From positions 9,858,001 through 9,922,000 of the forward strand of contig AP026543.1 of NCBI GenBank assembly GCA_026075535.2: a stretch of DNA of 64,000 nucleotides, in the 5' to 3' direction. Every line of letters begins with the position of its first letter. Positions within the stretch are counted from its first letter, which is position 1. A program made the translations under genes and the position numbers. Positions 1 through 64,000 of the stretch are shown here, piece after piece. The notes under the pieces are model-generated. The model was not told the DNA's origin. It saw only the letters and a list, made by a program, of their open reading frames with translations, and did not search any database. The DNA comes from Tricholoma matsutake (taxonomy: Eukaryota; Basidiomycota; Agaricomycetes; Agaricales; Tricholomataceae).

Positions 1-279
1 GTTGGTGGCAGAGAACCAAGGGTGAAAGCATTCTGAACATGCAGATTTCAATTTGGTAGCATGACAAGAGAATAAATTATTGTGTAAATTTGACAAAGTA
101 AGTTGTGAGAAGTGAGCAGCACAGGTACGTATGGGTGACAGCATGATAAAGTCCACAGTCATCAAAATCTGCAAAGTCCCAAGTCATACATTTGTGTTAT
201 TTGCACAGTTTGCTGGCATTATTTTTTTTCACATACCTCCTCAAACCCCTCATACTCCACATTTCTTAATTAGATTACC

Positions 280-2562
280 ATGCCTGAAACTAGGGCAAGC
301 AACAAATTGGCCCATCCAGGAGAGCCTATCGCCCCCAAACCCCATCGAACCAAAGGTGAGGTCAAAGCAGAGCATGCAGCTAAAGCCCAGAGAAAGGTGG
401 ATTGTAAAGAGGTGAAGAAGCAGTCCATCATCTGTGCAGCTGAGTTCAAGCATGCAGACAGGGCCAATGAAGACCTCATCAATGCTACTCCCCACCCACC
501 CTTCACTACAAACCAATGGCCACCCCTCCATAACAAAAACAAAGCCAACCTCATCCCAGTTGTAGACATCAGTGATGTTGAGATGTCCGATGATGTTGAG
601 ATGTCTGATGATGTCAATAACACCTTGTTTGTCCTACCCTGCTCTAAGAAGTCTGTCAGTGAGGATGACTCAGCTGTTGAAAGCGATGACCCACCTCCTT
701 CCAAAAGGTCAAAGGCTCAAACAGCTGGGAAAGCCATAGCCAAAGTGGGAATAAAGGCAACCGGGAAAGTGGGAAGGAAAACAAAAGCTGATAAGTATGA
801 TGAAGAAATAGTGCCAGCCTCTGATGAAGAGCGACCTCAGGAACCCAAGCCAAAGAAAGTGAAAGTGAAGGTGCACAATGAGATCAACATTGTGGCAAAG
901 AAAATAGAAGACAAGACTCAAGGGACGCAGAGTAAGTATGGTGATATAGTGAAGTCCATGTCTACTATGCAAGCAGAAGATGGATCAAACAGGAAGCCAG
1001 CTTCCAAGACCCCATCACAGGCCCAGGCGATGGGTGGCAGAGGTTGAAGAGAGAGGGGGCGATAGCCGATATTAATGTGTTGTATAACTCAGATGCAAAA
1101 CCCAATCTCAGGCTGTCAACAAACCGTTCTGATCTGATGGAAGTCAATAACAGGTATATTTATATTCTTCTCACCATATATTCATGCTTTCATTGCTGAT
1201 GCTTGATCAATCCACACTGTTTTATTGGACTCTCAGTGATACCTCTCACAAGAAGTGAAAACATGCCTCTGCAATCAAGGATTGGGCCTTGGCAGTTCCC
1301 ACCCACCTTGAAAGCTCCATCCAGCCTTGCCAAGTCCAATGTTCCCCTACTTACTACAAGTGGCACTAGCCACTCATCTGCTCCATCAGTTCTTACTGAC
1401 AATGTCAAGATTATCAGCCATCAAGCATTGGACTTGCTCATAATCCAAAAAACCATTGAAGGCCAGTGAAATGGCTACCAGAAAGCCTCAAAATGAGGAA
1501 CTCCCACAATGGGTTGAGGCACAATGGTTCTGACATACATTCGTCACAACTTATATGGTGTTTGCTGGTCAAACCACCAATCCTTGGGATGTGCTGGTTA
1601 AGCAATCGGTCCAGGTGATGCAAAATATCTGGGATGCAACCAGTCACCATGAGTATGAGATAACAACATCTGCTGCAATCTATCAGAAAGTATGTGACTG
1701 ACTTCACTCAAGAATGATACTAAAATATATTCCAGATGGTTCAACACCTCTCTGACTCCTGGTGCAATATTATTGGATACACTGGCATTGCAGTCCTCTA
1801 GGCATTTTGTGATACTCAAGAAAGCTTACAAGATTCAGATGAAGGACATGTAGAGTTTGCAAAGTACTACCTGGAGGATCTTCACTTTTTGTATCAAGCG
1901 AGCGAACACGATGACAAAAAGGTATGTGACCCAAAATTCTCTCTCTTTATATGTCTAATAATAACATAATACTTTCCAGAAATGGAAGGGGCTCTTTCAC
2001 AGCCCCTTCATCCTCCAGACGTTTGCTGCTCACCTGATGGCTATTGAAGGTTTTGCGAGGGTTCCCAATCTCCATGACAAACCCACAACCGCCACAGTGG
2101 GTGGGTTAGGCTTGGCTGCTGCCTTGGTATGTACTGTGTATTTTGCTTGCAGTGTTGTTCTGACTGTTGATAGGTCGAGAGGGCTCTAACTCTAGTCACT
2201 ACTGGGACATTGACTGTAGCAATGACATGCGCTAGCAAAGGCAAGACGGTGACCCTTCCTTGGACTCTCAATCACTCCACTGGGAAGGAGTCCATGTAAC
2301 AGACAGGCTTCAGCGATACCGCTTGGGGTAAGGCCACCCATGGGTACACCAAATCGCACATGTGCTTGCAAACACCAAGTTTGAGGCCATTGTTAAAGAT
2401 GCTCAAGAGTTCATGAAGCCAATTCGTGCTTGCAACATGGACCCTACAGAAGTTATTGACATTGACGACGATGACAATGATGAAAGGGCATGCCTGGTTG
2501 ATAACTCTGGCTCTGAAGCAGAGTGTATGTGGTTTTCCTCTTTTATGATCTCACTAACGTGA
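280..2562 (+). pseudogene. Decayed DUF6532-like basidiomycete gene
   Basis: The first exon (280-1047) starts MPETRASNKLAHPGEP and is Lys/Ala-rich, with an acidic DVEMSDDVEMSDDV stretch. This N-terminus matches a large family of basidiomycete hypothetical proteins that I associate with DUF6532 (recalled, not searched). Later blocks continue the family fold: TTNPWDVLVKQSVQVMQNIW near 1576-1635, KWKGLFHSPFILQTFAAHL near 1983-2037, and an acidic tail (EVIDIDDDDNDE) near 2450-2490. Introns appear around 1155-1220 and 1925-1980. The frame is broken by stops near 1045, 1531 (TGA after QWF) and 2297 (TAA), so I call it a pseudogene. The biochemical role of the family is unknown; such genes are common in transposon-rich regions. 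Confidence 0.6.
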
Positions 2563-4015
2563 TCTTTAGAATCTGTGAGTGGTTCACTGCAGACATATTT
2601 ACTTCCTAGCAAAATCCCCATCCCATTCTCATTTAGTTCTATGTTGTTGCCTCCCACCATGCCAGATTCAACTCTGGCTCATCATGCTCATCCCACACTT
2701 TTCATGGCCCCTCACATTGCATAATGATTGCTTAACACATTTGGCATGTCTTTATACCCGCGCTTGGACATCCTTAGTACACAAATATTTGACAAATATA
2801 TGCTTTTTGTGTGCTTGACAAATGCTTAGCATGTCCGAACTACGATTAAGGTGTTCAAAGCGTTGATTTGCTTTTCAGTTTTTCCACTGCTTATTGAGCT
2901 TATAAGCCACTTGGATTCTTGGTTTGCCTTTCTTACTGGTGGAATTTTGGTTGAGGTTTGACTTAAAAAGATTGCTCAGATCTTTGCTTAGCCCAGTCAA
3001 AAATAAGTCGAACTTAAGCCTCTGGTAAGCCAATTTCATGGGACGACTTGGCTTAACCCAAGTATGGCCGGGCTTAGAGACCTTCTACTTGATGGTGCTT
3101 AGAATCATCATTAAGCCACAATAAGCATGACTAAGTTTCATTAAGAAATTTCTATATTTTCCTGATGAGGGGTATAAACCCTTGCCATTCACTAATCATT
3201 GGGATCTACTTGTGTTCCCCTTGAACAGAACTTGGACACACCGTATGCAGCAGTTGTCTCTCCAAGGACTGTCAAGTCACAAACAGTGTGACCCACCTAG
3301 TGATGTGCATGGCTCAGCCCAAAGCCAGAAGCTGGCTGAGGCCAAGCCCAAAAAGCCAAGCCTGACCAGGCCATCCCAGCGGCCTGGGAGGGCCTGCAGC
3401 TCAGGCTCAGAGTTGGGAAAGCCATAAGCTGTGGCCTAGGCCGTAGCTTTTGTGTGCTATATTTCCCCCTCAAATCATGATATTTGAAGCGTATATTTTG
3501 TACTTGAAGCTCCAAAACCTTAACTTTATACAACTGCAATCAAAGCTGCACCGACATCTCAACTCTGCATTTGCTCTGCATACATACATTCCATATCCAT
3601 CATAGGTTTGACTTGGTGTTGCCTATCATGCATCAGAGTTAGACTTGGTATCTCTCTTCCATCCATTGTTGTTGTGTTTCAATGCCAATCTGTGTGCTCA
3701 GGTTATTGAAGGTATTTTCTGTTATAAGATTTCACTTGGAGGACAATCATGCAATATTTTTGTGAGTTTGACTTCTTAAGCATGATCTTATACTCGAAGG
3801 GGCCAAAGAGACGAGCCATCACAACACTATTGAAGGCAAAAAAAGATGGTGGAAGGCCCCAAAGTACTACATGATAGATGTTGCACATGTCACATTCCTG
3901 GTAATTATTCAAGTTGAAAGCCTGGATATGAATGTGCAGCTGAAAAAATATGTATGTACCATGCCAACAGCATCAGTACATATATCTCTATGAGCTATGA
4001 AGCTTTGAAGACTCA
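2563..4015. other. Gene-free repetitive stretch
   Basis: I see no convincing gene. The stretch is AT-rich, with repeated GGCTTA/TAAGCC-type words at 2880-3110. A block at 3300-3440 is dense in AGGC/GGCC words (AGCCCAAAGCCAG and variants), resembling the low-complexity interior of a decayed inverted-repeat element. No paired ends with a target duplication could be defined. Confidence 0.4.
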
Positions 4016-4271
4016 CAGCCTATTCAGTAGAAATCCATGATACATCTGTCCAGTGGATTTCTGCAAAACGACGATAGATCTGTCAGTAGCGGATTGGGCC
4101 CATAGCAGGAAAGACTCATGTGGGCCAAGGGTGTGATGCATCCATGTGGGCCCAGTATACAGATTCACTGCTGGCGATGATTCTTCCCGGTGGTAATTGC
4201 TGAAAGATTCTCGGTGGCAGTAACATCTGACTCACAGCGCCGGCTAGCACGGTCACCATTTTACTACATGG
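4016..4271 (+). repeat. Left outer terminal inverted repeat
   Basis: This pairs with the reverse complement of 18505-18730 with scattered mismatches. It has an extra segment of about 40 bp (near 4165-4205) relative to the right copy. It contains several GGGCCC words and GCCGG-type palindromic words that recur in the inner arms. Confidence 0.75.
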
Positions 4272-4512
4272 CACCAGTGATGATTATTACCGGTGGTAAT
4301 TGCTTGATCCATGTGGGCCCAGTGAATAGAATTATAGCACCAGCAGCAACAATCGCTGCCAGTAATTGCTAGAAAAATATGGTCTACCCTTCACAGGCGA
4401 CGATTCTTGCCGCTGGTAATTACTGAAAAGATTGTAATTGCCGAAAAATGGTGCCAGCTAGCATGGTTGACATATACATTAAGCAAAACGAAAGACGTTG
4501 CTAGTGATAATT

Positions 4513-6069
4513 TTACGATGTCCTTGGTAAAGAATTCATCATTGTCCTGCACTTCTGCTGCATTAATTGGGCCATCTGGCACATTGCCTCATCAAGGGTG
4601 GCAAGCTGCTGGTGAAGGGCATGGTTTACTGCAATGTTGGACTTCACCATCTTGACGGCCTCACGGTAGCTGTGTTCAACAGCATCAGAATAAGTCAAAA
4701 TCTCCTACAATCATTATTCAGCAGCTCCTGGCCAAAGTTCAGGACTTACTTGGGGGGCCTGCTGGGATGATGCCGGTGTTGATGGAGTACAACCTGGGAA
4801 TACTGGATGAATGCAGCTGGGTAATGAAAGGCGGACGGTGTGCTGAGGAACATTTTGGGGAGAGCCAGGGGGGGAATGGACCTCATCTGAATCTCTCTGT
4901 GTCAATATTGGGCTATGAGAAGATCCAGGCGAGGACAATGTCGGGGTGACATGATCCAGCACAGGTTCAATATAGGCCATAGAGACATCGAGCTCCATGT
5001 CACTACCTTCAGTCACCTCAGTAAACCAGAAGTGTGCACTGTCCGCATCTGGCATGTCAACACTGGCAGGGATCTCAAGAGTGTCCACCATTTGTAATTG
5101 TGATGGCGGTGTTGCTGAATGATTAGGACTGCCAGGAATATAAAAAGTGTCTGGGTCAATGGTATGGGTATGTAGCACCATTGGGGCTCCAAAATCAACT
5201 CCAGAACAATCTGTGCCTGGCAAGTCAGGAATATGAAACATGTTCATGTCATTGTGTGCCGGGGATGATGTCAAATGAGCAGTGGTGCTCACCACCAGTG
5301 ACTCAGGACTACCAGTAATATAAAACACATCGGCGGCTGGCGAGTCAGGAATATGCATGTCTAGGTCATGGTGTGCCGGCGATAGTGTCAAATGAACAGT
5401 GGTGCTTGCCACTGGCTCAGGACTACCAGGAATATAAAATGCATCAGCAGCCGGCGAGTCAGGAATATGAAACATGTCTAGGTCATGGTGTGCCGGCAAT
5501 AATGTCAAATGAGCAGTGGTGCTCACCACCGGCTCAGGACTACCAGGAATATAAAACACATTGGCGGCCAGCGAGTCAGGAATATGAAACATGTCTCGGT
5601 CATGGTGTGCCAGCGATAATGTCAAATGAACAGTGCTGGTCGCCACCAGCGAGTCAGGACTACCAGGAATATAAAATGCATCGGCGGCCGGCGAGTCAGG
5701 AATATGAAAGAGATCTAGGTCATGGTGTGGCGGCGATGATGTCAAATGAATGGTGCTTGCTGTGGGTGAGTTGGGACTACCAGGAATGTGAAATGCATCC
5801 AAGTCAAAAGATTGGGAATTTTTGGTGGGTGGGGTTGCCAAATGGATAATATCTGCAGCCGCTTCAGAAATATCAAAAGCAAATGAGGAATGTATCGATG
5901 AACATGGTATGGAGAAATGAAGAGTACCATCCACCGCCGGTGAATCAGGACGTTCAGGAATATGAAAAGTGGCCAGGTCCAGATTATCTATATACACCGC
6001 TGGTGAATCAGGACTACCAGGAATATCCAAACTGTCGAGGTCCAGAGTGGGCATACTTGTTGGTGGCAA
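4513..6069 (-). CDS. Tandem-repeat protein of unknown function (transposon cargo)
   Basis: Two exons are inferred: 6069-4750 and 4704-4513. A strong donor (GTAAGT) and TAG acceptor define a 45-bp intron at 4705-4749, which removes the in-frame stops just after 4716. The first about 440 residues consist of about 40-residue repeats with the core FHIPDSPAADAFYIPGSP, then a Ser/Pro/acidic tail. The second exon adds a helical, possibly coiled-coil end with a heptad-like pattern near HALHQQLATLDEAM. No signal peptide or membrane segment is evident. It lies about 160 bp from, and divergent to, the plus-strand gene at 6229, suggesting a shared promoter. I do not recognise the family. The repeats are Pro/Ser/Asp-rich and probably disordered. 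Confidence 0.6.
5215..5800 (-). repeat. About 120-bp tandem repeats within a coding region
   Basis: Five copies of a roughly 111-120 bp unit, marked by AGGAATATGAAACATGTC and variants near 5228, 5349, 5461, 5578 and 5698. All copy lengths keep the reading frame. Each encodes FHIPDSPAA...YIPGSPEP. Weaker copies extend to about 6050. Confidence 0.85.
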
Positions 6070-6228
6070 ATTTGGCTAGTTTACTGATGAGCTGCCTGAA
6101 TATTCCATAAGCCGCGAAAATTGATCAACAAACATGGTCACGTGAATTTTGAATACAGAAGTTGAAACTGACATTGCATTTATTGACGCTATCAACTGCA
6201 TCCACCCTAAGTACAAACAGTTTTATCA

Positions 6229-8032
6229 TGTCTTCTCAGCACACCGAATCCATGGAGCGCGCCCTCAATACATTTTTGGATGGTACTCAGATGACCGTGG
6301 ATTTGAAATCCATGTTGGGCAAGTTGGTGCATGATTTTTATTATGTCCTATGAATCTTTCTAAGAAGGCTTTGAAGTTGGATTATAGGCAAAAGGTGTTG
6401 GCGAAGGAAGCGGCAATGACGCCATTCCTCAAATATGTGTTCAAAGTACTCCATCAGTGGGATAAGTCTGGCCCAGCGCCTTGGGAATCCATCGACCGGA
6501 GAATATATATTTGTCAACCTTTGCCCATCACTGCACCAAGCAGCACTCTCTCAGCCATGCATGTTACGCTCCAAATCCCCACCATGGCTATGCCACCCAT
6601 CGTTGCTCCCGGTTCTGCAGCTGCATCACTCATCGCCATGTCTGCACCCATTCCCACCACTGCGACGCCAGAGGCTCAGACCTACCAAACAGAAGCAGCT
6701 GCAAGAGCCCAGAGCAAGGGCAAGGGCAAGGGCAAGGGCAAGGAAAAGAAGGTCGTAGAACACCTGGCTCCACCTCAGTCGAAATGCCGAAAGGTGTCAC
6801 CACAGCTGGTGCCACCTGAAATGGAGGACAGCAACATCACAAAAGAGCCACCATTCATCCATGCCAACCTGCCAATCATGACGGCCATTCCTGCTCTACC
6901 TGAAGACGATATATGGAGGTCCATTGTGGAACAGCCCACTGCTCTGTGCGACACCTGCAGTTTGAGGGGCCTGACAACCTGCCAAACAACGGGCATCCAG
7001 ATTGCTTGCATGATGTGCCACAAGAGCAAGACAAAATGCTCATATACAGCATCACGTACAGCATGGCAGGATGAATTGATAGTGGCAGGGGAGCTCAAGG
7101 GGAGAAAAAAGGTCGTTGGGAAGAAAAAGGTGAAGGCAGAGGAAAGTGAATGACCGAGAACAGTGCCAAAGAGAAAACACTGGGCAGCAGACACCGCCAG
7201 TGAGTCAGATGAGTACATCCCCATCACGCCAGCCCCCGTCCCCTCAACTTCATGCATCTCCGACCATATACCAACCCCAGAGCCTGTCCCATCAACAAGC
7301 CTCACAATCCCCCAATCCATTGACACCATGCTTCCTGTGCCACCACCACCAGGTCATGTCACCCATCCCAATCCCATGCCCACCATCGGTGGTTTACAAT
7401 GGGAGCTCCAAGACCTCTGCATGCTCGTATCGGTCTTGGCAGAAAATCAAGGGCAATTGGATCAGGAAAGCCTCATGTTGCGTGGATACATGGAAGTTCT
7501 GAACACATTGAAGGAAAAGATGACAGTGAGCATTCCGGAATTGGAGGCTGAGATGGGTGAGTTGAGAGAAAAGGTGCTGGTGAGCATTCCGGTGCTGGAG
7601 GCTGAGATGAGGAGGTTGAGGAATGGGATGGAGTTGGAGAAGATGAAGCAGGAGGTTTTCATGTTGCGTGGTCAATTGGCGGCGACAAACAAGTGGCTGG
7701 CCGAATTGGAGAACGAGGGAAGCTCCGAGGAGGAATCAGAAGACGAAGATCCACGGAATGCAGATGCCACGGTGCCATTGACAATCCATCTCCCGAAGTC
7801 ATCAATGTTCGTCAATCCAGCCCATTTGCATGAATCCATTCGCTCCCCACCGTCACCTGTTCCCATTATTATGACCACAGCTACATCAGTGATCCCTGAC
7901 ACCAGTTCTTTCACCAACGCAGCTGCAACTTCTACCTCCCCGGATCCAACATCAACATACACTGCACAAATGTCCCCCCTCCCGCCTGATACCACTGTCT
8001 CAATTCCAAAAACATCAACACCCCCAGCATAA
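6229..8032 (+). pseudogene. Cys-cluster plus coiled-coil cargo protein, one nonsense codon
   Basis: Exon 1 runs 6229-6326 (MSSQHTESMERALNTFLDG...). A 38-bp intron (6327-6364, GT...AAG) joins it in frame to a long second exon. The middle carries CDTCSLRGLTTC, then IACMMCHKSKTKCSYT at about 6950-7040, a Zn-cluster-like arrangement resembling Zn(2)Cys(6) domains of basidiomycete transposon-associated proteins. A basic KGKGKGKGKE run precedes it. After an in-frame TGA at 7151-7153 the same frame continues to 8032, with Leu-rich coiled coil (two related copies of SIPELEAEM) and an acidic Ser/Glu patch. CGA to TGA is the simplest explanation of the stop. It could be a DNA-binding accessory protein of the transposon; this is inference. 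Confidence 0.6.
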
Positions 8033-8149
8033 TTCTACGTTGGATAAAAAATAACAATATTTTTTATACTACGCCTATTTGTGTATATATTTTGATCAAT
8101 ATATGCATAGTTGCTTCATTAATAGATGGAGTATAAGGTATATATTGAA

Positions 8150-9028
8150 TTCATCATGCTGTAGGAATGTTGAAGGAGGCTACAAGGATAGATACAACAA
8201 ACGTACATTGAAGTGACCGATGCTGGTAGTGATAAAGTTGCCGGCAGCCATAAGCGTAACAGTGGAGCTAAGTGAATGACCGGCACCAGTTACTGTATGA
8301 GCTAAGAAAATGTGTATGGGCCCATCCTAACATAATGCAGGGAAATGGGCCCATATGAATAATACGCCCGATGGAATGATTGGGTGGGCCCATGACAGTA
8401 AAAGGAAAACAGTATGGGCCCACATGACTATAGCGTACAGGACTTGAATTACTGCTGTTATTACAAATCATAAAGAATATATCCTAAAACAGTACATTGT
8501 AGTGACCGGCGCCGGTAGGGATATACACAGGCACGTAACAGAAGAGAACAATCATTAGTCGAAGACAGTAGTAATGTGCAATGAGAGTAGATGTAGATTA
8601 ATCCTGACACTGGCCGGAAAGCAACTTCGCTTGTGTGGCAGTCAGCTATTTCTGAACTGTATCTCTCAGCACCGGAAAAGGTAAAGGTGGCACTGGTCAT
8701 TCACATAGCTCTTAAAAGACTTGTATACTAATTGCGGCCACTGTGCACTACAATATGGATAACAAATGCAGGAATGGTGACATGCTGTATGCTGTAGGAA
8801 TGTGGGAGGATAAGGATATATGCAAAATCAGTACATTGCAGTGACTGGCGCCGGTAGTGATAAAGTCACTGGTGGCGATAAGCATCCAAGTCAAGAGCAA
8901 AGCAAATGACCGGTGCAGAATATATGCTAAAACAGTACATTGGAGTGACGGGCGCCGGAGAAGACAACATCGTGCCGATCATTCCCATAGCTCTTAGACT
9001 TGTACACTAATCGCCGCCGGTGGTTAAC
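8150..9028 (+). repeat. Left inner inverted arm of the KDZ element
   Basis: The arm aligns almost end to end with the reverse complement of 16057-16894 by eye, with high identity. It is itself made of repeated modules: ACATTG-AGTGACCGGCGCCGGTAG words recur at about 8205, 8492, 8835 and 8938, and a CATGCTGTAGGAATGT...GGAT module occurs at about 8156 and 8781. GGCGCC and GGGCCC palindromes recur, so these may be transposase-binding sites. No gene lies in it. Confidence 0.85.
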
Positions 9029-9236
9029 CATTCATTAAATGACCCCCACGCTCCAAATCTGCAAGATAGCTAGCGTAGGTAGGCTCTGTCATGTCGACTC
9101 CTGTAGGACCAGTCGTCAAACCCATCATCGCCGGAATATTGTGATCCTCCACTGTTACGTATCAGCCAGGTGGAATGAGCGCCTTGTGGAGCATGGGATC
9201 GACCAAAAGGTCCCATTCCAGCAGCATCAGGTTTTC

Positions 9237-9300
9237 CAGTAGCAGTGGAGCTAACCCAGTAGCAGTGGAGCTAACCCAGTAGCAGTGGAGCTAACCCAGT
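9237..9300 (+). repeat. 21-bp tandem repeat, three copies
   Basis: CCCAGTAGCAGTGGAGCTAA is repeated three times head to tail just at the 3' end of the minus-strand gene that ends at 9271, so the repeat overlaps that gene's last codons. Confidence 0.9.
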
Positions 9301-11026
9301 GGCTTGTTGGTTGATAGGTGTAATAGCCAGTGGAGGAGTGTTGGGCTGCTTTTTCTTTTGTTGTTTCGGTACTGGTGCACTCTCACTTTCGGGTTGCTGT
9401 GTGGTGGCCTTGGGCCATTTGCCTTTTGTTTTCTTTTTGGTTCGTTTGTGCTTCGGCAGATTGCGTGGAGCTGCTGTCATTCCTTCAGTCTCCATGTCAT
9501 CCAAGTCTGTAAGTTCTTGTAATCGAACTGCCGGCCAAAGTGTTCCCTCCCGTGAATTAAGGACATTTGTGAATTCGAAACCAATCTTTCCTTCTTCCTG
9601 CCTTCCCATTCAATGGGTAAAACATGCCTCAATATCATGTTTATGCATTTTTGATGGTTCCCACAATAATACAAACTCCTCATCCAGTGATTCATCTGAG
9701 TCTTCCGGTGCTGCAGTCGATGCTTGTGATCTCCCCGGCGCCGAGGAAGTTGCGCAGCTCTTTCCTCCTTTCTGCAGAGGCATATAGTCCACCTGGTTGA
9801 TAAATTTGGATTGCTGTGTGTGAATATCAAGCCACGGGACATGACCGGAGGTTCTCCTTGCACCTAAATCTTGCTGGGGATCAGTATCTTCATCAATCAA
9901 AAATGGTTCACTCACTGTACATCCTTTCAATGTATGCCCATAAAACTTGTTTTTGGTAATTCAAAAACTGGGCATTGTCGCCGTGGCGGATAAGACAGTT
10001 CGCTGGTAGCAGTGGCTGTCCCTTCACTCCAGTCTCCAGGATTTGTTTAGGCTTTGCCCCACCAGCAGGTTGTATCACTGATTTCTCCTCTTCATCGGCG
10101 GTGAGATATTCCTCAATGTATGCCTCAAACATGTCTGCAATAGGCTTTTCATGCCACCCAGGTTCATTGGCAATGAAATTTGGCTTATTGTTGCCTAGAA
10201 AGCTATTTGTTTCAAACCTACAAATTCTTCATTAGTCGCCGTTAAATGCCAGGTGAATGGACATACACACTCCACTTCCTCTTGCCCGCTGGATTTACCC
10301 ATCCACCCAACACAACCATTCGAACCCCAAGTTCAAGGTACATCAAATTTTGAAATTCATTCATACACTTTGTGAGCATTTTCTCGGCATCCCTAAGATC
10401 AATTCAGCCAAGTTACTGAATTACAGGCGATACACGTACTTTTGCCGAACAGCCAATGGTGGGCTGGTATTCATCCATTGTTGCCAAAGTGCCTCAATCT
10501 TTGCATTTTCCTTTGAATCATGGGAGATTCTTTTGTTGACCTTCGCATATTGCCGCAAATATTTGGCCATCCAGTCCAGTCGTCCTTTCTCCAGATCTGG
10601 AGCCTCCTGTCCAATCGCCATCTCTATTTCTGACCCATACAGGTGGATAATTACTTTGCGCCGTGGAGGGACCTTGCCGACCACTGCCTTCGGTGGTTTG
10701 CAAGCATTTTGTCTGTACCAAGCTCTAATACGCTGATAATCATGTTTGTCAAAGAGCAGAATATACATCAAGGGCTTATTGCTCACTTCCTGCAGGCCAT
10801 CCATTGGAGGTTTAACAGGTAAATTAAATAAGTCTGTCATGGCACCTTGTAAGGTTAGTTGTTGCACTTTATGGTTTTTTGATGTCTTCCAGTCGTCCAC
10901 TCATTGCCATAGCACATTCAGTTCCGCTGGTGACCACTTATGGGCAACTGGTTGAAATTCTGCACTAGAACTTGAAGGACAGCTGCCAAAGTCTTCCCCA
11001 CTTTGATCAGCATCCTCAGCAGACAT
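9271..11026 (-). pseudogene. Unrecognised cargo gene downstream of the KDZ transposase
   Basis: The start at 11026 (MSAEDADQSGEDFGSC) opens a reading frame that meets TGA at 10902-10900 after HKWSPAELNVLWQ and then continues in frame with VDDWKTSKNHKVQQLTLQG to about 10421. Later exons encode ADMFEAYIEEYLTADEEEKS (near 10130), LIRHGDNAQFLNYQK, an acidic Ser-rich segment, and a very basic KHKRTKKKTKGKWPK tail (near 9430). The middle is helical and charged. The W..AELNVLW..VDDW pattern is faintly SANT/Myb-like, but I would not assign it. It lies on the same strand as, and downstream of, the transposase inside the inner arms, so it is probably an accessory gene of that element. At least one nonsense codon is present. 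Confidence 0.5.
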
Positions 11027-12137
11027 GATAGTCAATGTGGACGCAGTAGACAGGTTGTGCTGGCAAATACATTAGGTACCTTGATATTGCATCAGACTGT
11101 CCCTGAGGACTATTTACAGGTCATATTTCAGCCTCAATATACCCTAATATACCCACAACTTCGCTCGGTACACCTTTAATCCTCTCGCCACACCTTAATA
11201 TATCACAATGTCCCTGAGCAGAACAGCGAGTAGTGGAGTATTATTAGCTGGGTGGTCCGCCAATTATTTAGAATTTTATAAAAAAAAGGTAAGATTAGTA
11301 AACCATCATTTGTTGTCTTCAGTCATGGCTCCAATTGAGCCATTTGTTCCATTGGAGCCATTGGAGCCATTGGAGCCATTTGAGCCATTTGAGCCATTCA
11401 CCGATAGATGGATGTGTTGTCAGTGGGGCCGCAATTACAATGTTGGTGGCAGGGTACATGCAGCAAGTATGGTCGAATATCACAAACGATGAGCTAATTT
11501 ACCTATGCCACCATTACACACTTCCACCATGCTGGCACACCACACACATTGCCGACACAGCCACCGGCGATAGCATAGCCACCTATGGTGCATCACCAAC
11601 TCACCAACACCTGATATACCAATGTATGTGTTACAGTGAGTTACGACCACCCCACGCTACCAACACACTCCCACAGTGCGGCACAGCTACACACATCGCC
11701 AACACAATCACCCTCGCCGCTGGCACAGCCACAGGTGAATATGACAACAACACGCCAGCGATATGCATCCTGGCAACGGCACCATACATCTTTATTACCC
11801 TTCCATCCACATCCAGCAGCACCGACATTATCCTATTGATGTGGTATTCTCCTATTATGTGACTATGCCCAATGCGGCCTTCCCAAATCACACACTACAC
11901 TTGATGTGGCCTTTTACTTGCACGGTCGATCTTTTTCTTATATATTACTTATTTTTTATTCCTTAACCTTCGTGCCTACTTCCATGCAACGAAGGTATAG
12001 TAACTTCCAGTTCTTTTAATTGTAGTAACTTATGGTTCCTACTTCCATCCAATGAAGATAATTTGATCCTGTCTTTCCCGTAAACATAAGTCTAGTGTAG
12101 GCTGCCAAACATGGCATCCTTCCAATTACCTGGCTAC
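11027..12137. other. Spacer between cargo gene and transposase
   Basis: No gene recognised. A 9-bp tandem array of TTGAGCCAT/TTGGAGCCA type lies at 11331-11400. At 11525-11760 imperfect repeats of CACACATCGCCAACACA and GCCACCGGCGA words appear. A plus-strand frame across 11335-11862 is open because of these repeats and has no recognisable features. Confidence 0.5.
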
Positions 12138-15100
12138 TCAAAACCCCAGACATTTCCTACCTGTGGATGTATGGCTTTGAAAATACGCACGGAGGAAGTG
12201 GCCATCCTTCACCTGACGTTTGGTATATGCTACAGCTCCCAGCGAGGTCTGAGTCTCCAAGCAGTTAACCCAGACCTCTGCTCTGTGAAGAAAATAATGT
12301 GGGATCCAAGCCATTTCATGACTAGTAATTGATAACTCCTCCGACCATCTATCATGTTTGGCATTCACCCGTAACCAGTGCACCCTGTAGACTAAATAAT
12401 AGTGAAGTTGCTCATTAAAGTGAATTGAGGTGTACTTACATTCTTTCATCATTTCGCTTGCCTCGACATCAGCTTGGACATTAATGGTCCAAAACCATGG
12501 CAATGGTTCATCCTGTCTCTGGCTTCCACCCTCAGCATTGCCAGTACCACCCCTCACCATGGCAGTTGAAATCTTGAGTTCATCCTGGCGCAATACCTGA
12601 TACTTGGACTGCATCTCAGGTGAACATCCCAATGATACCATTGCAGCCCTCGCAGCATTGTATACCTGACGATGTGCTTGAACCCAGTGGCTAATAGCAT
12701 GCACCTTTGACCAAGCCCTTCCCTTTTTGTTCTTGGAGGTGGCGAGACGTAAATTCTTTCTGAATAAGAAAGATTTCTCACCGAGGGCCATTCTAACACC
12801 CTGGAGCTCATCGTTTGCTTGTCCTTCCCTCAATCTCAACTCTTTCTCGGTGAGGGAATCCAAACCAAGCTGAGTAATTTGTGGAAAGCCAAATGTAGAG
12901 GGAAGAGGTAATGGGCATGTTTCAGCGGTATGGACTGCTGCTACCGGGGGCCTTGTAATAAACAGGTTGCTTTGATCATCATCATCCAAGTTAGTCTGGT
13001 AATCGGGAGCTTGTGATGGGAGTACTGGTCTCGGTGGCAAGTCATTAAGCTTTTGCAGTGTATCCAATGTGTCATTGTTCACAAATTGTTCTGATTTAGC
13101 AATGAAGGAATCCACTCTGGTATCAAGGTTTTGCCGTTTTGTTGCAATCTTCAGCTTATTGGCCTTGGACAACTCTGAACGCTGTTGACATATAAAGGTC
13201 CGAAGAGCCAGTCTGATACCAGTTAGCATAGGAATATTTTGCAATGGCTGGATATGCACTGGGCTTCCTCAAGTTTGAGGCCAAGAGCAACCCAGGTGGT
13301 TTCACCCTTTCCATCACCAGTTTCATCTTCATCCTCTAGAAGGTTCATTTGAAGGTCACTTTGTGTGACCACTACCTGACCAGGGTTTATATCATAGATG
13401 TCCATTGCTTCTGGATCGGTTAGACATGTTGCCTGAGAGTGTTTTTCCAATTCTTTCCAGGTTGCAATCTCCTCAGGGTCTGAGTTTGCCGTGTACTGCA
13501 ATAGGTCCACCCGACTTTCCTCCTCACCTGCCACAGCGGCTCTGAATCAGCGGGCGGTGGTAACCACTACATCTGGTTCCAAGTCAATCTGGTACAAGGT
13601 ACAAACATGTATTCACCTATGTCCTGCATTTTTTTGAAGTTGGAATCCCCCATATGATCATCCAAGGTTTTAATCCATCCAGAAATGGTAGCATTTTGGG
13701 TACTAGGTGAGATTTCATTCAACACTGACCACAATGATTCAAGGATTTCTCCATCCACTTGTCCGGTGCCGGGAATGAAACTCGGTGAAAAGCGTGAGAA
13801 ACATTGCCAGACGTGGCCACCAACATGGAAAAGACCAATACCATGCAGAATGGTGATGCCGAGTGGTAGCTGGATATACTGACTCTCCTCCATCCGAAGT
13901 CTGAGCCTCTTCCAATACTGGCACATTATATCATAAATCAAAATGATTTTCTTGAGTCTGGTGATATTAGTGTTTTTCAAGGCTTCAGATAAAGAATAGT
14001 CCATGTTTGCTTGTCTAGAAAACATTACACAATGTCTCTCAAAATGTGAAGATATCTCACCGTTCCCCTTTTTGGAAGTCAACCACCGCACTGGGGCAGA
14101 AGCAACCATGACGGCCACAAGCAGTTGCACTGACACCGGTTACATCAAGACCCTTGTATTTGATGAAGCGGTCATTTACAGCATGATGCTCATTGCAGGT
14201 CGGTTTCTAATTTGGAGTTAGTAAATATGCTGAAAGTCTTTCAAATATCTTACCTCTGTGACTTCCTTAGCAACGGCAAGGTGTGCTTTGTAGCGATTCG
14301 GCTCAGTCATGAAAAAATCACCATGACTGAGCTTAATATCACAGTGAGCATTTTCGTGCTTCTGATGAACAGCGGTGAAGTTTCCATCCATGACAAAAGT
14401 CTGAGTGTATGCCATTCTGAGGTAAGATTACATTAAATACATTCCAATTCATGCGATTTGACTTACTGGTCAGGATCCTCAGTCCAATTTTCCAGCAGAT
14501 TGACACCAGGCTGAGGACATGCAGCACAGAATGTTGGGATGTCAGTCGCACCATGCATTGCAGCCACCGATGAGCTGCCGGCACTGGACTGTGATTCTCC
14601 CCAGCGGCCTCTCCACTTCAAATGTTTCAACATTCGCCATAGCCGGCTTGCCCTGAGAAGCTCCCTGTATTGATCCTCAAGTACCGATGTCAGAGATATT
14701 GACAACTGTAGTATATCAATCATACCTCCACGGCACTAGGAAATAAGGGTGAAGTCATGCACTGGAGCTTCTGGTAGTATTGATAGGCTGAAGATTTACA
14801 TTCCAGATTGGACAATCACGCATCATCAAGGACTTTAAATGTGAACGTGGTCTTGATATTTTTTGTAGCTCACCGGGAAAAGCCCCGATTGCAACAAGTG
14901 ATTTTCCTGCTCTTGATGGGAATTAGGGCAATTACACCACTTGACCCACATACAATGTACACCGGAAACATCGATTACTGCCAATTTGTGACAATCCATC
15001 GGCATTGGGAAAGTTGTGGGACCAAGGTCATAAACACTGGTAAACCTTTTCATCTCCTTGATGATGTTGTTGGTTCCATCACCTTCTGTTGCATCATCCA

Positions 15101-15778
15101 AATCATCTTCATAATTGTCAGCCTCTTGTCCAACCACATCTGGCGCCGATGGGTGAAAGTAACTTGGGCAGGATGCACCATTGGGACCAAGATGTAAAAC
15201 TAACCCGACTTGGAACAACCAAGCTGGTTCAAAATAGGAACCTGTCCAGTGGTCGATGCAGTGAAATGGGTTAGAAGCATGGTTATCACGGCAGCAGTCA
15301 GTACAGAACATGGGATTGAAAAGACAGTCTCGGCATCACCAGGTAGCAGCATCATCCCCACACAAATTGCATTTCATGCAATCGGGTACTTCATTGGATA
15401 GTAGTGCTTCCAAATACATGGCCTTTTTAGGCAACCATTCTTCGATGTAATCTTGAGGTGTCTGAGGGTAATATTAGCATAGTAAATGTGGTAGCCATAA
15501 TAAGTCACCTTTGAAGAGGGGGGATCAAGATCTGCAATGAAACTTAGAGCGTGATGCTCAATTGGTTCATTGGACATCAGAGATGTTATATTGGTGTTGG
15601 ATGTGGTCGCCGATCCTGACACTGGTGCACTTATCTTGGCCTTCTTATGCCTTGGAGTTGACTGAGGACTTTGCCGAACTGGGACAAGGTGATCCCTGGG
15701 TCCCCGCGATGTCTGGGAGCGAACGACAGTCATCTGGGTGATTCTTCCAATGATGGTGCGAGTGTGTCCTCTAGGCAT
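12138..15778 (-). pseudogene. CxC2-type KDZ transposase, nearly intact, one clear nonsense codon
   Basis: A multi-exon transposase. The N-terminal exon (15778-about 15510) is basic and Ser-rich. After an intron of about 50 bp comes the CxC2-like Cys cluster: DYIEEWLPKKAMYLEALLS, then CMKCNLCGDDAATW, and CRDC...CTDCCRDNHASNPFHCIDHW at 15430-15240. A central block has CPQPGVNL (near 14510) and FVMDGNF (near 14390). The catalytic region shows DFQKGER, an intron, then LIYDIMCQYWKR (near 13925) and GQVDGEILESLW (near 13750), supplying the acidic residues expected of KDZ enzymes. The C-terminal part (13259-12138) is the helical LREGQANDELQGVRMALGEK-type region. TGA at 15338-15336 falls where CRDC-type proteins have Arg, implying CGA to TGA. 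Splicing of several junctions is uncertain; if the TGA is intronic or corrected the protein could be functional. Confidence 0.8.
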
Positions 15779-16056
15779 GATGGTTTGTAGAGCGATGTAA
15801 AATTATGAACAAGCATCTCCAGGATTATATAGGCACTGTAGGCAGTGAGGAAACATGGCAACATGGCGATGTAAATGACAATGGTACCATGTAGAGGTTA
15901 CTATGGGACTGTTCTACACAGCATACTAACATGTTACCTAGGTCATACTCACAAAGCTACTGTCGATGTTTCCAATGGAAAATTACACCAGCAGTGTTTG
16001 TGATACCCATTGGTCAATAGTTTCTTACTTTTACAGCATGTCATTGCTTTTCGTTA

Positions 16057-16894
16057 TCAGTGACCACCGGCAGCGATTAGTGTACAAGTCTAAGAACTAT
16101 GGGAATGATCGGCGCGATGTTGTCTTCTCTGGTGCCCATCACTCCAATGTACTGTTTTAGCATATATTCTGCACCGGTCATTCGCTTTGCTCTTGACTTG
16201 GATGCTTATTGCCACCAGTGACTTTATAACTACCGGCGCCGGTCACTGCAATGTACTGATTTTGCATATATCCTTATCCTCCCACATTCCTACAGCATAC
16301 AGCATGTCACCATTCCTGCATTTGTTATCCATATTGTAGTGCACAGTGGCCGCAATTAGTATACAAGTCTTTTAAGAGCTATGTGAATGACCAGTGCCGC
16401 CTTTACCTTTTCCGGTGATGAGAGATACAGTTCGGAAATAGCTGACTGCCACACAAGCGACAGTTGCTTTCCGGCCAGTGTCAGGATTAATCTATGTCTA
16501 CTCTCATTGCACATTACTACTGTCTTCGACTAATGATTGTTCTCTTCTGTTACGTGCCTGTGTATATCCCTACCAGTGCTGGTCACTACAATGTACTGTT
16601 TTAGGATACATTCTTTATGATTTGTAATAACAGCAGTAATTCAAGTCCTGTACGCTATAGTCATGTGGGCCCATACTGTTTTCCTTTTACTGTCATGGGC
16701 CCACCCGATCATTCCATCGAGCGTATCATTTGTATGGGCCCATTTCCCTGTATTATTTTAGGATGGGCCCATATGCATTTTCGTAGCTCATGGGGTTCTA
16801 CAATAACCGGTGCCAGTCATTCACTTAGCTCTTGACCTTGTATGCTTATTGCCACAAGTGACTTTATCACTACCAGCGCCGGTCACTACAATGT
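16057..16894 (-). repeat. Right inner inverted arm of the KDZ element
   Basis: Near-complete inverted copy of 8205-9028, including the shared GGGCCCATACTGTTTTCC and ATCCTTATCCTCCCACATTC segments. The arm begins about 280 bp upstream of the transposase start codon, so the transposase promoter must lie in or beside it. Confidence 0.85.
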
Positions 16895-16920
16895 TTATCT
16901 TTTCCTACATAGACAACTTG

Positions 16921-18080
16921 TTAAGTGTCAAGGTGCTCCCTAACCTGATTCTGCACATCCTCCCAGTAAGCCAACAATTTCCTGTCCTTCTGAAGTTGGG
17001 CATCATTTTCTTGGACCGTCTCAGTCATCCTTTTCCATGTTGAATGCAGGTCATCGAAGATCTTCATCATTAATTGTATTTCGGCCAGGTCACCGGTGGC
17101 ATATGGGACCGGCCGTAGGTCTTGCCAGGTGAACTGGATCTGATGAAACTTAAGATAAATTAAAGGACAACAACATGTCACTCACCTGTGGCCGATGAAC
17201 CACCAGGAAGTCGTGTGGAGCAAATGGGTATGAGTTGTAGTTCTCCGGATCGTTCTGTTTACTCCACCAAGAATTGATATAGCTATCAACAATACGGGTG
17301 GGGTCATCAGCATCAACCTTCAAGTACCTTTGTATCGCTGGAATGTATTCTAGTTCCAGAAAATCTTTGCCCTCAGGATCATTGCGTTCCGAGCACCACA
17401 AAGTCCCATCCTGTACCATCTTTATGGTTTCCATGACGAGTGGGGGAGTGTATGGAGCACTGCCACCCATAGAGGCATAAATTCCGGTGGCCATCAAGAA
17501 TTCCTTATAAGTTGGTATTGGTGATCAGATAATTGGCAATCACAATATGTTCACTTACAGTCTCGAAAAATAGGCCAGACACCCACCCCAACCGTGATGC
17601 TTTGTAGTCTTCATCGTTATCTACTGCAAGGATCCATGCAGTGATTGCAGCATGGAGACGTGACGTTCCATACAACAGCACTTCCTGCCCATGTGCTAGA
17701 TCATTCCGTGCTGGTAGTAGTCCCGTAGTACTCTCTCAAATGCTGAGATCATGAGCTACCTGTTGAGCAGCGATGGCCTGCTCATGGAACTCAGTATGTT
17801 TGACTGTAGGGTGAGGGTTCTCTAGGAAATTGGCGTTCCTCTGATGCTTGACTTCTATTTGATTCAATGCGGTAGCGAATTTGCCAGCAGTAACAGGGTC
17901 AGGTTTATATGGCCAGTGAGGCACGGATTCGAGGTTTGTATAGTGGGATATCATAACTTCAATGCAGTTGTAGATACAGAATGTTTGGATGATCAAGTAA
18001 TCAATGGACAAAATTATCATCGGCGCCGGGAACAAGCACCAATGATAAGTCCGTATGGGCCGATGTCTATAGGAAAACCA
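16921..18080 (-). CDS. Unrecognised cargo gene, right side of the KDZ element
   Basis: Coding blocks in order on the minus strand: SVPHWPYKPDPVTAGKFATA (near 17930), a block with ARNDLAHGQEVLLYGTSRLH (near 17700), MATGIYASMGGSAPYTPPLV (17497), VDADDPTRIVDSYINSWW (near 17280), and a final helical block ending VREHLDT at 16921. Two introns of about 50-60 bp (near 17560-17500 and 17185-17140) join the later blocks. A TGA after AHDLSI (17736) may be an intron boundary or a nonsense codon. The composition is that of a soluble globular protein with a C-terminal helix, with no membrane segment. I do not recognise a family. Its position inside the outer inverted repeats marks it as cargo. Confidence 0.5.
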
Positions 18081-18501
18081 GTGGTGGGCCAATACAATTG
18101 TTCCCTGTCAAATGGAATCATCACATGGGCCCATGTATATGTGGTAAGCAGTTCAAACTCTTAACTACACCCTCTGTCAAGTCAGTAAAATTGTGCGCTC
18201 ATACCTCTGGATTCTGGCCCCAACATTGGGACATTCGTTTATATCTAACCATAATCTATAGCAGGACATCACATTGGTGTCTAAAACAATCGGCTAGTGT
18301 GGCATGTCCTGGCGCTGCATGCATCCAACCGTATCTGCTGTGACCCGACGCCGTATGCATCCAACCGCCGATACCTGCTGACCTGCTGCTGCACTTTTTC
18401 CTACCAAACCTACAATGATCATCGGCACCGGGAACAAGCACCAACAATATGTCCATATAGGCCGATGTCTATAAGAAAACCAGTGGTGGGCCAATACAAT
18501 G
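18015..18501 (+). repeat. Direct repeat pair near the right end of the KDZ element
   Basis: Segments 18015-18098 and 18418-18501 are about 84 bp copies sharing GGGAACAAGCACCAA and GAAAACCAGTGGTGGGCCAA. The second copy abuts the right outer TIR. Confidence 0.85.
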
Positions 18502-18504
18502 TGG

Positions 18505-18730
18505 TAACATGTAGTAAAATGATGACCATGCTAGCCAGCGCCGTGATTCAGATGTTGCTGCCGCCGAGAATTCTTCAGTGAAGCTGTATACTGGGCCCAC
18601 ACGGATGCATCACACCCTGGGCCCACACAAGTCTTTCCTGACGTGGGCCCAATCTGCTACTGACGGATCTATCATTGTTTTGCAGAAATCCACTGAACAG
18701 ATATACCATTGTTTTTTACTGAACAGTCTG
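18505..18730 (-). repeat. Right outer terminal inverted repeat
   Basis: Inverted match of 4016-4271, including TTTTGCAGAAATCCACTG and GATGCATCACACCC. It ends immediately before the 7-bp AGACTCA duplication at 18731. Confidence 0.75.
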
Positions 18731-19095
18731 AGACTCAATAGGTCATTGTAATTTGCTTGAGCACACTTGATAACTGCTGATGCTGCTGTGGATCAGCTTC
18801 AAGTGTTGATAACATTGGAGACTTGGGCATTCTTAACAGCATGTTTTCCAAGAGGACAAGTATTTGCTGAGAAAGTTGAAGGTAGAAAGCAAGTATACAG
18901 CGTATATAGAGCAGTGAAGCAAGATTGACAAAATAAGCGAACGGGACCGGACATCAGGGTGCTGGTTTTCGTGAGTCCCATGCTGACTCGGATGGGAAAC
19001 TGTTAGCACTTAAAGGGGGGAAAGTGCCTGATAGTCTGTTCCAACTACTTGAGAGGATAAGAAATGAAGTCCAGAAGACGCGAGGAGCCAGTGGA
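18731..19095. other. Laccase 3' flank
   Basis: No gene recognised between the KDZ element end and the laccase stop codon; a short minus-strand frame at 18799-18981 has no features. The transposon thus sits within about 370 bp of the laccase 3' end. Confidence 0.5.
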
Positions 19096-21404
19096 TCATG
19101 GTGGCGGCATCGCAGTGACTATTTGGATAGAAGTTTGCGAAGGTTTTAGGCTGTCAAATATTGGACAAAGATATTTCCAAGCCTCTGTCGTATGAGTAGA
19201 CATGACCGAGGTGCAGGAGAGTGATCGATAAGCACATACCTGTTGGCTCGTCCAACTCTGGAGTATCAGCAATATCCTCTGCAAATACCACGGCAAGGCC
19301 ACTGCGAAAGATGATGGTCAGTTTGATCAGTTTCACTTTGCCGGATAATGAGCAGACTACAGACAACTTAAGATGCCAGTCGATATGGCTGTGGGCAAGA
19401 AATTCAGTATCAGAATCAGTACTAGGTGGCATCGATGTGGACGGGTCATTCACCAGTGGAAGAGCCAAGGACCAGCATTATCAGTCACGAACCGGATGGT
19501 GACGTTGCTTCCAATATTCCCTGTGCTGACAACATCTCGTCTCATGGGGTTGAGATAATTGGGCTTTGTATCGGCTCCCTCGCTTCTGACGACCGAAAAT
19601 GAATGCTGTATCCATCATCAGCTGAGTACCAACACTACGAAAGCAGGCGTACACCGTGTAAATGGAAAGGATGCTGATCACGACCACCGTCAGCCTCTTA
19701 GATGATCAATTAATAATCCAACGAACAGGACTCGCTATTGAGCCTCCAGGAACAGTAACTTCCGCCACCTTGTTGCGTTGCAAGCCATAAACTGATCCAC
19801 TTGGTAGGAGGTCTTGAGCGGACTTAGCACCACTTAGAATTTGTAGAAGAACTGGAACTGGCGGGGGGGTGAATGTTTTTCCATTGATCAGAAATACCGC
19901 GTTAATCAAATCCGGTGTGATGTTTAGGTTTATATTGATATCTGCACCTCCCGGAAAAGGTAATCCTGGTGCAGCGGCGGTAAGATCATCCAGAGGATGG
20001 AGATTGGTTTCTACAAGTCGTATCCCATTTGTTGTCTGCGAGGAAATCGGATCTGCGACGGACGCGCCTTTGTACCTGAGAATAGCCGAGTTGATTCCGC
20101 CTGCGAAGCCATTCGGGAGCTCGCCATTGCCGGAACTTGTAAGGGCACGTATCCAGTAGTTATCTACAGGCTGATTTGCTATCAGTACAAACGAATAACG
20201 TTGGCCTAGTGATAGTCAAAAAGATAGGCTTCATTTTCTACGTAATAACAATATCACGTACCTGCAAATATCTCCAGGATATCGACAGTTAATGGCTTGG
20301 TATTTTCACCGTCGGCTTCAATGATCATCAATTGGTGACTGTCAATTGAGAATACATGACTAGGATCGCAGGAAATCGACACCAGTCGGAAGCGGTATCG
20401 TTTCCCTTGAACGACGTTCACAATTGCCAAAGCAGCTTTCGGCCCACCAGGGTAGCGGCCTTTACCGTTGATGAGAGTCGAATTTGAAAAAGCAAATTGT
20501 GTTTCAAGGGTTGGCGCGGGAAGATGATACCTGCATCATCGTCAAATTGGAGCAGCATTGCATAAAGAAAGCTGAATACCATTCTGAAACGGTAATGATA
20601 GTTGATTCTATGAGAGGATGAGCTTATGTTCCATAAGTGGGCGAGATAAGGGTACCATCGTCAACTGCAAAAGATGGTTTGTAAGTGGATGCAGCTCCAG
20701 GGAAATACTCTGGACAGCAACTGACCATCGTACAAGTGTTGATGTGGATCCAGAGGATCGTAAACAACGAATGGACCCCTGAGGCCGTCACAATATTGTG
20801 TTGCTGTGGACACGGAATAAGACTGACATCCGCATAGCACAAGCGAAGGACATCACAAAAATGTGAATGATACCAGAATGTGCCCACTTGATCAGGAACT
20901 GAAAAATCGTACAAGAATGAGTGGGATGGTGAGATGGGGCATTGGCTAACGCCCGCGGGACCGTCCGCATAGTTAGTACCCTTCTGGAAGATACCATGCC
21001 AGTGCTAGCCCTGTTGTCAGCACTGTGACAAGAGTGAAATTGTCGAACTGCATACAATGCTCGTGCTCCTCTGCATTGTGTCATCCGTCAGATTATTCAC
21101 GACATTTATCCTAAACCGGTCGCCCTAGAACAAGATGTCTGAGTCATTTCCCTTAGCATAGCACGACTCGGAGATCTCACTTTGAACCCCTTTAACAATG
21201 GCCCCGGATACTGACCATTCGCAAGGACAGTACTGGAGGAATAATGAGAACAACCTAGAAACACGACATGTTCAGGAGGCGTCCTTACGAGCGCTTTAAG
21301 CCATCTGGTGAGATAAATTTATTCCCGATATCCAGCGTAATCATTGCAGCCGCACAGAGAAAAATGGAAGCAGAAAGACTCAAAACCAACAACCCACGAA
21401 GCAT
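19096..21404 (-). CDS. lcc: Laccase (secreted multicopper oxidase), complete by hand-splicing
   Basis: Oxidises phenols with reduction of O2 to water; secreted. Fourteen exons (high to low coordinate): 21404-21289, 21232-21181, 21124-21056, 21004-20857, 20803-20726, 20664-20656, 20607-20580, 20530-20262, 20205-19727, 19673-19653, 19605-19454, 19388-19368, 19301-19240, 19184-19096. All 13 introns are GT-AG and the sum is 1593 nt, 530 residues plus stop, normal for fungal laccases. The start gives a signal peptide ([20 protein letters not shown]). Copper motifs are all present: [16 protein letters not shown] (L1), [16 protein letters not shown] (L2), HPFHLHGH (L3) and HCHIDWHL (L4). The L4 Cys is created across an intron. 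One residue fewer than usual lies between HCHIDWHL and GLAVVF, which may affect the type-1 copper axial position. A 9-nt microexon restores LYDVDDEST. Flanked on both sides by transposons. Confidence 0.92.
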
Positions 21405-22569
21405 GGTGAAAGAGAACTGGCCTCATTACGAGCGAGTACACGCTTTATATGTCTTGCTTGGTTCTATCTGATCGAAATGTTATTGCTTTGCCTGTTGCCG
21501 CTTGTTTTGTATGACAATCGATGGGTTTGATGTCCTTTCTTTGGGTGCTTGAGTCTGTAGTCACCACGTATACCAATGGACTGGCGGTTGAATCAGATAG
21601 ATCGTACTATCATTCATATACTTGCGGCATCAGACCAAGCTGATCTGATCATGATGGGTGTTTGATTCAGGTGGCACTGGTTATTCATCGTATAACCAAC
21701 GTGGGTCTCGACTCTTTCGGACATAAGGAGAAAGTTTGATTGTCCGTCGGGCAAGAGCCTGAGATCGTCCGCGCGGCTGACAATATTTTTGGCCACCCTG
21801 GATAAAAATGCCAAATAGTTCCCTGCATACAAATACAACGACGCACCATAGATTTCAGCCTGCATAGGGCGGGAGCGTACATTCATCTTGATGTAGCCAA
21901 ATAAATCTTCAGTGGAATCGTCTCAAAGAGTCTAAGTCCGCGACAGACTGACAATGACAAAGTCTGGCATGTAATCCACGAAAGTCCGCACTCAACGCCA
22001 GTGGTAACAACCCTTATTGATGAATGATGATGTCGCTGGTTGCGAGCTCTCGGCCATTGTCCTTTTGACATACTATAGTCTATGGGGAGCGCATGGTCAA
22101 TCGCATGGTGCAGTCTTGCCGCCAGTTTGTGCCGACACAGCAAATTGCAAGTTTCCACCTGACAGCGATTGTGCCTTGATTGTGCCTGAGTCACTGCCAG
22201 TTCTGCGAGGACCCAAACGGATGCATTCAACATGCTGATCCGAGAGGAATTTCAAACTGAACAGTCTGGAGGAAAATTCCCAGCCTATGTACTTAGGTGG
22301 GGATGCTTAGGCTACGGCAGGATCGGATCATGTTGAAAATGACAAATCATGGGCTTCTAAAGTACCTTACCTGGCTGATAAATCTGGCAATCCTCTGTTG
22401 AGATAAGAGCACTTCAGCATCCCGGTCAAACCTACAATGTTTTTCGCTTGTTTCCTGGGTTTCGGTCGAAATGGTCCAGCCGAATTGAGTATGTAAGTTG
22501 TTGAGCTCACGTAAGTAGCCATAGGTATGATAAACATGTCGATGAAGTCAATACAACACCCCAAACCAT
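21405..22569. other. Laccase upstream region; possible unrecognised gene remnant
   Basis: The about 200 bp before the laccase start hold its presumed promoter; no clear motif was picked out. At 22233-21614 the minus strand has open frames with coding-like composition (LGPRRTGSDSGTIKAQSL near 22215, LYLYAGNYLAFLSRVAKN near 21835) separated by stops. I cannot assign them. Confidence 0.35.
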
Positions 22570-24647
22570 TAGGGATGCCGAAGTTCGGTTCGGTCCGGTT
22601 CTCTGAGCTATTTCTCCGAACCGCGAACCAGAACCAGGCAGCAAGGAGGGGTAGCCAGAACCGCGAACCAGAACCGAGAGAACCGAGTTCGGCAGGTTCG
22701 GTTCAGGTTCGAACGAGGTTCGAACCGTAGAACCTAGTTAGCAAAAAAAAAAAAATCTCACATATGAATTTGAGGAACAAGAACAGAAGCGGGTGAGCAG
22801 ACACTTGCAGACCTCACACCAATGGCCTTTCTTGATCGTGTTATCTGGAGTCAACTTCGGGGCACGTTGTGACTTACTGGGCGATCAGTTTCTCTTTGTT
22901 CTCGCAGACGCTCGTATTCATCAACTTGGTCTTCACCCTCCTCTTCATCACCATTTGCCTCGTCATCACTGTCGACAGTTGCAGCTTTTTTTGCTCGTTT
23001 CTTTGCCCATGCTTTTGGCTTGGGCGCTGACTTCGAGGTTGCTGGCGCTTTTGGCTTGGGTGCTGACTCGGAAGTTCGTGCTTTAGTGGTAGCTGATTTT
23101 TTGCACTTCCCACCTATTTCTTCTGTATCCTCAGGATCGGATGTTTGGTCATCCTCCCCGGAAACTATACCTGCCGCAGCTTTTGCTTTCCTGGATGGCT
23201 TGATCACACGTCGTTGGCCAACAATGACCTCCGCTGCAACCGCACCAGCAGCCTTCAGGCGTTTCATAGCTTCCAAAGGGTAGGGTCAATATTACCATAA
23301 ATGTCAAGAACGCCCAATGCACTTTTGGAAGACGGTCCCGCGGTTATAGACGCCCTGTCATTTGGTCTCAACTTGCCTGTTGCAGGAGCGATTGGTGTCT
23401 CGTCGTCACCAGAGTTATACCACCTAATATCATTTGCATCTTTCAGCTTGCCATCAGCACCTACAGCACAATTCTCAGAAGCCATGCTAGGAGGGAATAA
23501 GGAGAAAAGTTTTTTCTTCAATTATTTGAACAGTCAAACTATTACTCCAATTTACAGGCACTGATGGAAATGTATATTACTTTCAATCCCAACTTGGACA
23601 TTTATGGCTTGAAAACCCCGTGTCATTCATAGTGTAGGTAGTGTTTACAGGTCCAGTTCAGTCTGGTTTTTTATGTCTAAATGGGGCAACTGCAACTGCA
23701 ACCAGTCCAAAACTGACCCAGATATTGCTGAACTGCAACCGGACCGCATAGGACCGGTCCATATCAGTCCATGGACCAAAAAAAACCAGTTTGAACCAAC
23801 TTTTTGCTGTAAAATTTGTTGTACCAATATAACCCATATACTTCTCGACAACTATTAATTGGACTATCTTTCCATTACACAAGCAGTTGGATATTGTAAT
23901 TCCCCGGTGACAGGTCCAACTTTTAAGAGATTTCATCAAGATCTGACAGAGATATGACCGAAACAAAAGTACATTGTATTCCATGTTGTAGTTTGTAGTT
24001 TGTAGTTACAACTTGTTAGGGCTGTTAAATGAATCAAATACACATGGTATAGATGTTTATGTATGTTATTCCTTTGCCTTGGATAATGTCCAATTGTGCC
24101 CAACATTTTTGTAGCACAAGGTATAAACAGTACAGTCACAGCTGCTCAAATGACATCAAAATACTCACATCAAAATGTATTTTGTCATATCTCTCTCAGT
24201 TCTCAACCGTTTTTGATGGTCCAGGGAGCGAAATTGAAGCCATTATGTGTGGGAATCAGGGAGTATAGTGTACGTGACCTATAAACCGGTTGAAACCGGT
24301 TCGGATCGGTTTTCATCGGTTCAATGATATTTGTCAAAGCAAAAGACTGGCAACTGGACTGCAAAAGACCGGTTCTATAAATAGCCACCTGACGAACCGG
24401 ATTTTGGTTCAGTTCAGTCCGGTTTCGGTCTTTTTCCGGTTCGTAGGACCGGACCTTTAAACACTAAGTGTAGGTTCTTGGTTCAAACATGTTTGAACCG
24501 AGTTCATATAGATCCTGGAGGCCCCAAACCTGCAACCGAACCTACTGGTGAAAGACAGAACCAGAACCAGACTGAACCAGAACTGCAGGTCCGGTTCAGG
24601 CATTTGAGGTTTGAACCTAGGTTCTGAACTGAACTTCAGCATCCCTA
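22570..24647. mobile_element. hAT-superfamily DNA element with perfect 8-bp target duplication
   Basis: Ends are TAGGGATGCCGAAGTTCGGT at 22570 and, on the other strand, TAGGGATGCTGAAGTTCAGT ending at 24647. The identical octamer CAAACCAT lies immediately outside both ends (22562-22569 and 24648-24655). TAGGG-type termini plus an 8-bp duplication are diagnostic of hAT elements. Subterminal regions (22590-22735 and 23640-24640) are packed with GGTTCGGTT/AACCGGACC words, as expected of hAT transposase-binding arrays. There is no recognisable hAT transposase inside, so it looks non-autonomous. Confidence 0.88.
22851..23521 (-). pseudogene. Frameshifted basic/acidic ORF inside the hAT element
   Basis: One frame (23521-23264) encodes MASENCAVGADGKLKD...DIYGNIDPTL. 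The next frame (23276-22851) continues with EAMKRLKAAGAVAAEVIVGQ, Lys/Ala/Pro-rich repeats (SAPKPKAPATSKSAPKPKAW) and a strongly acidic DSDDEANGDEEEGEDQVDEY tail. The two overlap by a -1 shift at about 23270, so a frameshift or a missed short intron separates them. There is no catalytic or zinc-finger motif. It may be the N-terminal region of a former transposase or a captured host exon. Confidence 0.5.
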
Positions 24648-24815
24648 CAAACCATGTACAGAATGGCCTAAAAACAAGTTAGTACTACTCATAAAAACCG
24701 AGAAATCCTTTACAGCACTATTCATAATTATATGGAATTCTGATTTGTGAAAACTGAACTTTGGTTATGTTTGGGTGAGACCCCAAATGGTGCTTTCCAC
24801 TTTCATGCAAGCTTC

Positions 24816-25170
24816 ATGCCTCGAAGGTCAGTTTCGTGCGACCTCAAGGCCTCAAGGCCCATATTAGTGCTATACTACGAGCAGCAGTTTACATTGAAGG
24901 AAATCTGTGGCATCCTTTGGGTCCAAAAAAGTCTTGTATACACAACTCTCCATCTTTTCTGAACTTATGGTGTGACATACAACTTGTCTCCATGCTTACC
25001 ACTCAGGTCACCATCGCTTGTTGAATGTCGTTGATATGGCATTTATTCAAGGTCCTCTGGAGCAAAGGCACTGTATATATGTTGATGAAATTCAAGACCA
25101 GCTCTTCAACCTTTGTGGTGTTTGGACTTCCACACCCACAAAAATTTGTATGGTTTTGGTTTAAACAGTG
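24816..25170 (+). pseudogene. Tc1/mariner-like transposase fragment (HTH part)
   Basis: Begins MPRRSVSCDLKASRPI and continues YYEQQFTLKEICGILWVQKS, a helix-turn-helix typical of basidiomycete Tc1/mariner-type DDE transposases (family recalled, not searched). After a TGA at about 24959 the similarity continues in shifted frames (TYGVTYNLS; VDEIQDQLFNLCGV near 25080-25130). The DDE catalytic part is absent. Dead remnant. Confidence 0.6.
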
Positions 25171-25239
25171 CACCATGACTATAGTGGGACTGTTTCAAAC
25201 CCACCCAGTGTTTGAAACCATGTTCAATAACAAGTAGGC

Positions 25240-26270
25240 CAACCTGTCAATTAAACATCAATTAAACATCCAATTAAACTGTATTTTAAACTGTAATTGA
25301 GTAATTGAATAGTGATTGAAGCAGTGATTAAAACAATGAACTGATAATAACACTAATGGAACCAGTAATGTGCACGATCATTGAACTAAACCAAGTTTAA
25401 AACCATGACAAGGAAGGAATAATCAGTGCATTAAATGGGGATTGGAACCCAGATTGAAACTGAGAGAAAGGACACAAGAATCAGAGGTATGGTGTTTGAA
25501 ACTGAGGAATGGACACAAGAATCAGAGGTAGCAGTGTTTGAAACCAAGGAAAGGATGTGAGGATCAGACATATGGTGGATGTTTGAAATAGGGAAAATAG
25601 AGGTCAGATGGTGTTTTAAACCTTCACATGAGTTTTTGTTTTCTTGAGAGGCCGTGCAGGGACATCTTTGTTGGGTCACTCAGGTTCTTTGCACTTGTGA
25701 CTCCCATGGCACAGTTCCGGCAGTTCTGCTTGTGTTTTGGGTGGTGCAGTGGCATTGGGTGCTGGTGGTGTTAAGATAGGAACTTAGTTGCACAAACTAA
25801 GAATAAATACACTCAGTGTTTGTGAGAAGTCAAACAACTGTATTAAATCACCTAAGAATAAAAACACTACGATACACAGCGAGTAAAATAAAGTAGACAT
25901 AGTAGATAGGTATCTTACCTCAGTGTTTGTGAGAAGTCAAACAACTGAGGGAAGATGTGTCGACGAGACTATACAAATACATAAGTAGAAAAGAGCTAAA
26001 CTACAATTAGCAGAACAAAAGAGTAAGCTCTTGTCGAGAGCAGTAAGGAATAGGAAAAGTGAAAGGACATGGAGTACAAGCACAGCAATGCAATATTGTA
26101 GTATGATAGGGTTGTAGAAGGAAACAGCATGAAGAATGTAGACATGGTGTAAAAATAGCATGGCAGCCACTAGCACGAGTGCAGGGTTTCGGGTCTTGCA
26201 TTAGCCTTGCCAATTAAACAGGTGGTAATGGTGGTGGTGCTGAATCTTTCTTGGCTTTCTTCTGACCAGG
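25240..26270. other. Gene-free, repeat-bearing stretch
   Basis: No gene seen. At 25455-25620 a degenerate tandem array of about 35-45 bp units (GACACAAGAATCAGAGGTA, GTGTTTGAAAC) is present. At 25828-25854 and 25920-25946 the 27-bp word beginning CAGTGTTTGTGAGAAGTCAA is duplicated directly. Confidence 0.6.
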
Positions 26271-26276
26271 GTTGTT

Positions 26277-28441
26277 TCATGCAGTAGCATGGGACTTTGC
26301 ACCTTTACTGCTCGGCACAGAATTGGCAATCCCATGATCTACCACTGTAGTGGGGCATGCACCAGCATCCTCAGAGGGGCCAGCCACTGCAGCAGGGTTT
26401 CTCGGAGTGAGGACTGCACCATCTTCCAGGTGCTCTTCCTGTGTGGTGGTGGGCATGGGGCTATCATTCTCCTGGCTAGCAACATTGTTCAATAGTGAAC
26501 TATGGGCAGAATTGTCCTTGTGATTAGGATGTTTCTTCAGTTTGAGCTTTGGTTGATTGTTTGTTATATGGGGGAGCATGTTTCGACAGCTTTCTAAGCA
26601 GCATCTGATGAGGCCAGAACAGGAGGTGGATCATTGGTGTTGTCAGCAGGGTTTTCTGGGAGTGAGGACTGCACCATCTTCCAAGTGCTCTTCCTGTGTG
26701 GTGGTGGGCACAGGGCTATCATTCTCCTGGCTAGCAACATTGTTCAATGGTGAACTATGGGCAGCAGCATCCTTGTGATTAGGTGAGGCCAGAACAGGAG
26801 GTGGATCATTGGTGTCATTGCTGGGGTGTAGGATTGGAGGAGAGGAAGTGCAGATTGGAGAGTGGAGAATTCTACTGTCCTCCTTGCTGGCTTTGGCAGC
26901 CAGGACCATGACAATGGACAGTGCCAGGCTGTGCTGAGGCTGAGTCATCCTCATCATCCTAAGTGTCATCCACAGCTGTGAGATCCTGCATGATGGTGTC
27001 CTGACGAGTTGCTGTCATTTGGATGATTTTGCCTTTTGGGCAGAACTGGAATGGATTCTTCAACTTCATCAAGGACATGAAATATTCAGTGAGACTGTAT
27101 ATTTTGACAGGTTTGTAGGTGTCAGGGGCCTTCAACACCAATGGGGGTTTGAATTTATTGGTGTTGAAGAAGTTGTTAGGGCAGGTTGAGATGTCAGTCC
27201 AAGAGGCTGAGGGCATTTCTTTGTCTGCAGGCCACAAGAAAGCTATCAATATAATTAGATAAAGCAGTGCACAATGTAAGATTGGTGCTAACCCCAAAGA
27301 ACCATGAGATAGTCCTTGTGAACCTGTAAGACCTGCAAAGTGTTACCTGAAGGTGACATCAAGTCAATGATCAGAAATAATGGAAGGCCAGTGTCATTTT
27401 TGGGAATCTGGGTGGACATCTCCTTCAATTTGCTGTCAAAATGATCAGTCCAGACTATTGGTTTTGTAGATTTACATACATATGTGGAAGCAATTTGTCA
27501 GCATGATTCATCCACGCTGTGGAGAATGCATCACTGTTTTCTAGTTCATGTTCAATGTCAGACTTTGTATGAGCATTATATCTGCTGTATATCCTACATA
27601 TCTTAGGTGAGCATGAGCACCTGTTGAGATATGTATGCAGTTACTCACGTTCCACATTCAACTCCATCATTTTCATCATGAAATGCATATGAAAGCATCA
27701 AGGCAGCTGAGCCAAGATGGCCATCACAGCATACCTGGTTGAGAGACTGGGTCATAAGCAGAGGAAACTACTCTTGATTGCTGAGGTACCATAAGCATCC
27801 AGAGTATAGAGATACAATGATACACATGTATGGATGTCACCTGTGAGACCCTTCAACTTTGCTTTCCAAACCATTTGATCAGTTGCATCCCAAAGCTGTT
27901 TGAGGGCTTGATTACATGCCCCACCAGCATCGAGACTGCTACGCTCCTGGATCAAGTGTGCAAGTGTCATCAGCTCTGCCTTATTTTCTTGAGAAAAAAG
28001 ATCCCATGCAGAAACCTCACTGCCGAAAATGAATTGCACACAGGAGTTTCCTGATGGCAGTGGCATCTTTCTTCTCAGCACAAGTGTTAGGTGCAGATGC
28101 ATGCAGACCACTTCCACCAGACTTCTTCATCTTGTTATTAACATGGTTTGTGAAATGTCTCATTATTGCCTGTGGTTGAGTGTAGTGAACAAACATTGTC
28201 TACTGCATGCGAGTTGCACATGCCACATCCCAATCCCCTTCTGCGATGTCCTCATCTGTTGATAGTGCATTAGACCCTGTGAATAGTTCATTTTCATGTA
28301 TCTCCTTGAGTGTGTCTTTTTTCCATTTCATGACCTCCTTGCAGTGTCCTGCCAGCTTGGGATCAACCTCATGAACATAGGATTCAAAAACTGGGAGGAG
28401 GCTGGTGAGATATTTGGTCTGCTCTGGGGAAAATCAAAATT
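26277..28441 (-). pseudogene. Unrecognised basidiomycete gene, decaying
   Basis: Minus-strand blocks in order: TKYLTSLLPVFESYVHEVD (near 28420), a Lys/Glu-rich helix ending CATRMQ (near 28200), SEVSAWDLFSQENKAELMTL (near 28020) with LKQLWDATDQMVWKAKLKGL, and DKEMPSASWTDISTCPNNFF (near 27220). A Pro/Ser-rich low-complexity tail (26969-26277) follows. I recall this organisation from hypothetical proteins of mushrooms; the function is unknown. Stops and frame changes between blocks are partly introns of about 50 bp and partly decay. The tail contains a 140-bp internal duplication. It lies downstream of, and co-oriented with, the gene split by element A. Confidence 0.45.
26391..26785 (+). repeat. 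About 140-bp direct repeat
   Basis: 26391-26531 and 26644-26785 are near-identical (shared GTGAGGACTGCACCATCTTC and CATTCTCCTGGCTAGCAAC). The flanking GGCCAGAACAGGAGGTGGAT also occurs twice (about 26613 and 26787), so the duplicated unit is larger, about 175-250 bp. Confidence 0.85.
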
Positions 28442-28881
28442 TTGTGGGTTTCAAGCCACAAGCCATGAGTAGATGAGGGAGAAGTCCAATGCAGGTGGAG
28501 AGTTAGTAGTATGAAACAATGTATAAATATCAGGATGATGGACCTCCACATTTATTGTGGGCCCAACAAGCCCAACATGAGTGTGGTCAAGGCAACACCT
28601 GCCTGTTTTGGACAGTGAACCAGTTTCAGGTTTTGGACAATGGCCCAGTTTTGAACATCAACACTAATATCTCCATGGTTATTATATACATACAACCTAC
28701 AGAAATATCAGCACTGTCACAACATAAGGTAAGGAAGCATACCATAAATTTAAAGTGGGAGGAGTGCAGAAACATTGTAAAAGATTCCTGGCTGTGGATC
28801 TAGCACAGTGATTTTTGGAGGGTCAGGGAGGCAATATAGTGAACATATGTGTGACAGCCGACAAGGAACAATAGGTGGTCA

Positions 28882-29851
28882 TCAAAAATAATTATAGAAA
28901 AATTCCATGTAGAACTGTGTGATTGCATTCTCAAGGTTGTCCATCTCCTTCTCCTTCCAATGGAATTCTTCAGTTTTGATGATTGACAGAACTTCTCCTT
29001 GCCATTCCATCATGAGCCTCTTCAGTGCATGTAAATACAATGCCTTATCCTCTGAATTGATGTCTGCCAGGCCATGATTTGCCATGCCTAAATCAGCAAC
29101 AAGGAGAGAGTGTGAGCTGCACCCAGAAAAGCAGGCTGATACAAGAGTTTGACAGTCTTGCTCTGTGCTGGTAGTAGTGTGCGAGTCTAGAGCCAAAAAC
29201 TCAAATCAGAAATTCAGCTCAGCAAGCTCCCAAAGTATCTCCTCATGCTCAGCATAAGTCAATGTTGTAATGACTGACCCATTCCACTTTGGCTCTCCTT
29301 TCTCCAATCCCACAAGTGTTACATCTTCAGCCTCAATGCAATTCTGTAAGAAATCCATTGCATGCACCCAGAGCTGACTGCTCTTTGTGTCTGTCTTTTG
29401 GTCTGATTTCTCCCCCATTTTTCTGTATGAAGACTCATAGGTCAAAATGTCCTGCCAGACAGCAGTGGGCATTGGCATGGCAGTGGAGTTCTTTGAGCTA
29501 ACCGAATACATGAATGCTGTGTGATACTTGAGCCATGTCATAAAATACACCTCTCAACGTTCAATACTTTGAGCATGGACCAACATCACTGGCTCTGGGA
29601 AGATGTACCCTAAATCTCCAGGGCTGACGTTGTCATAGACAAAGCATGCATCTTTGAAGTTAAAGTCTTCACAGGCATGATGCCAGCTTGGAATGGCAGG
29701 TGGAAAGATTGGGCTTGTAGGATCTTGGAACTTATCCTGGCCATCAGACCGAGCCTGCTGCTTGTTCTTTGGCTTGTTGTGATCTGGTAAAGACTGTTAG
29801 TTGCAACCAGTAAAAATATATACAATAAGACATACACAGAGTGCAACATTG
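28882..29851 (-). pseudogene. 3' part of a host-like gene split by element A
   Basis: Continues the gene at 35899-37007. After the element, the minus strand reads an apparent intron of about 50 bp ending AACAG, then PDHNKPKNKQQARSDGQ and YDNVSPGDLGYIFPEPVMLV (near 29640-29590). An in-frame TGA (near 29551, after QSIER) follows, then YFMTWLKYHTAFMYSV (29540) to AEHEEILWELAELNF (29206), and a last exon with ADLGMANHGLADINSEDKAL (29196-28882). The blocks match a family of basidiomycete hypothetical proteins that I recall without known function. Besides the retrotransposon, the TGA indicates decay. Confidence 0.55.
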
Positions 29852-30277
29852 TATAAGGGCAACCTAAGCCTCTAGCAAAGGGAAATCCGAAGTTAAAATT
29901 ATACTACATAATACAGGCATTGGGGGCGCACCTAGCAAAGGGAAATCCGAAGAGAAAACTCTAAGGATCCCCTTGCTGATGCCCAGTATATGTGAAGACG
30001 ACAAAAATCAAATATAACCTAAAAATAGAAAAAGGCGGAGATAGGTGGATCAAGGCCGCCGAATGACATCATACCAAGGGGTATGTGTCGGAAGGGGTAC
30101 TCCGCCTCTAAATATAAAAGTGTCAACATATACAAACATGATAGCAAGGGAAAATTAGTAATAAAATCCGGAAAAATCATAGAAAATAAAGAATAGAAGG
30201 AAATGAGGTGGGGAAAAATATGGGACGAACATAAAAAATAGGAAAAACACACAGGGCACCCCCTTAGTCCCCTTACA
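29852..30277 (-). repeat. Element A 3' LTR
   Basis: 426 bp. The long frame MCFSYFLCSSHIF... across it is only an open stretch of LTR sequence, not a gene. Confidence 0.93.
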
Positions 30278-30288
30278 TCACCCCCTCT

Positions 30289-33200
30289 CTAAGATGCATC
30301 GCCCCGATGCATTCGAAATCGTATACGACCAAAGTCCGTGACTTGAATGCGACGCGGTGCAGCAGTGTGCCGTCGGTGGAATTCCTTGATTAACCGAGGG
30401 GCATTTACGTCAGACTCTTCGACCCATGAGTTCTCCTCATACCCATAACCCTTCCAATGTACCAAATACTGGAGTTTTCCTCGACGCAAACGGCTGTCCA
30501 AGATTGACTCGACTTCATATTGGGGTTCTCCCTCGATCACTGTAGGTGGTGGTGGTGGGTGTGAATGGCATCCCGGGAACGGATCTGGGGGAGCTGGAAG
30601 CAATTTGACGACATGGAAGACGGGATGGAGTCTGGACATGGAGGCTGGGAGGCATAGACGATAGGCATGTGTTCCAACGCACTTGACAATGGGGAAAGGT
30701 CCCAAGAAGCGATGAGCGAGTTTCTTGGATGGACGTGTAGTGGAGATGTCACTGGAGTCAAGATAAACTCGATCACCAACCTTGTACTGAGGGGTTGGGG
30801 AGTGGCGCTGGTTGTAAAATTGCGCCATGTCGTCCTTCGCCTTTGCTAAGGCTGCCCTTGCCTCCTCCAAGCTATCCCTCATGCGTTCTGTGAACTCATT
30901 CACTGTCTCGATGTGTGAGGGAGTTTGGCGAGGTTCAAATCCCATGCGTGGATGTCGTCCAGTGTCTAAGAGGAAAGGGGTCTGTTGAGTGGAAGCATGG
31001 ACATGGTTGTTGTATCCGAACTCGGCCAAAGGAAGGAGATCATCCCAATCGTCCTGGCGTTCATTGACAAAGAGGCGGATGTACTGCTCCAGTTCCTGGT
31101 TGACTCGCTCCGTCTGGCCATCAGTTTGTGGGTGATAAGCAGTTGAAGCGAGGAGTTTGATCCCCAGGAGTCGGTACAGCTCACGAGTGAACTCTGCCAT
31201 GAACTGAGGGCCACGATCCGAGAGGAAGGCACCAGGAAGTCCATGTAACTTCCACACGTGGTGGAGGTAGAGTCGAGCGGCACCTAGGGCACTGACAGTG
31301 GTGTGAGTGGGGATGAAGTGAGCGCGTTTTCCCACTGAGTCAACTGTGCACATCACCACATCAAACCTGTTTGACTCTGGCAATTCCACCACAAAGTCGA
31401 CGCTGACGACATCCCAACAACTCTCTGGAACAGGAAGAGGGTGTAGCTCACCAATAGGCTTGCGATGAGGGACCTTGGTGCGTAAGCAAAGGTCACAAGT
31501 GCGACAATACTGACCAATGAGCCGTGACATTTGTGGCCACCAATAGTTCCGTGAGGTGAGCTCCAAGGTCTTCCAGCGTCCGGGGTGGCCAGCAATCTGT
31601 GAGTCATGGTGTTGGGATAGGATGCGCCGGCGAAGGTCTGGGTCATTGGGAACATAGATGCGATCCCTGAAATACAACAAGTCCTCCTTTTCAGCCCACT
31701 CTGCCGCACGTAAGGAAAGGGTCGATCCCTTCCTCAGTTCTTTAACAGCTCGGGCGACAACATCCTCATGTAAACCGCTACGGTTTGCGCGACGAATGTC
31801 ACGTAGAATGTCCCGCTCCTCGCCCTGGGGTACGATGCCTTCCAGTGCCCAAATGGTGAACAGGTCTGGCTGCAACAGCACAATGTTTTGGTTGTCACCG
31901 CTGCCATCCCCATGGTCTGCACGTCGGGATAGGGCATCGGTCTTCCCCATGCTGCGACCCAGACGGTGGTGCAAGGAGAAGTCGAATCTAGATAGATACA
32001 GGGACCAACGAGCTTGACGACGGTTCAATTTCTTGGCCGTCATGAAGTACTCGAGGTTCTTGTGATCTGTCCAAATTTCCACCTTGTGTTGGGCACCCTC
32101 GAGGAAGTGTCGCCACTCCTCAAGCGCACGCATTATCGCCAACATCTCCTTGTCATGGATCTCGTAGTTTCTCTCTACAGCACTAAGGCTTTTGGAGTAG
32201 AACGCAACAGGATGCCACTTCTGGTCCTCCGGAGACTGCTGAGACAACACAGCGCCCGTCGCAAAGTCAGAACTGTCGGCTTCTACACGAAAAGGACGCG
32301 AATCGTCAGCAAAGGTAAGGATCGGAGCGGAAGTGACCATCTCCTTAAGCTTTTCGAATGCCTCCTGTTGTGCATTATCCCACCTCCATGCCTCCTTTCC
32401 TGTCAAGTCGAACAGCGGTCGTGCATGATGTGAGAAATCCTTGATAAAACGCCGATAAAAATTGATGAAGCCCAGGAAAGACTGCACCTCCTTCTTGTTC
32501 GTGGGCGTAGGCCAAGCTGTGACCCCATTTACCTTGATAGGATCCATCTCCACTTGACCCTCCGAGATAATCAGGCCGAGGTACTCGATCTTGGTCCTTT
32601 CGAACTCGCATTTGTCCTGACGAAGGTAGAGTTTGTACCATCGAAGTCGCTCTAGGACGAGGCGCGTGATGCGACGGTGCTCTTCAACCGTGCGAGTGAA
32701 GATGAGGATGTCATCGAGATAGATGCAGACAACGCCTTCGAGGATGAGGTCATGGAAGATGTCGTTCATCATGGTCTGAAAGGTGGCAGGGCTATTAGTA
32801 AGGCCAAAGAACATGACAAGCGGTTCAAAAAGACCACGGTTGGTACGAAAGGCTGCCTTCCACTCATCTCCCTCCTTTATCCTCACATTATTATAGCCCC
32901 AACGGACATCGAGCTTGGTGAAGTATCGGGCTCCACAGAGCTGGTTTACGAGTTCGGAGATGAGGGGTAGTGGGTAGCGATTTTTGACCGTGATGTTGTT
33001 GAGTCTTCTGTAGTCTTGAACCGGTAGAAGTGAGCCATCCTTCTTCTTGACAAAGAAAAAGGGAGAGGCCATGGGTGACTTCGATGGTCGAATACGTCCA
33101 GAGGCCAGGTGCTCGTCGATGAACTGGTCAAGCTGCCGTTGTTCCTCTGGAGAGAGAGGATAGACCTTGCAGGATGAAGGGGTTGCGCCGGGGGTGAGTT

Positions 33201-34182
33201 CGATCGCGTGATCCCATGGCTTACGCGCAGGAAGAGAGTCGAATGACTCCTTGGAGAACACGTCTTCAAACTCATGGAGATGAGGGAGTAAGGAGTTAGT
33301 AGAGGATTTAGCAGCGTTGTTTTTGTGGAAGGCCTCGGCAAGGCGTTGGGATATGTTCGATGTGGCACACACCTCATGCGATGAGCGAATCGCAGTGTAG
33401 AAGATCCGATCACCCTCCTCCACTTCCTCTGGGTCCTCATCATCATCATCCGAGTCCGGCATTAGATCAGGAACCCCTTCCAATTCCACTTCAGGTATAG
33501 GCAGGGGTCCAGCACAACACTTCTGAGTTCGTCGTATTGCCGCCTTCTGTCCACGACGTTCTTGCCTGGCTTCTGTGAAACACGTCCGACAGCGGGATGG
33601 ACATCGGCTCATGGTAACCTCCCTGGTGCGCCAGTCGACCTCCGGGTTATGGTCTCGAAGCCATGGATATCCCAAAATCACCTTTTGCTTTCCTAATTGA
33701 GTGACAGCAAAAAGGGCATGCTCACTATGATCTTTGTAATGGAGAACCAGGTCTGCAACCTCTCGGATGGCACCAGCTTCATTTGGGGATCCATCCACAT
33801 TATATACAGGTATCGGACGTGAGAGTGAGCGAGTATTTAGACGATGTTGTTGTACCAGATGGGAATTGATGAAGAGACCAGTCGCACCAGAGTCCAGGAG
33901 CGCAGAGACACCGAGTATCTGTCCAGTGTCGGTCGTCTGCAGTTCGATGGCTAGGTTTAAGGAATGTGCAGAGGGAGTGGATGCCACAATATACTTGCGT
34001 GGTAGTTTACGCTCCCATGATTTAATTTTGGGATGTGGAGTAGAAGGAGAGATGGGGAGAGCAGGTACGTCTTTAGCCAACTTCAAAGGGTCAGAGAGGG
34101 GAGCAGTCACAGAAATGGATTCATTCTCCGGGGATTCAACTGACAAGACTTCAAAGCGGTTATGGACAGGCAGTGAGGGCAT
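30289..34182 (-). CDS. pol: Element A Pol polyprotein with chromodomain
   Basis: About 1,297 residues from the first ATG (34182); the frame itself opens three codons earlier at a GTG that overlaps the gag stop. Order: aspartic protease (ALLDSGATGLFINS, about residue 97), reverse transcriptase (VCIYLDDILIF, about 490), RNase H (FRVEADSSDFATGAVL, about 631), integrase zinc domain (HHDSQIAGHP...CRTCDLCLRTK, about 860-900), DDE core (WDVVSVDFVVELP, LSDRGPQF, then TERVNQELEQY), a GPF/Y module (FLGPFPIVKCVGTHAYRL), and a C-terminal chromodomain (YEVESILDSRLRRGKLQYLV...HWKGYGYEENSWVEE, about 1220-1275). No stops. The pol frame is -1 relative to gag, so expression needs frameshifting or reinitiation. 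Confidence 0.95.
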   Translation of the reverse strand: MPSLPVHNRFEVLSVESPENESISVTAPLSDPLKLAKDVPALPISPSTPHPKIKSWERKLPRKYIVASTPSAHSLNLAIELQTTDTGQILGVSALLDSGATGLFINSHLVQQHRLNTRSLSRPIPVYNVDGSPNEAGAIREVADLVLHYKDHSEHALFAVTQLGKQKVILGYPWLRDHNPEVDWRTREVTMSRCPSRCRTCFTEARQERRGQKAAIRRTQKCCAGPLPIPEVELEGVPDLMPDSDDDDEDPEEVEEGDRIFYTAIRSSHEVCATSNISQRLAEAFHKNNAAKSSTNSLLPHLHEFEDVFSKESFDSLPARKPWDHAIELTPGATPSSCKVYPLSPEEQRQLDQFIDEHLASGRIRPSKSPMASPFFFVKKKDGSLLPVQDYRRLNNITVKNRYPLPLISELVNQLCGARYFTKLDVRWGYNNVRIKEGDEWKAAFRTNRGLFEPLVMFFGLTNSPATFQTMMNDIFHDLILEGVVCIYLDDILIFTRTVEEHRRITRLVLERLRWYKLYLRQDKCEFERTKIEYLGLIISEGQVEMDPIKVNGVTAWPTPTNKKEVQSFLGFINFYRRFIKDFSHHARPLFDLTGKEAWRWDNAQQEAFEKLKEMVTSAPILTFADDSRPFRVEADSSDFATGAVLSQQSPEDQKWHPVAFYSKSLSAVERNYEIHDKEMLAIMRALEEWRHFLEGAQHKVEIWTDHKNLEYFMTAKKLNRRQARWSLYLSRFDFSLHHRLGRSMGKTDALSRRADHGDGSGDNQNIVLLQPDLFTIWALEGIVPQGEERDILRDIRRANRSGLHEDVVARAVKELRKGSTLSLRAAEWAEKEDLLYFRDRIYVPNDPDLRRRILSQHHDSQIAGHPGRWKTLELTSRNYWWPQMSRLIGQYCRTCDLCLRTKVPHRKPIGELHPLPVPESCWDVVSVDFVVELPESNRFDVVMCTVDSVGKRAHFIPTHTTVSALGAARLYLHHVWKLHGLPGAFLSDRGPQFMAEFTRELYRLLGIKLLASTAYHPQTDGQTERVNQELEQYIRLFVNERQDDWDDLLPLAEFGYNNHVHASTQQTPFLLDTGRHPRMGFEPRQTPSHIETVNEFTERMRDSLEEARAALAKAKDDMAQFYNQRHSPTPQYKVGDRVYLDSSDISTTRPSKKLAHRFLGPFPIVKCVGTHAYRLCLPASMSRLHPVFHVVKLLPAPPDPFPGCHSHPPPPPTVIEGEPQYEVESILDSRLRRGKLQYLVHWKGYGYEENSWVEESDVNAPRLIKEFHRRHTAAPRRIQVTDFGRIRFRMHRGDAS

Positions 34183-34187
34183 ACGAT

Positions 34188-35306
34188 TCACTCGCTGTGA
34201 ATAGGAAAATCCTGCTCCTCTACAACTTCCAGCTTAACCTCCTCTGCAACTTGATCCTTTGCTTCCTCAACATCTACAAGTGCCAACAGATCTTGCAGGA
34301 GTTCGTCTCGTCCCTCGGGGGTGAGCATGCGGATATCCTGATGATGGGGACACGCTCCAGCCCTGTGTCCAGGTTCCCCACAATGGTAGCAGAGATCCAA
34401 CTTACGTGCACGGCTGCGGGCTGCATCAACATCCATTGGTACTGGGATATTGACGGCTGGTGTGGGAGTTTGACGAGCAGGAATGGGGTTAGGGCGGGGG
34501 AGACTTCGATTGAAGGTGTAGGGTGTATGAGTGGTAGTTGGAGCACGGAATGCAGCATTCAACGCCGCATTTGTGAGTCGGTTCTCGTCACAGAGTGAAG
34601 CAGCTTCATACCAAGCAAGGATATCATCGTCCGCTGGGCGCCCTTCCAACATCTGTGCAATCTGGTCCTGAATTTCTCGGTTGAGCCCCCGTCGGAACTT
34701 CACCACCACTGGTAACCCACTCCCATACCCTGCCATGTCCACCAAATCCTTGAACTCATCGATATAGTTGTCCACGGATCGACGTCCCTGGTGGTAAGTG
34801 GATGACTCAAGTCGTGTCACTGCTCGGTGGCGTTCATTGAGGGGGCAGAAGTGGCGTACGAACTCAGCTCGAAAGTCACCCCAAGTGGAGAAAGGTAGAG
34901 AACCGAGTTCTTTAGTTTGACGTAGGATACGGTCCACATAGAGATAGGCGCGTTCAGATTTCATGTATGTGAAGGCCCAATAAATTTTTGCAGCCTCATC
35001 GACGAATTGATGCGACTGGAGACTAATGTATAACTCACAGGAATTAAGGAATGCACGTCCCTGCGCACGTGCACCATTAAATTCGGCGGGGGGGGACGGT
35101 TTGATCTGGGCACGTTCCTTAGTGGACGCGTTTGGCAAAACATCATTGTTGGGTGTGCTTGGAGTCGTGAAGGGGGAACTATTAGTCGTAGGGTTAGCCT
35201 GGAGGGTCCTAACGAAGTTTTCAATCGTAGATTTAAGCGAGTCGATTTGCGCGCGCATTCCGGAAACGTCGCTTTCAAGCACGTCGAAGCGTTCTGATGC
35301 GTCCAT
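34188..35306 (-). CDS. gag: Element A Gag
   Basis: The ATG at 35306 (MDASERFDVLESDVSG) is the best start; an upstream GTG extension to 35435 is not conserved in element B. 372 residues. It contains a leading coiled-coil-like segment, a Ty3-type capsid region (WGDFRAEFVRHFCPLNERH, near residue 145), and a CCHC zinc knuckle CYHCGEPGHRAGACPH near the C-terminus. Stop TGA (34190-34188) overlaps the start of pol by a base or two. Confidence 0.92.
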   Translation of the reverse strand: MDASERFDVLESDVSGMRAQIDSLKSTIENFVRTLQANPTTNSSPFTTPSTPNNDVLPNASTKERAQIKPSPPAEFNGARAQGRAFLNSCELYISLQSHQFVDEAAKIYWAFTYMKSERAYLYVDRILRQTKELGSLPFSTWGDFRAEFVRHFCPLNERHRAVTRLESSTYHQGRRSVDNYIDEFKDLVDMAGYGSGLPVVVKFRRGLNREIQDQIAQMLEGRPADDDILAWYEAASLCDENRLTNAALNAAFRAPTTTHTPYTFNRSLPRPNPIPARQTPTPAVNIPVPMDVDAARSRARKLDLCYHCGEPGHRAGACPHHQDIRMLTPEGRDELLQDLLALVDVEEAKDQVAEEVKLEVVEEQDFPIHSE

Positions 35307-35460
35307 GTCGCTAGGGAGCGCGTTTGGCGAAAATGGCGGCGTAATAAAGGTGAGAGTATCTGGAACGGTGTGTAGGGACTCTGTGGAGCTTTGGGAAGCG
35401 TCGTCCAGTCCGTACCTGCCTATCTTGGGCAGCACGTTCGCGATTTTCGGGCCTTAGGGG

Positions 35461-35470
35461 AGAGTTTTCT
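35461..35470 (-). promoter_or_regulatory. Self-priming type primer-binding site, element A
   Basis: Two bases beyond the 5' LTR the sense strand reads AGAAAACTCT. Its exact complement AGAGTTTTCT is inside the LTR. This is the arrangement used by Tf1-like elements, where the RNA 5' end primes its own reverse transcription; no tRNA match was needed. Confidence 0.6.
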
Positions 35471-35472
35471 AC

Positions 35473-35898
35473 TATAAGGGCAACCTAAGCCTCTAGCAAA
35501 GGGAAATCCGAAGTTAAAATTATACTACATAATACAGGCATTGGGGGCGCACCTAGCAAAGGGAAATCCGAAGAGAAAACTCTAAGGATCCCCTTGCTGA
35601 TGCCCAGTATATGTGAAGACGACAAAAATCAAATATAACCTAAAAATAGAAAAAGGCGGAGATAGGCGGATCAAGGCCGCCGAATGACATCATACCAAGG
35701 GGTATGTGTCGGAAGGGGTACTCCGCCTCTAAATATAAAAGTGTCAACATATACAAACATGATAGCAAGGGAAAATTAGTAATAAAATCCGGAAAAATCA
35801 TAGAAAATAAAGAATAGAAGGAAATGAGGTGGGGAAAAATATGGGACGAACATAAAAAATAGGAAAAACACACAGGGCACCCCCTTAGTCCCCTTACA
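35473..35898 (-). repeat. Element A 5' LTR
   Basis: 426 bp, same limits as the 3' LTR, followed by CATTG target duplication at 35899. Confidence 0.93.
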
Positions 35899-37007
35899 CA
35901 TTGGGCCTGAATATCACATTTAGATGGCTTGGCAGTCAGTAGAGGTGTTGCCAGGGGCCTAGCACACATGTCACAAAAAGGATTAGGATATGTCAAGTAG
36001 TCTAGCGCCTGCCTGGCAATGGCTCGATACTTTTCAGGAACACCACCTGGTCTGCAATATATAGGAGGATATTTAGGATGAAGGGATGGTCCAAGGGGTA
36101 ACTCTGTTTGAGCAGATGTGACCAGCACAAGAGTGATGATACAAATAGAGTGGAGAGCAGAGTATGGTCTCATAAGCCAGACTGGGATACCTGCCCAGAA
36201 CAGTTCCTCACAGAATGTAAGGCTAGTGGTGAAAGTACCTATGATGTTGGCAGCTCTGTTTGATGATTCAGTCTCATGGGAATAGTGTTCCTCATAATCC
36301 AATAGCCCTGTTAGCTCTGGATATGCCATGCTGCAGGCTGCAGCTCCCAAAGACCAAGTTGGGCCATGAAGAAACTCATGGAAATAAACTCAAGATGATG
36401 GAGCAGATGTTCAAGTAAATTTGACAGCTGAGTCACTAGCACTATGTCCTTGAATCTTTTTGATGGAGCGCAGTTGATGAGCTCAAGGGATAATGATTTT
36501 AACTGGTAAAAGAAAGTAATGTGGATCTTCCCAACCCCACTGAAATTGCCATCATCGTCAACAAAATGCTTACATTCTGGAAAGTGCCACATAATATCAG
36601 CAGGATCACATGACATAGTGGTGCCATGGGGGATACATCTGAGGTAGCCATGAGAATGAAGAAAAGGCTGGGGCCACTGGAGAGGGTCATCCTCCCCATA
36701 GTACAGATTAGTTTGAAGAAAAAGATGTTGATCACCTCCCAGAGGAGGATCTGGTAGGCATGTACAATTTGGACTTGTAAGTATATATTGGCCTTTACTG
36801 ACCAAAGCTCCTGTGAGTCTGTCTGATGATGCCATCACTGAATATGCTATTGGTCAAATAACCCAAAACAGGGTAGTAAAATTTAAGTCTTGTGAGGTCT
36901 GCTGCATGGAGCAACAAGGCCAAGTTGTGCAGAAGCATCTCTGGAGTTACATCTTCCAGTGGTACCATAATGATTTGATGTAGCCTATCAAAATTGAGAG
37001 AAACCAA
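35899..37007 (-). pseudogene. 5' part of the host-like gene split by element A
   Basis: Minus-strand blocks: MVSLNFDRLHQIIMVPLEDV (37007), SSDRLTGALVSKGQYILTSP (36830) running to about 36360, then MAYPELTGLLDYEEHYSHE (36330) to AKPSKCDIQAQ at 35899. The last exon contains YRAIARQALDYLTYPNPFCD (near 36020). The reading reaches the element's target duplication exactly at an exon-intron border, since the bases on the other side of element A start with a GT...AACAG segment. It is a basidiomycete hypothetical family. No catalytic motif seen. Confidence 0.55.
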
Positions 37008-38731
37008 CTAGAAAAAAATGAGAACTGATGTTTCCAAAGAATTTAATGGTACTTACTTCAGTTGACATTCAATTTGAAAGATGTAAGAGAGGGAAAGGCA
37101 AAAGTGGAGCAGACAACACAGACATCTCACCCAAGGGCAAGAATTGATAATCAATCCGGAATCAAAAGAATGCCCAAGTAGAAACAGGCTGCCTCTTGTT
37201 AGGGCTTACACAGTAGGTAGGAGTGGGCAGATTGTTAGGGGGACATACTACAACATTGTGTCCATAGAGAGAATGAGAAGACTGCCTCCAGTTTGCAAGG
37301 GCTTACACAAAAGGTAGGAGAGTGAAATAACCCATCACCAGGGCAGGTTGTTAGGGGGACATACAACATCACACCCATAGCAAAAATGAAAAGACTGACT
37401 CCAACTTGCAAGGGGTTATGTGGCCAGACAAACAAAATGACCTGTCGCCAGGACAGGTCATTAAGGGGGATGTACAGCATCACACCCCAGAAAGTATGAA
37501 TACCTCGCAAATCCAATGAGGGTTTCCTTGGATGATAGCTAAACAGAGAGAAAGAAAGAGTAGCTTACCTGGGATTCAAGTTGAAGGGTGTATGAGAGTA
37601 GTGTATATATGTGCTGGCAACTCCAAGTCATGGTGCTGGACTTGTGGGAAGTAACTTACAGACCTTTTGGAAATTGATCCCCAGTAAGGAACCCATGTAT
37701 TAACTAACATTATTTTATATTAAAAACATTATCTTACATTAATACCAATTAACCAACTATCACCTTAAGACATATGATGAAAAACACCTTGAATACATCC
37801 CTACTTCTTGTGACTTCTTTGATTTTTTTGATCCTCCACAACTCAATCTGATTGATCATCAATAATGCATTTTTCATTCTATCTTGTCTTGTTTATCCCC
37901 TCGTTGACATTGACCATCATCTTTCCAGTCCTCAAAGTTCTCATCATAACCAACATTCCCCTTGTCCAGTGCTGTGATGAGTAGCACTCAACACTTTTGT
38001 CCTCCTACTCCCTCCTCTCATACCTCCACAGGCTGTCATCAAGCTATCAGAATTGTGATGCATCAACTTGCATCCAGTTACCAACACATGTCATTTGTAG
38101 ATGAGCTAGGTTCAGAGCATCATGAAACTGTGCTCTCCAATTCAAGTGTTTAGCTGGTCTTCAGTCACATGCATCTTTGGACAAAGCAGGGTCAACAGAA
38201 TGGCAGCTGTGGGCATAGCTGCCACAGCTATACACTGAATTGCACTTCAAGTTCAGGCCTGGAGCAAGGCCCAAGAACTGTGCATATAGTTGGTAATCAT
38301 GCAAAGTATGTCATTCTGACTCACTCTAAAGTCTACAATGGTCTAACGACATCCCATACATGGCAGATGGTTGATTGGTGCCCTCAATGGTGTTAAAAGC
38401 TTAGGATGAATTCTACTAGTGTTAAACACTAGTCAGTAACTCAAGTCAACTGTCTGCAACACACTTATAACACAGGTTTAATAATAGTAGTGTGTATTGC
38501 ACTTTGGCCAAATCAATCTAGTGTCTAGCTTCCTAGACATAGTAGGAATTTGCATTTGTTTGGCCCTGTCATGCCAGGAAGCTGTGAGGCATGAAACTAG
38601 GTTTCCACTATATTGCATCTCCTATGTCTGAGTCCAAGAATTGAAGTAATAGCTACAGTATGAAGCAAGATATGAAGTAAAGTAATTTCAGTCATAATAT
38701 CTACAATCTAACAAGTATAGTAACAAGTCTG
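37008..38731. other. Gene-free stretch with tandem repeats and a palindrome
   Basis: No gene supported. At 37195-37495 three imperfect copies of a roughly 110-bp unit occur (TTAGGGGGACATAC, CTTGCAAGGG, CACCAGGGCAGG), making the minus-strand frame 37235-37516 repetitive. 38415-38433 is a perfect hairpin-forming palindrome (ACTAGTGTT-A-AACACTAGT). Confidence 0.55.
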
Positions 38732-38974
38732 TTGGACTATGTAGCAAGTGTTTCATCACAGTATTCAACAAATGGGTGCCTAGAATGGAGAAATCACAGC
38801 TGGGGAGTGTCAAAGGAAGGCATATTTGAGGTCTTTGATAGCAATGGAGCTTGGCTTGTGCTGTTCAGAAAACCACTGCTGAAAATATTCAAGGCAGTCC
38901 AGAACTACAATCTAGACATAGGAAAGATCCCCAAGGGTGATGATTCAGTGCAACTGCAAAACCAACACCCATAA
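38732..38974 (+). pseudogene. Gypsy protease-region fragment (gypsy D, left piece)
   Basis: Encodes GIFEVFDSNGAWLVLFRKPL, LKIFKAVQNYNLDIG and ends LQNQHP. The FEVFDS.GAW..LFGKP signature belongs to the retropepsin region of a common mushroom Ty3/gypsy family (recalled). The catalytic DSG is not in the retained part. Element e2 is inserted 25 bp downstream. Confidence 0.55.
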
Positions 38975-39268
38975 GGGTGAGGAATATCTTCTGTAATTTA
39001 CACTCCCCCACCTAGTCCATTCAGAGTCCCAGCTGTCTGAGCAGAATGGTAGGAATCCACATGGAATCCTAGCAAAGTCCAAGCTCAGTCCAAGTTGTCC
39101 ACATGGAATGCTCAGACTACTTTAATCATCCAAGTTAGACTGAATTCCAAGTGAATTTTACACCAATTTCCAAGTGAAGTCTGAGTACAGTCCAAGCACA
39201 GTCCAAGCAACTGTCAACTTAGTGAATTTTTGACTAAGTCCCCAAGAAAAGATGAATGTAAATAACCA

Positions 39269-39335
39269 GATTTGAACCCTCAGCCTCACAACTTTCTTCA
39301 TGTGACCATAAACATTTATACCACTCTGCCAGAAT
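39269..39335 (-). ncRNA. tRNA-like Pol III module, left end of e2
   Basis: Minus strand: A box TGGCAGAGTGGT (39331-39320) and B box GGTTCAAATCT (39279-39269), about 40 bp apart, with TTTTC some 20 bp further on. It fits Pol III internal promoter consensus well but does not fold as a full tRNA that I can assign. Confidence 0.6.
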
Positions 39336-39908
39336 GGCAGTGGTAGTTTACATCATTAATGTTATTTATTAGCTATTTACAAATTACATGTAAATAAAAA
39401 AATAAATCACTGTTGCTGGAAATGAGCAACAGGAATATGGACAGTAAGAAAAGCCCCCCTATTGTAGAGGGGGGCAGCTACCAAATATGAACAGGGCAAG
39501 GCGGCAGGTGCATAGCGCATTTTGCCTACCCCTCCCATTGTGGTGGTAGGGTGTGCTCTTGTTGTTCTTGTCCCTTCCCCCTGCCCCTGCCCCTCAGTTG
39601 TTGTTGTTTTTCTACCTGGGTCATTCCTGCTGTCCCTGTCCCCTTGTTCTCTGTGGTGTCATTTCCATCATCCGTAGCACCCGTAGTCCACCCTGTGAGC
39701 AGTTGCTCAAAGCAGTGGGGGCAGGTGCTGGGCCATCTGTTGTTGGCATTGGCATGTTGTTCATTGTCATTCTCCTCGCATTCTCCTTGTCATTGGCTTT
39801 CCTGTGTCTTGCATGCTGTCCCCACCCCCCTTGTTGTCCTCGTCTGGTCCCTGGAAAAGCTTTTTAGTAACAAAAAAATGAAATGAAAGAGAAAAAAAAC
39901 TCACAGAT

Positions 39909-39939
39909 GCCCAAGAGATGTTGATGTCATCTCTTGGGC
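39909..39939 (+). repeat. Central hairpin of e2
   Basis: GCCCAAGAGATG and CATCTCTTGGGC form a perfect 12-bp stem with a 7-nt loop, followed by a run of seven T. Its counterpart in e3 has compensating stem changes. Confidence 0.8.
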
Positions 39940-40539
39940 CCTTTTTTTGGGTTTCCTTGCCGTTGCCCCCCCCATCCCATTGTTGTTGTCCTCCCCAGCT
40001 GTCATCATTGTCACATTTGTTGTTTTCCATTCATCATCATGCCCTCATTGTTCGTGCCCTCATTGCCTCCCCCTGTCCTCGTTGTTCCCGCCCTGTTGTT
40101 GTCTTTCTTGCCTCGTCATTGCTCTGGCCCTGTGTTGCCTGGCCCCCATGGGTGTCATTCCCATTATGTGCATTTTCCTTGTGGTTCACTTGTGGTTTGT
40201 CATGCTGCAATCCACCCTGTGAGCAGGGGCCCACAGCGGTGGTGTAATGGGGTTGGGAGTGGGGCGTTTTGGCCTGGGGACTGTCTTACAAGATGTTTAT
40301 TACCTAGAAAAGAATAAAAAACAGTTAGTTAGTAAAATGAAACAAAGAAGAAATAAGAAAAAAACTTATCTAGGGTGCAATTGTGAAGTGTAGGCAGCAG
40401 TAGAGGGAGGTAGCAGTGTTGAGAGTGGTGGTGGTGGTTGGGTGATGAGCTGGCAACATTGATGATGCAGCTGTGTGCTTTGTCATACACAGCCACCAGG
40501 AGTACTACGTAGGGGATTGATGTGGGTGGGCTAAGTATG

Positions 40540-40606
40540 GCTCTGTGGTGTAATGGTTAAGTGCTGCATTACTTAGGACCAAGGGGTTGAGTGTTCAATT
40601 CTTGCT
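40540..40606 (+). ncRNA. tRNA-like Pol III module, right end of e2
   Basis: A-box-like TGTGGTGTAATGGTTAA (40544-40560), B-box-like GTGTTCAATTC (40591-40601), then TTTT near 40618. It faces outward toward the right end. Confidence 0.55.
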
Positions 40607-40889
40607 CATGACAATTATTTTACTATTAAATGTAGTAGGGCTCAGACTGCTCATTCTTGTCCTAGCATTCCATGTAATTCTGTGCAGAGTCTGGACAGAT
40701 TCCTAACTGGAAATTCCGAGTCCTAGCTCTCTGCTAGGCTTCTGCGTGGACTGAACTTGGACTCAGCTTGGACTTGGAATGGAAATTTGGCTGGATTTTC
40801 TGCCAGTAAACTTCCTAGCTCAGTCCAAACGGAGTCCTAGGAATCCAAGCATTCCATTTGGGTTAGGTGGGGGAGTGTAAAGTACTCAA

Positions 40890-42190
40890 TATCTTCACCA
40901 GAACAGCACATAAACCTCAAGAGGGACCACTGTGCATCCCCCTCAAGGCAAGTCTTCCAACATGATGATTTCATGGGAGCACCAGTTGATGAGGCAATAA
41001 TCAAGCAAACAAAAAAACCTGGGAAACAAGAAACACTACAAAACCAACACCCACTCACCCAGGAAGGGAACAAGAGACACACAAAGGGAGAATGTGCTAT
41101 GTGGTGAATGGCTAATTGTCTGAAGGAAAAGAAGTCTAGAGCAGGTCAAACATCAGCAAAGCACAAAAGGTTAGAGATGCCACTGTGGAAAGAAACACAA
41201 CCATAACTAATGAACTAGTTCTGAAAGGACCAAAATTTGATGGCACACCCTTCATCATCACCACTGACGGTTGCAATTACATGCTGTCACAAAGTCACAC
41301 TATGGTCTTACTGAATGGAAAAGACATCACACATATACATCTGGTTGCATTTGGCAGCAAATGAACATCCAAAACAGAAGAGAAGTACAAACCATATTTG
41401 CTGGAATTTGCTGCACTGAAGTTCTCCCTAGATAAACTCTCTGACCTCATATGGGGCTGCCCAGTTGAGCTGGAAACAGACTGTCAGGCACTCAGAGACC
41501 ATCTACTAAATGACAAGCTTAACTCCACCCCCACATTTGTTGGAGGGATGGCATACTGGCACACCAGATTGTGGATGTACAACACAGACCTGGCCACCTG
41601 AACCCCATTGCAAACAGTATCAGCAGGAAGTAAGTGAATCTACCCACAGAAGAAAATGATGGTCATGAGTGGACAGTAAGTGAAGATTGGGAAGCACACT
41701 GGCATTCAGAACAACATATTCCAAATTGAACCGCTACCCACCCATGATGCTCTGAAAGCCCAATTTGCCAACAAAAAAATATTCCTGAATGTCATAGAAG
41801 CACTGACTGAACTAGATCATGGTAAATGTGTTAAAGAATGGAAGAGAGCCAAGCACTGAGCAGAAGGATACATGATCCAAGATGGCAAACTTTGGAAGAT
41901 AGGAGATACCAAATCCACATGGGCAAAACAACAGGTAGAGTGTGTACCACAATTGGAGGCAGTCACATTAGCATGGGAAATCCACCAGAATCAAGGACAT
42001 TTTCACTGGGACAATGTAAAAATTGCACTAATGGACAAGATAGCTAGCCAACACCTATACTGGTCAATCACCAAGGTGATCATGGATTGTGATAAGTGGA
42101 AAGGACATGGCCCCAAACACTTACATTCACTACTACAGCCCAGAACATGGTGGCACCTATTTGAACTGCTCGTGGGGGACACACTGTCCA
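40890..42190 (+). pseudogene. Gypsy RNase H / integrase fragment (gypsy D, right piece)
   Basis: Plus-strand blocks: GPKFDGTPFIITTDGCNYML (near 41230; RNase H start, with frames broken), EFAALKFSLDKLSDLIWGCP with ELETDCQALRDHLLNDKLNS (41405-41530), and an integrase zinc-binding region IHQNQGHFHWDNVKIALMDK...DCDKWKGHGPKHLHSL (41980-42135). It stops at FELLVGDTLS (about 42190), the normal start of the integrase core. There, element e4 begins. RT is missing between this and the protease piece, so the copy suffered an internal deletion as well as insertions. Confidence 0.65.
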
Positions 42191-42197
42191 CTCTTCA

Positions 42198-42540
42198 CAC
42201 TCCCCCACCTTTCCTGGTGGACTCTGACTGGAGTCTGATCAGACTGACCAGAATCCAACTGGAGTCCAACTGGAGTCCACTGGGACTGGTCACCAGCCAA
42301 CTGCCTGCAAAGTTGCCAGTCCAGTCCCAGTCCAGTCCAACTGGATTCCACTCAGACTGGTCCAGTGGTGTCCAGTGGTGTCCACTGGAGTGAGTCTGGT
42401 TGGAGTCCAGTCAGATTCCGCTGAAAAAGTGTGTAAAAAAGGGAATTGAACCCAGAGCCCTGTGTATTATGCTTACATAAGCAACCCACAATATAACCCC
42501 AACCTTCTGCCCAATGAGAGTATTTGATGCCTGAAATGTT
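42198..42540. mobile_element. e4: left-end fragment of the same TIR family
   Basis: CACTCCCCCACC at 42198, then GGAGTCC/AGTCCAACTGG subterminal repeats to about 42420, then a tRNA-like module. No matching right end found, so it is truncated. It interrupts the gypsy D integrase right after VGDTLS. Confidence 0.55.
42441..42516 (-). ncRNA. tRNA-like Pol III module in e4
   Basis: Minus strand: A-box-like TGGGCAGAAGGTTGGGG (42513-42497), perfect B box GGGTTCAATTCCC (42453-42441), directly followed by a long T run (Pol III terminator-like). Confidence 0.6.
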
Positions 42541-42999
42541 ACCAGGATGGTAAGACATGTAACCTGTCTATTGAATAACCATGTTTGAGCTCCAGATCAA
42601 AGCCAAGGAGTGCTGCCCTGACATTTGCCAAGTATGTTGTGTCCACCAGTGCAAGAAGTGCTGAGATCATCCTCTTGGCCCCACCTTCTGCATATGATGC
42701 CATGTTCAATGTTGGTAGAACAGGGGGTGGGGATGTTGAAGATAATGGACAATGTGCTGAAGATAATGAACCAATGGAATGGGACAGATCTTCCAGCAAC
42801 CAAATAAAGGCAAACAATCACTTGGCTAGTGCAGTACAATGTTGGATAGGCTGACTTATTGGTTTGCTGTCTGCAACAATATCCCTCTATTTGTTTTGCC
42901 AGAGGATTGGGTCCCATGCGGGTGGACAACAGTATGTACAGTGTTGTTGTTTTTACTTAACATACTTACCATTCAATTTGTGATTAGGAGGATCAACAT
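42541..42999. other. No gene recognised
   Basis: Short overlapping frames on both strands with no features. It possibly includes the 5' region of the gene at 43000. Confidence 0.4.
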
Positions 43000-44271
43000 A
43001 TGTATAACCGTGCAAGGACCCAAGATTTCTTAGATCCAACTGCACCGATGCCAGATGGATTGGAAGTCCAGAATCCTGTGCGAGACTACAAGCCATCCAA
43101 ATGCTTGAAAGTTAAATGCTTGCGTATTGAAATTGATTCCTCTTCAGTTGGTTTAGACAAGTCTTCATCGAGCGACCCTCCCATTTCAACTGTTCCAAAC
43201 ATTGGTCCATCAACTGGAGTATCACGCGACGCATTCGTTATACTGCTACCAGTTTGTCAACCAGCAGTACTGATTGACACAGAAATAAATGAAAGACCAC
43301 CCTTGCCAACTCATTCCACTTGTCCTGTTATTTTACCATCTCGCCACCTGTGCAGGGCGATCACACCTCCACAATTCTATGTGCTGCTCGAAACTGAGCT
43401 ACTCCACCCATTGACATGCCTCTGCAATCCCCATTTGCTGTCAAGGAAGAACGACTGACAAATGAAGATGTTGGCTGGGAAGGTCGCATTCATTTCAAAA
43501 GTCTGATCATGGAGGAAACACGTCTATGCATTCAAATTAATTGTACTGCAAAAATGGGATCGAAGTATCTTCCAGTTCAGAAGATGAACAAGTTGCCACT
43601 CCACCCTTCCACAGGATCGAGTGGCAGTACTCCTCTCGTTGTTCCCACTCTTTCTGTTGCACCACCACCCATCCCTCCTCCATCCACCGGCCCACCCACC
43701 CACATGCAGGCTCATGTCACAACATCATTAAGTTCTGCTCCTCCTCCCAATGCATCACCTCTCTCCTCCCCAATGCCGCCATTCCCACCAACCCCACCAA
43801 CACCCCAAGCATTGGGATTGCCCAAATGGCCTGTCAGCCACCCACAATCACCACCATCTGATAGTGAAGGTGATGCAGAGGAGATTGGTAGGGAAGCATT
43901 GGGTAGGATGGAGGAGGTTGACTGAAATGAGAGGGAGATGGAGGTTGATGTCCCTCCTGTGGCCCTGGAATCATTGGCAGTAATCCCCATGAGCTTTCTG
44001 CATGCGGAGATGGAGGATTCTATGGACACTGATGTGAAGGCTAAGGAGGTGCTGGATGGATGGAAGATGAAGTACGAGGTGCTCTTGTCAGAGGTGGAGA
44101 ACATTGGAGGAAAAAATGATGGTCCTTCACGGCAACAGCATAGAAAAACATGACTCCTGTCACAGGTGCTGCAAGCTCAAATGCTGATTGGAACCAGCAT
44201 TGATTTAATGAAGGATTGCCTCCAGAAACTTGAGGCAGATGGTCAATCAGTGGACTCAAATCTAATAGAAT
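43000..44271 (+). pseudogene. Unrecognised Pro-rich / coiled-coil gene with two TGA stops
   Basis: A first frame (43000-43458) opens MYNRARTQDFLDPTAPMPDG; a second (43416 on) carries a Pro-rich region (SVAPPPIPPPSTGPP, PMPPFPPTPPTPQALGLPKW) and an acidic SDSEGDAEEIG patch. That second frame then continues in the same phase through TGA at 43923 (VD*NEREMEVDVPP) and TGA at about 44151 (RKT*LLSQVLQAQM). It ends in a Leu-rich helix (IDLMKDCLQKLEADGQSV) at 44271. Both stops are consistent with CGA to TGA. Its organisation parallels the Cys/coil cargo gene at 6229-8032 (Pro/Ser-rich middle, helical end), so it may be a relic of another transposon's cargo. Confidence 0.5.
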
Positions 44272-44299
44272 AAAGACTATTTGTAACATTATATATTCA

Positions 44300-44840
44300 T
44301 TAAGAGCTTAATCAAGGGAACTAAACAGGATAATATTGGTGGTATGAACCAGCCATTCTGGAATCCTTGTAAACACACCCATTCCAAAAAGCTTTCTATT
44401 GCATAACCCCACCCAGACAGAAAGGCTCTTTGAGCTCCATGTTCTCATCCATTCTGACACCATCCAGTGCATCTGTCTTGAATCAATCTGTTCCATATTC
44501 TCTCCCATTATGTAGCCTCACCCTTTCAGAAATGCAATCCATTTGATAATCATGCTCATTCTGTAATTCTATCCATTCCATATCCCCACCCATTCTAAAC
44601 CATTATCTGCTCTGTATTCCCACCCATTCTGTCTTTTTACCTGTTCTCCCATCAATCCCATCATTCTGAAAAGCTATCTGTCCCGTTCCATTGTCCAACC
44701 CACTCTGTTGTCCAACCCATTCTGTAATTAATGTCACCATAAATCTATTCTGTTTATCAGATCCATTCCATCATTTGTTCCGTTCTGTCATTCATCCCGT
44801 TCCATTCTGTCATCTGACCTGTTCTGTCATCAGCAACACA
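44300..44840 (+). repeat. Degenerate CCATTCTG-type simple repeat
   Basis: Dozens of imperfect CCATTCTG/ATTCTGTCATC words, densest at 44440-44830. No coding. Confidence 0.75.
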
Positions 44841-44879
44841 TGCACATCAATGTAGTTTCATTATCTGGTGGAACAACAT

Positions 44880-45130
44880 GTTGAACACCAGTGAATGGTC
44901 TAATATACCCTTGCAGCACCCATGGGCCCATCCACCATTAATGGTCTAATGTAACCTACCTAATAGCACCATGGGCCCACCCACCATTCATGGTCTAGTG
45001 AATGATGGCATGCATCCCATAGGCCTACCCATCATATATGGTCTCCTGCACACTGGGACACAGCTCATAGGCCCACTCTATTTGAATGAGACTTATGCTC
45101 AAGATGAGCCCATCCTTGTAACATGAGCTA
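44880..45130 (+). repeat. Degenerate GGGCCCA-containing repeats
   Basis: Four to five copies of a roughly 55-70 bp unit (CATGGGCCCACCCACCATT...ATGGTCTA). Unrelated to genes. Confidence 0.7.
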
Positions 45131-45216
45131 GGACAATCCATGGGCCCATGTTAGCTGGATCATCACCAATGGCCAAATACCACCATCCCATATATATGGG
45201 GCTAAAGTCACTGAGA

Positions 45217-45410
45217 GGAGTTGTCAGAAAGGGTACTCTGCCTCTAAATATAAAACTCTCAACATGCACAAATGTGATAGAAAGGAAAATTAGTAATAAA
45301 ATAAGGAAAATCATAGAAAATGAAGAATAGAAGGAAATGAAGTGAGGAAAAATATAGGATGAATGTAAAAAATAGGAGAAACACATGGGGCACCCCCTAG
45401 TCCCCTTACA
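45217..45410 (-). repeat. Partial, diverged LTR related to elements A and B
   Basis: Aligns to the U3-side half of the A/B LTR in element A orientation (shared CCTCTAAATATAAAA, AATCATAGAAAAT and CCTAGTCCCCTTACA at its end), clearly older by divergence. The rest of the LTR is missing. Confidence 0.85.
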
Positions 45411-46049
45411 GAGTCTGCATTTACAATGGATGAAATCAAAGCAGATAAAACAAATGGCCTTGACAAACTTGAAGATCTTCTCTCAGAACTGGGCATCCAT
45501 GACATGAATGACATCTGGAATAAAGACAGAGCATGGCTCACCCTATCTAACAGAAAACAATGTCATAAGTCTTCTGCTGTCAAGTTCCTGCTCTGCTCTG
45601 AGGATGGGTTGAAGTCAACTGATCGTCTTGCTAGGATCCATGGGCTAACAAAGATTCACACATGTTCACAACACCCTCCTACGATACTTTGACAGATGAC
45701 TCACTCATTGATGACCACTTTCTCCTCAATCAACTTGTTGCAATGTTCATCTGAGTCAATAACCATGCTGCATTGGCAATTGTTTGTGTTACCGCCATGG
45801 AAAATAAGATGAAGGAGGCTGTTTCCACAATTCCAATTTCTGCCCTCTCTTCAGAGAAAGGGTTGTTTCATGGCCAGGTTCTTTCACTTTTAAGGGGGGA
45901 TTCATGGACATCATGGCTTTGGAGGCATGAAAACTTTGAATCCTTCAATTCTAGTGATGGTCAGATAACAAAGAAGTCATCATTCATCGAAGTTCCTGCA
46001 GTTCATAGTACATGGTCAGTTAAGGGTGAACTCTATTCTCAGGCAGTGG
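45411..46049 (+). other. Unassigned open frames between the partial LTR and element B
   Basis: Plus frames 45426-45692 (MDEIKADKTNGLDKLEDL...) and 45773-46049 (ending at the element B LTR) have coding-like composition. They may be the relic of the gene into which the elements inserted. No family recognised. Confidence 0.35.
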
Positions 46050-46474
46050 TGTAAGGGGACTAGGGGGGTGCCCTGTGTGTTTTTCCTATTTTTTATGTTC
46101 ATCCCATATTTTTCCCCACCTCATTTCCTTCTATTCTTCATTTTCTATGATTTTTCCGGATTTTATTACTAATTTCCCTTGCTATCATGTTTGTATATGT
46201 TGACACTTTTATATTTAGAGGCGGAGTACCCCTTCCGACACATACCCCTTGGTATGATGTCATTCGGCGGCCTTGATCCGCCTATCTCCGCCTTTTTCTA
46301 TTTTTAGGTTATATTTGATTTTTGTCGTCTTCACATATACTGGGCATCAGCAAGGGGATCCTTAGAGTTTTCTCTTCGGATTTCCCTTTGCTAGGTGCGC
46401 CCCCAATCCCTGTATTATGTAGCATAATTTTAACTTCGGATTTCCCTTTGCTAGAGGCTTAGGTTGCCCTTATA
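46050..46474 (+). repeat. Element B 5' LTR
   Basis: 425 bp. Differs from the 3' LTR by eye at, for example, AGGGGGG/AAGGGGG, TTCATCC/TTCGTCC, CTTCATT/CTTTATT, a T-run length, AATCCC/AATGCC and AGCATAA/AGTATAA. Confidence 0.92.
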
Positions 46475-46476
46475 GT

Positions 46477-46486
46477 AGAAAACTCT
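46477..46486 (+). promoter_or_regulatory. Self-priming type primer-binding site, element B
   Basis: AGAAAACTCT two bases after the LTR complements AGAGTTTTCT at 46364-46373 in the LTR, which would place the transcript start near 46364 if Tf1-like self-priming applies. Confidence 0.6.
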
Positions 46487-46640
46487 CCCCTAAGGCCCGA
46501 AAATCGCGAACGCGCTGCCCAAGATAGGCAGGTACGGACTGGACGACGCTTCCCAAAGCTCCACAGAGTCCCTACACACCGTTCCAGATACTCTCACCTT
46601 TATTACGCCGCCATTTTCGCCAAACGCGCTCCCTAGCGAC

Positions 46641-47639
46641 ATGGACACATCAGAATGCTTCGATGCGCTTGAAAGCGACGTTTCCGGAATGCGCGCGCAA
46701 ATCGACTCGCTTAAATCTACGATTGAAAACTTCGTTAGGACCCTCCAGGCTAACCCTACGACCAATAGTTCCCCCTTTACGACTCCAAGCGCACCCAACA
46801 ATGACGTTTCGCCAAACGCGTCCACTAAGGAACGTGCCCAGATCAAACCGTCCCCCCCTGCCGAATTTAATGGTGCACGTGCGCAGGGACATGCATTCCT
46901 TAATTCCTGTGAGCTATACATTAGTCTCCAGTCGCATCAATTCGTCGATGAGGCTGCAAAAATTTATTGGGCCTTCACATACATGAAATCTGAACGCGCC
47001 TATCTCTATGTGGACCGTATCCTATGTCAAACTAAAGAACTCGGTTCTCTACCTTTCTCCACTTGGGGTGACTTTCGAGCTGAGTTCATACGCCACTTCT
47101 GCCCCCTCAATGAATGCCACCGAGCAGTGACACGACTTGAGTCATCCGCTTACCACCAGGGACGTCGATCCGTGGACGACTATATCGATGAGTTCAAGGA
47201 TTTGGTGGACATGGCAGGATATGGGAGTGGGTTACCAGTGGTGGTGAAGTTCCGACGGGGGCTCAACCGAGAAATTCAGGACCAGATTGCACAGATGTTG
47301 GAAGGGCGCCCAGCGGACGATGATATCCTTGCTTGGTATGAAGCTGCTTCACTCTGTGATGAGAACCGACTCACAAATGCGGCATTTAATGCTGCATTCC
47401 GTGCTCCAACTACCACTCATACACCCTACACCTTCAATCGAAGCCTTCCCCGCCCTAACCCCATTCCTGTTCGTCAAACTCCCACACCAGCCATCAATGT
47501 CCCAGTACCAATGGATGTTGATGCAGCCCGCAGCCGTGCACGTAAGTTGGATCTCTGCTACCATTGTGGGGAACCTGGACACAGGGCTGGAGTGTGTCCC
47601 CATCGTCAGGATATCCGCATGCTCACCCCCGAGGGATGA
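46641..47639 (+). pseudogene. gag: Element B Gag, prematurely stopped
   Basis: 332 residues from MDTSECFDALESD. Colinear with element A Gag, including the capsid block and CYHCGEPGHRAGVCPH knuckle, but ends at TGA (47637-47639) where A has CGA. The frame continues open after the stop up to the pol overlap at about 47759. About 18 amino-acid differences from A are visible, mostly explained by C/T or G/A changes at CpG in one copy or the other. The stop would block frameshift-dependent Pol synthesis. Confidence 0.9.
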
Positions 47640-47764
47640 GATGAACTCCTGCAAGATTTGTTGGCGCTTGTAGATGTTGAGGAAGCAAAGGATCAAGTTG
47701 CAGAGGAGGTTAAGCTGGAAGTTGTAGAGGAGCAGGATTTTCCTATTCACAGCGAGTGAATCGT

Positions 47765-50700
47765 ATGCCCTCACTGCCTGTCCATAACCGCTTTGAAGTC
47801 TTGTCAGTTGAATCCCTGGAGAATGAATCCATTTCTGTGACTGCTCCCCTCTCTGACCCTTTGAAGTTGGCTAAAGACGTACCTGCTCTCCCCATCTCTC
47901 CTTCTACTCCACATCCCAAAATTAAATCATGGGAGCGTAAACTACCACGCAAGTATATTGTGGCATCCACTCCCTCTGCACATTCCTTAAACCTAGCCAT
48001 CGAACTGCAGATGACCGACACTGGACAGATACTCGGTGTCTCTGCGCTCCTGGACTCTGGTGCGACTGGTCTCTTCATCAATTCCCATCTGGTACAACAA
48101 CATCGTCTAAATACTCGCTCACTCTCACGTCCGATACCTGTATATAATGTGGATGGATCCCCAAATGAAGCTGGTGCCATCCGAGAGGTTGCAGACCTGG
48201 TTCTCCATTACAAAGATCATAGTGAGCATGCCCTTTTTGCTGTCACTCAATTAGGAAAGCAAAAGGTGATTTTGGGATATCCATGGCTTCGAGACCATAA
48301 CCCGGAGGTCGACTGGCGCACCAGGGAGGTTACCATGAGCCGATGTCCATCCCGCTGTCGGACGTGTTTCACAGAAGCCAGGCAAGAACGTCGTGGACAG
48401 AAGGCGGCAATACGACGAACTCAGAAGTGTTGTGCTGGACCCCTGCCTATACCTGAAGTGGAATTGGAAGGGGTTCCTGATCTAATGCCGGACTCGGATG
48501 ATGATGATGAGGACCCAGAGGAAGTGGAGGAGGGTGATCGGATCTTCTACACTGCGATTCGCTCATCGCATGAGGTGTGTGCCACATCGAACATATCCCA
48601 ACGCCTTGCCGAGGCCTTCCACAAAAACAACGCTGCTAAATCCTCTACTAACTCCTTACTCCCTCATCTCCATGAGTTTGAAGACGTGTTCTCCAAGGAG
48701 TCATTCGACTCTCTTCCTGCGCGTAAGCCATGGGATCACGCGATCGAACTCACCCCCGGCGCAACCCCTTCATCCTGCAAGGTCTATCCTCTCTCTCCAG
48801 AGGAACAACGGCAGCTTGACCAGTTCATCGACGAGCACCTGGCCTCTGGACGTATTCGACCATCGAAGTCACCCATGGCCTCTCCCTTTTTCTTTGTCAA
48901 GAAGAAGGATGGCTCACTTCTACCGGTTCAAGACTACAGAAGACTCAACAACATCACGGTCAAAAATCGCTACCCACTACCCCTCATCTCCGAACTCGTA
49001 AACCAGCTCTGTGGAGCCCGATACTTCACCAAGCTCGATGTCCGTTGGGGCTATAATAATGTGAGGATAAAGGAGGGAGATGAGTGGAAGGCAGCCTTTC
49101 GTACCAACCGTGGTCTTTTTGAACCGCTTGTCATGTTCTTTGGCCTTACTAATAGCCCTGCCACCTTTCAGACCATGATGAACGACATCTTCCATGACCT
49201 CATCCTCGAAGGCGTTGTCTGCATCTATCTCGATGACATCCTCATCTTCACTCGCACGGTTGAAGAGCACCGTCGCATCACGCGCCTCGTCCTAGAGCGA
49301 CTTCGATGGTACAAACTCTACCTTCGTCAGGACAAATGCGAGTTCGAAAGGACCAAGATCGAGTACCTCGGCCTGATTATCTCGGAGGGTCAAGTGGAGA
49401 TGGATCCTATCAAGGTAAATGGGGTCACAGCTTGGCCTACGCCCACGAACAAGAAGGAGGTGCAGTCTTTCCTGGGCTTCATCAATTTTTATCGGCGTTT
49501 TATCAAGGATTTCTCACATCATGCACGACCGCTGTTCGACTTGACAGGAAAGGAGGCATGGAGGTGGGATAATGCACAACAGGAGGCATTCGAAAAGCTT
49601 AAGGAGATGGTCACTTCCGCTCCGATCCTTACCTTTGCTGACGATTCGCGTCCTTTTCGTGTAGAAGCCGACAGTTCTGACTTTGCGACGGGCGCTGTGT
49701 TGTCTCAGCAGTCTCCGGAGGACCAGAAGTGGCATCCTGTTGCGTTCTACTCCAAAAGCCTTAGTGCTGTAGAGAGAAACTACGAGATCCATGACAAGGA
49801 GATGTTGGCGATAATGCGTGCGCTTGAGGAGTGGCGACACTTCCTCGAGGGTGCCCAACACAAGGTGGAAATTTGGACAGATCACAAGAACCTCGAGTAC
49901 TTCATGACGGCCAAGAAATTGAACCGTCGTCAAGCTCGTTGGTCCCTGTATCTATCTAGATTCGACTTCTCCTTGCACCACCGTCTGGGTCGCAGCATGG
50001 GGAAGACCGATGCCCTATCCCGACGTGCAGACCATGGGGATGGCAGCGGTGACAACCAAAACATTGTGCTGTTGCAGCCAGACCTGTTCACCATTTGGGC
50101 ACTGGAAGGCATCGTACCCCAGGGCGAGGAGCGGGACATTCTACGTGACATTCGTCGCGCAAACCGTAGCGGTTTACATGAGGATGTTGTCGCCCGAGCT
50201 GTTAAAGAACTGAGGAAGGGATCGACCCTTTCCTTACGTGCGGCAGAGTGGGCTGAAAAGGAGGACTTGTTGTATTTCAGGGATCGCATCTATGTTCCCA
50301 ATGACCCAGACCTTCGCCGGCGCATCCTATCCCAACACCATGACTCACAGATTGCTGGCCACCCCGGACGCTGGAAGACCTTGGAGCTCACCTCACGGAA
50401 CTATTGGTGGCCACAAATGTCACGGCTCATTGGTCAGTATTGTCGCACTTGTGACCTTTGCTTACGCACCAAGGTCCCTCATCGCAAGCCTATTGGTGAG
50501 CTACACCCTCTTCCTGTTCCAGAGAGTTGTTGGGATGTCGTCAGCGTCGACTTTGTGGTGGAATTGCCAGAGTCAAACAGGTTTGATGTGGTGATGTGCA
50601 CAGTTGACTCAGTGGGAAAACGCGCTCACTTCATCCCCACTCACACCACTGTCAGTGCCCTAGGTGCCGCTCGACTCTACCTCCACCACGTGTGGAAGTT

Positions 50701-51658
50701 ACATGGACTTCCTGGTGCCTTCCTCTCGGATCGTGGCCCTCAGTTCATGGCAGAGTTCACTCGTGAGCTGTACCGACTCCTGGGGATCAAACTCCTCGCT
50801 TCAACTGCTTATCACCCACAAACTGATGGCCAGACGGAGCGAGTCAACCAGGAACTGGAGCAGTACATCCGCCTCTTTGTCAATGAACGCCAGGACGATT
50901 GGGATGATCTCCTTCCTTTGGCCGAGTTCGGATACAACAACCATGTCCATGCTTCCACTCAACAGACCCCTTTCCTCTTAGACACTGGACGACATCCACG
51001 CATGGGATTTGAACCTCGCCAAACTCCCTCACACATCGAGACAGTGAATGAGTTCACAGAACGCATGAGGGATAGCTTGGAGGAGGCAAGGGCAGCCTTA
51101 GCAAAGGCGAAGGACGACATGGCGCAATTTTACAACCAGCGCCACTCCCCAACCCCTCAGTACAAGGTTGGTGATCGAGTTTATCTTGACTCCAGTGACA
51201 TCTCCACTACACGTCCATCCAAGAAACTCGCTCATCGCTTCTTGGGACCTTTCCCCATTGTCAAGTGCGTTGGAACACATGCCTATCGTCTACGCCTCCC
51301 AGCCTCCATGTCCAGACTCCATCCCGTCTTCCATGTTGTCAAATTGCTTCCAGCTCCCCCAGATCCATTCCCGGGACGCCATTCACACCCACCACCACCA
51401 CCTACAGTGATCGAGGGAGAACCCCAATATGAAGTCGAGTCAATCTTGGACAGCCGTTTGCGTCGAGGAAAACTCCAGTATTTGGTACATTGGAAGGGTT
51501 ATGGGTATGAGGAGAACTCATGGGTCGAAGAGTCTGACGTAAATGCCCCTCGGTTAATCAAGGAATTCCACCGACGGCACACTGCTGCACCGCGTCGCAT
51601 TCAAGTCACGGACTTTGGTCGTATACGATTTCGAATGCATCGGGGCGATGCATCTTAG
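47765..51658 (+). CDS. pol: Element B Pol polyprotein with chromodomain
   Basis: Open throughout, starting at the ATG at 47765 (the frame opens at a GTG at 47756). Domain order and motifs are as in element A Pol. Only four amino-acid differences from A are visible over 1,300 positions (Pro/Leu near residue 21, Thr/Met near 86, and two Cys/Arg differences near residues 1179 and 1207). Between about 48013 and 51291 I found no difference. Without a full-length Gag frame upstream, expression is doubtful, but the protein itself could act if made. Confidence 0.93.
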   Translation: MPSLPVHNRFEVLSVESLENESISVTAPLSDPLKLAKDVPALPISPSTPHPKIKSWERKLPRKYIVASTPSAHSLNLAIELQMTDTGQILGVSALLDSGATGLFINSHLVQQHRLNTRSLSRPIPVYNVDGSPNEAGAIREVADLVLHYKDHSEHALFAVTQLGKQKVILGYPWLRDHNPEVDWRTREVTMSRCPSRCRTCFTEARQERRGQKAAIRRTQKCCAGPLPIPEVELEGVPDLMPDSDDDDEDPEEVEEGDRIFYTAIRSSHEVCATSNISQRLAEAFHKNNAAKSSTNSLLPHLHEFEDVFSKESFDSLPARKPWDHAIELTPGATPSSCKVYPLSPEEQRQLDQFIDEHLASGRIRPSKSPMASPFFFVKKKDGSLLPVQDYRRLNNITVKNRYPLPLISELVNQLCGARYFTKLDVRWGYNNVRIKEGDEWKAAFRTNRGLFEPLVMFFGLTNSPATFQTMMNDIFHDLILEGVVCIYLDDILIFTRTVEEHRRITRLVLERLRWYKLYLRQDKCEFERTKIEYLGLIISEGQVEMDPIKVNGVTAWPTPTNKKEVQSFLGFINFYRRFIKDFSHHARPLFDLTGKEAWRWDNAQQEAFEKLKEMVTSAPILTFADDSRPFRVEADSSDFATGAVLSQQSPEDQKWHPVAFYSKSLSAVERNYEIHDKEMLAIMRALEEWRHFLEGAQHKVEIWTDHKNLEYFMTAKKLNRRQARWSLYLSRFDFSLHHRLGRSMGKTDALSRRADHGDGSGDNQNIVLLQPDLFTIWALEGIVPQGEERDILRDIRRANRSGLHEDVVARAVKELRKGSTLSLRAAEWAEKEDLLYFRDRIYVPNDPDLRRRILSQHHDSQIAGHPGRWKTLELTSRNYWWPQMSRLIGQYCRTCDLCLRTKVPHRKPIGELHPLPVPESCWDVVSVDFVVELPESNRFDVVMCTVDSVGKRAHFIPTHTTVSALGAARLYLHHVWKLHGLPGAFLSDRGPQFMAEFTRELYRLLGIKLLASTAYHPQTDGQTERVNQELEQYIRLFVNERQDDWDDLLPLAEFGYNNHVHASTQQTPFLLDTGRHPRMGFEPRQTPSHIETVNEFTERMRDSLEEARAALAKAKDDMAQFYNQRHSPTPQYKVGDRVYLDSSDISTTRPSKKLAHRFLGPFPIVKCVGTHAYRLRLPASMSRLHPVFHVVKLLPAPPDPFPGRHSHPPPPPTVIEGEPQYEVESILDSRLRRGKLQYLVHWKGYGYEENSWVEESDVNAPRLIKEFHRRHTAAPRRIQVTDFGRIRFRMHRGDAS

Positions 51659-51669
51659 AGAGGGGGTGA

Positions 51670-52095
51670 TGTAAGGGGACTAAGGGGGTGCCCTGTGTGT
51701 TTTTCCTATTTTTTATGTTCGTCCCATATTTTTCCCCACCTCATTTCCTTCTATTCTTTATTTTCTATGATTTTTCCGGATTTTATTACTAATTTTCCCT
51801 TGCTATCATGTTTGTATATGTTGACACTTTTATATTTAGAGGCGGAGTACCCCTTCCGACACATACCCCTTGGTATGATGTCATTCGGCGGCCTTGATCC
51901 GCCTATCTCCGCCTTTTTCTATTTTTAGGTTATATTTGATTTTTGTCGTCTTCACATATACTGGGCATCAGCAAGGGGATCCTTAGAGTTTTCTCTTCGG
52001 ATTTCCCTTTGCTAGGTGCGCCCCCAATGCCTGTATTATGTAGTATAATTTTAACTTCGGATTTCCCTTTGCTAGAGGCTTAGGTTGCCCTTATA
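51670..52095 (+). repeat. Element B 3' LTR
   Basis: 426 bp, closer to the element A LTRs than to its own 5' LTR. Preceded by the purine tract AGAGAGGGGG (about 51656-51665). Confidence 0.92.
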
Positions 52096-52615
52096 ATGAG
52101 AATATAACAATATGTAGTATTCTTGATATAGTGGTTGTGTAAGACTTGGGAGTTTCCGGTACTAGCTGGTTGGCTATGTATATCTGGGGTCTCCTGTATT
52201 ACATAAGCTCACCTTCCCATTTGGGTAGTGGCCCTCTACATTCTCCCCTTCTTGGCATGCCAATAGGTGTGCCATTATGTATGTGTACATTACTTACTAA
52301 GGAATGTATTTAGATATCTTAGATATCTATGTTTACTTAATTTATTCTAAGGCAAATGTGGCATACCATGCATAATGAATGTTATTGCACTATGCTTTAA
52401 TACATGTGCACCATTAGATCCAAGAATTGAAAAAAATTGTCCATGTGATTTGTAGAAATGATAGCTCGCTGACACCTAGTATGACATTGGCCACCCAAGC
52501 ACCATGCCCCCCAGCAGTTTTAACAGCCACGCAAGTCTCCACCCAGCACATCGTCTTGTCGATGCAACAGAAAGTACGTACAAAGAAAATTATTTTCTTC
52601 TCCTTTGAGGTGGAG
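52096..52615. other. No gene recognised
   Basis: AT-rich flank of element B; no features beyond the last minus-strand codons of the next gene. Confidence 0.45.
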
Positions 52616-53594
52616 ATCCACCTCTACTCCATATCTACATCTTTGTTTGTGCCATCTGTCAGCACCTGCTCTTCATTGCCAGAAGGCGATGGATGTCCAT
52701 ATGGTAGCAACATGTCCTCGTCGCCCATTTCTGACTCTGGAGAAATGCTGCTACTGCATTCCTCCACTTCTTCCTCAGCTCATCTTTGAGCTGCTCTTCC
52801 TTTCCTGTTTTTCTTTTTCTTTTTCTTTGTAATGTAGATGGTGGATACACCCTTCCATCCCATTACACCATCATCCTGGGCCAGCTGTGACCTCAAAGTT
52901 CCTTCAAGAAATTGGGCTGCCAGATTGGCAGGTGCATCCAAAGGTGCAGCCAATGCCATGACCACTGGCACCGGTGCCACTGTTGTGGGCGCACCCACTG
53001 TCTGACAAGATGGCCTCCCCATGGCAGGAGCCCTTAAGGGTGGCTGTTGTCTCTGAGGCTGCACCAACATTAGTGCAGGAGCCAGGCCAAATCCTACAGG
53101 TGGCAGATACCACCACCTGGGCTCAATAGGTACTGGATGATCCTGGTTGTCCTGGCTTGAGTTCTGATGCACACTGATCTGTGCCGCCATTGCCTCCATC
53201 CTCCTGGATGCATCCACTCCAACAGCTAACTGGTTAAGTGCAAGTAGGCCCCATTTGTGCACGTCCTGCACTGGTAGGATGGTAATCCCATCCGCTGCAT
53301 ACAGTCATGCTACGTCCTCCACTGTGATGTTGTCTGACAGTTGTGCCACTGTCACTTGTGGAGACAAAGCTATGGTGAGACACAATTCATCCACCAATGA
53401 TGATACTGCCCCGGAGTGGCCACCAACTTGGCAGCTCTCAACAGGAACATGCTCCTTGCATGCTGAATGTTGGCACCTCTTGGTGCCTGCACCGCTGCCA
53501 ACAAAATCCTTGGACCAAGGACAAGGGAATGCCATCCTGAGCATGTCAAATGCTGGGGCAAACATCCACCTCCTGAGGATACCTCCATAACCAT
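52616..53594 (-). pseudogene. Decayed Cys/Lys-rich ORF with in-frame TGAs
   Basis: A single minus-strand frame runs from MFAPAFDMLRMAFPCPW (53565; Cys at several spacings, RCQHSACKEHVPVESCQ) through TGA at 53305 (ITVEDVA*LYAADG). It continues through VQDVHKWGLLALNQLAVGVD, a Pro/Ala-rich middle, a Lys run (KKKKKKNRKGR), TGA at 52780 (AAQR*AEEEVEE), and an acidic tail ending DVDME at about 52616. Both TGAs fit CGA to TGA. The helix-plus-basic-plus-acidic layout resembles transposon-associated mushroom proteins, but I cannot name it. Confidence 0.5.
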
Positions 53595-54150
53595 CTCACC
53601 CAGTCCTCAGGCAAGTTGGTCAGTCAGGGCATGTTCACCCCAACAGGAGCATTGGGATCCCCCATTGATGATGCTCAACCCGGAAACCCAAACAAAACCT
53701 ACTAAATGGCTTTGGATGGTATAACACAAGTTAGAGGAAGGATGCGAGGCCCTCTAGATGTCACCTGTCAGACTGACCATCAAATAGTCATAAAACAACT
53801 GCTTGTCGAAGCAGTTTGAAGCTAAAAGAATGTGTTTCGAGGAATTTCAAGGAATTTTGAGGCTAGATTGATGGATTAGGAGTGTGCAAATATGTTTGGA
53901 TGCAAGATCAGGGGACTAGACGAGTAATAGAAGCAAAGCAAAGGTGAAATGAGGGAATCAAGAGCAAAAATAGCATAATGCGAGGATTTTTGAGGAGTTG
54001 CAATATTTTTCGAGATGTTGTGAAGATTTTTGAAGCATTTTTGTGACTTTGTAGAGGTTCATAGAGCTTTGGAGGGGTTCGTATGGGTCTGTAGAGCTTC
54101 GACAATGATCATAGATGTGTTTTCTGAGCTTGAATGACAAGGTGGACCTA
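53595..54150. other. Gene-free stretch with short repeats
   Basis: AT-rich with repeated TTTTTGAGGA/TTTTCGAGATG and TTCGTATGGGTCTGTAGAG-like words at 53840-54110. No coding supported. Confidence 0.45.
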
Positions 54151-55137
54151 TCACCATTCTCCATACTGGCACCCAACTGGGTGTCTTCCACTCTGCAGTG
54201 CTGTCCTTCACAGTGGTGATCTCTTGTCCTTGCTCACAAGTTGCGCCTCTTGTATGTAGGCATGCATACATGCCAGCACCCTTTCATCCCCTGGAGTTGC
54301 CACCCATTGCATGAAGTATTCCAACTCCTCCATGTTGGTAATCACCAATGGTTCATGGTGCACTGCATGTTGCGGTGCATGCCCTCCTCTCAAACTCATG
54401 CCAGGTCATCCCCTGGGTGCAGCCATCCAGTTAGCCCCATGAGGCATCATAGGCGCTCCTGGTGCTGGTGTATATGGCCGGCCAGCCATTGGTGGTGGGG
54501 GAAACTTCCCCACTTCTCCATCCTCCATCTCCATGTCATTTTGGTTGTGTCTCTGGAGCAGTGCTTGCACTGCCATCACATATGTCAATGCTGGCTGGGA
54601 TGCCGGCATTGTTCTTTCCTCCATCAATTGCATGAGGGGCGAGTCCATCCCTGATGTGTAACCCACTGGTGACAAGTGGCGAGCTCTCTTGCCCCCACAG
54701 TGGTCATTGTAGTCGCAAGACCTTGCCAACTGGTCCTCCATCTGGTACACCTTTTCCTTCAATTCACAGATGTGCATCTCCGCATCCTCAAGGTCATCGA
54801 TGTACCCCATCATCTTTGCCTTGTAGAACTTGACATCGTCGAGTTGAGTCTCCTCTGCTGTGACGTAGTCATTGCCCTGATCCAGCTCCGCCTCCAAAAT
54901 GTGGTGACAGTATTCTATGCATACTGTACACCCTTTCGGGTGGTGCAAACAATGGAGCATGCTGCTCCATTGCCAGGCATAACCCACCTGTTGCCTCTCA
55001 TCTGTTTGATCCCTGGAGCACTCTTGACACTCCTCTCTTCTCAATGAACCTTTTGGTTTGCCCTTCCTCCTCTCAGTGTCTTTTGGACGGTCTTTTTGAC
55101 TGTCCCCATCCCCCAAATTTGGGCATTGGTTGTCCAT
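54150..55137 (-). pseudogene. Coiled-coil ORF downstream of gypsy C
   Basis: Starts MDNQCPNLGDGDSQKDRPKD (55137). Cys-bearing segment (EECQECSRD, CLHHPKGCTVCIEYCHHILE), then a long coiled coil (YIDDLEDAEMHICELKEKVY, MEDQLARSCDYNDHCGGKRA), then a Pro/Gly/Met-rich part. The frame continues through TGA at 54406 (APRG*PGMSLRGG) and TGA near 54207 (RSPL*RTALQSG), both compatible with CGA to TGA. It lies just 3' of the gypsy C integrase, on the same strand, so it may be an extra ORF of that element or an independent relic. Confidence 0.5.
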
Positions 55138-55453
55138 GCCAGGTTGTTGTGGTTGTTGCTTGTGTGCAGTGGTGGTGGTGGTTTGAATACTACCATTGAG
55201 AAAAAGATTTCAACTTCCACCATGACACAACTCACTTCAGTTGTTGCCTGTATTCCTTCAATCACTTCTAATTAGTACACAATTTGCTGTGTGTGCTACT
55301 CCATGACGTCATCGTCACTCTCTTTGGCAGATCCTGCCATTTCTTGATGTCCATCAGCATCAAGTACCCATCCAATGCAGTGAGTTCATTGCAATGCATG
55401 AGGGGTTCCCATGTGGAATCCCCCATGTTCCACTTCACAAGGAACTCAATGGT

Positions 55454-56535
55454 TCATCCCTTCCATTGATGGCCCACTATGTCCTCGACATACCATTTGG
55501 CATCCTCTGGAGTGCCAAAATTGTATGGTTCTGCCTTTATCCTATTTGAGAAGAGGGCATTGTCGTTGGGGTAATGTGGCCTCAACAGTCCCACATGGAA
55601 CCTCTCATGGATTCGCCTCTTGGTGAGTTCAGTTGGTAATTCCAACTCATAATTAGACATCGCAGGTATCACCTTTGACACTCTGTATGGTCCCACAAAA
55701 TTTGGGACCAGTTTACTTTCCCTACCTTTGGGCATGGTTATGTTTTTTGTTGATAGGTAGACAAGATTGTCTTCCTTTATTTTTGGCTCTGGATGCCGTC
55801 TTCCATCAGTGTGATGTTGCTGAAATACATGCAACTCAATCAATGTGTCGTGTGCCAGCATCATATTCATGAGAGCATTCATGGCAAACATTCTGATACC
55901 AGGAGGTATCTTGTCATTCGGTGTTACTTCCCTCATCATTGTGGGCATGTACCCGCAATTTATCTTGAATGGTGCTAGTCCCATAGCATTTTCTATGCTA
56001 GAGTTGATCACAAACTCGATCAATGGGCATTTCTGCACCCAGTCCCTCTGGTCTGGCTGTATCAATGCCCTGAACATTTGTCTGATGGACCTGTTGGCCC
56101 GTTCCGTCGCTCCATCTGTTTGTGGGTGGAAGGCTGTCCACATTAGGAGCTTTGTTCCTAATATCCTATGAAGTTCACACCACCATTTGGATCTTGATCA
56201 CATACAATTGATTGTGGTAATCTGTGGAGTCTTACAACTTTGCACATGTAAATTACCAACAGTTGGGATGCTGTTGTTTTGGTGTTCACTGGTATTAGGT
56301 GTACCATCGATGACATCCTGAAAATAACCACCCATAGGTAGTTATATCCTTCCAATTCTGGGAATGTTCCTATGAAATCCATTCCTATCAATTCCCAAGG
56401 CCTATTGGCTATGGGCAGTGAGTGTAACTTCCCTGCTGGCTTCCTGTATTCTCCTTTAGCCTGCATGCATGTTACACAGGATTGACAAAACTTTTCCATC
56501 ATCTTAAACATACCTGCCACTAATACCAGCATCAC
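55454..56535 (-). pseudogene. Gypsy C integrase region
   Basis: The zinc-domain remnant (CQSCVTCMQAKGEYRKPAGK, about 56480) leads into the core (WELIGMDFIGTFPELEGYNY, SIVCDQDP, then a frame break near 56150). It then continues WTAFHPQTDGATERANRSIR (56137) and a C-terminal GPYRVSKV module (about 55690), ending near 55454. The DDE residues D, D and E are visible (MDF; CDQD; TERANR). Confidence 0.7.
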
Positions 56536-57225
56536 ACAGAGTCCACGGTATGCTGTGGTCTGAATTGGCCCACCACTTGGTGGGCTTGTTCAAGTATCCT
56601 CAAATGCAGTGTCGTGTTGTTCGAGTTCGTATTTGGGATGCATGCTATGTCCTCCCCACCTTTATTTTTGGCCCAAATGAACCTGTCACACTCTCTGAAT
56701 GTGGGGTGTATTGTTATCTTTTCCTTCAATTTCTTAAACCAAGGATCTGTGAGGTATCCCTCACAAATACTATCCTCAAATGTATCCATATGAGATAGTG
56801 CCATATGATGATCTGTTCCTTTTGCTCTTGACTCAAAGATCATGGGGTCCTCCTCCATTTGTCCACCATCTGGTGGATCCTTAGGTTCTTCCATACTGGC
56901 AGCCATATTTGCTGCTAATGCATCCTGTTCTTGGATGCATTCTCTCAGTGCTCATATTTCTGTGACCACCTTGGCAGAGTTCATCCTTCGAACTCTTGAC
57001 TCAATGATGCCCTCTTCAACTTCAAAGAGTCTCTCCCATGGGAGATCATCATGTTCTGGATCCAAGCAAATGTCTGTGTTCACATAGTCATGTAACTCTG
57101 GCACCTCTGTCCAGTAGTCATGCTCATAGTATCACAATAGTGCATCCACTACCTTATTCAAGGTTCCTTTGATGTACCTGATGTCGAAGTCGAATTGGGT
57201 AAGGTAGTCCATTCACCTCATCTGC

Positions 57226-58700
57226 CTACTGGAAAGACATGGCTGCATCTTGAAGAACTCCAGGGCCTTGTGATCTGTCACCACATGGATTTGATACCCT
57301 AGGAGTTTGTCCTCCCATTTCAGGAGGGCTTCCAGTATAACCAGTGTTTTGTGTTTGAACACTCAGCAGTTCCACTGGGTGTCTGTGAACTTTTGAGACA
57401 TGAACCCTGCTGGGCGACATGTCTGCCAAGTTTCACCTTGTCCATACATGGTGCCTACGCCATAGATGGATGTGTTGCATATGACCCATATGGGTTCATC
57501 CTTCATAGGATTGATAGGACATAATATAGGTGTCTGACAGCAGATGTATTTTATCATCTGAAAGCACTTTTCCTGCAGCGGTTTCCAGTAGAATGTTGTT
57601 CCATTCACCGTCATACCAGCCAATGGGCCAGTATATGCCATAATATCTGGTAAGAAATGATCTAGATATTGTACAAGGCCTAAAAACCTCTGTACGTCGT
57701 TGAAGTTATGGGGTCTATTCCACTCCTGTATCTTTGCCATCCATGTGGAGGCCTTTTTTGTCTATCATGTGTCCAGGGCATTCCACCTTGTCTGCATATA
57801 GTTCACACTTCTCCCATTTGAGATAGAACTTGTGTTCCCATAGACATGCAAACACCAATCCCAGATGTCTCTGGTGCTCCTGCACTGATTGACTAAAGAT
57901 GAATATGTTGTCCAGTTAAACATGTAGGAATATGCCTATGAATTCCCAGAATATTGTGTTCATCACATGTTGAAACATCGATGGGGCATTGCAATCGCCC
58001 TGTTGCATAACATTGCTCATGAATGTGCCATAGATCATTGGGAACATGGTCTTATGCACATCATCTGGGACTATGCATATCTGTTCATCTGCATCTGACA
58101 AATTAATCTTAGAATGTATTTACTCTGGCCACATCGAGATGAATAACATCTTGTTCTGGTAAAGGTGTCACATCCTTCACCATATTATCATTCCACTGTC
58201 ACCCATCAATGACAGTTCTCAGCTTATTCATCTTTTTCCTGACACAGAACATAGGTGCTGCTTGTTCAGCCTGAGCCTGTTCCCACCATCCCACATGCAT
58301 ATAATGTGTGATTTTTTCCGCAAGCTTGGGCTTCAATGAGTCTGGGCAATGTGGATTGTGGTACTTGTACCTCTTCTCCTCATCAACCAGTGGTATTCGA
58401 TGGTTGATGTCTCAAAGAGGCAGCAGCTTTTCCAGTGCTCCTCATGATGTCTTCACAGGACTTCATCCATTCCTCGCATAAACAAGGAATGTCCTTCTCC
58501 ATTAATGACCCCTTTTTGGTTCATTTTGTTCAACTGTCCATCCATCACCGCCATCAGGACTCTGTTCATCCTGTTGGTGTTCCCTGCTTCTCACCTGGTA
58601 ATTCTGGGAGGAAATACCTTTCTCCCCTTCTTTTCAAGGCAAACACCTCGAAAATTTGTGGATGATTTCATTCACTTCCTTCATCTCATCTAACAGTTGC
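57226..58700 (-). pseudogene. Gypsy C reverse transcriptase / RNase H region
   Basis: QGDCNAPSMFQHVMNTIFWE (about 57990-57930), followed by FIGIFLHV with the catalytic YxDD site replaced by a broken frame, then FLGLVQYLDHFLPDIMAYTG (about 57690) and FYWKPLQEKCFQMIKY with PIWVICNTSIYGVGTMYGQG (about 57510-57440, RNase H start). Upstream 58100-58700 holds fragments of the RT N-terminal part only. Many stops. Confidence 0.65.
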
Positions 58701-58923
58701 TTTGGATCCTTTGTACTACTGTTGAAGGTAGCTGCCTGTTCAACCATCCTTTTGACATCATCTATCATGATGTCATCTCCGGGTCCCAACAAAACTGGAA
58801 ATGGTAAAGAAAGTCCTTTCCCAGATTGATGTTCATCCTCATCAATCTCCTCCTCGACAATCGGTATACACTTCTTATCTGGTGGTTTTTGATCCTAGGT
58901 GCAGTGTTCTCGCTGCATTCCAG

Positions 58924-59709
58924 TCATTCATTGGTGCCATTCGGTGTCCCCACCTTCTTGACAGGTTCTTTTATCCCCTGCCTGTCTTCCCAGAACCTCA
59001 TGGCTTGCCTGTGTACCAATAGGTATGCATCTGGGCTCTCCTGTAATGCCAGGAGCACTTCTTTCTTATGTCTAATTTTGTTCTTATTGAAATCTAGCAT
59101 GATACCATGCTTTCTCATAAACACCATTCCTAAGATTGCATCATATCTATCGATATTCACTATATCAAAATAGTGTTTCTTGTCTATGTGCCCATATTTT
59201 ATGCACACTTTTGTACCATAATTTATTTTTGCTTGACTTCCCCTTATCCCCAACTGCACTGGGACTTGTTCAGTCAATTCATAGACCTTTAGGTCTGCGA
59301 TGTGTACAAACTCTGGTGATACTGCATCCATGGTACACCCCGAGTCCAGCAGCGCTACCACTACTTGCCTGTTCAGTTTCACCATTATGATGAAGCTCTT
59401 TGCTTCATGCTTCAGCCATACTGGTCTGTCCAGTACTTTGCTGGACTTCCTTATCTTAGTCAACAATCTTTCATCTACTATCTTCTTTACCTTTGGTGGG
59501 GGTAATTCCTCCCCCATTTTTAAGGCTGCAATCAGCACCTTCAGTTCATAGACAATTTCATCATGTTCATCAGAGTCAGAAAATTCTGATGACTCTTCAT
59601 CATTATCTCCCCATCTTCCTTCTTCATCTGTATCATCATCAAATGTGACGTCTTCATCACTATCCAATACTTCTACCAATAGAGGAAGGTCCTCTTCCTC
59701 TGATGACAA
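58924..59709 (-). pseudogene. Gypsy C retropepsin region
   Basis: 261-residue open block: acidic start (MSSEEEDLPLLVEVLDSDED), then FIIMVKLNRQVVVALLDSGC with the DSG catalytic triplet and TMDAVSPEFV, then YFDIVNIDRYDAILGMVFMR, the typical second half of a retropepsin. It ends at VKKVGTPNGTNE. The domain itself is intact, but its neighbours are broken. Confidence 0.7.
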
Positions 59710-59758
59710 GTCATTTGTCTCCTCAAACTCCCAACTATCCCTGTCAATGAGGTTCTCC

Positions 59759-61112
59759 TCATCTAATTATGTTTGGAGTGCACACATGGATGACTTCTCT
59801 TGCTGCATACATCTGAGTGGACATACCTTTGCCTTTCTTCTCAGATGGACATTTCTTGTCTTTGGCCATGTGGCCAATTTCCCCACAATTGAAACATTTC
59901 TTTGCTCCCGCAGAAATATTCCTTCTAGTGGTTCCCATTGTTTTAACGGGTTCTTTCGCTTTTGATGTTGAAGGTTCCATTCTCATTGGCTGGTCTGGCT
60001 TGCTCTGTACCCTTTGGTATGTCTCCTTCTGTTGGCCATTACTTCCCAATGCTCTTTGTTGGCTGTCCTGTCATTCAACAGGCTTTTGATATTCGTTATC
60101 GCCATATGGTTTTTGCATGGTGTTCTCTCTAGTGGCGTATTTCATCACTCTTATTGTTCTTTGTTCATTCCAATAACAGGATGTCTGTATGGTGATTTCT
60201 TCTGCCTTTCTCATGTGGTGGAGTATGGATTCCATCTTGGAATACTCTGGCATCATGTCTCTACTGAGCAAATGCTCAAAGATTTTCCTTGGAAGCCTCA
60301 TTATGTAGTGCTTCTTGAACATATACCTATCAGGTGGTCTCACCATCTGATCCACGTATCTAGTCAGTCGATGGTAGAATGCCATGACTCCTTCATTTGG
60401 GGCATATGTTGCACTCCAGAAGTTATCTGTCACTACCCCTAAGGGAGTGTTGTGTATAAAACAGCCATACAGCCCAGTTATTACCATTGTGACTTGTTGA
60501 TGGTCCATGCCATTGACATTGTCAATATACCATGTCAAGGCAGTCCATTGAAGGAATATGGCCATGCATCTATGCATTCTGAGTCCATTTCTGGTCCGCA
60601 GAACTGGTTTATGCAAAACCAGCTGAGGAGGCTTACTAGCCACCTCTCGAACACCTCGATGTCATCTTCGCCTTTGTATGCCTTAGGCTCTGGTACCTTT
60701 GGTGGGTTTGTTTGATTATGGTTGACCCTTTCAATATCACCCTTAGATGTTTCATAGGTAGAGGTGCTCCTCTACCTTTATATGCATCTAGTTCCAAGGT
60801 TGACACCCATATATATGGGGTATTATAGGCCAATGTCTGAGGTGTGTCCCTCAGTTCTGTGCTATATCCAAATGGATGGGGTTGCCTCCCTTCTGCATCT
60901 TCTTCTTCATCAGTGGGCAGTCCACTTCCATCATCACTGCTATCCAATAGATCCCCATCATTCCCACCTCTACCTTGACCTCCTGGTCCATTCCCAGGTG
61001 GTCTCTTGGGCAGTTCTCCTCCAGATCCCTCTCTTTTAATAGTCTCACCTCTCTTACCTGCCTGATCCTTCGTCCTTACCACTAACTGGTGGTATACTCT
61101 CCCTCTTGAGCG
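59759..61112 (-). pseudogene. Gypsy C Gag region with CCHC knuckle
   Basis: 61082-60636 has an acidic/Gly-rich N-terminal part and a helical segment. 60643-60071 includes YGCFIHNTPLGVVTDNFWSA and GVMAFYHRLTRYVDQMV, a capsid-like region. 60049-59759 holds CFNCGEIGHMAKDKKCP (zinc knuckle). Frames shift at each junction. Confidence 0.65.
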
Positions 61113-61398
61113 AGGTCTTTACACTGCCCCATATGTTCTGCATGGATCCGTGTGGAATTACATGGACTCTGCATGGACTCCACACAGATTTGCAATCCAT
61201 ACAATAAACCATCTTAGCTGTGCAACAGGGTGTGCCAGTCTGCATGGATCCATGCAGACTAACATGGATTCTGTGGATTTTACTTGGATTCTGCAGATTT
61301 TGTCCATCCGCATCCGTGATCAACCAGGTCAGACCAGCAAGGACAGTCCGCATGCATCCAAGCAGACCATTTGAGCTTAGCAAAATAATGTCATGAAT

Positions 61399-61472
61399 GG
61401 TGTTTGAACTCGTGGCCTCATGGTTAACTAATAAAGTACAGATGCACATTACCATTACACTATGCAGCCAGT
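61399..61472 (-). ncRNA. tRNA-like Pol III module, left end of e3
   Basis: Minus strand: A-box-like TGCATAGTGTAATGGTAA (61467-61450), B-box-like GAGTTCAAACACC (61411-61399), then TTTT about 18 bp on. Confidence 0.5.
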
Positions 61473-62588
61473 GGTATGTTGTCACTATTGATGCAACTAC
61501 ATATGACTGTTTGGCTTTGTATGACAAAGCACACAGCCACATCATCAGTGTTGCCAGCTCATCACTCACCACCACCACCATTGACATCGCCACCTCCCCC
61601 CCTCTACTCTACCACCTCCACCACTGCATGCACACCTGCCACCACCATTCCCACACCCACTCCACCATCACCACCACCTTCAAATGAGCCCGAGTAGATG
61701 GAACACGGGCCCAAATGACACCAACTGTTGTTTGGGCCATAGATAAGTTTTTTTCTCTCTTCTTTTTGTTGTTATTAACTAACTCATTGTATTTTATTAA
61801 TTTTTAGGCTGTACACTAATGGTGACAACTGCCAAACACAAAAAATGCACAACGCGCACCCATGGCCACCCAATACCCCTCCTCCCCATTCAAATGGGAT
61901 GTGAGGCTGTCGACATGGGCTAGGACAGTGTAAAGTGACGCCGGGAGACCCCAGAAGGGGGATACCCACCTGGTATGCACCCACCTACCCCCTCCTCGCA
62001 TGCCATGGCCCTACATAAGTTTTTTCATTTGCTTTTTGTTTATATAAACTAACTAACTCATTTCTTTTGTTTTATAGGTTCTACTCTACTGGTAATGATG
62101 GCCCAATGCAAGACAACCCAACACACCCACCCCACACCTATGAGCCCCTGCTCGTAGGGTGGATCGTGAGTGTGTGCAGCCAACGACGACAACGACGCCA
62201 CTGCCTACCAGCACCAACACCCCCAGAACACAAAGTACGGCCGCCAACCATGATGGACAATGATGACAGGGCCAATGACACACCACCCACCTCCAGCCCA
62301 TGAGCCACTGCTCAGGGGGTGGACTGCGGGTGGAATGGCAATGACGACGAGGTGAACACACAGCAGGAAGCACAACAAGGAGCACCAAGGGACACAGGAT
62401 GATGGGAATGACACAGCAACAGCAACCATGCAGGACAACAGGGACCATGATGGCAACAGCAGCAACAGACAAAAGCCACCCAGGACAACCCCCAGCAGGA
62501 CGACACAACCAGGTAGATGCACCAACCATGACACACCAACCACGGCACCCAGGACGGTGCACCAAGGGCAGCTGGGGCCACAGAAAAG

Positions 62589-62621
62589 GGCCCAAGGGAC
62601 ATCATTGACGTCCCTTGGGCC
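62589..62621 (+). repeat. Central hairpin of e3
   Basis: GGCCCAAGGGAC and GTCCCTTGGGCC form a perfect 12-bp stem with a 9-nt loop, followed shortly by a 14-nt T run. Homologous to 39909-39939 with paired substitutions. Confidence 0.8.
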
Positions 62622-62994
62622 AGAGGTTTTTTTTTTTTTTTCTTATTTCTTTTACCACAGAAATGCATGCAGGACAATGGGCACCACAATGAGACACCAC
62701 CAGGCCACCCCTCCCCTGCATTTTGCATGGGGAGGGTTTGTTTTTTGTTTTCTATACCCCCTCACTCGCATTTTATGTGGGTGAGGGGATTTTCTTTTTG
62801 ATTTTTAATTGTCACCTTCCCCTCGCATTCAATATGAGGGGTTTTAAATATAATTATAGTACTCTTTAGTTAATATTATTTGATTTTAAATATATAACAA
62901 TGCACCTCCTTCAAGAGGGTTTAAATAATTGAGTTTGAGTTTGAGTTTTGAGTGTCATAAATAAACTTTATATTAGCAACAAATAATTCTCCTG

Positions 62995-63062
62995 TGGCTC
63001 AACTGGTTAAACATACTTGTTTGTTATGTGAAGTTAGCATGAGGTCTTAAGTTTGATCCTTG
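62995..63062 (+). ncRNA. tRNA-like Pol III module, right end of e3
   Basis: A box TGGCTCAACTGG (62995-63006, good consensus), B-box-like AGTTTGATCCT (63050-63060), then TTTT near 63076. Confidence 0.6.
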
Positions 63063-63249
63063 CTCTGCACAATCTTATTTTGTAGGCACTTCATGACTTT
63101 CATACAGTCTGAGAAGCTTGGAACTCGTGAGATATTAACTTGATAACATGAATTCTGGGCGGACTTGCCCGGATTCTGCATAGTCCATGTGGAGTCTGCA
63201 TAGTCTGTACGGATCCATGCGGAACATATGGGGGAGTGTAAATTACTGT

Positions 63250-63955
63250 CTTGAGCTGTTGCTCAGGTCTAGTATCCCTGGGTTGGTTATCATGATCAAA
63301 AATGATCCCTTGGTGCGGCACCAAGGTTTGTCCTGTCTCCTTTATTTGTGAGATACAGATCCTCTGGTGGACGACTCGCTCCCCACCTTCATCTTTTCCA
63401 TTTCTGAAGTAGGAATTCCCACTTGACAACGATGTTGCTGCATCATTTGCTACTCTTGGCAGATTCCTTAATCTTTCAATGGCATTCCATCATTGTTCCT
63501 CTGATTCAATAGATTCACCTGGTTGGCATGGCAATTCCAGGCTTGCTTCCACCTTCTTCAATGTATCCGGCATTGAATGTGACAATTCCACTTTCATCTC
63601 AGGACATTTCATTGTTCTGAACAATGTGTTGCCTGCTCTAGCCAGGTCCACCTCCACCACTGTGAGGAAAACCTTCCAATCATGAGGCTTGAATCCCTTC
63701 AGAGGTAGCATCCTCCGAGCCCTGTCAAGCAGCATTCCTTCATTCCCCACATTGGTAATACCCCCTGGCTAACCAGCAAATGCACTTGTTCCATTCATCC
63801 TGGCTAAATCCTGGACCTGGGCCCTTCTCTTGAATGAGCACCATGGTATCAAGCCATGTGCCCATCTCATGATCCACCATGTCCCCAAGTCCTTGTGCTG
63901 CATTTCTTATTAACGTGAGTCCAGGTGGTCTACCATCTGGCAGTACCTCAGTCAT
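63250..63955 (-). pseudogene. Gypsy C, 5'-most coding piece
   Basis: Minus-strand blocks MTEVLPDGRPPGLTLIRNAA (63955), DEWNKCICWLARGYYQCGE, ARRMLPLKGFKPHDWKVFLT (about 63710), and GNSYFRNGKDEGGERVVHQR (63420) to QQLKTVI at the e3 insertion. They are separated by single stops. The arrangement is that of a Gag-like N-terminal region; the family is not otherwise recognised. It continues past the window end is possible. Confidence 0.45.
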
Positions 63956-64000
63956 AATCGATGGAACATTATTGTCCCGTAGTATGGAACTTTTAGCCCC

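Follow-up and report, generated by a model that had tools for sequence, protein, structure and literature searches.

The window analysed here is a stretch of 64,000 nt from Tricholoma matsutake (assembly TMA_r1.1), whose genome is given as 71.6% repeats in PMC10211490. A complete non-autonomous TIR element of 1897 bp, e2, was located at 38991..40887 (+), with its C-end on the left and its G-end on the right. It is bounded on both sides by an 8-bp target duplication (TSD), the left copy AATATCTT (38983..38990) pairing with the right copy at 40888..40895. The C-end terminus CTGTAATTTACACTCCCCCA covers 38991..39010 (+) and the G-end terminus GAGTACTTTACACTCCCCCA covers 40868..40887 (-). Each end carries a module that reads outward. 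At the C-end, on the - strand, it is formed by the A box TGGCAGAGTGG (39321..39331), the B box GGTTCAAATCT (39268..39278) and a TTTT run past the B box (39247..39250); at the G-end, on the + strand, by the A box TGGTGTAATGG (40546..40556), the B box TGTTCAATTCT (40592..40602) and a TTTT run (40618..40621). The empty site of e2, obtained by joining the flanks with a single TSD copy, matches 1 place in the genome at 78%, and 84 genome pieces match the element, e2 itself counted.

The second complete non-autonomous TIR element, e3 (61112..63248, +, 2137 bp), has the G-end on the left and the C-end on the right, and its 8-bp TSD is found as TCTTGAGC at 61104..61111 and again at 63249..63256. The G-end terminus GAGGTCTTTACACTGCCCCA lies at 61112..61131 (+), and its outward module, on the - strand, comprises the A box TAGTGTAATGG (61452..61462), the B box AGTTCAAACAC (61400..61410) and a TTTT run (61382..61385). 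The C-end module, on the + strand, has the A box TGGCTCAACTGG (62995..63006), the B box AGTTTGATCCT (63050..63060; 3 changes with respect to GGTTCRANNCC) and a TTTT run (63078..63081), and the terminus CAGTAATTTACACTCCCCCA follows at 63229..63248 (-). Upstream of this A box there is an AT-rich TATA-like stretch (ATAAATA, TTTATATTA; 62957..62975, +), which is largely common to seven C-end types. When the flanks of e3 are joined with a single TSD copy, similarity matches that span the junction, at 85-94%, are obtained at 14 other places. Counting e3 itself, 120 genome pieces match the element.

The first-pass annotation had reported outward tRNA-like modules at the ends of TIR elements, and the observation is confirmed as real, with corrections. 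The outward pair of A and B boxes is present at both ends of e2 and of e3, and the TTTT run said to come soon after the B box starts 14-17 bp past it at these ends. The layout had been described at five of five ends; it holds in full at the four ends of e2 and e3 and only partly at e4, because the linker and A box of e4 are rearranged and its outer 10 bp are altered. This e4 (42198..42500, +) is a solitary damaged G-end of the CCTTTCC subfamily, whose outer 10 bp differ from the intact end. The B box GGTTCAATTCC (42442..42452, -) and T6 run (42435..42440, -) of e4 have homologous counterparts in the family module, but a linker segment of about 22 bp is inverted and the A box of the family is present in degenerate form; a sequence at 42503-42513 that resembles an A box, TGGGCAGAAGG, fails to align with it. 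The elements e2 and e3 are bounded insertions, and their true ends lie 10 bp outside CACTCCCCCA. The TA taken for a flank and target duplication is therefore part of the terminal repeat, and the duplication is of 8 bp. Of the related cores claimed for e2 and e3, what remains is one 70-bp piece at 91%, no other piece above 60 bp being detected in the comparison of the window with itself (1e-8). At window position 17441 there is also a lone terminal 12-mer without a module.

The terminal 12-mer TACACTCCCCCA occurs 1270 times genome-wide, compared with 121 for its reversed control, and exact matches to the module words number 660 and 198. C-end termini begin with C[A/T]GTAAT and G-end termini with GAG. 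Pairs of termini were sought under a rule of 8 bp with at most one mismatch, and an 8-bp TSD was found in this way in 20 elements (14 exact, 6 with one mismatch). These 20 elements and the empty sites of e3 show the defined termini and constant-length TSD of a TIR transposon. The terminal 18-mer gave 0 matches in viral contigs.

The frequency of the modules was measured in 30 unselected ends, taken in genomic order with the terminal 12-mer as the sole criterion. A strong A/B-box pair, with a score of at least 16 of 17, was present outward in 13/30 ends, in comparison with 0/30 inward, 0/60 in the outside flank, 0/60 in the deeper interior (0/120 control stretches) and 3/150 dinucleotide shuffles, so that the layout is beyond chance, as had been argued. 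With a score of at least 15 the counts were 20/30 outward, 4/30 inward, 1/60 outside, 1/60 in the deeper interior and 11/150 shuffles. One of these 20 ends (L053) sits in subterminal repeats and looks spurious, and two ends below 15 (L028 and L032) have a recognisable module. The offset between A and B boxes was 46-64 bp at most module-bearing ends.

The modules differ by end, being of TGGCTCAA/TGGCAGAG types at C-ends and of T[A/G]GTGTAATGG/TAGCTCAGTGG types at G-ends. The A boxes were typed in 101 ends, most of them picked by similarity to e2, e3 or e4, and 7 of these termini belong to neither type. Among the 36 C-type termini, 22 had a C-type A box, 0 a G-type and 14 neither; among the 58 G-type termini, 49 had a G-type A box, 1 a C-type and 8 neither. 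The single G-type terminus with a C-type A box (L003) has its outer bases altered. Regarding the copies of the modules, 20/22 of those with the G-module word have an exact terminus 117-508 bp further out and face outward, and 0 are wrongly oriented. The C-module words (n = 58) are placed at their own exact terminus in 4 copies, and 20 face an exact terminus of the other kind 0.8-6 kb off; an exact terminus of either or both kinds accompanies 23/58. From the remaining 35, 8 were examined; 7 of them have a one-mismatch terminus and the other copy is disrupted. The modules are not free SINEs, because 20 of 22 G copies are at an exact terminus and 7 of the 8 examined C copies at a one-mismatch terminus. 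Independent SINE insertions at variable positions were sought among the module copies and did not appear, since the G- and C-module copies tested are terminus-bound. The A and B boxes stand in the tRNA-like order of tRNA-derived SINEs, but the module was not found, among the copies tested, as an insertion unit of its own apart from the TIR ends.

The succession of A box, B box and T run that defines a Pol III type-2 unit was observed at 4/4 ends of e2 and e3. A tRNA model, which had been suggested for the modules, called no tRNA with either program: ARAGORN found 0 tRNA genes in the window, in L001-L074, L098 and L099, and the Rfam scans of e2, e4 and e3 gave no tRNA match at E<=10. None of the 21 Rfam matches listed at E<=10 for the scanned elements reached the family gathering score. 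We rejected functional tRNA genes as an identity for the modules, considering that neither ARAGORN nor Rfam detects a cloverleaf. Of the 20 TSD-bearing elements, read by eye, 6 have no recognisable full module at one end at least and 1 has a degenerate B box; since 7/20 lack a module or have a damaged one, insertion does not strictly depend on a module in cis. Ends without a module include those of L066, L067, L073 and L074.

Between C-end types, conservation centres on the box sequences. In seven divergent C-end types the invariant columns were 17/23 in the boxes versus 16/71 elsewhere, and in seven G-end types the columns identical in at least 6/7 were 16/22 in the boxes versus 8/63 elsewhere, values in which box conservation is inflated by representatives partly picked by box motif. 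The pairwise identity of C-ends was 0.65-0.86 from the A box to the B box, 0.69-0.75 through the T run and about 0.55 beyond. Between G-end subfamilies the highest conservation was that of a block 60-160 bp upstream of the module (0.65-0.77), with 0.70 in the A-box window and 0.71 in the last B-box window. Within subfamilies, in counts that omit 8 loci picked by an A-box word, the linker was more divergent than the boxes (194/2985 versus 72/1594, p 0.006; outside CpG-like sites 92/1869 versus 23/1002, p 0.0004), and the flanks diverged no more than the boxes (276/5960 versus 72/1594, p 0.89; outside CpG-like sites p 0.18). No conserved RNA fold of the module was obtained (-3.3 kcal/mol, with changes on both sides in 2/18 pairs), a result more in keeping with a promoter than with an RNA product, and one that gives no support to RNA structure as a selected trait.

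Pol III promoters are known in SINEs and some LTR elements. Cassandra TRIMs have a Pol III-type promoter sequence inside a repeat, and in the fission-yeast IR-L/IR-R or tDNA barriers such sequence borders a silenced domain on either side; neither is a TIR DNA transposon, and a barrier role is putative here. The family shares with MITEs and non-autonomous TIR transposons the TIR-like termini, the constant-length TSD, the hundreds of copies and a lack of detected coding capacity (one copy scanned). It departs from MITEs in the outward modules resembling Pol III promoters that its two ends bear, the asymmetric ends and the failure to identify an autonomous partner. An 8-bp TSD is given for KDZ (Zisupton/Dileera) and hAT in Kojima 2025 (PMC12730594), and it is present in the e2/e3 family; in the incomplete module lists used, no association of KDZ or hAT transposases with outward modules was seen, and CA is not the beginning of the G-end. 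A CAC string near the end and a Tnp2-like ORF inside one copy recall EnSpm/CACTA and Plavaka. For these, PMC12730594 gives a TSD of 2-3 bp and a CAC/TGT/CATCA terminus, and membership was rejected considering the 8-bp TSD and the C[AT]G and GAG termini, the CAC string being 10 bp inward of the true terminus. With tRNA-derived SINEs, such as AfuSINE2 of Aspergillus fumigatus as presented in PMC5063351, the modules have A and B boxes and tRNA relatedness in common; unlike SINEs, the modules are located in DNA transposon ends, usually two per element, with no free-standing copy among those tested. MER6, described in PMC6887750 as a Tc1/mariner MITE of mammals that has captured V-SINE sequence, is likewise a DNA transposon with SINE-related sequence, but according to that source its insert is internal and excludes the tRNA-related head, whereas here promoter-like modules are found at both ends. 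Searches of open-licence papers, by title and abstract opening, returned no description of DNA transposons with Pol III modules at their ends; as far as these searches show, a regular pair of Pol III promoters at the ends of TIR transposons had not been previously described.

Taking these results together, e2, e3 and e4 are best read as members of a large and diversified non-autonomous TIR set, moved by some transposase that leaves an 8-bp TSD. The complete elements have unlike ends, one C-end and one G-end, and each end would ancestrally possess its own type-2 Pol III promoter unit, probably tRNA-derived, with A box, B box and short T run, the C-end units having in addition the AT-rich upstream stretch. 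Both units point outward, with the T run before the terminus. We give even chances to the explanation that these transposons have kept, at either edge, a module on which Pol III/TFIIIC would dock; the units would have been retained because they bring TFIIIC/Pol III to both edges. The likeliest benefit may be that the edge is open and poor in nucleosomes or acts as a barrier in the manner of tDNAs, so that the termini would stay accessible and the interior would be shielded from spreading silencing, and Pol III transcripts of about 100 nt might be product or by-product. Against this explanation, the T runs of e2 and e3 are only T4, which may terminate poorly in fungi. The paired outward layout looks old and retained. 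A bolder extension, possible if rather on the unlikely side, is that paired, outward, non-identical promoters were selected as barriers or landing sites and represent a new anatomical class of TIR elements that uses host Pol III/TFIIIC. If the modules work, this would be a case of a DNA transposon exploiting TFIIIC so that its ends stay open or insulated, and chromatin across the genome could be shaped by its hundreds of dispersed copies.

The absent or damaged modules in 7 of the 20 TSD-bearing elements, the degraded e3 C-end B box and e4 A box, and the within-subfamily box divergence that is not below that of the flanks (p 0.89, or 0.18 when CpG-like sites are left out) are consistent with inert relics, an ancestor having captured one tRNA-derived sequence near each end and carried both along. 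We regard this as unlikely: the invariant columns between subfamilies cluster in both boxes at both end types (with the selection bias mentioned above), linkers diverge more than boxes, and each end type has an outward module of its own kind. The boxes could also be subterminal sites for the element's own transposase, their likeness to tRNA promoters being fortuitous. GGANTCC-like motifs, seen by eye, are repeated throughout the subterminal regions, and such repeated motifs are usual in TIR elements of this type; the tRNA-type order and 46-64 bp offset of the boxes at most module-bearing ends, the T run following at the four ends of e2 and e3, and A boxes that are unlike between ends, as for different tRNAs, make this reading improbable.

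A regulatory or decoy Pol III RNA as the functional product is decidedly improbable. The correct order of A box, B box and T run and the abundance of exact module words (660 and 198) would agree with it, but within subfamilies no part diverges more than the linker, ARAGORN finds no cloverleaf and the fold values given above reveal no conserved secondary structure. The MITE using Pol III transcripts that the first-pass annotation had put forward is possible as a reading of the sequence. Its description of a TIR transposon-like family with outward modules is supported, and its two head-to-head SINEs mobilised as one unit are not, the end modules being of two unlike types and nearly all tested copies lying in terminus context. 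That two independent opposed SINE insertions were caught by chance between TIRs is extremely improbable; the modules look tRNA-derived and resemble SINE heads, but they are unlike at the two end types, their orientation is fixed and the tested copies are terminus-bound, so the counts already oppose it.

Regarding the transposase that would move the docking-module elements, the 4.4 kb element L059, translated in all six frames, matched no Pfam family at E<=0.1, and in this scanned copy there is no transposase inside. The Tnp2-like ORF inside L055 was discarded, as it belongs to a separate high-copy family. No autonomous copy or partner was identified among the KDZ, hAT and Tnp2-like places checked against incomplete module lists, in which the Tnp2-like places were not associated with outward modules. 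Within 10 kb of 80 KDZ places (C1-C6), neighbouring modules were outward in 4 cases and inward in 4, with 2.47 expected each, and for 72 hAT places (C1-C6) there were 0 outward and 3 inward, with 1.6 expected each; these counts take G words on C1-C6 and C words on C1 alone, and a rare autonomous copy could escape them. Two long terminus pairs of C1 were considered as autonomous copies and rejected: inside L098 (9.9 kb) there is a distinct element of 3.3 kb with its own TSD (40-3299), and L099 (6.3 kb) is without a TSD. The ORFs of both pairs appeared retrotransposon-like by eye.

The module anatomy of the element ends is real, genome-wide and regular. We scored the outward-reading tRNA-like modules with an A-box model, TRGYNNARN(0-2)GG (8 informative positions), and a B-box model, GGTTCRANNCC (9 positions), at a tRNA-like distance; as a benchmark, 19 of 20 retrieved genomic tRNA-model hits scored 17 and one scored 16. 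For the test we took terminal 12-mers in genomic order, stopping at 30 and paying no regard to modules, and scanned the 600 bp inside each terminus. A score of at least 16 was reached outward at 13/30 ends, inward at 0/30, in outside flanks at 0/60, in deeper stretches at 0/60 (two strands each) and in dinucleotide shuffles at 3/150, so the claim of the first-pass annotation that this outward layout exceeds chance held. At 15 or more the values were 20/30 outward (one of them, L053, looks spurious), 4/30 inward, 1/60, 1/60 and 11/150. By eye, two of the 10 ends scoring below 15 (L028, L032) have a recognisable module, and the rest are interrupted by other sequence or are without one.

The boundaries were established by comparing both ends of retrieved copies. 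The C-end starts C[A/T]GTAATTTACACTCCCCCA and the G-end GAG[GTC or TAC]TTTACACTCCCCCA, and an 8-bp direct duplication brackets the pair: AATATCTT in e2 (38991-40887) and TCTTGAGC in e3 (61112-63248). The alignment that the first-pass annotation had proposed thus yielded termini and a target site duplication, but the boundary does not lie at CACTCCCCCA, which it had taken as the element end with TA flanks, and the duplication is of 8 bp. When a terminus pair and an 8-bp duplication were required, one mismatch being allowed in the latter, 20 elements were found, 14 with exact duplications, in loci mostly retrieved by similarity to e2 or e3 and therefore not a random sample. Two of this set are nested in one locus, L064 (235-3804 and 549-2195), each with its own duplication at one mismatch. 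When the flanks of e3 were joined through one copy of the duplication, junction-spanning matches were obtained at 14 other places with 85-94% identity (target and query spans differing by no more than 11 bases, as taken from the alignments and not from base-by-base reading); the joined flanks of e2 gave one such match, of 78% at alignment level. These matches elsewhere in the genome indicate that e2 and e3 are insertions into repeated DNA.

The window is placed at G000:C6:9858001-9922000, in a genome of 13 contigs and 161,040,721 bases. The search for further copies was productive, the terminal pattern TACACTCCCCCA occurring 1270 times vs 121 for the same pattern read backwards. Matching pieces numbered at least 84 for e2, 120 for e3 and 49 for the end of e4 (42198-42500, a solitary damaged G-end), counting several pieces per copy, self included, and scoring the best candidates only. 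For the telomere-to-telomere T. matsutake assembly TMA_r1.1, the repeat table of PMC10211490 counts 13 copies of SINEs, and 1.94 Mb is assigned there to 2342 repeats classed as "small RNA".

Exact module words (16 and 19 bases) were present 660 times (C word) and 198 times (G word, e4 type) in the genome, with 0 for the control. Their position was analyzed on the first 11.64 Mb of contig C1, the region for which terminus positions had been compiled. There, 20/22 G words sit 117-508 bp inside an exact terminus, outward, and none of the 22 is in the wrong orientation relative to it. Among 58 C words, 4 have their exact own terminus, and in 20 the exact other terminus faces them 0.8-6 kb upstream, vs 1, 3 and 3 in three control layouts; 35 have neither. 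Eight of these 35 were read: in 7 a terminus with one mismatch follows about 240-320 bp downstream, and the eighth is disrupted. Independent SINE insertions at variable positions, the outcome that the first-pass annotation had set against its own reading, would occur apart from the TIR ends; with 20/22 G words and 7/8 of the C words read bound to a terminus, we rejected free SINEs for the copies examined.

The two kinds of end carry different modules. In a survey of 101 distinct ends from the retrieved loci and the window, 22 of the 36 C-type termini showed the C-type form of the A box, TGGCTCAA or TGGCAGAG, none the G-type form and 14 neither; of the 58 G-type termini, 49 showed the G-type form, T[A/G/T]GTG[T/C]A, TAGCTCAGTGG or something very near to these, one the C-type form (L003, with altered outer bases) and 8 neither. 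Seven termini were of neither type. Some of the "neither" ends hold a good box pair of another kind (L041, TGGTGGAGTGG; L051, TGGTTTAAGTGG). According to our own reading of the box listing, modules are recognisable at both ends in 13 of the 20 duplication-bearing elements; in 6 a full module is missing or lost at an end (both L064 elements, L066, L067, L073, L074), and in L098 the C-end B box is degenerate. Modules are thus a usual feature of the elements, not an obligatory one. In the e4 module (window 42460-42500) roughly 22 bp of the sequence separating the two boxes read as the reverse complement of the family linker.

Among seven C-end types, 17/23 columns are invariant in the boxes vs 16/71 elsewhere, and among seven G-end types 16/22 columns are identical in at least 6 types vs 8/63, figures that are inflated because representatives were partly picked by box motif. 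At the C-end the part spanning A box, B box and T run is the most alike, and identity drops beyond it to about 0.55; an AT-rich stretch, ATAAATA..TTTATATTA, is largely common to these types 28-38 bp upstream of the A box, a distance that agrees no more than loosely with that of a Pol III TATA in fungi. At the G-end identity was 0.70 and 0.71 in the boxes, 0.53 in the linker and about 0.5 after the module, and a block 60-160 bp upstream is more alike than the boxes (up to 0.77), so that sequence elsewhere in the interior has been retained as well. The main rival reading is that the modules are a functionless relic. Within subfamilies (72 of the 101 ends recruited by similarity, 8 A-box-word loci left out), the boxes depart from the majority base in 72/1594 cases, the linker in 194/2985 and the flanks in 276/5960; the boxes diverge less than the linker (p 0.006; 0.0004 outside CpG-like sites) and not less than the flanks (p 0.89; 0.18). 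Including the 8 loci gave the same picture, and the power of this test is low because most changes are post-insertion decay. The most economical account is that an ancestor acquired a different tRNA-derived putative promoter near each end and that most descendants would have retained both, most likely since TFIIIC/Pol III at the edges would aid the element. Our literature search, in open-licence papers, found no printed account of Pol III-type modules at DNA transposon ends.

The modules were also rejected as tRNA genes. ARAGORN, which called 19/20 host tRNA-model hits, called none in the window or in L001-L074, L098 and L099, and two Rfam scans spanning e2, e4 and e3 had no tRNA match; the tRNA-model check that the first-pass annotation had proposed for the modules was negative. 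RNAalifold on seven divergent C modules gave -3.3 kcal/mol and no cloverleaf. Of the 20 host hits retrieved (L075-L094), 16 are tRNA-Ile(UAU) by ARAGORN, and equal-score places exist beyond them. A dispersed repeat (L095/L096, 217 bp in common at 98.6%) has an ARAGORN-intact tRNA-Ile(UAU)-like gene at its 3' end, and L097 has the tRNA part alone in common with it; the CACTCCCCCA end was not found in the tRNA-Ile repeats read. Internal near-perfect hairpins (stem CCCAAGRGA...TCYCTTGGG) stand beside a T run in e3 (window 62588-62635) and e2 (about 39909-39950) and are possibly another transcript end. The e2 core has an additional exact TGGTGTAATGG (window 40240-40250).

Regarding a partner transposase, the longest e2-type copy contains a Tnp2-like ORF, and no duplication was seen by eye between its two flanks among the listed ends. 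The ORF was rejected as partner, being a member of a separate high-copy family (e.g., C2:6097530-6098522, with 126 genome matches, many of about 95% identity) whose ORF has no more than a marginal Pfam hit (Plavaka, E 0.023). According to PMC12730594, EnSpm and Plavaka duplications are of 2-3 bp, unlike the 8 bp of the matsutake elements, and those of Zisupton/Dileera are of 8 bp, like them. KDZ and hAT are plentiful in the genome, and their places on C1-C6 showed no association with the outward modules compiled (G words on C1-C6, C words on C1). In the window, e2 and e4 are flanked by a pair of LTR elements (29852-35899 and 46049-52095), Ty3/gypsy-like by eye, which are 99.2% identical, in opposite orientation and about 10 kb apart.
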